Assembly: GCA_027605045.1 (NCBI GenBank)
Contig: JAQFWX010000008.1
Coordinates: 1,488,001 to 1,552,000 of the forward strand
Source of the DNA: Phallus indusiatus
Taxonomy: Eukaryota > Basidiomycota > Agaricomycetes > Phallales > Phallaceae
DNA: 64,000 bases
Reading direction: 5' to 3'
A program made the position numbers and the translations under genes. Shown one piece after another: positions 1 to 64,000 of this stretch. The notes below the pieces were generated by a model. That model was not told the DNA's origin. It did no database searches and saw nothing but the letters and a program-made list of their open reading frames with translations. Position 1 is the stretch's first letter. Each line of letters opens with the position of its first letter.

Positions 1-3000
1 TGCCAGGTGGCAATACACCCGCCCCTTTCGATCCAAACGAAGACGACCCTCTTGACCCGATATCACCGTCCGGAAACGCTAGTGTTCGATCTGGCAGCAG
101 TGGACACAATTCTCATGCTTATCCTCACGGATCGCCCTTCGTTGTAGCACCGAGCATCACAGTCAAACCCGAGTTCAGCACCTTGACGCGAAGCACGACC
201 GAGTCAACTCAACCCCTAACCTGCATCGTCACTATTGAGCTGCCCAATCGAAGGGTTCATCCACATCACTCTCAGATGCAAATGCAAATGGGTCTTCAGG
301 GAACCGTGATGGAGGAATATCTGCCTCAATCAGCTAATGCACAGCGGCCACATACTAGGCAAGGTCAAGGTCATGTTAGTGATAGGTCAGATACTACTAT
401 ACGACACAATGTTCATGACACGGGACACGGTGCCCACCGGGCTTCGACGAGCAGTAATTCGACAGACAGCACTTCTCCGCCCACTCAATACGCTTATAAT
501 GCCACTCCTGCGCCATCTCATATAGCAGATCCCTTCGCGAGTATTACCGAAGACCTGCGAAATCGCATTATCGATTGGAAAGGTCATCCTCTTAGTGGAT
601 TAGGCCCTTTGCAAATGTACGACCTGCTTTCTGTTCGACGGGATTCTCTTGTGCGGGAGTTTTACGTCTATCTGTTCCGCGAAGCTATCATTTGCGTCGT
701 TGAAGAGCGGAAAAGGAGTATTGCCACTCGTCTATTAGGTGCGAATGGACTCGCCGGCGATCATGCTCCAACCTCCTCGACGGCTCCTGGAGGAGGCAAA
801 GGCGTTTTGAGACTCAAGGGTCGAATTTACGTACGACATATCAAGCAGGTTACCGAAACGAGCGTTACAGGCGAATTGAGTTTAACCATCGATATGGAGG
901 ATGAGAGGTTGGAGAGTTTTATTCTTATATTCAAGGAACGAGGATCGCTCGAGGCTTGGAGGAGCCGGATTGTCGAGCTCGTTTCGGCCTTCAGAGGCCG
1001 GGAGAGCGCCGTTAATAATGCTTCTAACGGTCGGATTGGAAACAATGGATTTTCTGATTTAACGGGCGGGTATCCTCCTCAACGTGTTGGTACGATATCC
1101 AGCCTTGTCACAAGCGAGTCGACCACCACTTCCGCCAGCCAGAACGATTCTCTACTTGCACAAGGGTCGAGTCGTTCAACATTATCTTCCTCAACTTCGC
1201 CTTCGCAGGGTCATGCGACATATACGCCGAGCAACAACAATATTAATCAAGGAAATGCGACACAACTTAAACATTCGCCTTCGAGTGTCTCTGCGGCTGG
1301 TTCTGGCGCATCTGGTTCAGGATCTGGCGGCTCTGTAGCATCTGGTGGAGATGAATACGCTAATAATGTTCTTGCCGGTCATATGGCTAACCTCAACATG
1401 TCCTACAACTATCCACCTCCGAGTAATTTCATAACACCTCATGTATCAAATGGTCCATCTAACTCGCTCCCTCCAATTCCACATACTCCATTTGATCTCA
1501 TTCTTGTCCTCTCTTTACCACCCCCGAATGCTTCTCCCTCAACCGCGGCTCTGAAGCATCGCGTTATCAAAACATCATTAGATTTTATCATCGCCTCTCT
1601 AGGAGGCAAAGACAGATTGAGCATCGTCACGTTTGAGGCGGGAATGGGTGGACGAGTCAGGCGCACACCCTTCCTATGTCCCGGACGTCCGCAAGGTCTA
1701 GTAAGACTGAAGCGGTTTGTAGAAGGCATAGGTGCACCGCCACCCAACTCTCCGTACTCCGAATCTAACACCATGTCGCCGAGTTCTGCGAGTAATGAAG
1801 ATGAATTCCTCATCCGCACGCCGCGCGATGAGAAAACGGATGTCGTCACGGCTGTTAATCATGCGCTCGATATCGTTTTGCAGCGCAAGACACGCAATCA
1901 TAGTAGTGGTATGCTGCTCGTCTCTGATTCGGCGGACTCGACTCGTCGGGCGCAGATGGATTTAGTTCTTGCCAGAGCTGAAGCTGCGAAGTGAGTTTAC
2001 GATCCACTTTTGAAGAAAACGAAACATATTCTAACTTTCTTTTTTCTTATCCAGCGTTCCAATTCATTCATTTGGATATGGTCGATCGCATGATCCTGCC
2101 TCTTTATGGTTGATGTCGAACCACACGAGCGGAACGTATACGTTTATCAAGGACTGGTACGACTTGCGCGACTGTCTAGCCGGTTGTCTCGGAGGAATGA
2201 TGTCAATAGCTCTAACCAACATGAAACTCCACATGCGGGTCGTCGACGGACGACGATTCCGCGTTCGAAAAGTCAGCGGTGGTCCCGCTTGTATTGTTAG
2301 TAGCGACGGTGCAGACGTAGACGTCGACGTCGGTGAATTACGATTTGGAGAGCGGAAGGAAATGCTCGTTGAAGTTGAGTTAGAGAATGGTTTCCAGACG
2401 GGTGGAAATAATGGTGGTAATGGTGGTGGTGGTGGTGGTGGTGGCGGTAATGGTGGGAGAAATGGGCTGTATGATAGGAACGATTCTATTTCGCCTCCTC
2501 CAGCTTCGGGTGCTGGCGGCTCTTCTCGTCCACGCAATGCAACCGAGCAATTTGTTGCCAACATGGGGCTCGATTTAACCGACACCACGTTCTCTGGTGG
2601 GCATGGTGGGAATGGTGGACTGTCAGGCTCCGGAATGTTGGGTGGTATGGACGGTGCGGCATCTCTGGCTGAGGGGTTGATGGAAGGCATGATTGATGAA
2701 GTTCCCGTGTTCGAAGTTGATGGAAGCTTTTATGATCCTGCTGCTGGGAAACAAGTCTCGAGGCTTGCGCATCCTGTTTTGTTGACTGTGACCCTTTTGC
2801 CACCTGGACCTGGGTCGTCGTTGTCGTCGAACGGAAAGAATGGCCCTAATAGTAATGCTCCCATTGATCCTGTCATTGTTCGACGTCGCATGGAGCTTCT
2901 CGCCAGCGATATGATTACCCGCGCGCTCGTTCTCGTGTCTAGGAAGAATGTTCCACAAGCGCAGAGGATCTTAAACGAGACAAAGAGAATTCTGCATACA

Positions 3001-3333
3001 GTGTTGCAAAACATTACGCAGTCTTTGCTACCTCCGAATCCGCATGCTTCAGCACAAGGCCAGACGCATCGTAATCGTAAAGAAGCGCTTACTCTTTCCG
3101 CAGTACGGACTTTGCAGTCCATCCTGGCGGATATATCTCTCCTTTCTGAGGCGTTATTGGAGAACGTCGAACTGTTTGCGCATGATCAGAGAAACTTTGG
3201 TGCTCAACAAGCTATGATCTTGAGAGATCAGAAATCATGGACTGGTCGGAGCGCTACCGAACGTGTGTTTTGGACTGCTGAAGTCGCAAGCGAAATGGTC
3301 GAACGGAGTAGGGACTGGATCGGCAGAGAATAA
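1..3333 (+). CDS. Ste5/Far1-like MAPK scaffold with PH and VWA regions (5' partial)
   Basis: The reading frame is open from base 3, so the true start lies before the window. It runs to a GT-AG intron at 1991-2054 (gtgagt...ccag), which joins an Asn codon and restores the frame to the TAA at 3331-3333. Visible parts are: a low-complexity Ser/Thr/Asn-rich stretch; a PH-like segment at about bases 590-1000 (starting near LQMYDLLSVRR, ending EAWRSRIVELV); a Gly/Ser-rich linker; and a von Willebrand A-like region from about base 1480 (PFDLILVLSLPPP, then DRLSIVTFEAG), continuing over the intron to HSFGYGRSHDPASLWLM. A poly-Gly run sits at bases 2400-2450. PH plus VWA is the layout of the Ste5/Far1 pheromone-pathway scaffolds, whose RING domain would lie upstream. 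The family assignment comes from this order; a general VWA protein is the alternative. Confidence in a real gene is very high, in the scaffold role moderate. Confidence 0.75.
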
Positions 3334-4619
3334 GAAAGCGTATGAAGGTTTATTGTTGCGGGTGAGGAGGAGGGGGTGTCGTCGAATGCTTTAGTGTTTT
3401 CGGCTTTCACTACCGGGTTATAATTTTCTTTTTATTCTCTGCATAGACATTTCCTTTTCTTTTTCTTTACCTTTTTCCCCCTCTTTTACCAAACCCCCCA
3501 CCCATCTCCGATCGGTCTTCTTTCTCCCGTGTTCCAAAAATAAGTTATACTTCCCTTCACCTCCCAAATCGCCCGTTAAAAGTCAAAATAACGCCAATAT
3601 ATAATGCTGTAATTGTGTCGCGTCGTCGTTCTCATGGGTTTCTTTCTCCTTCTCCGTTTATGCACGTTTATGCATCTCTCCTCTTTTATCGTTCCGTTCG
3701 CGTCGTCCTCACCCCTCTTCACTCCATCTCGCGATGTGTACCTATTGAGACCACCAAAGTAGGTGCTCTCCTTTTCGAAGCAAGCTTATTTGCTACTTAA
3801 TTGTACATATTCTGATGTTGATGTTTTGTTGTATGTTATAGATCGTGGATTTATGACTCCTCCTTGGTATGGTGTGATGCATGTGCCAAATCGAGCGGTG
3901 AATGGGAGATCCAAAAGAACCTAAAGAAACTTTGATACGATAACGCCAGGCTGCGTCTGCCAAGGTGCGAACAACACGAGAGAATACTAAAACCTGGCAA
4001 TGATATATACAGTATGTCATGGAGCCAGTGATATCTATCGCGACTGCGACTGCGACTATACGCCGTCTATTACTTTTCATCCTCTCTTTCTTTAATGCTG
4101 ACTCTGAACATGATATCCGGATGGTTACTCTCCTTTTTAAATTCCTTCTCTCTCCAACGCCCTACCGCGGATGCTCTAGTCATTTGGCAGCTATATTACT
4201 ACGATTGAGACGAGACAAGAAAAAAAAACACGAAATTAGACAAATTCGAACTGCGGACTGGAGTGTGTAGTGTAGGCATTTTATGATATCCCTCTCTCTC
4301 TTTTTTTTTCATGGCTTTTTTGTTTCGGTTCGTAATTAAATTCGTTGTGATGATAACCGTTCCTTTACTTTTTCTCTCTCTCTGCTTCTTCTCTCTTCCT
4401 CTTCCTCTTCTCTTCCCTTCTTGTCCGACTGTATTTGCTATCAGTACTTTTAGTATTTTTCGGCGTTCCATATACACTATGCGGATTACTTGCTAGTTTC
4501 CAAGCTATAATTAGTGTTTTAACTCGGGATGACCGACCGTGAATATGTTGGAGTATTAATAGATCTCATTCATTATGAGCTTCAGTGTTCTTTCGGGAAA
4601 GTAATGAAATAACATATGT
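3334..4619. other. Intergenic region, no gene seen
   Basis: This stretch holds the 3' flank of the scaffold gene with long pyrimidine-rich runs (for example 3430-3500 and 4280-4420) and short microsatellite-like CT tracts. No exon with recognisable protein similarity was found on either strand. Confidence 0.6.
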
Positions 4620-5176
4620 GAAATTGATCAGTCAACCAGATATAGTATGTACAAGACTGAAGAAAACGGTGGTACTAGCTTATCGTACAATGGTACAAAC
4701 ACTGAGCACCGGCGTCGTCAAACGACTCAGACAACCGCATTCGTATCCTGGGCCGGGGGAATATAAAATCTTCTAAACTCGAGAAATCGAAATCTAACAA
4801 AGAAACAACCCTTGAGCTGGAAGAGAAGTATGATTAACTAATTGAGAATATTTCGTCAATGGGGGTTGAGTTTGCTAAAGTGAGTCTTCGTTATGAATGC
4901 GGCTACTCTGGTTTTCTAGTGTACACTTTTCAGGCCCAGAGCAAGAGAAGATTCGTGACTGGGCAAATACTAGCCAAGGCAGGTCCCTGTTGGCGTATCA
5001 CGAAATCGACACTGAAGGCACGATTGAACAGGTTGATTTTAATTAAGATGAAGACCCACTGTTCGCCTTCCAAATTCCTCTTCCCTTTTTCCAGACGGTA
5101 CCTGACTCTGATTGTAAGCGTGGCATGCAAAGGGTGGTGTGCTGAACCGGGGTCTAAATTTAAGGCTGCTGCTTGA
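4620..5176 (+). pseudogene. Accessory-family fragment (copy 1): coiled-coil exon plus degenerate last exon
   Basis: This is a decayed piece of the multicopy accessory family. The coiled-coil exon is visible at about 4760-4880 (LELEEKYD, stop, LIENISSMGVEFAK), followed by the family's typical donor gtgagtcttcg at about 4880. An acceptor (ttttcag) lies near 4933, followed by a last exon that no longer contains the Gly-Asn motif. An in-frame TAA in the coil (tatgattaa) marks it as non-functional. It is the left arm of a large inverted repeat with copy 2. A motif just upstream (4650-4700, aagactgaagaaaacgg) is also present near 5945 and 8390. Confidence 0.6.
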
Positions 5177-5703
5177 TTTCCTGGATGAATAAATCACTGA
5201 AGATCCTGTGCATATAATAATCGAGGGAAAATTTAATTTAATTTGTGGTATATTCCTCATCACATAAAGTTGTCACCCTGTATTTGAAGCATTCATTGCT
5301 TCCACGATAAGCTGATGATTCAACTATATTCCGGCCTGAAAAAGAGCTATTTGTTTCCTTTTCTTTTCAGACCGTTGTCATTGACCTTGTCACAGATTAA
5401 AGCCATCTTTCAGTGTCGATTTCGTGATACGCCAACAGGGACCTGCCTTGGCTAGTATTTGCCCAGTCACGAATCTTCTCTTGCTCTGGGCCTGAAAAGT
5501 ATACACTAGAAAACCAGAGTAGTTGCATTCATAACGAAGACTCACTTTAGCAAATTCAACCCCCATTGACGAAGTATTCTCAATTAGTTTATCATACTTC
5601 TCTTCCAGCTCAAGGGTTGTTTCTTTACTAGATTTCTCGAGTTTCGAAGATTTTATATTCCTCCAGGATACGAATGCGGTTGTCTGTGTTGTTTGAAGAC
5701 GCC
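4711..5703. repeat. Inverted repeat, two ~300-bp arms with ~390-bp spacer
   Basis: Bases about 4711-5018 recur as the reverse complement at about 5407-5703 with only scattered differences and small indels. The arms contain the same coiled-coil exon and intron of the accessory family in opposite orientation. The spacer (5019-5406) is unrelated to the arms. This is consistent with an inverted duplication of one gene fragment. Confidence 0.85.
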
Positions 5704-5800
5704 AGTTGAGATGTGGGGATTGGACGGTTCTATGTGAAATATTACGACCGAGGAATGTATACTATGAAAGGGGAGAACAAACTAGATTGGGTTTTGGCGG
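5400..5800 (-). pseudogene. Accessory-family fragment (copy 2), inverted partner of copy 1
   Basis: On the minus strand the coiled-coil exon reads DNRIRILEEY, then after a one-base frame change KLEKSSKETTLELEEKYDK and SSMGVEFAK, then the family donor gtgagtcttcg and an acceptor ttttcag at about 5495. The last exon loses similarity soon after its start. The sequence at 5703-5770 (acggttctatgtgaaatattacgaccg) is homologous to that upstream of the same exon in copy 3 (about 7188-7225), supporting common descent. The frame change and truncated last exon make it a pseudogene. Confidence 0.6.
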
Positions 5801-5926
5801 CGGTCTCTGACTTCGTCAGCTCGAGCGGACATAGATGGAACGTGCTGTATATGCTACATTGAAGTTTAAGGAGAAGCCTGCCACGGGTACCAGTGTCGCG
5901 CGTGACTTAATGAATAAGTCTTTATA

Positions 5927-8441
5927 CTGTTATCGGCCGGATAAAAGACTGAGTAAAACGGTAGTATTAGTTTATTGGTGCAAAATGTCCGCAAAACCTC
6001 TCTGCTTTCTCCGTCTTCATCGGCTGTTGGGAATATTCGTCTATGAGGCCCGTGAATTAGACTTGAAAAATGTCATGATAATGAGTTACTTACACACCCC
6101 CGCCATTTTACTAATTCCTCTACTTCGTTTTTCCATTTGCACCAGGTGATGCAAAGAACTTGAGGGAATGGGATCAATGTAAATGTGCTCAAAGGAAGAA
6201 AAAAAGGAAAAAGGGAACGTATTCGTTATTTTTGTTTTGTAAGTTGAACGAAAATTTTTATGTATACATCGTTTTGTGCAGTTGTGGAGACACGATGGGA
6301 ACGGTGTCAATACTATGTGGCTAGTGTGAAAATGTGGAAAGCCAGAAAGGTTAACTGAAATGTATGATAGAAGGGAATTAAAGGGAAACCGGACTGGTGC
6401 CTCAAAATACTATAGTCACAAGGTGACAAGGAACAGCACATAAGCTGCCAAATACATAACAGACAGAGAGAGACACAGACTTATATATGTTGGTTCCACC
6501 GCGCACTATACTCCATATCCATCCAATTTCACATTCCGGATCGGGGTTAAACCCTTTTTAATCCAATGTGTCCTCAAACGTCATCGGCATCAAAGTACAA
6601 CGAGTAAAAATTGGAAAGGACCTTTCGGTCGTTCTGACCCAAAGGCATCACTCTGATGGCCTCTTCGATTGTTTCCCGGGTTCCTGAGTGAGTAGCGGCA
6701 TTACCTTCTTTCCGAACTTCGGAATGATCATTAGCCAGGTAATGGGCGAGGTCATAGGCACTTGATGAGAATGAGGCGGAACTTTGGTTCATTAATTTTT
6801 CGATCGTGGCTGTTGCCGCGATCACTCGTTGGTCCTCAGGTATCGCGAACCAATCGATACACCCTTTATCCTTTACCACTAATTTACGAATGTCATCCAA
6901 CAGATGACGAAGAGTAATCCATTTTATCGTCTTCTGGGACTAAAAAACATACGCCAAAAAATCCAGGGTAAGCTGTATTCATAACGAAGACTCACTTTGG
7001 CAAATTCAGCCCTCATTAACGAAGTGCTCTGGACTAGATCATTGTACTTTTCTTCTGGAGACTACGAAATCTTTCTTCATTACTACAAATTATTTCTTCA
7101 TTAGCTTTCTTGGATTCCTTTACATATTCCTCCAGCATACGAATGCGGTCGTCCGAGTCGGTTGACGACGCCTTTTTAGGCGTGGACGGCTCTATGTAAA
7201 GTATTACGACCGAAAATGTATATAAAAGGAGGACAGACCTTTTGTAGTTTTCGTCGCAATCGTTTTTTCTTTCGCGACGAATTCTTCCTCAAGAAGCAAC
7301 AGTCGTTTCAGTGTTTGTTTGTATTTGTCGCTCAACGGGGTATTACTTTCAGTGCTCGTTGATTTGATGATGAATATAGTATTCTCGGATTCCGTCTTTC
7401 ATGGTATCTCCATAGACGATGGTTCTATTGAAAATATATGAGCAAAATAAAGTCGCTGACTCTGTCAAGTTACCTGAACTCGGAACAATCTCAATGGATA
7501 CATCGTCTAAAGTCGCGCGATATTCATTCCCATAATAGAGGATAATATGTTCTAAAAGCCTTTTTTTGTGCCATTTCTTGAAATTCTTGTACGGTGGCTT
7601 CGGGCATCACCCCAAAGGTCGCCCGTCGTAAAGAGCTGCAACCTCGATTTTTTTTCTGGGGAGCCTTTCGTTTCCCCGCAGCTCGAGACATGGAGGTCTC
7701 GTGGCGAAAGGGTTAAGCTTAATTTCCTTTTTGGCAAAATTTTGTTTCCCGGCAGTTTGAGCGGACATGAGCTACAAGTTCAAGGAGGTCTGGGGCCACA
7801 GTTGTCGCGCGTGACTCACAAGTCGGCTTATATATCATTCCTTCTCAAAAATCATGTGGCAAGGATCAGTGTTAAATTACACTCGTTCAAGCTGTTCTTG
7901 CCAAAAAAAAATAAATTCACAACTAGGATGTACTCTGTGGCATCACTAGCCCTATGACTTGAACCGAACACCCCAGAGTTATCCACTGGCACTGGATCGG
8001 GCGCTAACTTGGCGCTCACTTAAACTCTATTAGTCGGGCCTTCAGCTTCAGGATTCGATCGTCTGTACAGTGTATGCTTCTGTTCAACTTCTGTTTCGTC
8101 TATAACAGATGCCTTCTCCGTATTCAACCCAGTCTGACCTTATAGTTTCCAAACAGAATGTTCAGAAGCAACACTCCAGAAGCCCTAAAGGATATCCAAA
8201 CCGCAGACTGTCATCTAATCCGAGCTTCAAGAACGACTCGCTATACTTCGGCACTTGTAGAATATGGACAATGAAGCTGAGAGAACCAATGATACTTTCC
8301 AGAAATATGAAAACGTATTTGCTTCCCGTAAAGCGTCATTAAGAAGTCAAAATAATAGATAAATTCCTTCTATAGTGTTATCGACCGGATAAAAGACTGA
8401 GTAAAACGATAGTATTGGTTTATTGTTACAAAATGTCCGCA
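5927..8441 (+). repeat. Direct repeat pair of ~67 bp (5927-5993 and 8374-8441)
   Basis: The two segments share ccggataaaagactgagtaa and end in caaaatgtccgca, with few differences. They bracket copy 3 of the accessory family, and a weaker third version lies near 4650. They may be remnants of family 5' flanks or of a dispersed repeat. Only the two ends are repeated, not the whole interval. Confidence 0.7.
6574..7691 (-). pseudogene. Accessory-family member (copy 3), near full length, two frameshifts
   Basis: All family exons are present on the minus strand. Exon 1 starts at 7691 (MSRAAGKRKAPQ) and contains TFGVMPEATVQEFQEMAQKK, which matches VFGVDPETPVREVEKYAKQE of the intact copy. The frame is lost in a seven-A run at about 7562-7568, then resumes as LLEHIILYYGNEYRATLDD. 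The next exon follows an intron with a normal GT donor (ggtaacttg). The coil exon (7180-7005; DDRIRMLEEYVKESKKANEE) has a second frame change before PEEKYNDLVQ. After an intron, the last exon (6940-6574) is fully open: KWITLRHLLDDIRKLV, CIDWFAIPEDQ, VRKEGNAATHSGTRE, EEAIRVM, LSNFYSLYFDADD. Because the last exon is intact, recent inactivation or a shorter functional product are both possible. Confidence 0.65.
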
Positions 8442-8454
8442 ATGAAAAAATTGT

Positions 8455-9634
8455 TTATTCCTGATATATCCTTATTCCACCTTTGCCCCAGGCTTGCATA
8501 ATTCTCTGACCATCCCCAGTAGGTTGAGAAAACGCTATTTGGCCCTTGGTCGGATCGAGCGGACAACCATACACAAACGTTCTCGCGGCTGCATCAAGCA
8601 AAGTCTTCGCAATTCCTCGACGACGATGTGTTCCACAGACAAACAGACGAGATATTCCAAGAGGCGTTGGAACTAGTTCTGGGCTGAGAAAAAAAAACAA
8701 AGCGCGACAAGTTTTGAGTAACGTTCGTAGATTTTGTAATTCAAGAGCTTACCTGCAATATAATCCTCCATCGACATGGACCACTTGTGAAAGGCATCCG
8801 TCATTTTCCTTGGAAGGTTCTGAAATTATTTTCATTGCCGAAACGATGCGCTGAGCGATTACGCAGCCGACGATCCGTTCTCGCGTTGTGTTTGGTACAG
8901 GTATTAGGAATAGATAGGCTTTTGAAGCCTTGAGTACTTCTGGTGTGAGAGAAGGAGCAGATAATGATAAGTTAATGGTATCAAAGAGATTGGATAACTG
9001 TTCGTATGCCCGTTAGTCTGTGCATTTTGAGATCTGAGGCGAATTTAGCGTTACTCACTTTTGCGCCGATTTTACCACCAGCGTCGGCGGGAACCGAGAT
9101 GATTCTTGCAAATATATCGCCATTGGTGTCTTTAAACCGCAGTAAATCTTCAATAACACGAACTCCGGCTTTATCTGCTTCGCGTTCCTCTTCCTTTCCC
9201 CACTCTAGACCCCGCTGAACGCGCGAACAGTGCTTTTTATGCAAACTCTCGTCTTCAACGGCGCCTTTGATGTATGACAGCGAGCACTTGGGACACGTTC
9301 GCAAAGTCTTATTCACCACAAAATGCAGTTGTGTGGTTGCTTTGGCTGCTGGTTGAAGAGGAGTTTTCTTCTTCGGCGCATGAGGTTTCGCGTCTAAGGA
9401 TTTAGGCAAATTCGAAGAAGACTTCAGCAGTTCCAAGGCATTTCGAGCTTTCTTCGTTGGCGGTGGTGGGGAATTGAGAATCGAGCTATCCGCTAGGGGT
9501 CGCTTGCGTTTCTGGATGGGATCGGAAATGGGACTAGTCGTTGGTGAGGATGGCGATGGCGATGATTGAGGCGATGAGAGAAATTGACGTGGTCTGGAGG
9601 AATATGTGTGTTTGACTTGTAGTCGAGAAAGCAT
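8455..9634 (-). CDS. ECO1: Sister-chromatid cohesion N-acetyltransferase Eco1/ESCO
   Basis: Eco1/ESCO acetylates the cohesin subunit Smc3 in the nucleus during S phase. The protein has a Ser/Pro-rich, basic N-terminus, then a C2H2 zinc finger of the ESCO type (CPKCSLSYIKG ... HKKHC, about residues 110-135), and a C-terminal GNAT-like domain. The latter shows GISRLFV, the acetyl-CoA loop RRRGIAKTLLDAAARTF and the family signature IAFSQPTGDGQ. Three exons are inferred. Intron 1 has donor gtgagtaacg (about 9058) with its acceptor near 8999; exon 2 encodes VPNTTRERIVGCVIAQRI. Intron 2 has donor gtaagctctt (about 8752) with its acceptor near 8688. I place the start at 9634 (MLSRLQVKHTYSS); an upstream Met at 9673 is possible. 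The stop is at 8455-8457. Length about 330 aa is normal for fungal Eco1. Confidence 0.9.
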
Positions 9635-9822
9635 GTTGGAAAAAATGAAAAAGTGCTGGCAATGCAAATGCAATGGGCAAGAGAGACGCGTCTCAAATGA
9701 AGCCTCGCGTCAAGAGCGAAAAAGTTAAACGCGTTTAAGTGATTGTCACATGACGTGATTAGTCAGTTGGACATGACGTTCCTAGGCGTGTTGTACGTAT
9801 TGTCCAAACTTGGTCCAAACTC

Positions 9823-10290
9823 TTACATATCATTCTTTAGAACTTTCAGGGCTTCATCGATTAAAAGAAAAGAAGTGACTCAGAGCCGTTCCCGAGTGTG
9901 GTCCGGAATTTATAAGACCTAAGAGACTGAACAAGGGCATTTCAACGAGAAAAAAAAGCAATGCGCACGGAAGAAGGGGTCACGAGGATGGAACATAGAA
10001 TGATATGGATTATACTCTTCTGATCCTCTTAAAAGAACTAAATTTGATTTCGAATTTGGCCAGTTCGGTTAAAAGTTGAGCTTTGACCTTGACTTTCGTT
10101 ACAACTAAATTTTTTATACCAATCCCGCCACAAATCCCTGAACAAAAAGATAATGCAAGATCAGATTTACCACCAGAAAATATCTTTATGCATAATTTCG
10201 ACTTACTTGGGAACCCCCAGAGTAGCTCAGAGTCATATCCTCAGCCTCAAATGCTGCAGTCGGTATTGTTGTCGGACCGGCCACAGTTCT
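9823..10290. repeat. Diverged copy of the 34.4-34.9 kb repeat
   Basis: The segment from ctcttacatatcatt and ctttcagggcttcatcgat to the cctcagcc region around 10240 aligns in order with 34455-34870, sharing gaa/atgactcagag, aagggcattt and ccctgaacaa blocks, with many substitutions. The second copy lies just upstream of the intact accessory-family gene (35159), so this is probably an orphaned 5' flank of that family. The rest of 9635-10675 shows no gene. Confidence 0.65.
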
Positions 10291-10675
10291 TATTCGTGCC
10301 ATGTTGGACGCTTTCCTTACCTTATTTGTTTGAGGCCTTGGAGCGTTTCCGTCTAATTGCCCTATCTTTACATTTGTTGCAGTTGAGACACGGACATGGA
10401 CATTTATCGCTTCCAGTTACACCCTTTCACTTTCATTTTATAGATAAGCATATCTTTTATAATTTCACTTCATTCACTTTACGCATAATACAGTTTGGTG
10501 TTTCCTCATAAATTTCAAAATATTACAAGTTCGAGCGATGCACAACGGAACTGGCTTTCAAACTTTTTTGAAACCAAAACTTTCGCGGGCTGTAGCACTG
10601 TATTGATCGGCATTTTTCAAAACCCTGAATATACGTTATGAGCGCACATTGCTGGAGGCGAATTTGATAGGGAAC

Positions 10676-11890
10676 TCACTCCTCAAGATTGAAGCGCGTG
10701 GGAATACCCAACCCTTCATGTGTTTTAGGACGTGCCTCAAGACGAGCTATCCATGCCTATGTGAATGTCACATTAGTTGGTCTGGCGGTCAAGATATGCG
10801 ACTCAAATCAAGGGGGCTTACTCTAATGTTGGGATACTCGTCAAGCTTCACTCCGGACCATGGTCCAATCCTGACCCTAGTGACAAAACGAATGAACTTT
10901 ATTCTATGTTACGTCGTCCTAGAGGACATACCAGGGACTGTGGGCGGTGTTAGGGACTAAATCAGCATGGAAAGAAGAAGTACTTGCAATGTTTTGATGT
11001 CAGCTAAACCGTAATGGGTACCAACCAGATATTCCCTTCCTTCCAAACGTTGTTCAAGAACAGAATAGAGACGTTTTGTCTCATCCTACAATAGTCAGGG
11101 TAATTAGAGCGAGAAGCTAAAAAAAGAAAACGAAATGTACGATATAACGTTTAATAGCGTACGGGATTTGCTCAGGAGCATAGCGGAAGAAATGGGTTCT
11201 TTGGAGCGATTTTAGCCGACGAATCTATTTCAAGTGTAAAAGTTTTCTTACGCTTGTCCTTGCCTGTATGTGCATGTTATATTTACATACGGTAAATTTG
11301 ATGGATCAGTAAGCTCACATAGGGCCAATACCGCCATGGGCAAAGAAAAGCCATTGTAATTCTTCACTATACAACTTAGGCTCCTTGATGGGATCGTAAG
11401 AAAGTTTGCGTTCAGTATCATAATGTTGTGCAATATCTGTAAGAGAGAGAATGTGAGAATATCTGCCGCTATTATGTTAAAGATGGATTACAGAGCAAGA
11501 TGGCACTAGTTTCAAAGACAGCGAAATCTTCATGCTTATGGTCAACAATTGCGGGGATACGTCCTGATTAGAAGCTTCATAAGGCGCGGGAAAACCCTTG
11601 TACGAGACTGAGTCAGCTAACCATTTGGATTGATTTTCAAAAACCATTCTTGCTTTTGCTCCTGTTCCTTGAATGAAATCGCTTTGGTTTCGTCTAGAAA
11701 ACAATTGTGTCTGAGTGGTTGATAACGCAACTTTACCCTTATAACGAACAGGGTATGCCCAATTCTTCTAAAATGATTGAAATGGGGTAACCTATCATAT
11801 CGCGAGTGCATTCAGCTTTGTCAAGACAAATGAATGGGAGAACGAACCATTGGGTGTTCCGACAGTATAAAGGGTGATGGCGGGAGACAT
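10676..11890 (-). CDS. Glutathione S-transferase, Ure2-like (Gtt/Ure2p B) class
   Basis: GSTs conjugate glutathione to electrophiles or reduce peroxides in the cytosol. The gene has about eight short introns, so no long ORF exists. Exons read: MSPAITLYTVGTPNG, PISIILEELG, FKEQEQKQEWFLKINPNG, RIPAIVDHKHEDFAVFETS, AILLYIAQHYDTERKLSYD, ELQWLFFAHGGIGP, MQGQATHFFRYAPEQIPYA, DETKRLYSVLEQRLEGREYL, VGTHYGLADIKT and IARLEARPKTHEGLGIPTRF, ending LEE at the TGA 10676-10678. The thioredoxin-fold N-terminus with NPNGRIPA and E-S-A at the GSH site, and the C-terminal helical domain with YLVG-x2-Y-x-x-AD, are those of Ure2-like GSTs. The start ATG at 11890 gives the canonical beginning. One exon joint (about 11760-11720) is not fully resolved. 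No frame break is evident. Confidence 0.85.
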
Positions 11891-14544
11891 GATAAGGCAA
11901 GCTCTTGGGAAATGTTCAATATTTGACTTTCATGGTATCATTTATAAGAGTTCGATAGTAAGACATTACTCAGCAACAGAGAACCGGAAGAGGGAAAAAT
12001 CAAATATCGCGTCATTAAAGGGCCTTTCCATTACTAATGCATTCATTAGTCATTTGGATTTCCTTCAGCCTCTCTCCATTGCGGCGCATGTGCCTGTCGT
12101 GCTGGAGGTCGAAACTGTACTGAGTCCGTGACAACATCAGGAAAAATCAACCCTGACCGTAGCACAATATAACCCTGGACAATTATGTGAGACACGCTTG
12201 TGATATGTAGAAATGACGACATTCTGTAGACTCTGTAGCACTGTATAGACATGTCGCCACTATCATAGACGTCTATAATTCTCCATACTGAGGTCACATT
12301 TTTGTACAGCTCCGGGGGTAAAACTGGCTACAGGGGCTACAAGAGTATGCCAAAAAAAAGATGAATCGTGAGTTATACCTCAGCTTTCTGGATTACTATC
12401 TTATCTGACTGCAATTGTGTGATAAGCTATGCATTACACTAGAACTTTATTGCTTCAAGTCACCTCTTCGTCAGCTAAAATCCCCTAAGTTCGTCGGGTA
12501 ATCGGTACCGGTGACAGAAGGCCGCTATTTTGAGGAACGTGCAAGGGTTTGAACAAGTCAGGTGATTCACCCCATCAAAATTTATATAAGAGACGCTTTG
12601 GAGAACTAAACGTCGAAACTTTTCAGACCTTAAATATAAACATTCTCTTGAGGTCTCTCTGTCCTACCCCACCGTCAGCAAGACGCTTGACTTGATGCTC
12701 AGTTTTTGCAAAGTATTTCAATTCTTACGTTCATGCTCTTCCATTTCTACGAAATTCTGCTCATTAAATTTTCCTAGGTTACATTATCTGTTATTACCCT
12801 GGCCTGCAGCATGCATTGAAAACGATACAGTCAGGTGAACCGTGATGGTATGTCCACTTTTTGATCGCTGAGCTCACCGGTGACCTTTCGTTTATGATCT
12901 ATCTAGGAGTTACAAGCAAAACAAGGAAGGAAAGCATGATGAGGTAAATGATAAAACTTGGGGAGAATGTATGGCAAGGTGAAGGATAGTAAAACTATTA
13001 TTTATTTACTATATAGATAAATAGTCTTTTTGTATTTAATTCATTCAATAAATATTCCGAATATCTTGCAATTATTTTGTATTTGTGTGATACTTAAGAT
13101 GTCTACGAACAATTAGTATATTTTCAGTAATCATGTTATAGTGCTACTAAAGCTATATAGGCACAATTTTCATTTCCTACATGACTCTACATTATCTTAT
13201 GTATGCCAATATTTCCTTGCGCTGGCTACGGTGTCCTACGGCGCCCAATATAATGGGGTACATGGCAACGGGCCTACACGGCCTACACGGCCTATATCGG
13301 ACAATATAGCCAGTTTTTGCCATGCCTTTTTTTCCTGATGAATATCGGACTCGAGGGAGCCACTTTGTCTCCACTATAAACGTGTTAAAATGATCTTCAC
13401 TTTGGGACAATGACCAGGAATTCACGTCTGTGGTTAGCTTTAACCATTGACTCGATAATGAAATGAAGGTTCCAAGGATGCTTCGTGAGAATTTGATAAG
13501 ACACTCAGGTTTCCAGGTATGGTGATGATAAATCACCATACTCAGTGATAGTGTTTGTAAGCATGTACATACATCCATAGTACACAATTTGATTGATTGT
13601 TGAAGATTGTTAGGTTATTGTAGCTCCATCACTTCTGCTCCCAAATACCTGATGTGGTTCGTCCGCTTTGATTGGTTTGAGGGCTACCCACGCACAGTCT
13701 AAACAAACTTTCATCCTTCATCTCGCGCAATCCAAACAAATTCTTGCAATAGGTGCTGGAACAAAAAAATAACATGGGTTTCGTATAGTTTTTACTGTGC
13801 TTTTACTTTATTCTCAAGACGCGGTTATCTGAATATGCTCAGTCAGTTTTTACTAAGCATGTCTATTCGGTGCCTCGGATCGCAAATTTTGGACACGGTT
13901 TTCGAATGTGCGTGGCAATTTTTGAGGAAAGATTCACGCAGACAGTGGCATCATTATCCGCCACAGTGCTTCTCTGGCTCGTGAATTTCATTCGCTCATA
14001 CAATAACATCCGCATGATGTGTCTCACATTAGGTACGGAACTTTAAGCGGCTCACAACTGTCAATTTACCATGACTTTTTCAGTCTTCTGTTTTTGAGTG
14101 TTTCGGCCTGCTTCCCTTCCAAACGAACTAGCTGCTATCACCGTAGCAAGCCCTCAGGTTTAGATTGCGCGATCATACTGATTGACCGTACACTGTGACT
14201 GCTCAAGTCAAAGACCAGGTCCTGCTGTAAGGAAGTGACAGCTTTGATTGAAGATTTGAACGGTCCCATTACCCACGTGGAGTCAAGCAGTTCAGTGGCA
14301 TGTCAATAATAACTAATGACAGTATGGGAGTATGGTGCTTTTGGAAAGAGTGATTTTCCGACAAATCAACTAACTCATCTGTGCGGATCGGTGACAGGTC
14401 TGATCGTGGCTGCGGTTAACCAGGTACAACCCCGCTTATTGGCTGGCACTTCATACATAAGGCCTCCACATCTGTCCTCCCTTAGCAGCTTGCACACTTC
14501 TTAATATCTTTCTGTGTGTCGGATCCACAACTTTTTTTAAAGCC
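11891..14544. other. Intergenic region, no gene seen
   Basis: Six-frame reading gives only short frames without recognisable domains. The stretch 12990-13140 is AT-rich. A small tandem run of the form cctacacgg occurs at about 13262-13290. A repeated-looking TATA-type block (12580-12600, atttatataagag) could be a promoter relic. I see no RNA gene or transposon ends. Confidence 0.5.
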
Positions 14545-16482
14545 ATGTCCGACATCGCTCAGCTCATCCAGGAGTTAGACGACGTGGTGCAAGGCAGTGA
14601 CGTTCTTTCGTACAGCTCAGGTGAGATGAACATCAATGTCTTCAGGTCGCGACTCAGTACCAGCTTTTTGGTATTATCTAGTATCGGCTACGTTTTTACT
14701 GATCTATGAGATCATCCTCACCTTTCCCGATGAAGTTCGATATATATGGCTGTATGTCAATGCTGTTCGTCCGTTATTGAGAGACTGCCTATCTATTCGC
14801 TTTTTTATGGAAGATCACCATGGTCATTTGTCACGGTTCTTTATCTTTTGATTCGGTACTTTACGCTTACTCTTCTTATCCTCACCTCTTACGGTAAGAC
14901 CCAAGATGTTTGACTGAATGCCTCTAACTTTTGGCCTTCCTTAAGCATCCATCAACACTAATCTATCTATTCCGGTAAGGCTAAGGCTCCAGTACCTCGT
15001 TATTTTAAGCATTGATTTTTTTTCTAGTTGTGAGGACAAAATCATCTGACTGATAATTCTCATGAATGATGAACTTGAACATGTTTTAGCTGCAATAATT
15101 TTGTCAACTTCCAGATATGGTATTCCGGCAGTGTTCACATTTACCACAAAGTGCTAAATAGTCGTTAGGAGTCCGGTAGCTCTCGTTCCGGCGGTTGATA
15201 TTCTAATTGTGTTAAGAGTTTATGCGCTTTATAAACGAAGTAAATCGAGTGCGTCAGGATTTAACTGGATGTCCTTTCTTATTTTAAATGTCCTTTGAGT
15301 AGTAGGGTGCTTTTTGATATTTCTTTGGCTGGGTAGGTGAATTTCACTGCTCAGGAATCAATCTCTCTCAGACTCTTATCTTTGTTTCGCAGGCGAGACA
15401 GTGGTATGGCGAATCCTTTCTTCCTTTCTACTGCAAGAAGAACTGCACTCCCTTGCTTGAAACTAGATCATACTCGTTTTGACCGGTTTAGGATTCGGCC
15501 CCCAAAAAGGTGCATCGCCAAATCCATTGCCAGGTGTACTACCCAACTGCACTCCTACTGATCCCTTCAATGCTCACAACCTAATAATTGGAGGGTAATA
15601 ATTCCTTTGACTGGCAACAGTTATAAAATCGCTTATCTGTTCTCTTCGGTCTCAATTTTACGGCAGAAGCGTCGCTATAGGATTTCAAGGTACTACTTAG
15701 CTCCTTGGGGGTGATTCTGACTCAGAGATCATTTATTATTGTTCGCCAGCGGTTTACTTAGGGCTTGCGTTATACAAACTTGCCATACAAATCAAGCTTA
15801 TAAAACGTTTGACGCCACTTTTAGAAATATTCATTCGGTGAGTTATATTTTTTTTCTATATACGGGCTTTGTTGAGCCATGGATGAACACAGAGATGGCG
15901 CCTTATACTGCTTCAAGTATGTCGGTTCCTTTCACTATATTATAGCCATCATTGTTATCAACTTCTTTTCGCCAGTATCTTAGGTATTGATTACACCAGC
16001 TTATTAACTTATCAGAACTTTCTGAATGATTGCTTTTATTTTTAAGCCATGTACGCTTTGAGCGTCTTTTTCGCACAGCACTATGGACCGAAGACCCCAT
16101 TAGAAGGCTTAGGCGGAGCGTAAGTTTTAGCCCCTTTCTTCGTGGTACCGGCGTGAGCCACAATATTTGGTAGATGGCTCGTCTCAATCATCGCTATCAC
16201 CGTAGGTTTTCCAAGTCAGTTTATAACCAACCACTCGCTTATAATTACACGTTATAATTATCTTATCAGGCTGGAAAATTAGTTCTCAACCTCAGAAGAA
16301 CCGCTCACCATGACTCTTCGAATAATACTAGTAACCTTTCCGACCAGTCCGGATCTTATGAGCTTCAGTTCACGACCCCAATCGAACCAATTCAATCCAC
16401 GATCATCATTGATGCATCTCGAATACGTGAGAGCACCGGAATAGAACCGCTCCCCACTTCACATACCGTGGCGCTGGTTTAA
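14545..16482 (+). CDS. DUF6533 domain membrane protein (putative seven-helix)
   Basis: This family is a large, functionally uncharacterised set of predicted multi-helix membrane proteins in Agaricomycetes. The gene is cut into many short exons. Exon 1 starts at 14545 (MSDIAQLIQELDDVV). After an intron of 37 or 43 nt (donor 14621), the DUF6533 signature follows: FWYYLVSATFLLIYEIILTF, then PDEVRYIW. Next come SFVTVLYLLIRYFTLTLLIL (14810-14890), the hallmark VDILIVLRVYALYKRSKSSA (15195-15260), AVYLGLALYKLAIQIKLI (15750-15800), RDGALYCFKYV and IIAIIVINFF (15890-15970), and a C-terminus KLVLNLRRTAHHD ... HTVALV with TAA at 16480-16482. The helix order matches the family and no frame break is needed, but several exon borders between 14900 and 15750 are approximate. 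Confidence 0.8.
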
Positions 16483-17095
16483 TTTGAATGAAAAAAACTT
16501 GCTCGTCTCGGAAGCTTGGGGATTTTTCACTGTAACACTCTTCAAGTTTGTCTCGTCTTCTTCAATGTAATGATTCAAGTTCTATCTGGAGCATCATGAT
16601 ATGACAAAGTTATGAACTTTTTTCTTTTTCCGCCGGACTCATATTCTAAACCTGTTTGTTATAAATAAATATCTGAATATTATTAATGACAGCTGACGAT
16701 TTTTATGGGCTTCTTTTGCTCACATATCTTCAACAGAACCACCTTCCAGGAAGGTGGCGTGGGGATCGCTTCCTCTAAACACTATGTTCGTTTTTTGGCC
16801 AACAGACAAAGCTAAAAGAGACGTCCCTGTTAGTGCCTTATATGAAAAAGAACTTGAGCAGCAAGTACTCCTGGGGGAGGAATTGGGTACGACAGAAAAG
16901 AAATTGTTTGTTCTAATGATACTTTTCCTGATTATGGTATTTCGTGTAGGTTCGTCTACAGCTACACCTGGAAACGATCATGGGCTTGAGGCAAGAATTG
17001 CCGCCATGGAGAGAAATTTGTGTGAAAATCAGAAATTTGAAAATAGTTGGATGACAATCGGAGAAGGTCTGATGAGATTATAAAACAGTTGGATG

Positions 17096-18661
17096 TAGGG
17101 GTCGGCACCGTACCCGTATGACCCGTATATACGGCATCCGTATTACGGCGCCGTATCCGTTACGAACGAGGATGTCACTGACTCACCCGTATGCCGAACG
17201 ACAACTTTTGGTATACGGATACGGCCGTACCGTTTACGGCCGTATTGACCGTATATACGGGTTATACGGATTATTTGCCTGGCATGCAGCAAATACTGAG
17301 AAATCCTTAATATTCTTAGTCTAAATTACATTTATCACTTGTTTATAAAGTATTGACAGCAAATATATGCAAAGTCTACTCTACTAGCACTGATTTACAT
17401 AAATTTACGGACCGGCTTCAGCTTCCGGCGCCTCTGTGACTTATGTCATCTGTTTGACGCTCACTGTGACATGCGTGACATTTGGTTCCTTCAGAGCCTG
17501 AAGGCTTCAACTAGGCTGGGAAAACGACATTGATGAGCTCATAATATCTCAAAATCACTTTTGAGAACTTAGGATATGTATATGTACTTATGTCTCTCAA
17601 TATATCACATCTATTCGACTTTTACCAAACCGTATGCCGTATATGCCGTAATACGGTGTATACGGTCTGTATACGTTCCGATGGAGCTCGGAGTTACCTG
17701 CTATACGGCACGGATACGGTACGGAAATGTCCATATTGTTGTGTCATGATCCGATTCATGACATCACTTCCGGTAACGTTACGTAATCCATATCCGATCA
17801 TTTACCGTTTATCTCCGTTATCTTATCACGCTTACGTCACTCACGATATGACCTTCGCGTTCAGTCATCCCAATCAACCTTACAACTCGAATAGAGACGT
17901 ACCCGTCTCTCTTAACTCCTGGAACACCCGCGGAAAGCCCTTTCTAGAATATTCCACGCACGTTCCGGTTATGAGATCATAGATGACGAACGTAGGTCCA
18001 TGTATGCACAGCTCTCATCCCTGCACACCTCATGTTCATCACATGAGACATCATACCCTGCATATATTGATGTAACTTACGAATCTCACGACTTGTTTGT
18101 ATTTCTCTAGTTCGGAATCTATTTCGAACTGAGCTAGAATTATTTATCTGACGTGTATATAAACCCTAGCATACACGTAGATAGTTCTTCAGACTTAATA
18201 TCGAACGTAGTTCGATATCTCTATAAAACTCTCTTTTCTCTTACTCTCTTCATCATTGAACGTCGAGACCGTTCCTCGAGACTTGCAGCGACGGAAGCCA
18301 TCCGTCGTTGCCGAGAGTTACATCTCAAAGCTTTCTTCATTATCGTTGAGCTTGATATCATTCAATACGAGATACAGCTCGCGACTCTCGAAGCTCGGAA
18401 CGCACATATCCGTAACGTCCTTGACGAACTCGACGCTCGTGACGAACGTCAGGACAAATCCTAAAGAAGACTGTCGTGGCACAACCTCTTATAGGTTGAG
18501 GCCAAGTCCTGGCTATCGTCAACCAACGGTGACGGTTAACAGTGTTATATTCAGCGACTAAAGTATATTATAGTATCTATAACCATTCCCGGATATCGGT
18601 ACTTGACATGTTGCCGTATTTTATACGGCCGTAGCCGTATACGGTACGGTGCCGACCCCTA
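17096..18661. mobile_element. Non-autonomous hAT-superfamily DNA transposon
   Basis: The element starts TAGGGGTCGGCACCGTACC and ends in its inverted complement GGTACGGTGCCGACCCCTA. It is flanked by an identical 8-bp duplication GTTGGATG (17088-17095 and 18662-18669). Eight-bp duplications and TAGGG ends are hallmarks of hAT elements. The subterminal zones are packed with CCGTAT/ATACGG repeats, like hAT transposase-binding arrays. No transposase frame is present. Its middle is occupied by a solo LTR (17742-18608), so the element's own sequence is about 695 bp. Confidence 0.9.
17742..18608 (+). mobile_element. Solo LTR (family B), inserted inside the hAT element
   Basis: It begins TGTCATGATCCGATTCATGA and ends CGGTACTTGACA, and is flanked by the 5-bp duplication TGTTG (17737-17741 and 18609-18613). 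It is 867 bp long with TG...CA ends and no internal region. A TATA-like block (gtatataaaccc, about 18154-18165) could be the LTR promoter. Its short frames are not a known protein. A second copy is at 30896-32069. Confidence 0.9.
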
Positions 18662-18684
18662 GTTGGATGACCAAAGACGCATTA

Positions 18685-19074
18685 CAGCAGTTTGCATTAC
18701 GTAAGTCCGGCGCTCGTTTTGTCAATACAATCATCGAAACCTTGCGAGCGCGATAGCTCGTGCAATTTTGAGAATTTTAACTTACTGTTTCTTCAAAATA
18801 TGTCCAAAAATACTTTATCTAGTGCACTGTTCACTTTTTATGAGTTACTTTGAGGTTTTCCCCATTGCTGTTTTTTGGGGAGAAAAGGTCAAACTTTGGG
18901 GTGCACATTTATAAGCTTGGTAAAGTACATGATGCACTAGATCTAATATATCTGAACATATCCTAAAGAAACAGTAAGCAAAAATCTTCAAAATTGGACG
19001 AGCTATTGCGTTCGCAAGGTCTCAGTGATTATCTTGACAAAACGAGCGCCGGACTTACATAATGCAAACTGCTG
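18685..19074 (+). mobile_element. 390-bp TA-flanked MITE (Tc1/mariner-like)
   Basis: The ends are long imperfect inverted repeats, CAGCAGTTTGCATTACGTAA at the left and the near complement at the right, continuing through ccggcgctcgttttgtca. Both sides carry the dinucleotide TA. It has no coding capacity. An equally long copy in the opposite orientation is at 32290-32679. The TA target fits Tc1/mariner; other TA-inserting families remain possible. Confidence 0.85.
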
Positions 19075-19744
19075 TAATGCTAAGATGGAACAGGAAATGG
19101 CTTCACTCAATAATTCGGTGACACCTTAGCCAAGGTTAGTTTTTGACATGACCTCAGCTATACTAATTCTCCTAAAGTATGGCTTTTCACATGTATACTC
19201 CCTTCAAATAACTCTTGTCTCGTTCTCTTTTAGATTCTCTGCGAGAAATGGTGGCTCGAGAGCTGGGCTTTGACAGTTGGTTCGATATCAACCCAACGCG
19301 AAGAGACACTACCGTGACAACAGTTTTAGCGGACCTGATAGAGAAGAGTCCAGTTCGGTCAAGTATCCACTTCGAGGCTCCTGAAATCTCTGCATTCCTC
19401 ACCAACGGGCAACAACAAGGCAACGTCGCAGCCCATTCTGTTGACCAAAGAGATATCAGAGAGGCGATGCTACCACCTGATCAGAAAAATCACAAATTGC
19501 TCTTAGACTGCCACTCAATTATATTTGGAGTCAGTGATGCTGACGATAATGATACTGATCAAATTTTTTGAATTTGAATAGGTGCAAATGCTGTGATTTG
19601 TTTTGTCGAAATAGTTATCGAGACTGATACTGAAATTGCTTTCTATATGTCGCTCGAATGCCTACTGTTATTTATACACAAAGTTAATTTTTCAGATACT
19701 TAGCATGAAATTTAAACTTGGTTTTTAAGACGACGTAGAACAAG

Positions 19745-19985
19745 CAGTGTCAAGCACTAGGACAGCGTAAGGCCGTGGGTTCGGCCAAGCCCCTTCACAC
19801 CCCGACTCGAGCTCCGCGGAACCTACATATAGCCTGTATACACACCACAGTATTTATACCCGTGATCTTTTTGAAGTATTCCTTCCTAAACCCATTGCGC
19901 AGCCATGGTCGGTACATGTCCCAAGATCATGAAAGGCATTTGTCCTCACTTATGTCGCCAAATATAAGGATCTGATTCCGGATAC
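19745..19985 (+). pseudogene. Accessory-family fragment (copy 5): promoter and first codons only
   Basis: The segment tatacacaccacagtattta, followed by tacccgtgat and the block cttcctaaaccc-ttgcgca before ATG (about 19905), aligns with the 5' flank of the intact copy (35063-35160). After the ATG, similarity (aagatcatg, matching aggatcatg) is lost within about 70 bases. It is a truncated 5' end, next to the CACTA-like element. Confidence 0.55.
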
Positions 19986-20156
19986 TCCGGCTCGCCCCGG
20001 ATACATCCTTTCGCGCACGCTCATTGGCTCTTTCCCTCTCAGCTTTCCCGCGCGCAATGGCTACCGGCGCTTGCTTGGGTAATCGTGTGACGCGTCCCCA
20101 TTAATCGTGTGATGCGTCCCCACCACACTATCTATCTAACCACCACCACTATCCAT

Positions 20157-21396
20157 CACTGGGGACATTGTAGGGTTTAGCCAAAAAAAGGATCTTAAGA
20201 AAATTATAGTTCGAGGTATAGACTATTGATGATTTACCAAATTGTACAATTATATTATAATTAATACTCGGATTAAGGGATTCTGGTTTGAAAAATTGTC
20301 AGTATACTGCTATAATATCTTGGTTGAATTATGTAATAATTCTTTATCATATAAGCCCATGATCAATGTTATCCATTCAGTAAAATAATAAACAGAATGA
20401 AACTTACTGTTAGGGCTACTCAGCTCACACTAGAGGGAGGGGATCCTAAGACAATATATTGGAAGGGAAACTAACTACTCACCTAGAGGGAGGGGATCCT
20501 AAGAGAACAAGCTTAGGGACCCTCACTCTAGGGACAGCGACTATATACATGAAAAACGATAGCGCGGCGTGCGGCCCTGACACAGCTAAGTGCCAGACGC
20601 CCAAACCGAACATAAGCGACGTGACGCCGTAGGCGTCACGCCGGGTACGAGCGCGCAACGCGCGCGAGTAGAGAAAGTGGAACAGAGACAGAGGGAGTAA
20701 ACGGAGGGTGGAGATAATATATGGGAAATATAATTAAAATAGATGGAAACATATACCGATGATAATAAATGAGGAAAAATGAGGGGACGCGGTAGCGTAC
20801 CCTGACACTTACATTATCATCATCCATATTGAAGAATGTTCTGAAAATGTTGTTTATATTTATTGTGAGAATATATTTCTATTATAATTTGGATGCATGG
20901 GAAAAGCTTAATTTTAAGCATGAGAATACTCTTTGTAATATTAGAGTTTTCCTAGGAAAACCTTAATAATACATGGATTCCTGGAAAATCTTGAGAAAAC
21001 TCTAATGTCACAAATTGTGACCTTAAGTTTTAATTACATAGAAACTCAATATTTACCACACCCTCAAAATTATGATAAAATACTTTATTGACAAGTAATT
21101 ATATCAACTTGAATATATAATTTTCCACTATAGTTAATAATAATATATGTTTTAGTTTGTATACTGTTTGACTGAATAGAGAAAGTTATTCATAGTGTTA
21201 TATAAGTAAAAATTATTACAGAATTTAACTAAGATAATAATAGCAGCATACTGACAATTTTGCAAGCCAGAATCCCTTAATCTGAGTATTAGTTATAATA
21301 TGATTGCACAATTTAGTAAATCATCAATAGTCTATACCTCGAACTATAATTTTCTTAAGATCCTTTTTTTGGTTAAACCCTACAATGTCTCCAGTG
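20157..21396. mobile_element. Non-autonomous CACTA-like element with ~160-bp inverted repeats
   Basis: The left end CACTGGGGACATTGTAGGG and right end ccctacaatgtctccagtg are inverted repeats extending about 160 bp (20157-20330 against about 21226-21396). The flanks carry a 3-bp duplication CAT (20154-20156 and 21397-21399). CACTR ends and a 3-bp duplication point to the CACTA/EnSpm superfamily. No transposase frame exists. It contains a solo LTR; its own length is about 835 bp and its core (20810-21230) is very AT-rich. Confidence 0.7.
20408..20807 (-). mobile_element. Solo LTR (family A, Gypsy) in the CACTA-like element
   Basis: Read on the plus strand it starts TGTTAGGGCTACTCAGCTC and ends GCGGTAGCGTACCCTGACA, the reverse complement of the Gypsy LTR at 21709-22104. 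It is flanked by CTTAC duplications (20403-20407 and 20808-20812). It is 400 bp long, so it arose by LTR-LTR recombination of a full insertion. Confidence 0.95.
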
Positions 21397-21708
21397 CATC
21401 CGTCCGTCCATCCATCCACCGTCATCCATTCATTTTATTTATTTCTAAGGTAAGATAAGATTATTATTTTTTTCTTTCTTTTCTTTTCCAATCTAATTAC
21501 TTGGACCTTGAACCCAGGGAGTGGTCGCTCGCTTCTCTCATCATCCAACCACCACCATCATCATTCATCATCCGACCGACCCAATTCTTCCCGGTTTACA
21601 GGTTGAGTCCTGTACACCGTGGGCTTGGCTTAGAAAGAAAGGTATGTAACATGATTTTCTAGTCTATTTGATTTGATCTTTTTTAAGGTATCCTAGCATT
21701 GCCGCCAT

Positions 21709-22104
21709 TGTCAGGGTACGCTACCGCTGTCTCTCATTTTCCTTGATTATTACCATCGGCATCACTTCATTTCTATTCCATTTATTATTTCCGTGTTTTA
21801 CTTTTACTTTCCGCTTCCTTGTTTTGTCTCTATTTCACTTTCTCTACTCGCGCGTGTCGCGCGCTCGTACCCGGCGTGATGCCCGTGACATCATGTCGCT
21901 TAGGTTCGGCTTGGGCGCCTGGCACTTAGCTGTGCCAGGGCCGCACGCCGCGTCGTCGTTTATGTATATAGTAGCTGTACCTAGAGTGAGGGTCCCTAAG
22001 CTTGTTCTCTTAGGATCCCCTCCCTCTAGGTGAGTAGTTAGTTTCCCTTCCAATATATTGTCTTAGGATCCCCTCCCTCTAGCCTGAGCTGAGTAGCCCT
22101 AACA
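21709..22104 (+). repeat. 5' LTR of the Gypsy element (396 bp)
   Basis: It starts TGTCAGGGTACGCTACCGC and ends GAGTAGCCCTAACA. A TATATA box is at 21965-21970, and the predicted transcript start, aagcttgttct, is at 21998, about 30 bp downstream. It contains a twofold repeat of ggatcccctccctctag. Confidence 0.93.
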
Positions 22105-22106
22105 GT

Positions 22107-22117
22107 AGAACAAGCTT
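22107..22117 (+). other. Predicted self-priming primer-binding site
   Basis: Two bases after the 5' LTR lies AGAACAAGCTT, an exact complement of AAGCTTGTTCT at 21998-22008 inside the LTR. No tRNA 3' end match is evident to me. In Tf1/sushi retrotransposons the first 11 nt of the transcript pair with the PBS and prime reverse transcription, and this site has that length and position. Confidence 0.75.
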
Positions 22118-22268
22118 CTACTCGCAGACTGGCCGTTTTTATCGACACTCGCTATCGAAAAATCGCGCTCGACACCGACTATCGCAGTATCGTATTTTTC
22201 CCTCGAGTCCCGTCTATAACCGACCCCTCTGCTCCATCTTAAAAACCCCATTTTCCTTTCTCTCTCTC

Positions 22269-23579
22269 ATGGACTCTTCTCCTCCACCCTCTGCACCCCC
22301 GCTCGTCACCCTCAACGATGTGGCGACTATTATTATGCGGCAATTCGCGGAAATGGATGCCCGCATGGCCAGACAGGAATCCCAGGCCTCACAGATGATT
22401 GAGGTGCTACAGAGCATCCGAGACGCGGCTAGAGCTGCTCCAACCCAAAACCCCCCTGTGGGCGATGCGTCCTCGTCTGGACAACCACCGGCTCCTGAGC
22501 ATCAAGCCAGTTCACGCTCTTCCCGAAATACCCGACCTGCTGTACCTCCTTCGTTCGACGGAGATTGCTCCAAGGGTCGCGCCTTTTGGAACACTGTCGA
22601 GTTCTACATGAGTATATGCAGTCGCGACTTCGAGACTGATGAACTCAAGATCGGCTGGGCGATGTCGTACATGAATGAAGGTCGTGCCCTTACCTTCAGC
22701 GAATCTATGCTGAAAAGGTATCAAAGGGGAGAGAAACCCTTCGCTGACTGGGATGCCTTCCGGGAAAGATTTAAGGCAGATTTCTTTCCACAATCCGAGC
22801 AAGAAGATGCCATCAACGCCCTCTACTCCAACCGCTATGTCCAAGGCAATAGGACTGTGGAGGAGTATGTAGACGCCTTCCGCGTACTCATTGAGCACGC
22901 TGGCTTTACGGAAGGACTCGCCATTAACACGTACTTTCGTAACGGTTTAGACCCGGCAATTGCATCTCTGGTAGCGACGATGAAAGACCGACCCGCACTC
23001 CACGACTACGAAGGCTGGATCAGGCAAGCATGCATGTTTGACATGGACAGGCGTGCCAACGAGGCCTTCACCGCTGCTCGCCGTCGACTCGTGGGCTCTG
23101 GAATGGCTCAGACAAATCCCGCAGCTGTCCCCATTAATCGACCTCGTCCCAACCCTTTTCCGTCGTATCAGACCCTCCAGATCCAGAGGAGGCCCCCTGC
23201 CCCTTCCTATCAGGCTCCTCCCTATCCACCTCCTAGGCCAGCATCTCAAATCGTGCCCACGTTGCCTCCGAGACCTGCGGCTCCCGCTCCTGCACCACAG
23301 GTTAGGCATGATCCGATGGACGTTGACGCTGCCCGTCGACGTGCTGGCCTAGAATCAACCAGGTGTCGTCGCTGTGGAGCAGCAGGCCATTGGGCTCGCG
23401 AATGCCCTCGTGCATATGACATCCGGTATCTCCAGCCCGAGGAGTTAGACGACAGTATCGTGCATCTGCTGGCCCAGAAAGACACGCTAGAAGCCCAGAC
23501 ACGTGGTGACTCTGCTCTGACTGAAGGGGAGACTGTAGCTGCAGCAGAGGTAGAGGATTTTCAAAACGGCGACGAGTGA
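22269..23579 (+). CDS. gag: Gypsy Gag polyprotein
   Basis: The 436-aa protein starts MDSSPPPSAPP and has a retrotransposon Gag core (FDGDCSKGRAFWNTVEFYM, then the EYVDAFRVLIEHAG region). It has a Pro-rich stretch and a CCHC zinc knuckle (CRRCGAAGHWARECP, about residues 364-378) that binds the RNA. The start follows about 160 bp of leader after the PBS. The stop overlaps the pol frame, which is -1 relative to gag. The frame is undamaged. Confidence 0.93.
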   Translation: MDSSPPPSAPPLVTLNDVATIIMRQFAEMDARMARQESQASQMIEVLQSIRDAARAAPTQNPPVGDASSSGQPPAPEHQASSRSSRNTRPAVPPSFDGDCSKGRAFWNTVEFYMSICSRDFETDELKIGWAMSYMNEGRALTFSESMLKRYQRGEKPFADWDAFRERFKADFFPQSEQEDAINALYSNRYVQGNRTVEEYVDAFRVLIEHAGFTEGLAINTYFRNGLDPAIASLVATMKDRPALHDYEGWIRQACMFDMDRRANEAFTAARRRLVGSGMAQTNPAAVPINRPRPNPFPSYQTLQIQRRPPAPSYQAPPYPPPRPASQIVPTLPPRPAAPAPAPQVRHDPMDVDAARRRAGLESTRCRRCGAAGHWARECPRAYDIRYLQPEELDDSIVHLLAQKDTLEAQTRGDSALTEGETVAAAEVEDFQNGDE

Positions 23580-26500
23580 ACGATGCACCCTCGTTGCCGA
23601 CATCTAATAGATTCGACATTTTGTACATAGATCGCGAACAAAATGACACTTCTGATTCGAATCTAACTACCCCTGCTGCATCCCCTGCTAAACCCAAAGA
23701 ATCGTCTCCACCTGCTACACGCTCTGTTTCAACTCCATGTATGCTGTCGCCTTCTCAACGTCGCGCACTGCCAAGCGAATACTGACTCGCAGCTACTGCT
23801 GGCACGCAGAAGTTAGAGATCCCGGTGGAACTACAGAGTGTTGACACTGGAGCCCTGCTGCACAGCAAGGCCATGCTGGACACTGGAGCTAGCGGTATGT
23901 TCCTCGATCGCGACTTCGTCGACAAACATCGGCTTCCCTCCGTGCGTCTTGCTAAACCAATTCCCGTGTTTAACGTCGATGGTACGCCCAACCATGCTGG
24001 CTCTATCACCCACGTCGTCGACCTGGTTGTTCAATTTCGGGATCACTCTGAACGCACCTTGTTCGCCGTTACCTCGCTCAAGTATCCCGTCCTATTTGGG
24101 CTGCCGTGGTTCAAGGCTCACAATCCCGTCATAGACTACACAACTGGTCAAGTAGAGTTCATGCGCTGCAGCCCCAGTTGTCGGTCTTGTGCTCCACGCT
24201 GGCCAGCGGGTAAGCTCTCTAAGCGCGCGTTCCAACAGATCCGACGCGCACCTCTACCAGAGCTCGACAACACTGAGGCCGATGATCCTGACATACCAGA
24301 CCTGGTCGACGTCGAGTCTGAGATTGAAGAGGGTGATCGACTGTTCGCGATATCAATGCTACCCGACGAGCCCGACACTCACCGCATATATGCCACCGAG
24401 ACCATCTCCCAGCGACTGGCTCAGGCCCATGCCAACAACGCAGACGCACCAGCTCCCAAGGGCTTTCGGGATATCGTGCCAGAAAGGTTCCACGACTTTG
24501 CCGACATTTTCTCGAAGGAGTCATTCGATTCGTTGCCGCAGTCGAAGAAGTGGGATCACCCGATAGAACTTGTGCCAGGTTCTGAGCCCAAGTCTTGCAA
24601 GATCTACCCGCTGTCACCTAATGAACAGGCCGAGTTAGATGCGTTTCTGGAAGAAAACCTTGCATCTGGACGAATCCGGCCCTCCAAGTCGCCCATGGCG
24701 TCCCCGGTGTTCTTCATTAAGAAGAAAGATGGCTCTCTTCGCCTTATTCAGGACTATCACGCGTTGAATGCCATGACAATCAAGAATCGTTACCCGCTGC
24801 CTCTGATCTCGGAACTCATCAACAAACTGCAAGGTGCCCGGTACTTTACCAAGCTGGACGTGCGCTGGGGTTACAACAACGTACGGATAAAAGAAGGAGA
24901 TGAGTGGAAGGCTGCTTTCCGCACCAATCGTGGCCTCTTCGAGCCCTTGGTGATGTTCTTTGGTCTCACTAACAGTCCTGCCACCTTCCAGACGATGATG
25001 AACGAGATCTTTGAAGACATGATCTCGGAAGGTGTTGTTGCCGTCTATATTGACGACATTCTCATTTACACTCGGGATCGGGAACAGCACGACAGGGTAA
25101 CACGACGCGTTCTCGAACGTCTCCGTGAACACAAACTGTATCTCAAGGCAGAGAAGTGCGAGTTCTGTCGGACTAGGATCGAGTACCTGGGTGTCGTCAT
25201 CTCCGAGAATACCGTCGAGATGGATCCCGCGAAGGTCTCGGGTGTCAGAGACTGGCCTGTCCCGAAGAACGTCACCGAAGTCCAGTCCTTCCTAGGTTTC
25301 GCCAACTTCTACCGTCAGTTTATCAAGGACTTTGCGCGTATCGCCAATCCCATGTTCGGGTTAACCAAGAAGGATACTCCCTTCGTCTGGTCCGATGTAT
25401 GCCAGCATGCCTTCGATACTCTGAAGTCGTCAATCACCTCCGCTCCCATCCTCCTCATTCCCAACCCCGCTAATCCTTACAGAGTTGAAGCAGACAGCTC
25501 TGACTTTGCAACAGGCGCAGTTCTCTCGCAACTGTCGGACGAGGACGGTAAATGGCACCCGGTAGCATTCTTCTCGAAAGCACTCAGTCCTGTCGAACGC
25601 AACTACGAGATTCACGACAAGGAGATGTTGGCTATCATACGATCTTTGGAGGAATGGCGACACTTTCTAGAAGGCGCGTCTCACCCTATCGACATACGGA
25701 CTGATCACAAGAATCTCGAGTACTTTATGACCGCACGTAACCTCAATCGTCATCAAGCTAGATGGTCTGTATATCTCTCACGTTTCGACTTCACTCTGCA
25801 GCATATACCGGGTAAGTCGATGGGGAAACCTGATGGCTTGTCCCGTCGCCCAGATCATGGCTCGGGAAAGGACGACAATCGTGGCGTCACTCTAATCCGA
25901 CCCGAAATGTTTGCAATCAATGCTCTGCAAACATTCCGTCTTAAAGGGGAGGAGGAGGACCTTTTACGCCAGATTCGCAAGGCCAATCGGGAAGGCAAGG
26001 TCGAAGATAGTGTTTCCAAAGCCGTTGCAACACTTCGTGCACTGGGTGGTCGTTCGGCTCACTCGTCGGAATGGTTCGAAGACCAGGACCTCCTCTATTA
26101 TCGCGGCAAGGTTTACATGCCAAATGTGGACGAGTTGCGTCGGAAAATCCTTTCCAGACACCACGACACCAAACTCGGTGGTCACCCGGGTCGTTTCAAG
26201 ACTCTTGAGCTCGTTTCGCGCACCTTCTGGTGGCCAGGTGTCTCCAGGTATGTCCAACGCTACGTCGAGGCCTGCGACATGTGTCTACGTACGAAACCCC
26301 CTCGTCATGCTCCCTATGGCCTTCTCCGACCCACAGAAGTGCCAAGTCGACCCTGGGAACACATCTCAGTCGACTTCATCGTGGAGCTGCCAGAATCCAA
26401 CGGTTTCGATGCAATCCTCTCTGTCGTCGACTCTCTCACCAAACGGGTTCATTTCGTGCCGACATTTACGATACTTGACGCGACAGGTCTAGCCCGTCTG

Positions 26501-27885
26501 TACCTTCAACATGTCTGGAAGCTCCATGGTCTCCCCATGAAGGTGATCTCTGACAGGGGCCCCCAGTTCGCGTCTCGCTTCACGCAGGAGCTTTCTAGGC
26601 TCCTTGGCATACGGCTTGCACCCTCTACGGCATATCATCCTCAAACCGATGGTCAGACAGAGCGCGTCAACGCAGAAGTCGAACAGTACCTTCGACTTTT
26701 CACCTCTGAGCGACAGGACGACTGGGACCAGATACTGCCCCTGGCTGAGTTCGCATATAACAACCACGTACACTCAGCTACGCGCGCGACACCGTTTGAG
26801 CTCGACACTGGACGACATCCTCGCATGGGATTCGAACCGCTGGTTGCCGACTCAAAGATCGAATCGGTCAACGAGTTCAAGACACGTATGGAGTCGACGA
26901 TAGAGGAAGCCAAGGCCACCATAGCCAAGTCGAAGGACGAGATGGCCAAGTACTACAATCGGAAACACATCCCGGCACCTGAATACAAGGTTGGCGACAA
27001 GGTATACCTCGATTCGAGCGACATTCGTACCACCAGGCCCTCCGCCAAGTTATCGCATCGGTACCTGGGGCCCTTTCCGATAGTCAGCAAGGTCAGATCA
27101 CACGCATATAAGCTGCGTTTACCACTGTCGATGTCAAGGCTTTACCCAGTGTTCCATGTCGGGAAGTTGCGTCCAAAGGTTGAAGATACAATCCTGGGTC
27201 GTCGCGTTAAGGCCCCCCCCCCTCCTGAGGTCAGAGACGATGGTGAACACTATGTCGTGGAACGGATCTTAGACAGTCGTGTCTTCCGGAGACGACTCGA
27301 GTATAAGGTGCGTTGGGCCCGGCCTGCAAAAGTACTCTGAGTAGAGCCGCTCGGCAAGTGCAGATTTGAAGCGCACTGAGGCGTTAAGGAGCCTGGATAA
27401 GCCGAAGACGGCGAATGGCGGTCGCATAAGACTATGAGCCAACAGTTTGGTCCAGATTAGAAGCCCAATGAAGCGGTTCGATTTAGCTGGGAACACAGGC
27501 AGACAAAGAAGTACCGGCACCCCTTTCTTTAACCCATGGCCTTAAGGCCTTATGCAGCAGGCAGAGTCACAAAAACTATATAAATATGTAATTACAAAAA
27601 GAAAAAGTCCCGACACATAGGGCACGGCCCTCAGGGACTCAATAGATTCACACACACACACACACACACAAGGTGCGTTGGGAAGGCTATGGTCCCGAGC
27701 ACGATCAGTGGGAACCTGAGTCAAATATTGCAGCCCCGGATCTCATTAAGGAATTCCACCGCGAACATCCGAGTGCGCCACGCTCGATAAATGGCCTTCT
27801 TTTCCATCGTCGCCCTCGGTTCGATTTCTCAAAGTTACAGGCGTCATTAGTCGAAGCTACAGGCGTCGGGACGCCGCCTCGTTGA
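23576..27885 (+). pseudogene. pol: Gypsy Pol polyprotein, interrupted by a stop and an insertion
   Basis: The frame overlaps the end of gag in -1 phase, meets a TGA at 23783-23785, and continues. Domains in order: aspartic protease (MLDTGASG, 23873); reverse transcriptase (VAVYIDDILIYT, about 25035-25070); RNase H (VEADSSDFATGAVLSQ, DIRTDHKNLEYF); integrase with the HHCC zinc site (HHDTKLGGHP ... CDMC) and the D-D-E core (SVDFIVELP, ISDRGPQFASRF, TDGQTERVNAEVEQYLR). The C-terminal chromodomain is split: KYKVRW is followed by a 352-bp insertion ending the frame at 27340. The rest ([16 protein letters not shown] ...) is at 27673-27885. Both lesions together make this copy non-autonomous. Confidence 0.93.
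27318..27669 (+). mobile_element. SINE-like retroposon in the Gypsy chromodomain
   Basis: The 352-bp insert is flanked by a perfect 13-bp duplication AAGGTGCGTTGGG (27305-27317 and 27670-27682). Removing it restores the chromodomain frame exactly. It lacks TIRs and LTRs, has a candidate Pol III B box (ggttcgattt, about 27475) and ends in a (CA)n tail, features of a tRNA-related SINE mobilised by a LINE. The A box is unclear, so a processed RNA of other origin is possible. Confidence 0.65.
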
Positions 27886-28131
27886 AGGGGGGATGGTGTC
27901 AGGGTACACTACCGCCGTCTCTCATTTTCTTATTTATTATCATCGGCATCATTTCGTTTCTATCTTATTTATCATTTCCATATTTTACTTCCACTCTCCG
28001 TTTCCTTGTTCTGTCTCCATTTCACTTTCTCTACTCGCGCACGTTGCGCGCTCATACCCGGCGTGATGCCCGTGACATCACGTCGCTTAGGTTCGGTTTG
28101 GGCGCCTGGCACTTAGCTGTGTCAGGGCCGC

Positions 28132-28704
28132 TGTTAGGGCTACTCAGCTCAGACTAGAGGGAGGGGATCCTAAGTAATATATTGGAAGGTAACTATACTA
28201 CTCACCTAGAGGGAGGGGATCCTAAGAGAACAAGCTTAGGGACCCTCACTCTAGGTACAGCTACTATATACATAAAACGACGACGCGGCGTGCGGCCCTG
28301 GCACAGCTAAGTGCCAGGCGCCCAAGCCGAGCCTAAGCGACGTGATGTCACAGGCATCACGCCGTGTACGAGCGCGCATCACGCCGTGTACGAGCGCGCA
28401 TCACGCCGTGTACGAGCGCGCATCACGCCGTGTACGAGCGCGCATCACGCCGTGTACGAGCGCGCATCACGCCGTGTACGAGCGCGCATCACGCCGTGTA
28501 CGAGCGCGCATCACGCCGTGTACGAGCGCGCATCACGCCGTGTACGAGCGCGCAACGCGCGCGAGTAGAGAAGGTGAAATATGGACGGAGAGAATACACG
28601 GATGATAGAGGTAATGCACGGGAAATATAAATAAGATAGAAATAGATATATACCGATGATAATAAATAAGGAAAAATGAGGGGACGCGGTAGCGTACCCT
28701 GACA
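28132..28704 (-). mobile_element. Reversed solo LTR (family A) nested in the 3' LTR
   Basis: It starts TGTTAGGGCTACTCAGCTC and ends GCGGTAGCGTACCCTGACA, flanked by GCCGC (28127-28131 and 28705-28709). Its 573 bp exceed the 396-400 bp of other copies, almost exactly by the eight extra 22-bp units described separately. Confidence 0.93.
28355..28552. repeat. Nine tandem copies of a 22-bp unit inside an LTR
   Basis: The unit catcacgccgtgtacgagcg+cg is repeated nine times without spacer variation. The homologous position in the other LTRs of this family has a single unit. The array contains no stop in three frames, which produces spurious Arg-rich frames. It is a tandem array, not a CRISPR, since no spacers separate the units. 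Confidence 0.95.
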
Positions 28705-28869
28705 GCCGCACGCCGCGTCATCGTTTGTGTATATAGTAGCTGTACCTAGAGTGAGGGTCCCTAAGCTTGTTCTCTTAGGATCCCCTCCCTCTAGGTGAGT
28801 AGTTAGTTTCCCTTCCAATATATTGTCTTAGGATCCCCTCCCTCTAGCCTGAGCTGAGTAGCCCTAACA

Positions 28870-29798
28870 CTTTCCAATGTGGGAGCTTGAGTGCATCAGC
28901 AGTTACACAGCCGAAAATAAGGTGTTGACGCTGTAGCTTCAAAGTTTCAAAATTCCTAAATCAAATAATAAAATAAAAATAAAATAAAATTGAGAATGGT
29001 TTTCTCACCTTGTCCATAAAGTCCAGCTAAATGAAGAGAATGCACGCCATCCAAGCTGCTTATGAAGCAGCAGCCGGCCTTCGCTGGTTAAAGAGAGTGT
29101 GTCGGGTAGATCGAGCTTCAAAGGAACAAATAGAAGTGACCAATTGTAGATCCGTTGGAGAATATTAAGAGACATTGCAGTTGAATGAGACCTCTGGTTT
29201 TCTGCCCCATGCTTCTTTTTGATGGCATGTACAGTGTCCATCACATCGACTGAACATGCCGGATTACCAGACCCCCTTCCTTTTTCTTCATTCCACTTCC
29301 AAACACCTCGATGAATTCCTTCTGTATCTCTGAAAAAAAAATATGTCAGAAAGGGGTGAAATAAATAATTAAAAAAACATACACATTGTCCCAGTATTTC
29401 TTGAAAGCGGCCTGGATGCCATCAGCGGTAGAAGCACCAAGGTTTTCGTTGAAGCACTTGAAGGAAATCAAGCTTGCGAGTGCCCAAGGTGAGGCCCGTG
29501 TGGGTGTGGGGTCAAATGCATGAGCCAAGTCAGCAGCAGTCCACTTCCACAAAGTCTGAGAGCCACTTTCGGGACTACCACGGGGACATTCGAAGGTGTT
29601 ACCATCCCCAATACCAGAAACTAGGTCAGTCAACCACTGCTTGGCACATTGGACATATCCGTTATAACGGGCGGTGGTGTTGGCAGCAGTGCCGTGTTTC
29701 TTTTTTGATGCCTGCTTCACATGCTCGAGCTCAGTGACAGTCAAGGAACCTGTTGCTGATGCTCTGGGTGCTCTCTTGGTTCTGGGAGTGGGAGGCAT
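28870..29798 (-). pseudogene. Crypton-like (tyrosine recombinase type) protein, 3' end cut by Gypsy LTR
   Basis: Exon 1 starts at 29798 (MPPTPRTKRAPRA) and contains ANTTARYNGYVQCAKQWL, WTAADLAHAFDPTP and ENLGASTADGIQAAFKKYW. Exon 2 (about 29335-29008) contains RGVWKWNEEKGRGSGNPAC, QRSHSTAMSLNIL and FSSFSWTLWTR. Exon 3 (NFETLKLQRQHLIFG ... KLPHWK) breaks off exactly at the LTR end (28870). The pattern resembles a repetitive basidiomycete family that I recall as Crypton-like, with the N-terminal part of a tyrosine recombinase. The catalytic C-terminal part is absent, so I cannot confirm this from R-H-R-Y residues. Introns have normal GT-AG ends. All visible exons are open; only the truncation disables it. 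Confidence 0.45.
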
Positions 29799-29861
29799 AA
29801 AACTGAGACAACGGTGAAAAAAATCGGCTCGCCGATTGAAAATTGCACCCGTTGTTTGCAT

Positions 29862-30895
29862 GACACATGTTGACGATGCTTTGGGGACTCAGGTTATGTG
29901 TTGACTTCATGCCTCTTGGTTGTGATACATCTCGTATTGTGAAAAAAAAAAACAAAAACTGTAGTTACACATGTGTAGGCTATGCCGCCGACCAGTTAAA
30001 ATTTTTCTATACATTGAAAATGTTAGTCATGGGATTTTTGACGTTTTGATGAATGATAAAACATACCTGGTGAGCTTTAAATAAAAGAAATAAAGTGTCC
30101 ATCTGCTAGAAGAACTCAGAGACTTGAATCTGAACAACAACGTGAATTATACATACCATCTGACCTGAGCATAGAGCAAATAGCGAATCACACTACACAA
30201 ACTTGAGAGACATTTCTAGAGGAGAGAATGAATTGAAACTACATTGCTACATCATTAAAATATGAAACTCACAGTTCTTATCACAATAACCGACCCAGAA
30301 AATGCAGATGTCGACTGTCCAGCCACCCGGGGGCCGGCAACACTATTACTGTTAAAATTGGGTCCAGAAAAATATCAATTCAATAAGTGGATTAAGACGA
30401 ACACAACTTACAATTTAAGAAGGATAAGAAGGATAAGAAGGATAAGAAGGATAAGATGAAATATAAGACTGTCGGATATAAAGAAATAAGCAGCAAGTAG
30501 TCTCAGCCGACAATAACTTAAAATGACCAAAGCGGCTAGCATACCAATACAACGCTTGTAAGAAATCATTTATCTGTTGAAAATATATGATTCGTCAATA
30601 TGATAAATAAGAAAGCGAATAAAACAATTGAGAATTCAGCATAAAAAATGAACAAGCTAATTAAAATGAAAAAAAAAACACACCGGCATCATGCAGATTA
30701 TCATTGTGCCAGTAACATCCTGTACATTCAACATAAACTCATCTGATTGCTATCAGATGCGAACACGAAAATATCAAAACCTGCATATCATTGCTGAACA
30801 CGATGGTGGCAACTTGAAGTGGGGTTGGCAGCGGTAGTGTGATTTGCAACAGTCTGCAGAGAGATTGAGAAAAAATCAAAGGGATAATCCGCATT
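29862..30895. other. Intergenic region with a short 9-bp tandem repeat
   Basis: No gene is seen. Four to five units of aaggataag lie at about 30417-30456. The remainder is AT-rich without recognisable exons. Confidence 0.55.
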
Positions 30896-32069
30896 TGTCA
30901 TGATCCGATTCATGACATCACTTCCGGTAACGTTACGTAATCCATATCCGATCATTTACCGTTTATCTCCGTAATCTTATCTCGCTTATGTCACTCACGA
31001 TATGACCTTCGCGTTCAGTCATCTCAATTTACCTCGCAACTCGAATAGAGACGTACCCATCTCTCTTAACTCCTGGAACACCCGCGGAAAGCCCTTTCTA
31101 GAATATTCCACGCACGTTCCGGTTATGAGATCATAGATGACGAACGTAGGTCCATGTATGCACAGCACTTATCCCTGCATGCCTCATGGTCATCACATGA
31201 GACATCATACCCTGCATATATTGATATTACTTACGAATCTCACGACTTGTTTGTATTTCTCAAGTTCGGAATCTATTTCGAACTGAGCTAGAATTATTTA
31301 TCTGACGTGTATATAAACCCTAGCATACACGTAGATAGTTCTTCAGGCTTAATATCGAACGTAGTTCGATATCTCTATAAACTCTCTTTTCTCTTACTCT
31401 CTTCATCATTGAACGTCGAGATCGTTCCTCGAGACTTGCAGCGACGGAAGCCATCCGTCGTTGCCGAGAGTTACATCTCAAAGCTTTCTTCATTATTGTC
31501 GAGCTTGATATCATTCAATACGAGATACAGCTCGCGGCTCTTGAAGCTCGGAACGCACATATCAGAAACGTCCTTGACGAACTCGACGCTCGTGACGAAC
31601 GTCAGGACAAATCCTGAAGAAGACTGTCGCGGCACAACCTCTTATAGGTTGAGGCCAAGTCCTGACTGTCGTCAACCAACGGTGACAGTTATTGGTGTTA
31701 TATTGTAACGGATTTGGGATATAGGAATGGGCCCCCCTGGGGCCCATTAATGGCCTAGTGCCCATGCAGTGCCTTTGGCACTGCAGCAGTAGTATTTGCG
31801 CGTCACAGCGTGACGCTTAAGCGCCTGTCACACCCTTACAGCGGTGTGACTAGTAGTTACATTAGTTAATCTTAATCTTTCCTACTACTACTGCATGTAA
31901 TTCCCTATTAGCCTTATTGAGCAATAGACAGGAATTCTGTGCACTTGTGGGAAAATAAGAAAAACCCTTTATCAGACCCCCCTGTGGTCTGATAAAAACT
32001 GTTACATATATTCAGCGACTAAAATATATTACAGTATCTATTACCGTTCCCGGATATCGGTACTTGACA
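30896..32069 (+). mobile_element. Solo LTR (family B), carrying a nested LTR
   Basis: It begins TGTCATGATCCGATTCATGA and ends CGGTACTTGACA, flanked by GCATT (30891-30895 and 32070-32074). Without the nested 303-bp element and its 5-bp duplication it is 866 bp, against 867 bp for the copy at 17742. Substitutions between the two copies are few. Confidence 0.93.
31704..32006. mobile_element. Solo LTR (family C, 303 bp) nested in family B LTR
   Basis: It begins TGTAACGGATTTGGG and ends AAAACTGTTACA, flanked by TATAT (31699-31703 and 32007-32011). The empty site is preserved in the other family B LTR (gtgttatattcagcg). The TG...CA ends and 5-bp duplication indicate an LTR. Internal palindromes (gggcccccctggggccc, gcagtgcctttggcactgc) suggest strong RNA structure. 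Confidence 0.85.
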
Positions 32070-32289
32070 GCATTTTATCTTACCAAAATGTTCATAAACA
32101 TAAAACTTCAAATAAGTTTCAGATTTTTACTGGAGAACACCTTCAATGAACGGTTGAGTTCGACGGCAGTGGCATGATTACATAAATGATATTACTAGAT
32201 GATCCCTAGTATCTCGCTAATAAGCGTGACACGACAATAACGCTTAATTTTTTATATTTTGGTGTTCATAGGGACTTAATGACAAATTA

Positions 32290-32679
32290 CAGCAGTTTGC
32301 ATTACGTAAGTCCGGCACTCGTTTTGTCAAGATAATCACTGAGACCTTGCGAACGCAATAGCTCGTCCAATTTTGAAGATTTTTACTTACTGTTTCTTTA
32401 GGATATGTTCAGATATATTAGATCTAGTGCATCATGTACTTTACCAAGCTTATAAATGTGCACCCCAAAGTTTGACCTTTTCTCCCCAAAAAACAGCAAT
32501 GGGGAAAACCTCAAAGTAACTCATAAAAAGTGAACAGTGCACTAGATAAAGTATTTTTGGACATATTTTGAAGAAACAGTAAGTTAAAATTCTCAAAATT
32601 GCACAAGCTATCGCGTTCGCAAGGTTTCGATGATTGTATTGACAAAACGAGCGCCGGACTTACGTAATGCAAACTGCTG
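32290..32679 (-). mobile_element. 390-bp TA-flanked MITE, second copy (opposite orientation)
   Basis: It has the same length and ends as 18685-19074 but is inverted, and is flanked by TA on both sides. It sits about 100 bp upstream of another accessory-family last exon, as the first copy does. Confidence 0.85.
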
Positions 32680-32689
32680 TAACTATTAT

Positions 32690-33149
32690 TATGTAATAAC
32701 TAAAGTCGGTCTTCCACATGACCTTAGCTTTACTAATTCTCTTAACGCATGTCTTTCCAGATGCAAGTTTCCTTTTAATGACTGTTGTCCTGCTGGAACC
32801 CTTTACGAGAAATGGTGGCTCAACACCTGGAAGTTAACGACTGGTTCGAGATCCACCCATATGCATTCCAAGGCGACCTCGCCCTTGGAGAAGCTGATAG
32901 AGGAGTGCCCGGAATCGGTACGGTCAAGTATTCACTTCAAGGTCCATGCAATCTCTGCGTAACCACAACCGCTCGTATGTGAGAAGACAAGGCAATATCG
33001 CGGCGCATTCCGGAGATTGATGCAATATCAGAAAGGCAATCCGAATGCTGACACCTCAGCAGAAACATCGCTTAATGCTCACGGACTGCTACACGATCCT
33101 TTTCCGTATCAATGACATCGACGCTGATATTACAGATGATCAACTCTGA
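32690..33149 (+). pseudogene. Accessory-family last exon (copy 6), frameshifted with a stop
   Basis: The exon reads EPLREMVAQHLEVNDWFEIH, then loses frame near 32870-32960, and resumes as RSYVRRQGNIAAHSGD, a TGA, then CNIRKAIRMLTPQQKHRLM and LTDCYTILFRINDIDADI. The TGA occurs where the intact copy has EQDD. At least one frameshift and one stop make it a pseudogene, although the motif R-x2-G-N-x3-H is perfectly kept. No coil or first exon is upstream; a MITE lies there. Confidence 0.7.
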
Positions 33150-34454
33150 AATTTATATACATTTCTAACTGGTTCTTTACGTTGTTTTGACCCTGCTCAG
33201 CCCCAATTCGGTTTTCTGTTCGTTGGGGTTACATAAGTCCCAGGTGGCGTCAAGCCGGTTGCTGTGTTGGTGAGTTTCATGTTTTGCTGAACAAAACCAA
33301 AATGACAGTGTGACGTGTATTAGATGCAATGATTCGCTTCTCGAAATAATCACTTAAAATAACGTCGAAAACTGTTTTCTACATGAGTGCTAGTGCGTCA
33401 CCGCAAGAAAGTTCAATATCTTCCGAGATAACTGGAATCAGATTTATTTGCACGTTGTGACTGCTTCGATCACCATATTGGAATATTTTCTTTAGCAGAG
33501 ATATCCAAGAAACCCCGACAATTTTTCTTTGAGGAGGTGTTATATGCGCATTGTTTCACCATTCTAGGACATCATGATATGCTCACAATGATGGGCATGT
33601 GCACGTGCTTGGTCTAAGTACGGGTCTATTTTAGTTTTGTTTATGTTTTCAACTGGGACAACCCGCTTTCAATATAGTAATCATGTAATGCGGGGAAAAG
33701 TTCATCGAATACGCCACAACGATGCGATCAGAGGGATTTTATTATATGCCTGATTCTGTTTTTTTTTTGAATGCAGCGAGTATAGACAACGGTCACGGAG
33801 CTCGTCTTTGAAAAAACTGCGACGGCTTTAGCCCGACATAGAACCATTCACCTAACTAATATAACCTAAATATGGAAAACAGCACATCTCTAACAGTTCT
33901 GCTTGACTGAGATAACACGACTCAGAATGGGAGACCAAATCGCTCGCGTCCCGCGCACTACATCTACCCAACATGTACCCCGCCTCCATGCGAACCGTGC
34001 CAGTCGGTGGGCGGCCTAAATACCTACATATCTCCAAGTTGAATCGAAACGTTCCTTCACCAGCCCCGTTCACTGACCGGTATAGCGACCCTGACCACGG
34101 GGTATGCTGGAATCTGGATGCGAAAAGGACTTGCGACACTTCGCGTTGAAGCATTTCGAAGCAGCTGAAGTCTTACCACATAATGGGCGTGCATGACGAC
34201 GTGACGATGCGCATTCATTGTCATATAATACGCGTAGACGCGAATGCTGAGCAATGCTCAGCCCACCACTCACGGGTATATATTCCTTACGAAGGTATAT
34301 ATGATGTTTATGGTATTTCGACAAGTTCATTACATCTGTTGTAGGAAGGAGAAATGCTTTTACGCACCTCATCCTGATAAGCGGTTACCGGTAGTGATGG
34401 GCTCAATTACAATACCCAAACTCCGCCATGGGAGCGGCCAGTTACCTATTGTCT
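33150..34454. other. Intergenic region, no gene seen
   Basis: No domain, RNA gene or element ends were recognised. Short frames on the minus strand (33852-34372) lack similarity to anything I know. Confidence 0.5.
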
Positions 34455-34900
34455 GAACTCTTACATATCATTTTTTTGAAACTTTCAGGGCTTCATCGAT
34501 GAAAAAAGAGAAATGACTCAGAACAACTCCCGAGCGCGGCCCCGAATTCACAAGATCTAAAGGTTGTCCAAGGGACAGATGAATAAGGGCATTTGGACAA
34601 AAAGGAATGTGCAGGGGAGGGGACGCAACATGGAATTCAATTTTACTTTTCTGTCTTCTGCTCAAAAACTAAATCTGATTTTAAATTTTTGATTCGATTT
34701 GGTCAGTTTGGTCAAGTGTCGAGCTTTGGTTAGCCCCGCCACTCCCTGAACAAGAACAAGAACATATTTATCATCCGTAATTTATCCTCCGAGGATATGT
34801 TCATGAATAATCACATTCAATAGTGGCTTACCTGTGAACGCCTCACAGTCATATTTGTGTCCAAAGATTACCAGGGTTGCATCAATCCGAGAATTTCAGA
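34455..34900. repeat. Repeat homologous to 9823-10290, in the 5' flank of the intact family gene
   Basis: It shares ordered blocks (ctcttacatatcatt, ctttcagggcttcatcgat, aagggcattt, cactccctgaacaa) with the segment at 9.8 kb. A TATA-like signal and the sequence acaccacaacatttatac lie downstream at about 35063-35085, before the ATG at 35159. Confidence 0.65.
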
Positions 34901-35158
34901 CCCTTCTTTGGCCAGGACAGCCCAGATGAATACCCAATCTGGATAAATTCATTAATGTCCATTGTCCAATTTTATTTCCCTTTGGGCAGGAACGACGTAT
35001 CCAGTTTTTTTGGTCACACGTCTCCTCGGCCACCCACGGACATACTATGCGCGCGCTTATACACACCACAACATTTATACCCGCCAACTTGTGCTGTATA
35101 CCTTGTAAGTCCCCTCCTCCTTCTCAGAGCATTTTCTTCCTAAACTTATCGTGCAATT

Positions 35159-36422
35159 ATGACATCCAAGTACAGGATCATGCAGGGTGATCGTAAGGTA
35201 GAGATGTCTGCCGCCAGTGCACGAGCGATTGCCCAAAAGGTGGTGCCGGTTCAAGCCCATTATTCCGAATCCAGTCTACACACAGTCTTCGGTGTCGATC
35301 CAGAAACACCCGTCCGTGAAGTAGAGAAATATGCGAAACAGGAATTAATGACTCACATCACGAAATCGTACGGAGGGAAGCATAACATTGTTTTTGATGA
35401 TGAAGTAACGGATATTACTCCAGGCAAGCTAGCAATTTTTTATGAGCTTTTTTCTCTCACATATTTATCTTCAACAGAACCAATTTCCAAGGAAGTGAAA
35501 TGGGGCTCACTTCCTCCAAACACTACGTTCGTTTTTTGGCCAAAAGAAAAACAAGATGACCCGGCTACTAAGAAGAAGAAAGGTGCCTCGGCTATGAACA
35601 AAGCTAAAGAAAAAGAAGAAGTCCCGACCACACTCAATGCATTATACAAACAACAACTTCAAGAGCAAGTACTCGAGGACGAATCGGATGTGAAAAAAAA
35701 GACACCGGGTTCTTCTTTTCCTTTCTTGTCATATGTTTTCCAGTTATAATATTTTTTGTAGGTTCGTCTGCAACTCCCCCCGGGAACTCTGAGATGGCTA
35801 ATTTGGTCCAAAGGCTTGAGGCATTGGAGAGAACATTGGGTGAACAAAGATACATTAATGCTGCAACGGAGAAAAAGCTGGCAGAACAAAGACACATCAA
35901 TGCTATAGTACAGAAAGAATTGGGCGATCAAAGAGGAATTAATACTGTCGCGGAACAGAATATGGCCACACTCCGTGACGCCTTAGACAAGGTTAGTTTC
36001 CGAGGTGACCCCAGTTATACTGATTGAGTTAACGCATAACCTCCTAGATAAATACACCTTTCAAATGGATTTTGACGCGCTGTCTTCTGGACTCTGTACG
36101 AGAAAAAGTGGCTCATCGGCTGGGTGTTAAGAACTGGTTCGAAATCGACCCAAACCGGAGAGAAAAGATGGTGACCTCGGTTTTGGAGGAGCTGATAAAG
36201 ACTAACCCAGAACGGAAAAAGATTCGCTCTACGCCCGCTGACATTTCTGCATTTCTTTCCGACGGCCAGTCCTACGTGCGACGACAAGGGAATGCCGCGG
36301 CTCACACTGGAGAGCAGGATGATATCAGAGAAGCAATTCAAACGCTATTACCTGACAAGCTAAACCGCCGATTACTCTCGGATTGCTACTTGATTATGTT
36401 TCATGTTGCTGTTGACGATTAA
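35159..36422 (+). CDS. Accessory-family protein (copy 7), intact four-exon member, HEPN-like C-terminus
   Basis: Predicted exons 35159-35423, 35478-35708, 35762-35991 and 36048-36422 join without frame loss to a 366-aa protein. Function is unknown. Residues 1-110 form an N-terminal domain (VFGVDPETPVREVEKYAKQE, then VKWGSLPPNTTFVFWPKEK). A Lys-rich linker and LNALYKQQLQEQVLEDES follow, then a coiled coil (RLEALERTLGEQRYIN and two similar turns, about residues 175-240). The C-terminal helical domain has PFKWILTRCLLDSVREKV, NWFEIDP, DISAFLSDGQ, SYVRRQGNAAAHTGEQDDIR and SDCYLIMFHV. The R-x2-G-N-x3-H pattern resembles HEPN/DUF4145 domains, known in RNases and nucleotide-binding proteins; this is inference. 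Intron 1 has a GC donor (gcaagc), supported by a GT donor at the same place in copy 3. It is the only copy here with all parts open. Confidence 0.7.
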
Positions 36423-37113
36423 AGATACTTTTTGAAATTTTGAATAGATAGATGCAAATGCAAATGCTGTGGTTTATTGTTACTACGAAATTGTTACTGA
36501 AATTGTTACTGAAATTACTTTCTATAAATACGTCACTCGAATGTCTACTGCTCTTATATACACAAAGCTGATTTTTCCAAATAGCGTGTAAATGGAATTT
36601 GAATTTGGTTTTTACTTAAGCACAACAAGGAGATCAGAACTAATATGTCGCTCGTCAAACACCCGCCGGGCGCGGGAAAACGGAGCTCAATGCGTTAGTC
36701 GTTGATGTACCACACTACCACTGCATGCTGTTGGATTTTATTAGTTCCGGCTATATAAGTACAATATATATTACATCATAAATTGGGCTTTCCTCCTCCA
36801 CCCATTTTGTGCTGTGTCACGTCTGTATCGTGTATGCCGTGTTGTATCGTGTTAACGCGAAATTTTTGCGAAATTTATGATCTATTATGTCTGATTTTAC
36901 TCTACATACATCGTATAATTCAATAGCATGCACATAAAAATAAATAAAATAAATACAGATTACAGCCAGATGAAATCGAGCTTTATGCTTGCGAGGATAT
37001 CTATTCGGTCTTCTACCAAACTCTAACAGTTAGTTCATGCCAAAACTTAAAAGTCGTGGTAGACCCAGGCACGTGCGCGCGCCTACGGGTACACCAATCA
37101 AGTTGAGGGTGGC
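36423..37113. other. Intergenic region, no gene seen
   Basis: The first 200 bases resemble the 3' flank of copy 4 (gatgcaaatgc...gctgtggttt...gttactgaaattg against 19580-19640), so they belong to the family's 3' UTR. The rest has no recognisable feature. Confidence 0.55.
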
Positions 37114-37610
37114 ATGATGTCCTCCGACAAAGCGGTTGCCTCTGAGAACGCTGATGATGAAGTTCAAGTAAATCACGACAAACAGAGTAAGAAACAAGAT
37201 TGATTTCCCCGAACCAATTTTCTTATACTAATTCTAAAGCGCTTGACTCAAATTTGGCTGTGGCACCTCTGGGTAACGAAGACGATGAGCTTGAAAGAAG
37301 GTTGGAAAAATTGGAGAAATTGTGTACAATAACAAAGGAGGATTTAGGAAGGAATAGTGAGCTCTCAAGGAGTATGAGAGTGCTGTCAAGAAGGTTCAGA
37401 AAGCTTTCAAGGAAAATCAAAGCTCTGGAAAAGGATGTGAAAAGAGTAGGTTCTCATTATGAGTTCAGCTATTCTAATTCTCTTAATTCATGATTTTAGA
37501 TGCAAAATTCCGTGAAAGTGCTTGCTGACTGGTATTTTCTGGATCCTGCTCGACTCGTAGAACTGGACTTTCAAACTGAATTCTCGACATCGACCGACAG
37601 TCGTATGTAA
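37114..37610 (+). CDS. Short coiled-coil protein related to the accessory family (copy 8)
   Basis: Exons 37114-37186, 37240-37445 and 37500-37610 give a 129-aa frame with GT-AG introns (gtaaga, gtaggt). It has the family layout in miniature: a short acidic exon 1 ending in phase 1, a coiled-coil exon (ELERRLEKLEKL ... KLSRKIKALEKDVKR), and a last exon starting NSVKVLADWYFLDPARLVEL, which resembles the W-F-x-ID-P start of the C-terminal domain. It stops before the Gly-Asn motif. It may be a truncated copy that kept its frame, or a shortened functional form. Confidence 0.4.
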
Positions 37611-38078
37611 ACGGCACGAGATGAGATAGCCTAGGCGAGTCGAAGCAAGATTAGGTTTGAGTTCCCGAGGCTTTTTGACGACTTTGAATACTGTTACGTT
37701 CGATGAGAACGTCAGCCGCCACCATTATCTCACTCAGTCGTTCGGCTTGACCCGAAACTTCAGTGGTTTGAGTAATGTTTCGTTTAGAATGTAGTTGGTT
37801 GGGTAAAGCAGTTGATGAAAACGAGGGCTACGACGAGCGTTTGCTGTTTGTACCGAGAGGGTTCTGCAGCTTCTCTTGCGCCAGTGGGTCGTCCGTTCTA
37901 CACTTCTTTGTCGGTTCATCCCAGGATAACACCTCAAGTCCTATGGTAACGTCGGATTTTTATTACACCATGATACTTATTGCAGACATTTGTATCGAAT
38001 TGCATGTATTAGGATCGAATCGTAATTATGATAACAGAGACTGAAACAGAAAAACAAAAGGTATACACGACAAGATTG
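37611..38078. other. Intergenic region, no gene seen
   Basis: This is the 3' side of kei1 and of copy 8. Nothing recognisable was found. Confidence 0.5.
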
Positions 38079-39329
38079 TCACCTATTCCTGCCACTACCA
38101 CCACCTGTCAGCATCCGGGTATCAGGTTCTTGTTCATCTCCATTCGTGCTGACGCTAGTTGTCTCTTCAGTCCCAAGCTTAGAATGTCCGCTTGACCCTA
38201 TACCCCCACCTCCCATAGCTTCATCCTCATCAAATAGGACTTCATCCACTTCGTCTGGATAGGGACCACCATTTTCCCGATACACAGCGTTCCGTTTGCG
38301 CTTTGGCGCAGTGACAAAATCTGACCAACTGGGGGTGGATGAATGTGTTGTATGTCGGTGTTGTTGTGAAGCATAGATATTTTGAAACGATGAATGTTCT
38401 TCATCATCCTCTCCTTCCGAATTTCCAGGAATAGAAGCGTATGAAAAGGGAATGCCATTTAGGTGTCGATAGCTTCCATTTCGTAGATGATAGGCAAACG
38501 AATAGATAAGAAGTGCAAAGTAAATCTATACGACCAATCAATAATCCTTCAATTCGTACAGAATGAGGGGGGGGAAAGAAGGAACGGCGGCCTACCTTGA
38601 TAATCCAACCCGTAACAAGTACCGCAACCGCAAAACCCTTTTCTTTATTCCATATGCCCAACGCCGCGGCTGTACGCTCTGCCTCAGTCATATTGTGTCC
38701 CTCGGAACCACTTGCACCTCCCATCATCGCTCGTTGCGCATCTGAATTGGCCACCCGTTTTCCATCATGTGGTGTATACACCCACCAAACCACACCAAAA
38801 AAGATCGTCCAACAGGTAGAAAAAATATGATCGAGGAAGAACATGTGAGCGAAATATAATACACGTTTAGCGTCTTCCTGTTGTGTTTTTCATGTGAGGA
38901 TATGAATGAGAAAGGTGTTTTGCTGGCATAGAACTTTGAAGGATCAACTCACGTCCCCTACAGCTTTCAAACCCCATGTAAAAGCAACCAAAGCAAGCAC
39001 CGAGTAAATATACATGCTTAGTTGCGCGAGAGAACCACCGGTAAAGACGGCGATAAGACCATAAACTCCGGCGACTTTGTTCAAGAGCTGGATGAAAATG
39101 ACCGGGAAGATTGATCAAGATTCAGACCGGTGCAAAATGTTGTTGCCAAGGCCAAACCAAAAAAAAACATACCGCGAACAAAAGAGCCATGGTTACTCCT
39201 TCAGAAAAAAAGGTTATAAAGGGTGTAAGAAGAATATGCAAAATAACACAAACCTGTCTTAAGGTCCATGAAACCGAGAAAAGACTGAAAAGGACGGGGT
39301 CTCCATTTAGGGTTCAAAGTGACTTTCAT
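38079..39329 (-). CDS. KEI1: Inositolphosphorylceramide synthase regulatory subunit Kei1
   Basis: Kei1 is a Golgi membrane protein that partners the IPC synthase catalytic subunit Aur1 in sphingolipid synthesis. The spliced protein starts MKVTLNPKWRPRPFQSFLGF at 39329 and has four hydrophobic segments: MALLFALLNKVAGVYGLIAV, SMYIYSVLALVAFTWGL, HIFSTCWTIFFGVVWWVY and GFAVAVLVTGWIIKIYFALL. It ends in a hydrophilic acidic tail (DEVDEVLFDEDEAMGGGG) with TGA at 38079-38081. LNKVAGVYG ... FTGG and the final SFAYHLRNGSYRHL segment are typical of the Pfam Kei1 family. About four introns interrupt it, one directly after the first-helix start. The tail is longer than in yeast, as usual in basidiomycetes. 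Confidence 0.88.
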
Positions 39330-39959
39330 TGGGAAAAAGCAAAGACGGATAAGAGAATACGATATAGAAAGGGTGCTTCAAAGTTTCATAAATCTTGGTG
39401 TCAGAGTAGTTAAGATTGAAAGAGTGACTGGCTGCGGTGCGTGGTTCAAGGTATGTATGTACGTTTGTGAGAGGCGGAGCAGAAACGTCACAACGAGTCA
39501 CGACCTCACGAGGCTGGAAAAGCTTTGGAAAGGCTGGGGTATATATGATATAATATATCTCAACATTGAAGAGAAAACAGGAATAAAATGATGTTGACTA
39601 TAGAATATAAAGAAGAACTTTGAGGGTAGGGAACGACGACGTTTAGACTGGAAAAGGACGAGCGAGAAAGACAGAAAGACAGAAAAATTTGAAAGAAAGG
39701 GAGCGTAAAAGAGAGTGTCAGCAGAAACTTGGAATAATAAAAGTCCAATAACTTTGTAAGTGCGGGCTTTGAACTAGTGACCGAGATAGCAAAGAATATG
39801 TATATAGAAATACACCACGAAAAGGGAAAAACGTGGACCTAAAATAAACCGAGAGGGTCAGTGAGTCAAGAACTAAAAATCTAAAAAAAAACACGAAAAC
39901 GTACAGACAAAGATATGCTAACGAGAGTGATAGACAAAAGAAGAGAACAAAACCTCAGG
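39330..39959. other. Intergenic region between kei1 and the RhoGAP gene
   Basis: A purine-rich stretch (39640-39720) corresponds to a pyrimidine-rich minus-strand leader or 3' UTR. No gene was seen. Confidence 0.5.
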
Positions 39960-42900
39960 CTACGACAACCGTGGAGATTGTCGTCCGTTCGAAGAGGAAG
40001 GTGAACTCTCAAACGATCCCGGACGAGAATTAGATCTGGATCTCAGAGGATTTCCCCCCGTGATAGGCGGCGGCGGCCTCTGAGTTGCTGCCCAATCAGC
40101 ATCAGACAGTGATTCGTTACCGGGAGACATCGTCTTCGCTGGTGTTACCGGAAGCGGATGAGAGTACGGCTGATGTGCAAGCTGCGGGTGCGGTGATTGT
40201 GGATTGAGTAAATTATTACTATTGCCTTTAGACGGCGATCCATGATTCCATTCGCGTTCTAAAGACTGTGAATCCGTCTTGAATCGATTCGGGTTCGGCT
40301 GTCGTGGAGGATCAGAGGGCATGGGACGTCCTCGACTCATGGCAGGATCCGAACGCTGCGGTGCCAATTGCGGTACTAATCGAACATCGCCAGTAGCCGG
40401 TGCTTGTACTGCATGTCCATTCGGAAGAGGAGTTCCAGGAGGCGGAAGAGGCGGTGGCGACGTCACCCCGCCAAGTCGTCCACCAGCACCCGCCCTCGAA
40501 CGAAGGAAAGCCTCGCACTTCTTCATAAAATCTTTACTCGATAAATCCAAACTACTCGCGAAATACTCCTTCTCTTGAAGCATAGGCAAAAACTCTTCCG
40601 GTACCTGCCAAAACTCGTCTTGGTTTACCAAAAGTTCTGTTACGACAGGTATCGCCAATACACTTTCCGTATGCGCGGTATCGCGTCCTTTGCCATATAG
40701 AATACTGGGACAAATGACGGTCGCTAGATTTGCCAAGTCCATTTTGCTTCCCGTTTCTTCATCCACGTGCGCAAAAGACGCCACCCACTTCAAGAAAACA
40801 AACAATATTTCCATTGTATCCCGGTGCGATTTGGGTAGAATAAGCGAGATATAGTGTAAACATCGTTGGCGATCTTGCTGTAAAGGTAGCACTGTTTGTT
40901 TTTATGATATTTATAAGCGGGTTTATTCAAAATGACGCAACAATAAAACTCACTTTGAGAAGACGTAAAAAGCTTAAATAGTTTCACCGTCATGAGCGGT
41001 TCAGGAAGATCACGTAGGAACTTTTTAAGTAACGCAGCCAGCTGAACCGCATTATCCTGCGTCAAATCAACAGATTGCGGGTCTCTGTCTATCGCGTCCG
41101 ATAGATCTTTCAACCGTCGGATGTTTCCATTCTTGCGGAATATGCCTTCTACGGACATATCTATAAATAAAAGGTTGAGCATGAGAAAACATGAAAATCT
41201 ATGAACTCATGACTACTGACCCATTTGTCTCATTGCGGAAACGACGTCGTCAATGAATGTAGGCACTCGTAAAGGTTCTTCTGAGGCACCAAGTAACGAA
41301 TCGGCACCCTGTCTTTCAACAAGTTGTTCCAACGGAACACCAAACACAGCGCCTGTTTACGATAACAAACCAATCAATAATAAAGTTCAATATCATGTCA
41401 TGAAGGAGAGAAATAAAAAGGAAGAAGAGCTTCCCAAAGGGGGAGAAGGAAGAAGATAAAAGATTTTGTTACACACCCTTCTTAGTATTCTTATTCTTCT
41501 TATCTGCATTTCCCTTAAAAATCTTAACCCACCATCCACTCTTCTTCAACTCCACCATATCCAGAATCTCATCCAAATCAAACTGATCACGCAACGGCGA
41601 CTTCCACAACGCAAGAACCGCAGCATGTTTCACAATAGCCAGTTCTAAGGGTGATAACTCTCCTATGAGCGGTCGAGTGCGATGGGGCGACGGTCGGCCT
41701 GGTGCCGTACCATCCACCGCAACGAGTCTAGGAACATCATCCAACGACCATTCAGGGCGAATTCGGAAACCAGGGAAATCTTCGACTGAGGGTGATACAG
41801 CCTGTTGTTGTTGGTGGGATGAATCATCGGGGTTGGTGTTGGTATTATTATTGGTATTGTTGTTTGGATGGCGCATACGCAGGGCTTCATCCATCGGGGG
41901 CGACGAAGGTGGATTCCACGCAATAACGGGAGGACCGCTACTCATATACGGCAACGTCGACGGTCCAGGAGATCGACCAGCTACAAGAGGAGTCGGTAAC
42001 GGACTCGGTATCGGACTCGGTGCATTCCGTGGTTGAGGTTGTTTCAGTGTTAACTGAGAAGGCGGAATAGGAGGAGGTAGTTGTAAGTGTAATGATGATG
42101 ATTTTTGATTAGCATTAATAGCATTAGGGGAGACGTTCGCGTTGTTGTTATTAGCTGTAGGTGTAGTATCTCCTCCCACACGCGCTTCAGACGTTGGCGG
42201 AACTCGACTAGGCGGAGACTCGACGACCGTGGACCGTTTCGGAACTCGGGACGTCGCAGAAAGTTTTCTATCCAGTGTAGCCATTGAATTTATTCGCATA
42301 ACATCACTCGAGTTGCGATATACATCATTTCCGAATCCAGGTTGTTCCGCTTGACCTTGGCTTGCAGCAGCAGCGGCAGCTAAAAAAAAAAAGCACAATT
42401 TAGAAAACCAAGATCTATCACATATATTTGCGAAAACATACCGGCAGACATGGGAATGACACCTCTACGCTTCAAGACAATGAATAATCGCCGGAGAGCT
42501 ACGTTCAATAAGAACGCATACTGCTCTAGCCTAGTAACGGCTTGAAACCCACGATCGCACCCCGCATGACCGTGTTCCACACAATATATAGCAGCAATGG
42601 GTACTTCAGCAAGCGTCGTTCCTTCCCGTAGCGGCGCATTCTCGAAAACAAAATCATCAACTAACGCAGGTGGACGTCGTGAAGTTGAAATCTTCGGCGG
42701 AACGGGCGGTGGAGCTAATGACTTGTCCTTCACATCTTTCACATCTTTACCATCTTTAATTTCTTTAGCATCTGTTTCATCATCCCTCGAGTTCTCCTTT
42801 TGAGGTAACGGGGGAGCGGCGGCTTTTCCACATGTCTTACACTTGACACACTGAGAATGCCAGCGCCGATTAGTTCCAAGCCGTACACAATCTTCTTCCA

Positions 42901-44968
42901 CAGTAACCTTGCACTCCATGCAAAGATCGTACGGTGTCGGTAACTGTCTCTGTGCAGGGTCTATCGTCTGCGTACTGAAAGGCGGCTCGGTAGCAACCTC
43001 GGGTGCAAGACTTTTATACCCGTAAACAACCCCCTGAGTGCTCGGACATCCGCCGTCCGAACTTGATTGAACGTCAGCTTTCAACCTCCTTACAGAAGGA
43101 TTCGCTTTATTGCTCGAAAGAAGTTGAAGATGTTGTAAAAAAGTCGTGAGACCTTTACTAAAATCATGGTCCCGTTCTAATTTCAATGCACCTGTAAGAG
43201 CGATTCGAATGAGGATTTTCAAATAATGCGCCAAGCCTGTCACAAGAGCTAATAGTTCTTGGGTCATGCCCACGCGTCGTTCTCCGCTGTCTTGAGTGTG
43301 TGATAATAGAGTGAATAGGTCTACCGTTTTACGGCATAGCAATCGAGCTTCCCGTACATGTGACATTCCTGTTTTAATTGAGTTTACTGTTTAGCGAGAT
43401 TTTTTTAAAATGAAATGAATAAAGGAGAATTACCTCTGGTACTTAGCCGTCCAAAATAAGTCTCGAGATCATCAATAGTGGCAAATAAAGTTTCCACATG
43501 TAATATGAATTTCTCAGCCATACGAACGGCTTCGAGGTAGTATCCATTGCTGACGTGCCGGAGCATGTCCGATATACATGCAGCGCTGGATTCTTCGAAT
43601 GATGAAAGCACCCTGTCGAGAAGAAAAAAAAAAGAAAGGCGTGAGAAGAATGAAAGAAACGAGTGTGAGGGAGGGGGGGTTGAGACTGACGACCAAATCC
43701 GCGAAACCTGTTTTTCAGTCTTGAGTTGCTTTTCTTTGAGCGATTCAGGTGTTTCATCCTGCTCTTCTTGAAAATAAGGAGGTTGGTCACCCGTTTGTTG
43801 AGAGGACTCTAATGGTTGTTCAACGCGACGACTGCGTAGTTTAACGCTCCAGAACTAAGATATAGTAATAAACGATAGACGGAATAATGACAAGATTGGG
43901 GGAACGCACCTTGTGAATCATGTAACATTCCGGATGCCAGCATTCGTCTCTCATATTACGGTTGATCTCGACAAACTGTTTCAGAATGGCGCTAGCGCAT
44001 CCAACACATTTGGTCGCAAATCGAGTAGAATAGTGAAAATGGCAATAAACATTTCCATCATGCTCGTAATATGAGTCTTGAGGACCAAATAGTGTCGGAC
44101 AAACGGAACAGGTAAAGTGCTCGACATGGTATTTTTTTCCTGTCACAGAAGGGTTAATAATAGGACGAGGAAAGGGTATTGGAAATACACTGTTACTTAC
44201 CACAAGCAGTGATATAGCTAGCTCGGAGGGCTTGGTCGCATTTGGCACATATGAGGTTTAGTCGTCGGAAATAATCACGTTCGCACAAAGGATACGGTTT
44301 TCCATCTTGGCCTTCAACGGGGAAAAACTTCTGAGCGACAACACAGTTGCAGTCCTAAAAAAAATAAGAGAGAAAGTAAGAAACGATGAACACGGGCAAT
44401 CGAAAGACGGAAGGAGATTCATTTCACATACACGACATCGGAAGCAATCAAGATGATAAACATTTCCAAGGGCCCTGACAAATTGACCAGACATGGACAA
44501 TCCGCAAGCTGAACATAGCTGAGTAGACACGGTCGATGATGAATAGTTGCTGTGAGTTTGGGACAGGACGGAAGGAGGTGCGCTTTGAGACACCGGAGAG
44601 CTTTTGTCCTCTGAGTGATTTGAGGAAGGAGGACCTCGACTGTTGGGTCTGGATGAGGAGGCAGCATAAGGCGGTTGAAAAGGAGGGTTGGTTATGTTGG
44701 TGGTATGGGAATGATCATATAGATGAGTATGACCATGATCACTTGCGGCATGTGGGGGTAGCGGGTTGTTGGGTTTGTCATGGAGGACCATGGTAGACGA
44801 TCTGTTTAAGCCAGCATGTCGCATAGGCACCCGCGAGTTTGGGAGAGAAGAAGGAGAAGAATGTTGGACGACGTTGGATTCGCTGGGCCGTAGTTGAGGA
44901 GGGACTGGAGAAGGCGATTGATGGTAATTGGGAACTGGCTGGGGCGACGACTGAGAACGATCATACAT
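39960..44968 (-). CDS. LIM-domain Rho GTPase-activating protein (Rga1-like)
   Basis: Rga-type proteins switch off Cdc42/Rho GTPases at sites of polarised growth. The N-terminus (start 44968, MYDRSQSSPQPVP) is Pro/Ser-rich. LIM domains follow: CSACGLSMSGQFVRALGNVY, then AKCDQALRASYITACGKKYH with HFTCSVC and ATKCVGC, and later CMECKVTVEEDCVRLGTNRR with CVKCKTCGKA. A helical middle part precedes the C-terminal RhoGAP domain (41250-40600). This includes GVPLEQLVERQGADSLLG, the Arg finger in SVEGIFRKNGNIRRLK, LPEPLMTVKLF and MDLANLATVICPSILY. A Pro-rich tail ends at the TAG 39960-39962. About nine introns are present. Three LIMs plus GAP is the standard basidiomycete Rga1/Rga2 layout. The upstream frame continues to 45166 without a better Met, so the start is moderately sure. 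Confidence 0.9.
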
Positions 44969-45802
44969 GGCTCGTTTCGTTAAATAATAATGTTCAATGT
45001 TCAGCTCCTTAGCAGAGGGAGCCGCCCTTTTCGACGAAGGCGAGGAAGAAAAGAAGAGCTCGCCGCTGTCGTCGGCGATGAGCGCAAAAAGGGAAAAAAT
45101 GGAGATAATACTAAAAAAGCACGACACAAAGCCTTTCGACCAGTGACCACAGGGCGACCCAAGCACTGGAATCCCGCAATCTGCCGCAAATCAGACCGAC
45201 TTTCGGCACGAAATTGCCGCAAAAACTCGGACTCGTTTCGTCCGATCCTGGTCCAATAAAAAATTTTTTGCCATCACGCGCTTATGTGAGCTCCAGAGGC
45301 AACCGTGACTTCACGGTGGTGCTCCCTTTGGCATTATCTCCCCCCTATTTCTTTTGACAGATTGTCGTCTAGTGTGTGATTTATTTTCAAGTTGGTGCCC
45401 GAATAGCTCCAAACGCCGTTTTCCTTTTATCCACTCAGGAGAAACATAGCCAAATCTGGCTTGTCATGCGATGAAAACTGCGTCCAATCAAAAATTGCAG
45501 ACATCAGTTTGATCTGCTGGTCTTGTGGTCAAAATTTCAATTAACCCCGACGGAGCTTACAGGAGAAAAAAGGACACAACGGCCCATTTTTGAGTTTTTT
45601 TTGAACTTCTCGATTTTGTGATCTACAGCACAGGCTCGGGTTTCAAAATGCAAAAATAAACACACAAGAATATTATGGCATTTCGTTTTTACTAAGGGTG
45701 CAAAGCGCAAGTGCTGCTCATACGACATAGTGTGCATGGGAAAAAGAAAATCAATCCACCATAAACATAGTAGAACAGAAGACGTATATGATAGTGGGGG
45801 AT
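44969..45802. other. Intergenic region
   Basis: This region combines the RhoGAP promoter and leader (minus strand) and the RPS15 3' flank. No exon or RNA gene was recognised. Confidence 0.55.
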
Positions 45803-46626
<824 letters not shown>

Positions 46627-47056
46627 ATTGACAGTGCTTGACGTTTAAAAGTTTTGGGGAGGGAGGAAGGTCCTTGATGAGGGTCTTGAAGGTCTTGGGA
46701 AGTATGTCGAGTAAGCGCCTGCCAGTTGCTGAGTCAGCTACTATACAGCTGCAAAACCTCGCGCGTCCCTCGTAGTTTTTAACCTCCGCTCGATTATTTC
46801 ACATTGTCAACTCTTCCTTTCGACAGAACCCGCAAGTCCTCCCGAAGGGATTAAACTGTAAGATACAGTATTTCTTTCTTTTTGTATCGTTCTCTTATAA
46901 CGCTCTTATCTTATTTTTACCCAGCGATTTGTGGCTGCCGTATCTACTTTTATACAAGCTTCGAAACCACTAAACATCCACTAAAAGTTCGTACTGGACT
47001 TATTTTTTTTTCCACCCCTTAGAAATTTCATGTACTAAAATATCTTTATTCGACAG
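46627..47056. promoter_or_regulatory. Divergent promoter between RPS15 and RPP2
   Basis: The 430 bp between two divergent ribosomal-protein start codons contain a pyrimidine-rich plus-strand leader (46890-46930, 46990-47040) typical of ribosomal-protein genes. A possible 5' UTR intron of RPP2 (gtaagatac at about 46858, acceptor acccag at about 46924) is present. The arrangement suggests coordinated transcription. Confidence 0.55.
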
Positions 47057-47532
47057 ATGCGTCATCTCGCTGCTTACCTTCTCCTCAAAATCGGTGGAAA
47101 CGAGAACCCCACCGCCGCCGACGTCAAGGCAGTTCTCGCCGCTGTCGGCATTGAAGCTGACGACGACCGTTTGAACAGTCTCATCGCTGAAGTCGAAGGA
47201 AAAGACATCAACGCGGTACGGTGCATAATCTTCAACACACTTTTTTTCTCTTATCAATTTTTCTCTTTGAAATTAGCTCATCGCTGAAGGTTCTACCAAA
47301 CTCGCTTCAGTTCCTTCCGGTGGAGGTGCCGTCGCCGCCGCTTCCTCTGGTGCAGCAGCTGGTGGCGCTGCCCCTGCTGAAGCAGCCGCTGAAGAGAAGG
47401 AAGAGAAGAAAGAAGAGAAGGTACGAATACCCGTCCCCCTTTATGTTCATTTAGCATTTCCACGCGAGCTTACATGGTTTTCGTTCACAGGAAGAATCAG
47501 ACGACGATATGGGTTTCGGTCTATTCGACTAA
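47057..47532 (+). CDS. RPP2: 60S acidic ribosomal protein P2
   Basis: P2 forms the ribosomal stalk that recruits elongation factors. Exons 47057-47215, 47277-47420 and 47491-47532 give [40 protein letters not shown], an Ala/Gly hinge with Glu/Lys run, and the conserved C-terminus [13 protein letters not shown] that binds GTPase factors. Introns have GT-AG ends (gtacgg...attag and gtacga...cacag). The length of about 114 aa is normal. Confidence 0.95.
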
Positions 47533-48127
47533 AAATGCTGTTTCTCATTTATACATGCTTTATAAAACGTTTATACGTCATAATAAAGATACTTTAAAAA
47601 ATTTAAAAAATACGTGCGGTCTGCTTGTGGTCGTTTTTTTGGGTAATGAAAGTAATAACCAAGAGTGTTTCCTGAATGGTAAAACGTACCGTTGTTAGGA
47701 TGTGGGAAAAAAGGTGTCGTTGAGCGTAGTGAATCGACTACAATTAAGAAAAGATTGACATTGGCGGATCTGGGTACTCCGTGCTTGAGCACCATCGTAT
47801 TGTACCCAGCTGTGTAAAGGAGCGAGAGAAAAGCGCAGATGCAGAGTTATGCTTGAACGCCCGCGATCTCGGTAGGACAAATATCTCAATTCATTAGACT
47901 AACTACCCGCATACAACGTGTACCTAAAACGACGGATACACTACAAGAAACGAGAACAGACAGAACTAATCATAAATATATATAAATTAGGGACTTTCTT
48001 TTTGTCTTGAGACGTTTAATCGAGGATTTAGTCTGAAAAAAGCAATATCAACAAATGGTAATTACAGTAAATCTCCTTGGATGGTCCAAAGTCGAAACTC
48101 ACTTTATCAACTTCCGTTCTTAACTCG
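47533..48127. other. Intergenic region
   Basis: The P2 3' flank contains aataaagatactttaaaaaa, then gtctgcttgtggt (about 47581-47635). A similar block occurs at about 49477-49520 downstream of copy 10, suggesting a small duplication. No gene was seen. Confidence 0.5.
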
Positions 48128-48520
48128 TCAATCTCGGCCGCAAACTGACCTTTTAAGACAAGCATCTAAATGAGCATCAAAATGAGCTTTAAAATGGGCT
48201 TTTGAATGAGCTTTTAAATGAGCTTTTAAATGCGCTTTTAAATGCGCTTTTAAATGAGCTTTTAAATGCGCAAGTTCTAAATCGGCTTTTAACTGCGCCG
48301 ATTCTGAATCGCAATCGGCTTTGAACTGCACAGATTCCGAGTCTGAACCGCAATCGGCTTGTACTAGTAGCCACTCAGATAGCTCGTCGAATTTTGCTTG
48401 AGACTTATCGCTTGAGGAGCTAACAGCTATTGTATACGTAAATAGAACATTATCATGATGAGACTTCGGTTGAAAAAATAAAAAAAACTGTTGTCTTACA
48501 AGATGAATTATCCCGCGACA
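48128..48520 (-). CDS. Putative short Leu-Lys-Ala-His repeat protein (copy 9)
   Basis: A 22-nt first exon (MSRDNSS plus one base; 48520-48499), an intron with donor gtaagacaac and acceptor caatag (to 48427), and a second exon (48426-48128) give a protein of about 107 aa: SSSSDKSQAKFDELSEWLL, then AQLKADLELAHLKAHLKAH and further LKAH units, ending SVCGRD. The repeated unit would form an amphipathic coil. The 22-nt exon with phase-1 intron is identical in design to divergent copy 10, so this is probably an accessory-family copy whose coil expanded by 12-bp slippage and whose last exon is lost. Expression is unproven. Confidence 0.4.
   Translation of the reverse strand, partial: CRGIIHLVRQQFFLFFQPKSHHDNVLFTYTIAVSSSSDKSQAKFDELSEWLLVQADCGSDSESVQFKADCDSESAQLKADLELAHLKAHLKAHLKAHLKAHLKAHSKAHFKAHFDAHLDACLKRSVCGRD
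48172..48272. repeat. 12-bp tandem repeat encoding Leu-Lys-Ala-His
   Basis: About eight units of the form aaatgagctttt or aaatgcgctttt lie in tandem, slightly diverged, all keeping frame on the minus strand. Confidence 0.85.
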
Positions 48521-48709
48521 TACTAAATATAGATGTTGGCAGAGATTGTAGTAATGGAAAGTATGATGTCCCTATGAATATATAAACAGGTGGCAAAGCT
48601 TGTCACGGTGACGCATGCGGCCACTTGTTTATGAACGGTTTATCCTACACTTTCATCACGAATCCCTATATACCCCTATAACTCCCATCACTCCTTTTAT
48701 ACATTACGA

Positions 48710-49368
48710 ATGCCTCCAGATACCCCACCTTGTAAGACAATTTTTTTTTTCAACTTTCAACTGAATTCTCATACTAACGTTTTATCTAGCAGTTGACTCG
48801 TCGACTGATTACCTCGAAGCAAGATTTGAAAAGCTATCTGCGCAAAATAGAAGAAACTAGAGCAGAACTCGCAGAATTTAAAACGAAATCTAGAGCAGAA
48901 TTTGCGCAGATCAAAGCAAAATTGCAAGAACATGCTCGAGTCCGGCGTTGCACACGAACTGGAGACAGGTTGCTTTTCAGGCGCAAACGTTCTCCATTAA
49001 GTGGCTGTGGGCAGCCGCGCGTCAGATGATGAACACGGTAAAAGATATAATCGCACATAAACTGAAAGAGTCTAGTTGGTTGGATATTGCTGGTGATAAT
49101 GTCGACCGAGAATCAAAAATCACCAACGCGATTTCCAACTTGATCAAAGACAATCAGAAAGAATCGGTCATCAGACTCTCGCGCGTCGTTTTTAGCTAGA
49201 TATCTTGATTGCCCCAACAACGCGATTCGAAAAACCGGTAATCTCGTTGCACATTCCGTAACACGGGAGCAGGCAAAAGAGGCCATTCGAAGAATGGCGT
49301 CGGATCCGGTAGAAAAAGACGTCCTAAAAGCTTTTTATATACTCATTTATCACCTTGATGACTTTTGA
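48710..49368 (+). pseudogene. Accessory-family member (copy 10), frameshifted
   Basis: A 22-nt exon 1 (ATG at 48710, MPPDTPP) is followed by an intron with donor gtaagacaat. The coil exon begins SVDSSTDYLEARFEKL, then changes frame near 48850 to RAELAEFKTKSRAEFAQIKA. A degenerate intron ends in ttgcttttcag (48975). The last exon reads KWLWAAARQMMNTVKDIIAH, KESSWLDI, ITNAISNLIKDN, changes frame near 49165-49185, then LARYLDC, IRKTGNLVAHSVTREQAKEA and FYILIYHLDDF with TGA at 49366. Two frame changes make it a pseudogene, although the Arg/Gly-Asn/His motif survives. It is divergent from copy 9, with about 190 bp between start codons. Confidence 0.65.
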
Positions 49369-49598
49369 GTCTCCTGCTGTCCCCTTTTACACTGCATTTC
49401 ATCTGTTTTCAATCAAGTTTTTTTTGAAGCCTTTCTTGCTGTTTTTGTCCTGCTTCATTGCTTTAGTTTCAGTATAATAAAGATACTTTTTAAAAAACGC
49501 AGTCTAGTTGTGGTGCTTTCTGTGATTGAACGAAAGTAAGGGCAATAAAAGTAATAAACATAAATACAATCCGCTAAGGATGACTATGCACATCAGAC

Positions 49599-50543
49599 CT
49601 AAGTCAACTTGAACCATAGTATCACACAGATAAGGATTACGAGAACAACTATGATAGCGATAGTTGTATACTTCTGCATATGCATTCTACCAGAGCGGGA
49701 AACGAGAGAAAGGAATCAGAATCAGAACCAAAAAAAAAACACAAAAGAACACTAAAGAACATTACCTTTTAATCATCCGCTTTAATGTTCCTTTGGCTTT
49801 ATCAAGACTCCCATCAGCGCGTTGAAGCGTATCGCGAGAATGCTCAATCTGCTCCCGCTGGCCTCTCAGATTACGCAGAATATCAGCGCCCATGTCTTCT
49901 GTTTGTAAAGCAATTGAGTGGCTTTCTGCAAGGCGGCGTGAAGAGTCTTCAAGGGATGCTGTACCCGCTAGTAACCGTGCACGGTCTGAAGTCGCATAAG
50001 GGTCGTCAGAGGGAGAAGATGCACCGAAGAGGTTTGATGGTGTTGAGAGCAGCTGAGAGCGATTCGCAGAGGCGTGGAGTTCGCGCTACATGACAATGTA
50101 AATGCTGAGAAGCAAGTCATACACAAGATGTACGTACATTACGTTTTTTGAGAGCGTTGAGGTCTGTTCGGTAAGTCTTGACTTTGGCAGTGTACCGCGG
50201 TTTAATCGACTGAAGCATGCCCTGTATTTCAATTTCCATTTGTGATACCTACAAATCCATGGGTTCTCAGTCAATGTTCGTATTATGATACGATAGAATA
50301 TTTCAACAGACCATTTCATCAGCCTCGTCAAGTTCCATGTCTGCTCTCCGGAGTAAGGCCTTCCGAGCCTCTACCATGACACAATATCAGCTCAAAACAT
50401 CCCTCAAACAGTTCACAAACAAACAACAACTCACCACCCTGTGCATCTTTCGCCTCTCCATCTAGTTTCGCCTTGACGGCATTGACAAGGGCAAGAAAAT
50501 CATTCTCGTAAGTTTCAAAAAGGGCAGTGGGTTCATTATCCAT
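49599..50543 (-). CDS. VTI1: Qb-SNARE Vti1
   Basis: Vti1 is a SNARE for fusion in Golgi, endosome and vacuole traffic. The start is at 50543 (MDNEPTALFETYENDFLALV). An N-terminal three-helix domain follows (MELDEADEMVSQMEIEIQGM, KVKTYRTDLNALKKR). The SNARE helix is SIALQTEDMGADILRNLRGQ, then REQIEHSRDTLQRADGSLDK, with the zero-layer Gln in LRGQREQ. A C-terminal anchor reads TTIAIIVVLVILICVILW, then FKLT with TAG at 49599-49601. About four introns are present, the last just before MQKYTTIAI. The length is normal for the family. Confidence 0.93.
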
Positions 50544-51299
50544 CGTTAAAGCGCTGCAGGAGTAAAATAATAGCCAGACAAAGGTTTATTAACGTCAACT
50601 TCAGCAGTTTAAGAAAGAAGAGAATAATGAGACGTACTGTTGTTAGGATGAGAAAGTGGGAGATAGGTGTCGTGTCTAGTGGTGTTGAGCTGCGCCGCCG
50701 CCGTAGGTACGGCCGTGACCGGCACATGACTGGACTGCATGACGTAATCGAATGGATTTCGCTTTTGTTTTCCTTCGGCCTTTGTTGTTGCTTTTTTGTT
50801 TGGTTTTTTCTGTGTCATGTTTAGTGAAAAATGCTTTTCATTTTATGAACATTTAATCTGCATTGAAGCTGGTAATAGCGCGCAATAAGTTGAATTAGTT
50901 TGGAATTAGTGCGGTTCTACTCCGGTATTCCTGCGCTCAAGCTTTAGCTATAGGTACCTAGGTGTTCAACCTGTTCTGAGAATAACTTCGAGATGTGCAA
51001 CTAAAGGTGTGATCAAAATTAATAGAATAGGAGCGGACTAGGTACATGAATAATTGACATTGGTTATCCACATGTTAGTTCCACTAGCTTACTCTATTCC
51101 GAGTCCCCCGCTCAACACAACCGTACTTTAGTCCTTCAAAGCATTTGTTTAACGTTTCGTCCATAACGCAGATATACGTTTATTTTATGTATATCCAATC
51201 GACTGGTTGTTTTCGTCCCGCTTGTAGTTGTGTTATGTGACAACAGGACAACAGCTTCAGAATGCAGAATACAGTCTGCAAGTTGTCCAACATGAAAGT
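50544..51299. other. Intergenic region
   Basis: This is the upstream region of VTI1 and the 3' flank of COX20. A 69-residue minus frame (50609-50818) has no recognisable domain and was not called. Confidence 0.5.
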
Positions 51300-51729
51300 T
51301 TATTGATTGTTCCGCTCCAATTCGTCCGGTTTCCGTCTCCTAAGTTTGGGCAAAGAGTCGACCAAAACCTGCATCCGCTGATGCTCTTCTCTAATCCTTG
51401 CCCGACAGACCGTCCTGTGTTACATTACGACCAAATTTGATATGGAAAATAAAGACCATTTACCAGATACCCATCGAGATAAACAGAAAGGAACCCATTG
51501 TCCAATTAAAAGCAACAAACCGTGCTGAAAAAAACCAACGACGGAATAGGCGAAAAGCGGGCAGATATAGCTTGGAACAGGACTAACACGAATTGAGGCC
51601 TCTGATAACTCCAAATCCAAGACCACCCGCTATCCCACTCAACAAGCTCGTTCTCGCACATGGTATCTGACCCAACTTCTGAACGAAAGAGGCGTCCTTG
51701 GTTTCGTCTACATTCTGGATGGAGCCCAT
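51300..51729 (-). CDS. COX20: Cytochrome c oxidase assembly protein COX20
   Basis: COX20 is an inner mitochondrial membrane chaperone for subunit Cox2. Exon 1 encodes MGSIQNVDETKDASFVQKLG, then QIPCARTSLLSGIAGGLGFG and VIRGLNS, the first membrane helix with the family's IPC-x-R motif. Exon 2 gives ARFVAFNWTMGSFLFISMGI, the second helix. Exon 3 gives TVCRARIREEHQRMQVLVDS and RRRKPDELERNNQ with TAA at 51300-51302. The exon 2/3 intron is gtaaat...acacag. I use the Met at 51729, but the frame is open upstream to 51957 and may hold further N-terminal residues after an intron. Confidence 0.82.
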
Positions 51730-52034
51730 TAGGTTCGTGCCAAGCCGCTCAGTCGGGACAAGCTGGTGAACCTCTAGTTCACACGTAAAGAACGGGCTTG
51801 CAGCAAATGCTTTCGCTAAGGGGGAATTTTCAAGAATTGTATTTTTTGGTATATAAACAAAAATATGGACTAACTGTATGTTGAGAACCTTGACACGATC
51901 ACTGTAGGCAAGTAGCTTATCTAGGGGAGTGCCGCTTACATAAATTGTGCAGATCACTACTGAGTTTCAATTCGGAGCGGAAATTTGAAACGACCATGCC
52001 ACCTCATTCATGTCCCAAAGAAATGTTTCATTGA
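51730..52034. other. Upstream region of COX20
   Basis: It may contain the COX20 leader or first exon; the frame is open to 51957 but not recognisable. Confidence 0.4.
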
Positions 52035-52235
52035 TTATAGTTCAGCTGTTGACATGTGGTCCGTCGGTTGTATTTTTGTAGATGGAGGGAGGAACGTTGC
52101 GTGAAAACTCGAATTCGTGGGGTGAATGAATGTGAATATGATGTGTTCGTGCTGCGTGCACCCTTTGTTGTATACTACATCGCACTTTGAAATTTTTTAG
52201 CTGAATATGTGTCTGGGTTTTATGTACTCTCTGGA
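52035..52235 (+). pseudogene. Truncated, internally deleted copy of the KIN28 3' end
   Basis: Bases 52035-52081 (attatagttcagctgttgac ... tttttgta) are the complement of KIN28 exon sequence at about 55351-55398 ([11 protein letters not shown]). They are joined directly to bases matching 54650-54827 (the C-terminal codons [11 protein letters not shown] and the 3' flank). About 520 bp of the gene are missing at the joint. It lies in inverted orientation to KIN28. Confidence 0.8.
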
Positions 52236-52421
52236 GGTGTATGAAATTCCAAGCATGATAGTAAATCGAAAATGAATTTCCAGCTCAGCGGGTCTTGTTG
52301 AAAGTTTAGTTATGGATAAAACCTTAAATTCCTTTTCTTCTATGTAAATCATGCCCCCCCAAGCTCCATTCGAAGCCAGGTCACGATAACCACCCGATTT
52401 ACTGCGAGTCTATTTAAGACC

Positions 52422-52726
52422 TTGTTGAGAATATCCCATCCCCATCAAAGCTTTTCCCCCTTCTTCAACCTTCTATACTTATCCGCCTCTAATGCAAGCG
52501 CATTGAAGCTCGCCCGCATTGAAGTTGAGGCCGCCGTTGCAGTTGAATTGGATGAGCTGAGAGCGGAAATTTTCAAGGTGAGTCTCTGTTCAATGGTATT
52601 ATTTGTTGACGCATTGCTTTTCAGATAAAATCCTCAGTAAAATGGACATCCCAACGTATAAACTCCGTTAAAGAATTAGTAACACACAAACTGAAAGAGT
52701 CTGGTTGGTTGAACATCACAAATTGA
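52422..52726 (+). pseudogene. Accessory-family fragment (copy 11)
   Basis: The coil exon reads SALKLARIEVEAAVAVELDE, then LRAEIFK, followed by the family intron (gtgagtctctg...ttgcttttcag, 52576-52624). The last exon reads IKSSVKWTSQRINSVKELVT, KESGWLNITN and then stops at 52724-52726. The Gly-Asn part is missing. Confidence 0.6.
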
Positions 52727-52761
52727 CGGCAGAGGGCTCAAACTGCTGAAACAGAAGAGTT

Positions 52762-53207
52762 ATGACTGAAAATATTCAACGTGAGCCTCCGTCTCCCAGG
52801 AAATGAATTGTTCCTGTTGACATATTACTTCCCAGCTCCAATCTTCGCTAAAATGGATTTGGGCGAGGCAGGCCCTCAACGACGTTCGTACCATTGTTCT
52901 CCGTAAACTCGGCAAAAAACACTGGTATGAAATCAAGGGACGCGATCGGGTGTCAACCATAACGACAGCAATACAAGAAGCTATTGACGAGAATCCATTC
53001 CATGAGGCGATTCCCCTTAAAGCGTCTGAAATTGCAGAATACATCGACAAGCCGGATTCTCCAATTCGGGACCACGGTAACACAGAAGCCCACTCCCTTG
53101 AAAAAACTCAGTTTAGGGAGGCAATCACTTTACTGCCCGAAGAAGAGAAAAGAATTTTAATTTCATGCTTCATTTTACTCTACCGAGACGTGGACATCGG
53201 TCCATGA
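52762..53207 (+). pseudogene. Accessory-family member (copy 12), last exon open
   Basis: The last exon (52836-53207) follows an intron with acceptor cttcccag: LQSSLKWIWARQALNDVRTI, GKKHWYEIKGRDRVSTITTA, SEIAEYIDKPDSPIRDHGNT, EAHSLEKTQFREAITLLPEE and FILLYRDVDIGP. The Arg, Gly-Asn and His of the family motif are kept. Just upstream only a minimal ATG exon (52762, MTENIQ) is found, and it joins out of frame, and no coil is present. Copy 11's coil lies 200 bp upstream, so copies 11 and 12 may be one tandemly duplicated locus. Functionality is uncertain. Confidence 0.55.
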
Positions 53208-53911
53208 CCAACCAACTTCCAATCAATCTTTTGTAAGTATATTTATGTAATTGTGAATGTACTATTGAATGTAGCATGCTGACAAGACATCTTTCGCTGA
53301 TAAAAAAGAACTCATCCTCCGGATAGCCTCTCTTGCCTCCTCACGAGTTAGAGAATGTGCTCTTCAATTTCCGGATTTTCTAGTGAAGTTGTTAGGATCT
53401 CCAGCTAAGAGCGCGGGGATGAGTCTAGAATTCAACAGAATCGAAGTGAAGATCCTAACGTCACCATGATTAAGTTCGTTTGCCTCCTTGTCATTTATCA
53501 TTGTCTTTCTTTGTTACTAAACCCATGTTTTGCGTTTAGATGTATGGACGGTCTTTGGATATGGAATCGCGCCAACACTGATAAATATCTTCTTACAACG
53601 TTCTCAGCATTTTCTCAAACTATATGTCGCGATGCATCAATGCTCTCACATGGGGGATTTCAGCTGTAAAGCAATGTGTCAACAAATATAATCAATCTCT
53701 TTTGTAAATGAAAACTCACGTTGAAGATTTCATTCGCATATCCTGAATTTCGACGTCATGAGTTTCACATGCTCATCAAACTGGTATTGGCGTGCATCAA
53801 GTCTACCAGAAGTGCTTCGAATTCTGCTCTCAAAACGGATTCTCGGAAAACAATTGATATCAGTGAAAATCTATACGGAAACAGGGAAATATTAATGAAG
53901 ACTCGAGACGA
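53208..53911. other. Spacer between family copies
   Basis: It contains a short palindromic block (gttaggatctcc ... agatcctaac, about 53390-53460) and otherwise no recognisable gene. Confidence 0.5.
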
Positions 53912-54105
53912 ATGAACAATGAGGTGAGGAACAATTACGCTGCGCTATACGGTACGATTCTGAACGTGAGTCTGATCTGTCTCAGAAACTTAAAAATCAG
54001 TTACTCCCGCTGACACATTGCTTTTCAGTTGAAAGGCTCCTTACTGTATGTATATGCGGGAAGGCAAACTTCGAAGTCGAAGAAAGGTGCATCCATCGCC
54101 TAGGT
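53912..54105 (+). pseudogene. Accessory-family fragment (copy 13)
   Basis: An ATG exon (MNNEVRNNYAALYGTILN) is followed by the family intron gtgagtctgat...ttgcttttcag and a last exon LKGSLLYVYAGRQTSKSKKG that ends at a stop. Only the exon/intron style links it to the family. Confidence 0.4.
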
Positions 54106-54783
54106 TTTAATATTTAAGGTTCACGGGAGGATACCACTGAATTTCGAAACTGTGAAGACTCACTTCATTCCGACTTATATTATATTTTATTCCCTCCACT
54201 TCTATGATTGGCCATCAACATCACTTGAGTGTTTAGGGTTCCGGTTAGATACACAAGGGGGATAGGAGTCTAATATTTACCTACCGGATGCGATAGCGTT
54301 TGTGCTGACCGGACATTAGAGACGGATGAAGAAGGTAGAAGAAGGGGGGAAAGCTTTGAGGAGGATAGGATGTGCTCAACAAGGTCTTAAATAGACTCGC
54401 AATAAGTATTAGGGCGGTTATCGTGACCTGGTTTTGAATGGAGCTCGGTGAGGCATTGTTTGAAAGAAAAGGGATTTGAATAAGGAATTATCCAGAATCA
54501 ACTTTCAACAATTCCCGCTGAGCTGGAAATTCATTTTCGATTTTACTATCAAAGATCTAAGCTTGGACTTCAGAGGAGCTTTCGTGACTAGTGTATTTTC
54601 TTCCTTTACAAGTATAGACGAATAAATCAGCCAGATATATGATTCCTTTTACATTATGTACATACACGTCCATAGAGTACATAAAACACAGACACATAGT
54701 CGCACAGCAAGAACACAGCTAGAAATTTTAAAAGTGCGATGTAGACAACAAAGGGTACACGAGCGCGTCATATTCACATTCAT
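54106..54783. other. Right arm and 3' flank of KIN28
   Basis: It holds the right arm of the inverted repeat, including a minus-strand family 5' end (TATTTAAG at about 54390, ATG near 54317), and the KIN28 3' flank. Confidence 0.55.
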
Positions 54784-56276
54784 TCACCCCACGAACTCGA
54801 GTTTCCGCGCAACGTTCCTCCCTCCATTCAACCCCTCCATCATGGAAGGCTTCCGTTTTAAACGATTGACATCACCGCCATTTTTCGAGGGTACAGCAGG
54901 TTTAGGCGAGAAAGCCGGTGAGTTTGGATCTAGTTCTTCAAGGGGTATAGGTCGATTTGAATGTGCGTTCTTCGCTTTGGGCAGTTTGGAGGGGTGCGTA
55001 GGATATGGTGACGCAAAGAAGTACGGATGGTGGAGAGCTTCTTTTGCACTGATACGTTTCCTCGGTTCGTATATTAAAAAACGCGATAATAAGGCGACTG
55101 CTTCGTCTGAAGCTGCTGTGAACAAATCTCGTAATTGAGGTTTTGGGAATTGACCGACAGGAACATAATCTGGTAATTTTGTATGTCCCTGAATCAACAA
55201 CGGGAACGTGATAAGAACAAGTTCTCCGGGAATTGGGGATAATACATACCGGCCATTCTTCTTCTGTTGGAGTTCCCAACGCTCGGAAGGTCGTTTTGAG
55301 CTGATCCATGTCGCTTTCGCCTGGTAAATAGGGAACCCGAAGCATCAACTCTGCAAAAATACAACCGACGGACCACATGTCAACAGCTGAATTGTAATAC
55401 CGACATCCGAACAATAATTCCGGAGGCCGATACCATCTGACTTTGTATTTAATCAAAAAGGAAAACAACGCATTGGCACAACTAAGTAGAGTGAGAGAGA
55501 ACGAACCTTGTAATAACTTGACATGTCATTTTTTGACCTGGATCCGCGAAATCTCTAGCAAGACCAAAATCTGCTATTTTTAATTGTCCATCCGCCGCCA
55601 CAAGTAAATTGTTAGGTTTGAGATCCTTTTGGGATAGGAGATTATCAGCTCAACTGAACGCAAAAAAAAGGTCAAAACTCTAATACCCGATGTAGAATAA
55701 AATTCCGGTGACAAAATTCGAGTCCCCGCACGGTCATGGCGAGCCAACTCTTGATATCAGCTGGTAAAAACACATGCGAGCGGTCTTTAATAATTAATTC
55801 CAAGTCGGATTCCAGAAATTCAAGGACTAAATTAAGATTCTTTTTAGCGGAAAAAACGTCTAGTAGCTGTAAGGAGGATTTCGTCAACGACCGACAACAC
55901 GATATACCAAGGAGGGTGGCAGGATACCTCAATAACATTCGGATGATGAACCTCCCGGAGATACTTGACTTCACGAATGGCCGACATATCTAGTCCATCT
56001 TTAAACAGTCCGACCTTTATTTTTTTAATAGCGACCTGACGGCCAGTCGCGAGCTCCTTCCCTGCAAAACAGGTATCTTGTAAGGTTGCGCTGGCACACA
56101 CGAGACGAACAAAAGCTACCTCGATAGACAACGGCGTATGTACCCTCTCCTACTTTTGCAAGTTTTTGCCTAGTTCCGACGCGTCAAGACCGTTCTTTAA
56201 TCGGAAAGATGGAGAGAAATTGCACGGCGTACCATCGACCTTGCACTACGCTATTAGCCCGTTCAACGACGTCCAT
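54784..56276 (-). CDS. KIN28: Cyclin-dependent kinase Kin28/CDK7 (TFIIH)
   Basis: Kin28/CDK7 is the TFIIH kinase that phosphorylates the RNA polymerase II CTD. The start at 56276 gives [15 protein letters not shown]. Then come the Gly loop [15 protein letters not shown], the ATP lysine in [17 protein letters not shown], the cyclin-binding helix [17 protein letters not shown], the catalytic loop [22 protein letters not shown] with T-loop [38 protein letters not shown], and [18 protein letters not shown]. The tail has basic [12 protein letters not shown], and TGA is at 54784-54786. About six introns are present. [18 protein letters not shown] identifies the CDK7 subgroup. Part of its 3' half is duplicated at 52035-52235. 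Confidence 0.93.
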
Positions 56277-56501
56277 TAATACTATCCTCGGATGCGTTAA
56301 TCTATCTCATTCTGAGCATAAATGACTCACTTAAAGCCTTAAGATAGGATGACAAGTTCCGCGAAAACGCGGTATCAAGTGTGGAAGTTATCTGGTGATA
56401 TCACCAGAAAAGAGTTTCATTAGGCGCTTAAATTATCCGTCGCTTGTCCTGGCGTTTCCGAATTCACACCGTGACATCGCCGTTCTGTCTGGACTCTGGA
56501 C

Positions 56502-56656
56502 ATGAGCACCGGACCAGAAATTCCGCCTCCTGAAAATTGTGTTCCAGTGGATTACAAGGACGTTCTGAAGGTAAGGCTTTCAGTTTAATCATTCCAAGGA
56601 TGATTCGTTGTTAACACCGCGTTCAGGATAAAACTGTAACAAAATGGACAGAGTAG
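56502..56656 (+). pseudogene. Accessory-family fragment (copy 14)
   Basis: An exon MSTGPEIPPPENCVP...DVLK is followed by an intron (gtaaggctt...ttcag) and DKTVTKWTE, ending at a stop at 56654-56656. The -(S/T)-V-K-W- start of the last exon is as in copies 10-12. It is a very short relic. Confidence 0.4.
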
Positions 56657-57061
56657 GTAAAAAGCCATGGAATTGACGCAAGTCGCTTTAATAACGGATT
56701 GTTTTTCTTTTCGAAGCCCCTGCGACCATTCAAATAAGGTATGTCATTTTAAAATTTGCCAGCGAAACTAAAAATAAAACAATAAACAGGCCTCGATGCA
56801 ATGTCTAAATCGCAACAATTATGACCGCGAAAGATGTCTAGAATACTTCAAAGCGTACCGAGAATGCAAAGCAGCTTGGGTGAGTTTTTCCCATTCCTTT
56901 CTTTTATTCGCCCTTTTTGTGTCAGAGCAAACGTAAAATTCAGCTGGAACAACGAAGAGAAGATCGACGAGCGGGAAGAGCGGTTTGATCTTCTGGAAGT
57001 GAAAAAATCTCATTGGAAATGGCATGTAATCGTAACAAGAAACAAACACAAAAACATATAA
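56657..57061. other. Intergenic region, no gene seen
   Basis: No exon or element ends were recognised before the tRNA pair. Confidence 0.5.
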
Positions 57062-57160
57062 TGCCCCCTGGCCGACTTGAACGACCGACCTCGTCATCGC
57101 AGAATACCAGTCTATGCCGGCCATACTAGTGACGCGCTACTACCACTGAGCTAAGAGGGC
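57062..57160 (-). tRNA. tRNA-Thr(AGT) with a 26-nt intron
   Basis: The minus strand gives acceptor GCCCTCT paired with AGGGGGC, D arm GCTC AGTGGTAGTA, anticodon stem CGTCA/TGACG with loop CTAGTAA (anticodon AGT), and T arm GGTCG TTCAAGT CGGCC. A 26-nt insert between loop positions 37 and 38 is at the normal place of eukaryotic tRNA introns. The mature length is 73 nt. Confidence 0.93.
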
Positions 57161-57254
57161 AGTAAGACCTAAATTTCAACTTAAACAGCTAGGACGTTAA
57201 TTTCCCAGCTATATATAAAAAGAATCAAAAATAATTCAGAACCACAAAAATGTT

Positions 57255-57327
57255 TGCCCCCTGGCCGATTTGAACGACCGACCTCGTCATTACTAGTGAC
57301 GCGCTACTACCACTGAGCTAAGAGGGC
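57255..57327 (-). tRNA. tRNA-Thr(AGT), intronless
   Basis: It has the same 73-nt mature sequence as its neighbour apart from one T-loop base (TTCAAAT against TTCAAGT), and the anticodon loop CTAGTAA is uninterrupted. The CCA end is not encoded, as usual in eukaryotes. Confidence 0.94.
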
Positions 57328-57632
57328 TATGCGTGACACCCTTTTATTCCAGAGTACAACCTTTGAAACGACTCATGCTCACGATAAAAAAATGTGTTTA
57401 GAAAAAGTGTAGATAGATTATTGCAAAAAGGAAACCCAACGAACGAACAAAAACAAAGAAAAACAATCGAGAAATAAACAACAGGATATTTGATACTACA
57501 TGCACTTACTATAAGATATATCGCCTACTAACTACTACTACTGCTATCATCATTTTTAGGAATGCAATTGATATGTATGTAAAGAAAGAAAAAGCATTTG
57601 AGAGACGGAAAAACATATAAAACTTTTGGGGT
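57328..57632. other. 3' flank of the nucleoporin gene
   Basis: No gene was seen. An AT-rich tRNA trailer and nucleoporin 3' UTR are likely. Confidence 0.5.
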
Positions 57633-60600
57633 TTATGGTTTGTCTTCACCACAACAGGCACATTTGGAACTGAACGCAAAAAAAAAACGTCATTAGTTAA
57701 ATCCGAAGACAAAAGGAAGACAATAATAATATCTTACTCGGTATCTTTATTGGTAACGAAACACACGCTACATGTCCATCCCGCCGAAACAGGAGCTTTC
57801 ATACCAGCAGCTGCAAAATCAAAACCTTTGATTTCAGCTTTTGGCGGTGGTGCAGCCGAAGATGAAGAAGCGGGAAATGGTGATAACGATGACAACGACG
57901 ACGATGGCTTGTCAAATTCTGATTTCAATGCAACATTCGCGTCAAACTTGAAAGTGGGCAATGAAAGTTCCGCTACCCCCAATGCCGCTGCACAAGCAGA
58001 CTGATCGCGATCGCGATCGCTCATTCCACTCCGGAAGACAGTCGTGACATTCATATCAAACATGGGCAACTCCGAATTCTTTATTGAAAGAGTGTCCCGC
58101 TTTATAGCCTCGATATCATCGACCTTGGACTGAGTGGCAAAGAGCGCACTCGGAACAGTGGGTGTAGGTTTGGATGAGTCACCAACAGGAGCAACAGGAG
58201 CACCAAATGAGAACGATTTGTTTCCAAAAGTAGATGAAGCACCAGAGGTTTGACCGAAAGTAAAACCATTTGTACCGGTTGTCGTCGTCGTAGCTGTATC
58301 CTCTACAGGTTTTTCAGGAATTGGAACCGTAAACACAGACGCAGCTGACGTCTTCCCAAAAGAAGATCGTTCGTTAGATACTCCAAAAGGCGATGATATT
58401 GAAGATACAGCAGATTCGGAAGGTTTCGGCACTTTCGGGAACAGACTAGTTGGACCATCCACATCTTTATCCGCCGTTGCTACCGCGGTCGTCGTTGTAG
58501 TCGTAGAACCAAATCCAGTATTGAAAAAGGACGATACTGGTTTACTTTCAGCCTGAGAAACCTTAGGCATAGCAAAAAAGCTCGTGCTAGTGCTAGTCGT
58601 CTCTTCGGATTTGCTAGCAGCAGCAGCAGTAGCGCTTTCCTTTTCTTCTTCCGGCTGGAAACTATTTCGAAGTGGAGAAGGCTCTTTCGGCGCGGTCCCG
58701 AATCGACCTGGTCCTTTACCCAGCGAAGTAGGATATAATGTCCGTGATGTTGACGATGTTGTTATAGTCGATTTCGAAGGCGAAGGGGAACGTCGTGACG
58801 ATGATGACGGTGGTGGCGGCACAGTAGACATAGCACGTTCCGAATCCTGCACTGGTTCGATGACTTCCGAAGGTCGCAAAACCGGAGCCGACGCGACTTC
58901 TTCATTCATATCAATATCATCATTATCAACATCTATAACTTCTACCAATGTCGGAGTCTGTACTTGTGCTTGTGCCAACGTCGGTTTCGGTTTCTCAGGT
59001 TTAACTTTCTTCGGTGGAGGTTGTACAATGGTATCTTCGTCATTCATTTCATCGTCAATCTCGATAACCTCTCGTTCCTCACGATCGGCTCGTTTACTCG
59101 GCTTGTTGTCAAGTGAGATATTTCCATTTCCATTTCCGTTTACACTTGTTTCAGCGTGCATTCGCTTGGTTTGAACAGACGCAGGTGCCGATCTCTCTAT
59201 TGTCTCCAATGCTGTCAGCTTTTTTGGTGAGGGTGGCTGTGGTGGTGTCGACACTTCAGAAGATACAACTCGGCGCGCAGGACGAGGAGGTGGTGCACGT
59301 GCAGGTTTTGCTGGCTATGAAATATTTGTTCAGGGCAGAACGAAAGGTAATTTACAACTGAGTTAACTCACTCTTCGAGCCCGTTTTGTAGGTGGACGGG
59401 TATCATACGGGTTAACAAGTTCAGAAGTTGAAATCTACAAAAAAAATACAACTCAACATAAAACAAACCATATGAAGCCATGATAAAAAATAACAGACCT
59501 TATCATCATCATTCTCAGGCTGACTAGCACTACTAACAATCTCCGCAAAAATAGCAAAAGCTTTCGCCTGACCAGCTTTGGCGACATGATCACTACCATG
59601 GCCAGTTCCATTCGTCTTCCCACCCTCGGGAGTATTACTATTTTGATCTTGAATCGAACCTGGGCTTCCGGGACTTGAACTGTCCGCGCGCATGCTTTGG
59701 CGTAATGGACTTGGTCGAGCGGGTGTTGACATGAATCGCACTGATGAAGTGCCAAATCGAAGAGACGTTGTCTGTGACGCAGCAGCAACAGAAGTAGTAT
59801 TGCTAACCCCGTTGGGTATAGTATCCCCATTCACACCTTCCTGGGTGTGCGAATCCAAATCCATCGCAGAATTTTCGTTGACAACAGACAACGACGATAA
59901 CGGCGTCGAAGGTGGTGGTCCGGACGGCTGTCCAACAGACAAATACGACTCTTCACCCACTCGTCGCCGTTTTCCATCCCCACCACTCCCGCTCCCGCTC
60001 CCACTTTCCGCTGCTCTCGAATCTCCCACAAACGTAATTTTCCTGCGGGAGGACGACGACGTACCGAACGCTGGTGAGCGGTATCGCGGTTTAGCTGAAC
60101 CGCCACCTTGAAAGAACACGTTCCCGTTGGGATTGCGTGTCAGCATTCGGGCAGTTGTGGTTGTTGTTGTCGTCGTTGAAGTGGATGAAGATGATGCAAA
60201 TGTAGATGAAGAAGGCTTAGTTGATGTGTTTGATGTATTTGGAAAAGAAGTGGTTGGATTGGAAGAATCAGGTCGGGAGAATATAGCTGCAAAGTCGGTA
60301 TTTGGGGTGGTAAATGTCGGTTTCAGTGGGACTGGTGAATTAGCCGTTGGAAACACGAATGGACTACGGGTAATAGGTGTCGTTTCTCTGGTAGGTGATG
60401 GTGAAGCCTGGCCTGGAAAGAAGTATTAGCAGCTTGAAAAGAAGAAGAAGAATAGCAAGGGATGTAGCGACACACACCTTTAACAGAGCTTTGAATAAGC
60501 ATGCTAAGCCCTAAAGCTTCAACATTTGTACATTCCCCCCCTCTGGGAAGAACGACATTATCCAGATAATCTGATACAGTCGCCAACGGATCTTTATACT

Positions 60601-61276
60601 GCTGGCCTACTTGCATTTGCATAAGTGTGCTTGAAGGTGGTAATGGTGCTACGTAAGGAGACGACCGACGGAAAGAGGAGGACAATGGTGTGGCAGGAGG
60701 ACGTTGAAACTGATTTTGATGATTTTGGTTCTGATTCTGGGGAAGAGATACGTGTGTGCTATGAGGACTATGACTGGGGAGCTGAAAACGGACCTGGCGC
60801 GGGATGGGAGAGATAAGTTGTCTAAGAACTTGATCCTCCGAGACTGTGCTAGAATTCATCACTGATAGTGCATCATTGCTCTCGTCAGCAGACCCTCCGT
60901 CATCCTGAACCTCCACCGTGCCGTTCGTTCTATTCCGTCTACTATTTCGACTAGACTCGCCGTTTCCGTTTTCCGGGGATTCAATAGAACTCGAATCTTC
61001 ATCATCGCTTGAAGAAGAAGACGGCGGCGAAGGATCATGTTTCCAGAACATCAAAGTTTTCCAAATAGAAGGTTTCCATCCTCTCGATGCCGCCTGGAAA
61101 TTCAGAGAAAGAAATAATGATCAGAAAACGCTGAAAACACGCGCGCGAGATCGCGGATGTAGAGAAAAAAAGCCACTGACCAACTTATCTTTTCGTCCTT
61201 GCTGATTGTAAGGCGAGTTGACTCTTCTTTGGGTTCTATGTTTTTCAGAAACTTCATTTCGACTCGAAGCGGGCAT
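57633..61276 (-). CDS. FG nucleoporin with C-terminal RanBP2 zinc finger (Nup1/Nup153-like)
   Basis: The protein would sit on the nuclear side of the pore and bind transport receptors. It starts at 61276 (MPASSRNEVSEKHRT). An amphipathic segment RGWKPSIWKTLMFW is followed by Ser-rich acidic sequence and PQNQNQNHQNQ. Then come a helix VSDYLDNVVLPRGGECTNVE, a Ser/Thr-rich part with PRYRSPAFG, and a long region with scattered FG motifs (FTFGQTSG, NKSFSFGAP, SPFGVS). The C-terminus is a RanBP2 zinc finger split by an intron (GWTCSVCFVTNKDTE, then SKCACCGEDKP) with TAA at 57633-57635. About five introns are present. The domain set is that of Nup153/Nup1; direct orthology is inferred. Confidence 0.82.
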
Positions 61277-61965
61277 CTCTATACGGCTCGCGAGTTAACG
61301 AGTGGCTACTAGTGGCTCGCACACACGGGGAGTAAGGGAAAGAGATGTAAGCGTGGCGTGCAAGGTGTGAGTGTGTGTGTGGTGAAGGAGCGGAAGCAAA
61401 AAGTGCAGCTCAAAGACTTATACTACGTGTTTACGTAATTTAATGGACAAAGGGAGAGGATAACAAATGTCTTTCTGAGTCAAAAGCCAGGAACGTTTTC
61501 AGCAGGGAAATCAACAGAAGTTGAGGATATTCGCGTATGTTTTTGACCAAAGGAGAATGTGGCTCCTCAATATATACTAAGGCAGTGTTTTGAGGACAAT
61601 CAACGGCCCAAAAGACCGAATTCGGAATGTGTCTCATTTGCGAGGATTTTGGTCCTTATTCCGTCCAATTAGGTTATATCACCTTGAGGGACGTCATCTG
61701 AGGCTCGGATATACATATCTGAGTGATATTAAATACAGATTTGGACGATATAGGCTTATTCTTTTTGAGGACCTTATGACATTCTATGACTCCGAGTTCT
61801 CCGTTGTGCTAGTCGCAACACCATACTTTGCAGGATCTGTTCCATGATGTTTATGGTTTACCAAATTGAACCTAAAAAAAAAGTTATAATTCTTTCCCGG
61901 CTCGCAGTTCGCAGTTTGCAACACGTACATCGGCATTGCACCTTAATAATACATCCAATCCGAAT
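61277..61965. other. Intergenic region
   Basis: This is the nucleoporin promoter region with a GT-rich run (61360-61382) and the 3' flank of the complex I gene. No gene was recognised. Confidence 0.5.
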
Positions 61966-62562
61966 TTAGAAAGACGCTAGAGGGGGAATAGGCAGGAACC
62001 TACCAAACTTTAGAGCCGAAAATGTAGAATTTCCAGCAGCCATAGTCTGAACCCACTCAGGCTGATCCGATTCACCATATAGCGGTTTGCCTTGACGAGC
62101 ACGTTCCGAGAGTTCCGCGAGGTCTTTTGCCTCTTCCCGTGCATTCTCTGACCATCCCCAGAACCTGACTATAAATCCGATATTGAATCGTGAGGATTGT
62201 TTTTCGTTACGCATGGAATGGAAATGACTTACACGAAGAACGCTGATAAGCTAGCAAAAACCCTCCAAGTAAACCCAATGTAGTACCCAACATAAGCGGT
62301 CCTTTCAAGTGTCGTCGTCCTCTAATATGTGTAGGATCCACCCAATCTAATAACGAAAAGAAAAAAATCAGTTTTTCTAATACACTTTAACCTCTTGCTG
62401 TTGAAAACGGGACATACCGAGGAAAACGAGAGCACCGGGAAACGCAGCAGTAGCACCGGCCATAACAGCATAATCAGATCTCCGGAAGTACCGCACAACG
62501 CGGGTAAAATGAGGATCTTGGTCTATTAAAGGATAAGGTGTTTTGATTTCTTTGGTTAACAT
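61966..62562 (-). CDS. Mitochondrial complex I 21-kDa subunit
   Basis: This is a fungal accessory subunit of NADH:ubiquinone oxidoreductase in the inner membrane. It starts at 62562: MLTKEIKTPYPLIDQDPHFT, then RVVRYFRRSDYAVMAGATAA. PYPLID-x-DPHF and YFR-x-SDY are hallmarks of the family. Exon 2 gives HIRGRRHLKGPLMLGTTLGL, then LGGFLLAYQRSS. Exon 3 gives RFWGWSENAREEAKDLAELS and LPIPPLASF with the stop at 61966-61968. The two introns are gtatgt...ttag and gtaagt...atag. Two hydrophobic stretches fit membrane helices. Length about 150 aa is slightly short but complete. Confidence 0.88.
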
Positions 62563-62630
62563 CTCGCCCGCGTGGTGGTGACTGCTTCAAGTTAAAGGAC
62601 GGGTGTTGTGTTGTTTAGGTTAAGGGATTA

Positions 62631-62887
62631 CTAAGCGTATCGTGTTACTTTTCGCTGAACACTACCGCCAGGCTTCAAGGACCAGTTCAAAACATATTGG
62701 CTTACACGGACAAAAAAATTATTTCGCTCCGTCGATAGTTGCGATTTATCGGGAGGGACATTCACCAAACAACCACGGAGGAGGTCGGGGGTAGTGGATG
62801 TTTTCTTGAGAAATTTTCCATTGACGGTCAAAACGATCATAACGTGTTTATAAATATCCATATTGTCTTGGACTTCTTTGCGTTGAT
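62631..62887 (-). other. Orphan terminal exon of unrecognised protein
   Basis: After a good acceptor (aaactggttag) the exon encodes DQRKEVQDNMDIYKHVMIVL, TVNGKFLKKTSTTPDLLRGC, LVNVPPDKSQLSTERNNFFV and LNWSLKPGGSVQRKVTRYA, ending at TAA 62631-62633. It looks like coding sequence (no stops, even codon use), but upstream on this strand lies an accessory-family copy, so its 5' exons are missing or lie beyond the window end. I do not recognise it. Confidence 0.4.
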
Positions 62888-63006
62888 CTAACCAGTTTAT
62901 AAAAGAAAAACAACAGATGATTAAGCGACATACAACAAGCAAAACTATCTCGATAGCTAATTGATAACCAAAACAAATCACAGTATGCAAATTTCAATTA
63001 ATTGAA

Positions 63007-64000
63007 TTATAGTCGGTCGTCAACATTGACGTCAAAGAGTTTTGCATAGCAATTGGAAGAGTACTTGGCGATGTTTTTTTTTTGAGTGAAAACATTCACA
63101 TCACTTCTCGATATCATCTTCCTCCCCAGAGCGGGCTGTAACATTACCCTGTCCGAGTCTTCGGACATACGAACGTTCATGGACAATATATGAAGAGATC
63201 TCAACCGGTGCCAATTTAAAACTATGCTTCGCTTGGCTCCGCTCCATTAAAGCCCTCAAGGCTGACGTCGTTTTAATCAGTTTTTGAGCTTGATCGATGT
63301 GGAACCAATTTTGAAGGCCCAGTTCATCAGCCACTTTTGCCCGTAGAGTATCTAAAAGATAACGAGACATGAGCCACTTGAAAGGTCTTTGGAACTGTAT
63401 GGATATGCGTTAATGGAATCAAAATAAAGGAATACAGGATAAAGGCTCACCTTCAATAGTTTGTCTTCGAGCTTATTATTGATGTCAGCCTGTAAAGACA
63501 ACTTCCCGTTGACTCTACCCAGCTCCCTTTTGACTTTATTGAGCTCCCTGTAGAGCCAATCATTAATAGATGTCTGCTCGGACAATTTCCCGTTGACTTT
63601 GCCCAGTTCCATTTTGATTTTACCCAGCCTCTCGTTAAAATCAGCGTTAATGGATGTCTGCTCAGACAACTTTTCGTTGACTCTACTCAGTTCCTTCTCA
63701 AACTTCGTGTTGAATTCATTGAATTTTTCCAGCACCCTGTTGGTTTTACCCATTTCGTTTTTTATCTCAGCCATTTGTGCCTGAAGATCAAGGATCAAAC
63801 TGGATGGTTGATCGTTTGAAGGAGTGGCTGTGAATGAAACTACACCAGAAATAATAATGAGAAAGCAAAAAAACAAAACAAGAAGAAAAAAATTAAAACC
63901 AGTTGTCTTACCTTCTGGTCCTGATTTTTCCTGAAGTTCTGTTTCATACACAGCATCGACAGATTCTGACTTTTCGGCTTCGTTCGAACAAAAAACAAAC
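63007..64000 (-). pseudogene. Accessory-family member (copy 15), 5' end beyond window, C-terminus frameshifted
   Basis: From the window end it reads FVFCSNEAEKSESVDAVYET, then ELQEKSGPE, an intron (gtaagacaactgg...gtgtag), and VSFTATPSND, homologous to SSATPPGNS of the intact copy. A long coiled coil with three repeats (ELGKVNGKLSEQTSINDWLY and similar) follows. After the intron gtgagcctt...atacag, the last exon reads FQRPFKWLMSRYLLDTLRAK, NWFHIDQ, VEISSYIVHERSYVRRLGQG, NVTARSGEEDDIEK, then a TGA. Beyond a frame change it continues as TQKKNIAKYSSNCYAKLFDV, then NVDDRL. The motif His is replaced by Arg and the C-terminal helix is out of frame, so it is probably inactive. Confidence 0.65.

What the first reader, a model, noticed from the sequence alone, without database searches (positions are those of the whole stretch)
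6574..64000. A dispersed multicopy gene family with a HEPN/DUF4145-like C-terminal motif
At least seven last exons (about 6.6, 19.2, 32.8, 36.1, 49.0, 52.9 and 63.2 kb) share the same order of signals: K-W near the exon start, a helix with R-x-(L)-L-D-x-(V/L)-R, W-(F/Y)-x-I, an I-x-x-(F/Y)-(L/I) helix, G-N-x-x-(A/T)-H/R, D-x-x-E-A-I, and a final (Y/F)-x-x-(F/Y) helix. Most have R-x2-G-N-x3-H. This is seen directly. DUF4145 and related HEPN domains have an Arg and His around a G-N or N (HEPN: R-x4-6-H); here the spacing is one residue longer, so homology is inference. HEPN proteins are often RNases in defence and conflict systems. A fungal family of this kind, multiplied next to transposons, would be a new candidate system.
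Basis: partly seen in the sequence, partly recalled or inferred. Interest (0 to 1): 0.88.

Follow-up and report, generated by a model that had tools for sequence, protein, structure and literature searches.

The report
Decaying fungal HEPN-like gene cluster
In a stinkhorn-like fungus, a small local gene family, most of whose copies are broken, carries a short motif typical of bacterial RNA-cutting defence proteins; one copy in the window is intact in both haplotypes, and what it does is untested.

Summary
The seven "last exons" are truly homologous (profile search; 0 hits in 36,530 shuffled frames). They are not dispersed genome-wide: the matches found lie in two local clusters, each on a pair of haplotype contigs. 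In the window the haplotypes are collinear (94.6-99.1% identity), and the big transposon block is on one haplotype only, so these insertions did not spread the family. Most copies are broken. One gene (35159-36422, 4 exons, 366 aa) is open on both haplotypes; its C-terminal domain looks constrained (pN/pS 0.24).

The signature R-x2-G-N-x3-H has the spacing of bacterial DUF4145/HEPN domains (9 of 12 fetched), so "one residue longer" is no objection. Profile comparison gives 89.7% probability over 28 columns (0 of 300 permuted profiles came near), but masking four motif residues abolishes it. Pfam's DUF4145 cut-off is not reached. A good AlphaFold model (pLDDT 85.6) matched no HEPN structure.

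Best reading: a lineage-restricted birth-and-death family (N-terminal domain, coiled coil, HEPN-like domain) that probably works as a dimeric HEPN-type ribonuclease in some intracellular conflict. HEPN homology is likely but unproven; RNase function is inference.

The parts
6577..6939 (-). e1: last exon, open on both haplotypes, motif RKEGNAATH; its upstream exons (about 6960-7712) are frame-disrupted on both haplotypes, in different ways
19212..19568 (+). e2: last exon, stop in place of the first Trp on both haplotypes, Arg of the motif deleted; N-terminal exon at 16697-17083, split from it in the window by a 2-kb insertion
32901..33146 (+). e3: broken copy, motif RRQGNIAAH still readable; broken on both haplotypes
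35159..35423 (+). e4 exon 1: N-terminal domain
35478..35708 (+). e4 exon 2: end of N-terminal domain (K-W-G-S-L-P-P-N-T-T-F-V-F) and charged linker
35762..35991 (+). e4 exon 3: coiled coil; 7 codons longer on the other haplotype
36048..36422 (+). e4 exon 4: C-terminal helical domain, motif RRQGNAAAH, stop codon included; open on both haplotypes
48978..49362 (+). e5: copy with the same frame break on both haplotypes, motif RKTGNLVAH
52610..52723 (+). half copy (first half of a last exon) just upstream of e6; weak hit
   Evidence: (E 0.038), read
52821..53204 (+). e6: last exon open in the window, broken on the other haplotype, motif RDHGNTEAH
53265..53381 (-). inverted half copy with motif remnant
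   Evidence: (E 0.0044)
63104..63409 (-). e7: last exon, ends early; motif carries a 2-residue insertion and, in the window, His->Arg; N-terminal exons lie beyond the right edge
19952..32680 (.). block with Ty3/Gypsy-like frames and other repeats, absent from the other haplotype (not part of the family; bears on its age)

Best explanation
A small, lineage-restricted birth-and-death gene family of an agaricomycete (probably Phallomycetidae/Phallales), kept at two chromosomal loci and mostly decayed. The intact product (e4, 366 aa) has a small N-terminal domain, a coiled coil and a C-terminal helical domain with the DUF4145-type HEPN signature R-x2-G-N-x3-H. Most likely mechanism (inferred): the coiled coil pairs two subunits, the Arg and His of the paired C-terminal domains form a metal-independent RNase site, and the more variable N-terminal and coiled-coil part decides when it acts; the expected role is intracellular conflict (mycovirus or transposon RNA) or stress-induced shutdown. 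Shown: homology of the copies, two-cluster layout, decay, later transposon insertions, motif identity with DUF4145, constraint on the C-terminal domain. Inferred: HEPN fold, dimer, RNase activity, role.
For: Homology and layout. Motif same in residues and spacing as 9 of 12 fetched DUF4145 domains and as the DUF4145 chain 9y9c. Profile-profile probability 89.7%, score 41.8, against at most 17.7 in 300 column-permuted profiles and 12.1 reversed. Forced extension aligns R11-x3-D15 of the first fungal helix with the conserved R-x3-E of DUF4145. DUF4145 is the Pfam family weakly matched by most members, 4 of 9, best E 0.016. e4 open on both haplotypes, C-domain pN/pS 0.24; the 3 of 15 paralogue pairs with usable dS give dN/dS about 0.32, 0.33, 0.47.
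Confidence: 0.4

Rival explanations
1. Unrelated lineage-specific helical domain in which a short R..GN...H loop arose by convergence; the family does something else (for example a coiled-coil scaffold).
For: Signal limited to the motif; no HEPN match for a good model; DUF4145 cut-off not reached.
Against: Exact spacing and the G-N-x-x-A-H context shared with DUF4145, with a following acidic stretch and E-A-I/L helix; R..GN...H occurs 17 times in 447,984 translated residues of the contig stretches and 16 of these are in the family, so it is not a common chance string here.
Confidence: 0.35
2. A dying family without present function: e4 is simply the last copy not yet broken.
For: Of seven window copies only e4 is open in all exons found, on both haplotypes; e1, e2, e3, e5 and e7 are damaged on both haplotypes, e6 on one.
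Against: e4 has kept four exons open on both haplotypes through 38 coding differences, with C-domain pN/pS 0.24, although its N-terminal part shows 5 nonsynonymous to 1 synonymous change, too few to judge.
Confidence: 0.2
3. The copies are cargo or remains of a transposon that spread them.
For: Ty3/Gypsy-like frames and repeats lie between e2 and e3, and partial inverted duplicates occur near e1.
Against: The blocks 12138-13341, 17095-19075 and 19952-32680 are absent from C160, whereas all seven window copies are present there in the same order. Copies keep introns and matches are confined to two loci.
Confidence: 0.05

Closest known systems
DUF4145 (PF13643), HEPN superfamily, as at the N terminus of type I restriction HsdR proteins
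   Same: R-x2-G-N-x3-H with A before or near the His, followed by a polar stretch and an E-A/S-A-(I/L) helix; all-helical domain; R-x3-(D/E) in an earlier helix in the same order
   Different: Distance from the first-helix Arg to the motif Arg is about 18 residues longer in e4; Pfam cut-off not reached; signal limited to the motif; fused to a coiled coil and an N-terminal domain instead of nuclease/helicase modules; fungal, whereas PMC3710099's table lists bacteria, archaea and dsDNA viruses (passage)
Lineage-specific HEPN expansions of other eukaryotes (Swt1-type in Daphnia, KEN in Oikopleura and monocots, paREP1/8-type in Caenorhabditis; PMC3710099 section 9)
   Same: Multicopy, lineage-restricted, some copies without the catalytic motif; read there as defence
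   Different: Other HEPN families; that section names no fungal expansion; this cluster is small and mostly broken
HEPN proteins conserved in fungi (Swt1; Ire1/KEN and Las1, which that section traces to the last eukaryotic common ancestor)
   Same: All-helical RNA-related domain with or without R..H
   Different: No sequence match was seen to any of them in Pfam or PDB searches with the last exon; these are conserved genes elsewhere, not clustered young copies

Membership tests
DUF4145 (PF13643) | Score over Pfam's curated cut-off (23.1 bits) | tested here: not met
   e1 15.1 bits, e6 13.1, full-length e4 13.5; 4 of 9 members match at E<=1, best E 0.016
DUF4145 (PF13643) | Signature R-x2-G-N-x3-H as in fetched members | tested here: met
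   6 of 9 rows of A2 and 5 of 7 window copies; 9 of 12 bacterial members
DUF4145 (PF13643) | Profile similarity beyond the motif | tested here: not met
   Motif masked: probability 0.8%, score 16.0, permuted maximum 17.7; N-terminal part 30 of 200 permuted as high
HEPN superfamily | Four-helix HEPN fold | tested here: inconclusive
   Good model, helices 3-25, 38-51, 63-71, 90-100, 104-118, motif after the third; no HEPN entry in the Foldseek or VIA lists; the domain's first helix may begin in the coiled-coil exon, which was not modelled
HEPN superfamily | R-x4-6-H motif as defined in PMC3710099 | tested here: inconclusive
   Conserved Arg to His spans seven residues, one more than the stated range, but the same as in DUF4145 members, which that paper counts as HEPN
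HEPN superfamily | Metal-independent, His-dependent endoRNase activity | not testable with these tools
   Needs biochemistry
Transposon-encoded family | Copies move with, or are flanked by, mobile-element ends | tested here: not met
   Alleles of all seven window copies on C160 without the three inserted blocks; target-site duplications were not searched for

The most novel reading that the evidence does not exclude
A fungal clade captured a bacterial DUF4145-type HEPN domain, joined it to a coiled coil and a faster-changing N-terminal part, and expanded it into a clustered intracellular RNase defence or self/non-self family of mushrooms, now in turnover.
Probability: 0.2. Interest if true: 0.72.

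Novelty: new variant of a known kind. Interest (0 to 1): 0.42.

Why it matters
Intracellular antiviral and recognition effectors of fungi are poorly known beyond RNA silencing and NLR-like systems (recalled). A HEPN-type RNase family with the DUF4145 signature in mushrooms would tie bacterial abortive-infection nucleases to fungal immunity, and it offers one compact intact gene (e4) to test. If it is convergence or decay, it is still a clear example of a young fungal gene cluster turning over between two haplotypes.

Tried and rejected
Relatives elsewhere: full-length e4 against 5.8 billion proteins, none at E<=0.01 among 6,431 candidates; family profile A2, one protein among 797 candidates at E<=10, P0001, which contains the open copy f2 letter for letter (116 of its 137 residues) and so comes from the same or a very close fungus. 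Control for coverage: a neighbouring ECO1-like frame found 187 proteins, nearest named ones Clathrus columnatus, Hysterangium, Sphaerobolus and Gautieria (best 120 listed), so fungi are well held. The search needs shared 5-residue words, so distant relatives may still be missed. Scans with the e4 last exon of bacterial/archaeal genomes and viral contigs found none; e4 and e1 last exons against plasmids found none.

Other libraries: NCBIfam and PADLOC gave only single-member weak hits, among them QatB at E 0.0074 and 0.036; not followed.

N-terminal domain: by eye it recalls a ubiquitin-like strand-helix pattern (recalled, no call), but the model failed (pLDDT 45.1, pTM 0.32, with 19 in-frame intron codons in it) and Pfam gave no such hit. 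Left as a lead only.

HEPN structures, including 9y9c and yeast Swt1 4pqz (named in a passage of PMC13211469), did not appear in the fold lists; a missing row is not proof of a different fold. A weak viral match (Faunusvirus protein, E 0.84, probability 0.60, TM 0.49) was not followed.

Transposon-borne spread rejected. Mating-type locus considered: 10 neighbouring frames gave ECO1 zinc finger, RhoGAP, LIM (two frames), SNARE and a sub-cut-off kinase, no homeodomain or pheromone receptor (only these 10 frames), so not supported.

Literature: searches pairing HEPN or DUF4145 with Basidiomycota, fungi, mushroom, ubiquitin-like effector, basidiomycete and Agaricomycetes listed no paper about such a fungal family; the library lacks most subscription journals. 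Seen: PMC3710099 passages and section 9; PMC13211469 and PMC4102429 passages only (a dismissed resemblance of K28 toxin to HEPN, and a table line); all others as listings.
Full report
WHAT IS THERE. The window is C184:1488001-1552000 of a 67-Mb, 206-contig assembly. The nearest named relative of a neighbouring ECO1-like frame is Clathrus columnatus (65% identity), followed by Hysterangium, Sphaerobolus and, below two unnamed rows, Gautieria; two unnamed proteins rank above (80% and 62%). The organism is therefore most likely a Phallomycetidae/Phallales fungus (inference). Contig C160 holds the other haplotype: it aligns with the window in the same order at 94.6-99.1% identity, and with the right flank down to about 92%. 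A second cluster lies on C151:1306-1312k and C154:64.7-68.6k, again a haplotype pair.

THE FAMILY IS REAL. A profile from four last exons (e1, e2, e4, e6) finds the three other window copies at E 7.9e-25 (e7), 7.9e-14 and 1.5e-9 (two pieces of e5) and 4.6e-6 (e3). Leaving out each seed still recovers it (window copies E 5.4e-24 to 5.6e-38), and 36,530 shuffled frames gave no hit at E<=1. The pattern R..GN...H occurs 17 times in 447,984 translated residues of the four contig stretches; 16 of these are in the family (two of them with a stop inside the pattern) and one is chance.

MOST COPIES ARE BROKEN. e4 is open in all four exons on both haplotypes. e1 has an open last exon but frame-disrupted upstream exons on both haplotypes, in different ways. 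e2 has a stop in place of the first Trp on both haplotypes, a 4-residue deletion over the Arg, and in the window a 2-kb insertion between its exons. e3 and e5 are broken on both haplotypes; e6 is open in the window and broken on C160; e7 is cut short on both. Beyond the window, e8 has an open last exon on C160 and a stop on C184. In the second cluster one copy is open on C154 only, and a shorter one, f2, is open and identical on both; f2 lacks the motif Arg and Gly.

SELECTION. Between e4 alleles the C-domain has 5 synonymous changes in 87.2 sites and 4 nonsynonymous in 287.8 (pN/pS 0.24); the coiled coil 9.5 in 50.0 and 13.5 in 178.0 (0.40), plus a 7-codon length difference; the N-terminal part and linker 1 in 105.5 and 5 in 389.5 (1.35, too few to judge); the whole gene 0.41. 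Among 15 pairs of six paralogous last exons, synonymous sites are saturated in 12; the other three give dN/dS of about 0.32, 0.33 and 0.47. The C-domain was thus under constraint for much of the family's history.

TRANSPOSONS CAME LATER. Window segments 12138-13341, 17095-19075 and 19952-32680 are missing from C160, where e2 and e3 lie next to each other. All seven window copies and both half copies have alleles on C160. On the simplest reading the family expanded before these insertions; loss from C160 was not excluded.

IS IT HEPN? FOR. I fetched 12 bacterial DUF4145 domains (all 12 match PF13643). Nine of 12 carry R-x2-G-N-x3-H exactly, as do 6 of 9 rows of the fungal alignment A2. The one PDB sequence that a profile of these finds, 9y9c, named DUF4145 domain-containing protein, reads RIVGNQAVH at the same place (E 0.018). 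hhalign of A2 against A3 gives probability 89.7%, score 41.8, over 28 columns; 300 column-permuted versions reached at most 1.7% and 17.7, and the reversed one 0.2% and 12.1. Forced to extend, the alignment puts R11-x3-D15 of the first fungal helix on the conserved R-x3-E of DUF4145. DUF4145 is the Pfam family that most members match weakly, 4 of 9, best E 0.016.

HOW IT PROBABLY WORKS. Inferred from the architecture: subunits pair through the coiled coil, which appears to run into the first helix of the C-domain, and two R..H sites come together, as HEPN RNases need (recalled). The N-terminal part would sense or gate. Copies without the Arg (e2, f2) fit decay or inactive partners. PMC3710099 describes lineage-specific HEPN expansions in other eukaryotes and reads them as defence; [quoted passage not shown] So HEPN proteins in fungi are known; a DUF4145-like local expansion was not found in the searches made.

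VERDICT. Real homologous family; local, not dispersed; mostly decayed; a strong motif-level link to DUF4145/HEPN without fold-level proof. It is not filed as a DUF4145 member, because the cut-off was tested and not met, though it may well work like one.

Noticed in passing
12138-13341, 17095-19075, 19952-32680: Three segments present only on the window's haplotype, the largest with Ty3/Gypsy-like frames (22083-27340); repeats shared between the blocks (17742-18551 with 30896-31704; 18682-19078 with 32286-32682 inverted) suggest related mobile elements.
   Followed up: partly
35424-35477: GC-AG intron of e4 whose length keeps the reading frame open in the window but not on the other haplotype.
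   Followed up: partly
4708-5016 and 5409-5706: Inverted repeat (91.9%) whose parts also resemble the coiled-coil exon region of e1 (6933-7222), that is, partial family duplicates.
   Followed up: no
28354-28560: Short tandem repeat array (141-base offset match at 98.6%) inside the haplotype-specific block.
   Followed up: no
29349-29888 (-): Open frame in the haplotype-specific block without a Pfam match; by eye it recalls a fungal tyrosine-recombinase-like protein (recalled, untested).
   Followed up: no
52082-52494 and 54314-54827: Inverted duplicate pieces (79-81%) on either side of e6, which may mark local rearrangement.
   Followed up: no
C160:98594-100652 and C184:1552806-1554973: Right-hand end of the cluster beyond the window: e8 and a partial e9, with e7's N-terminal exons between.
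   Followed up: partly
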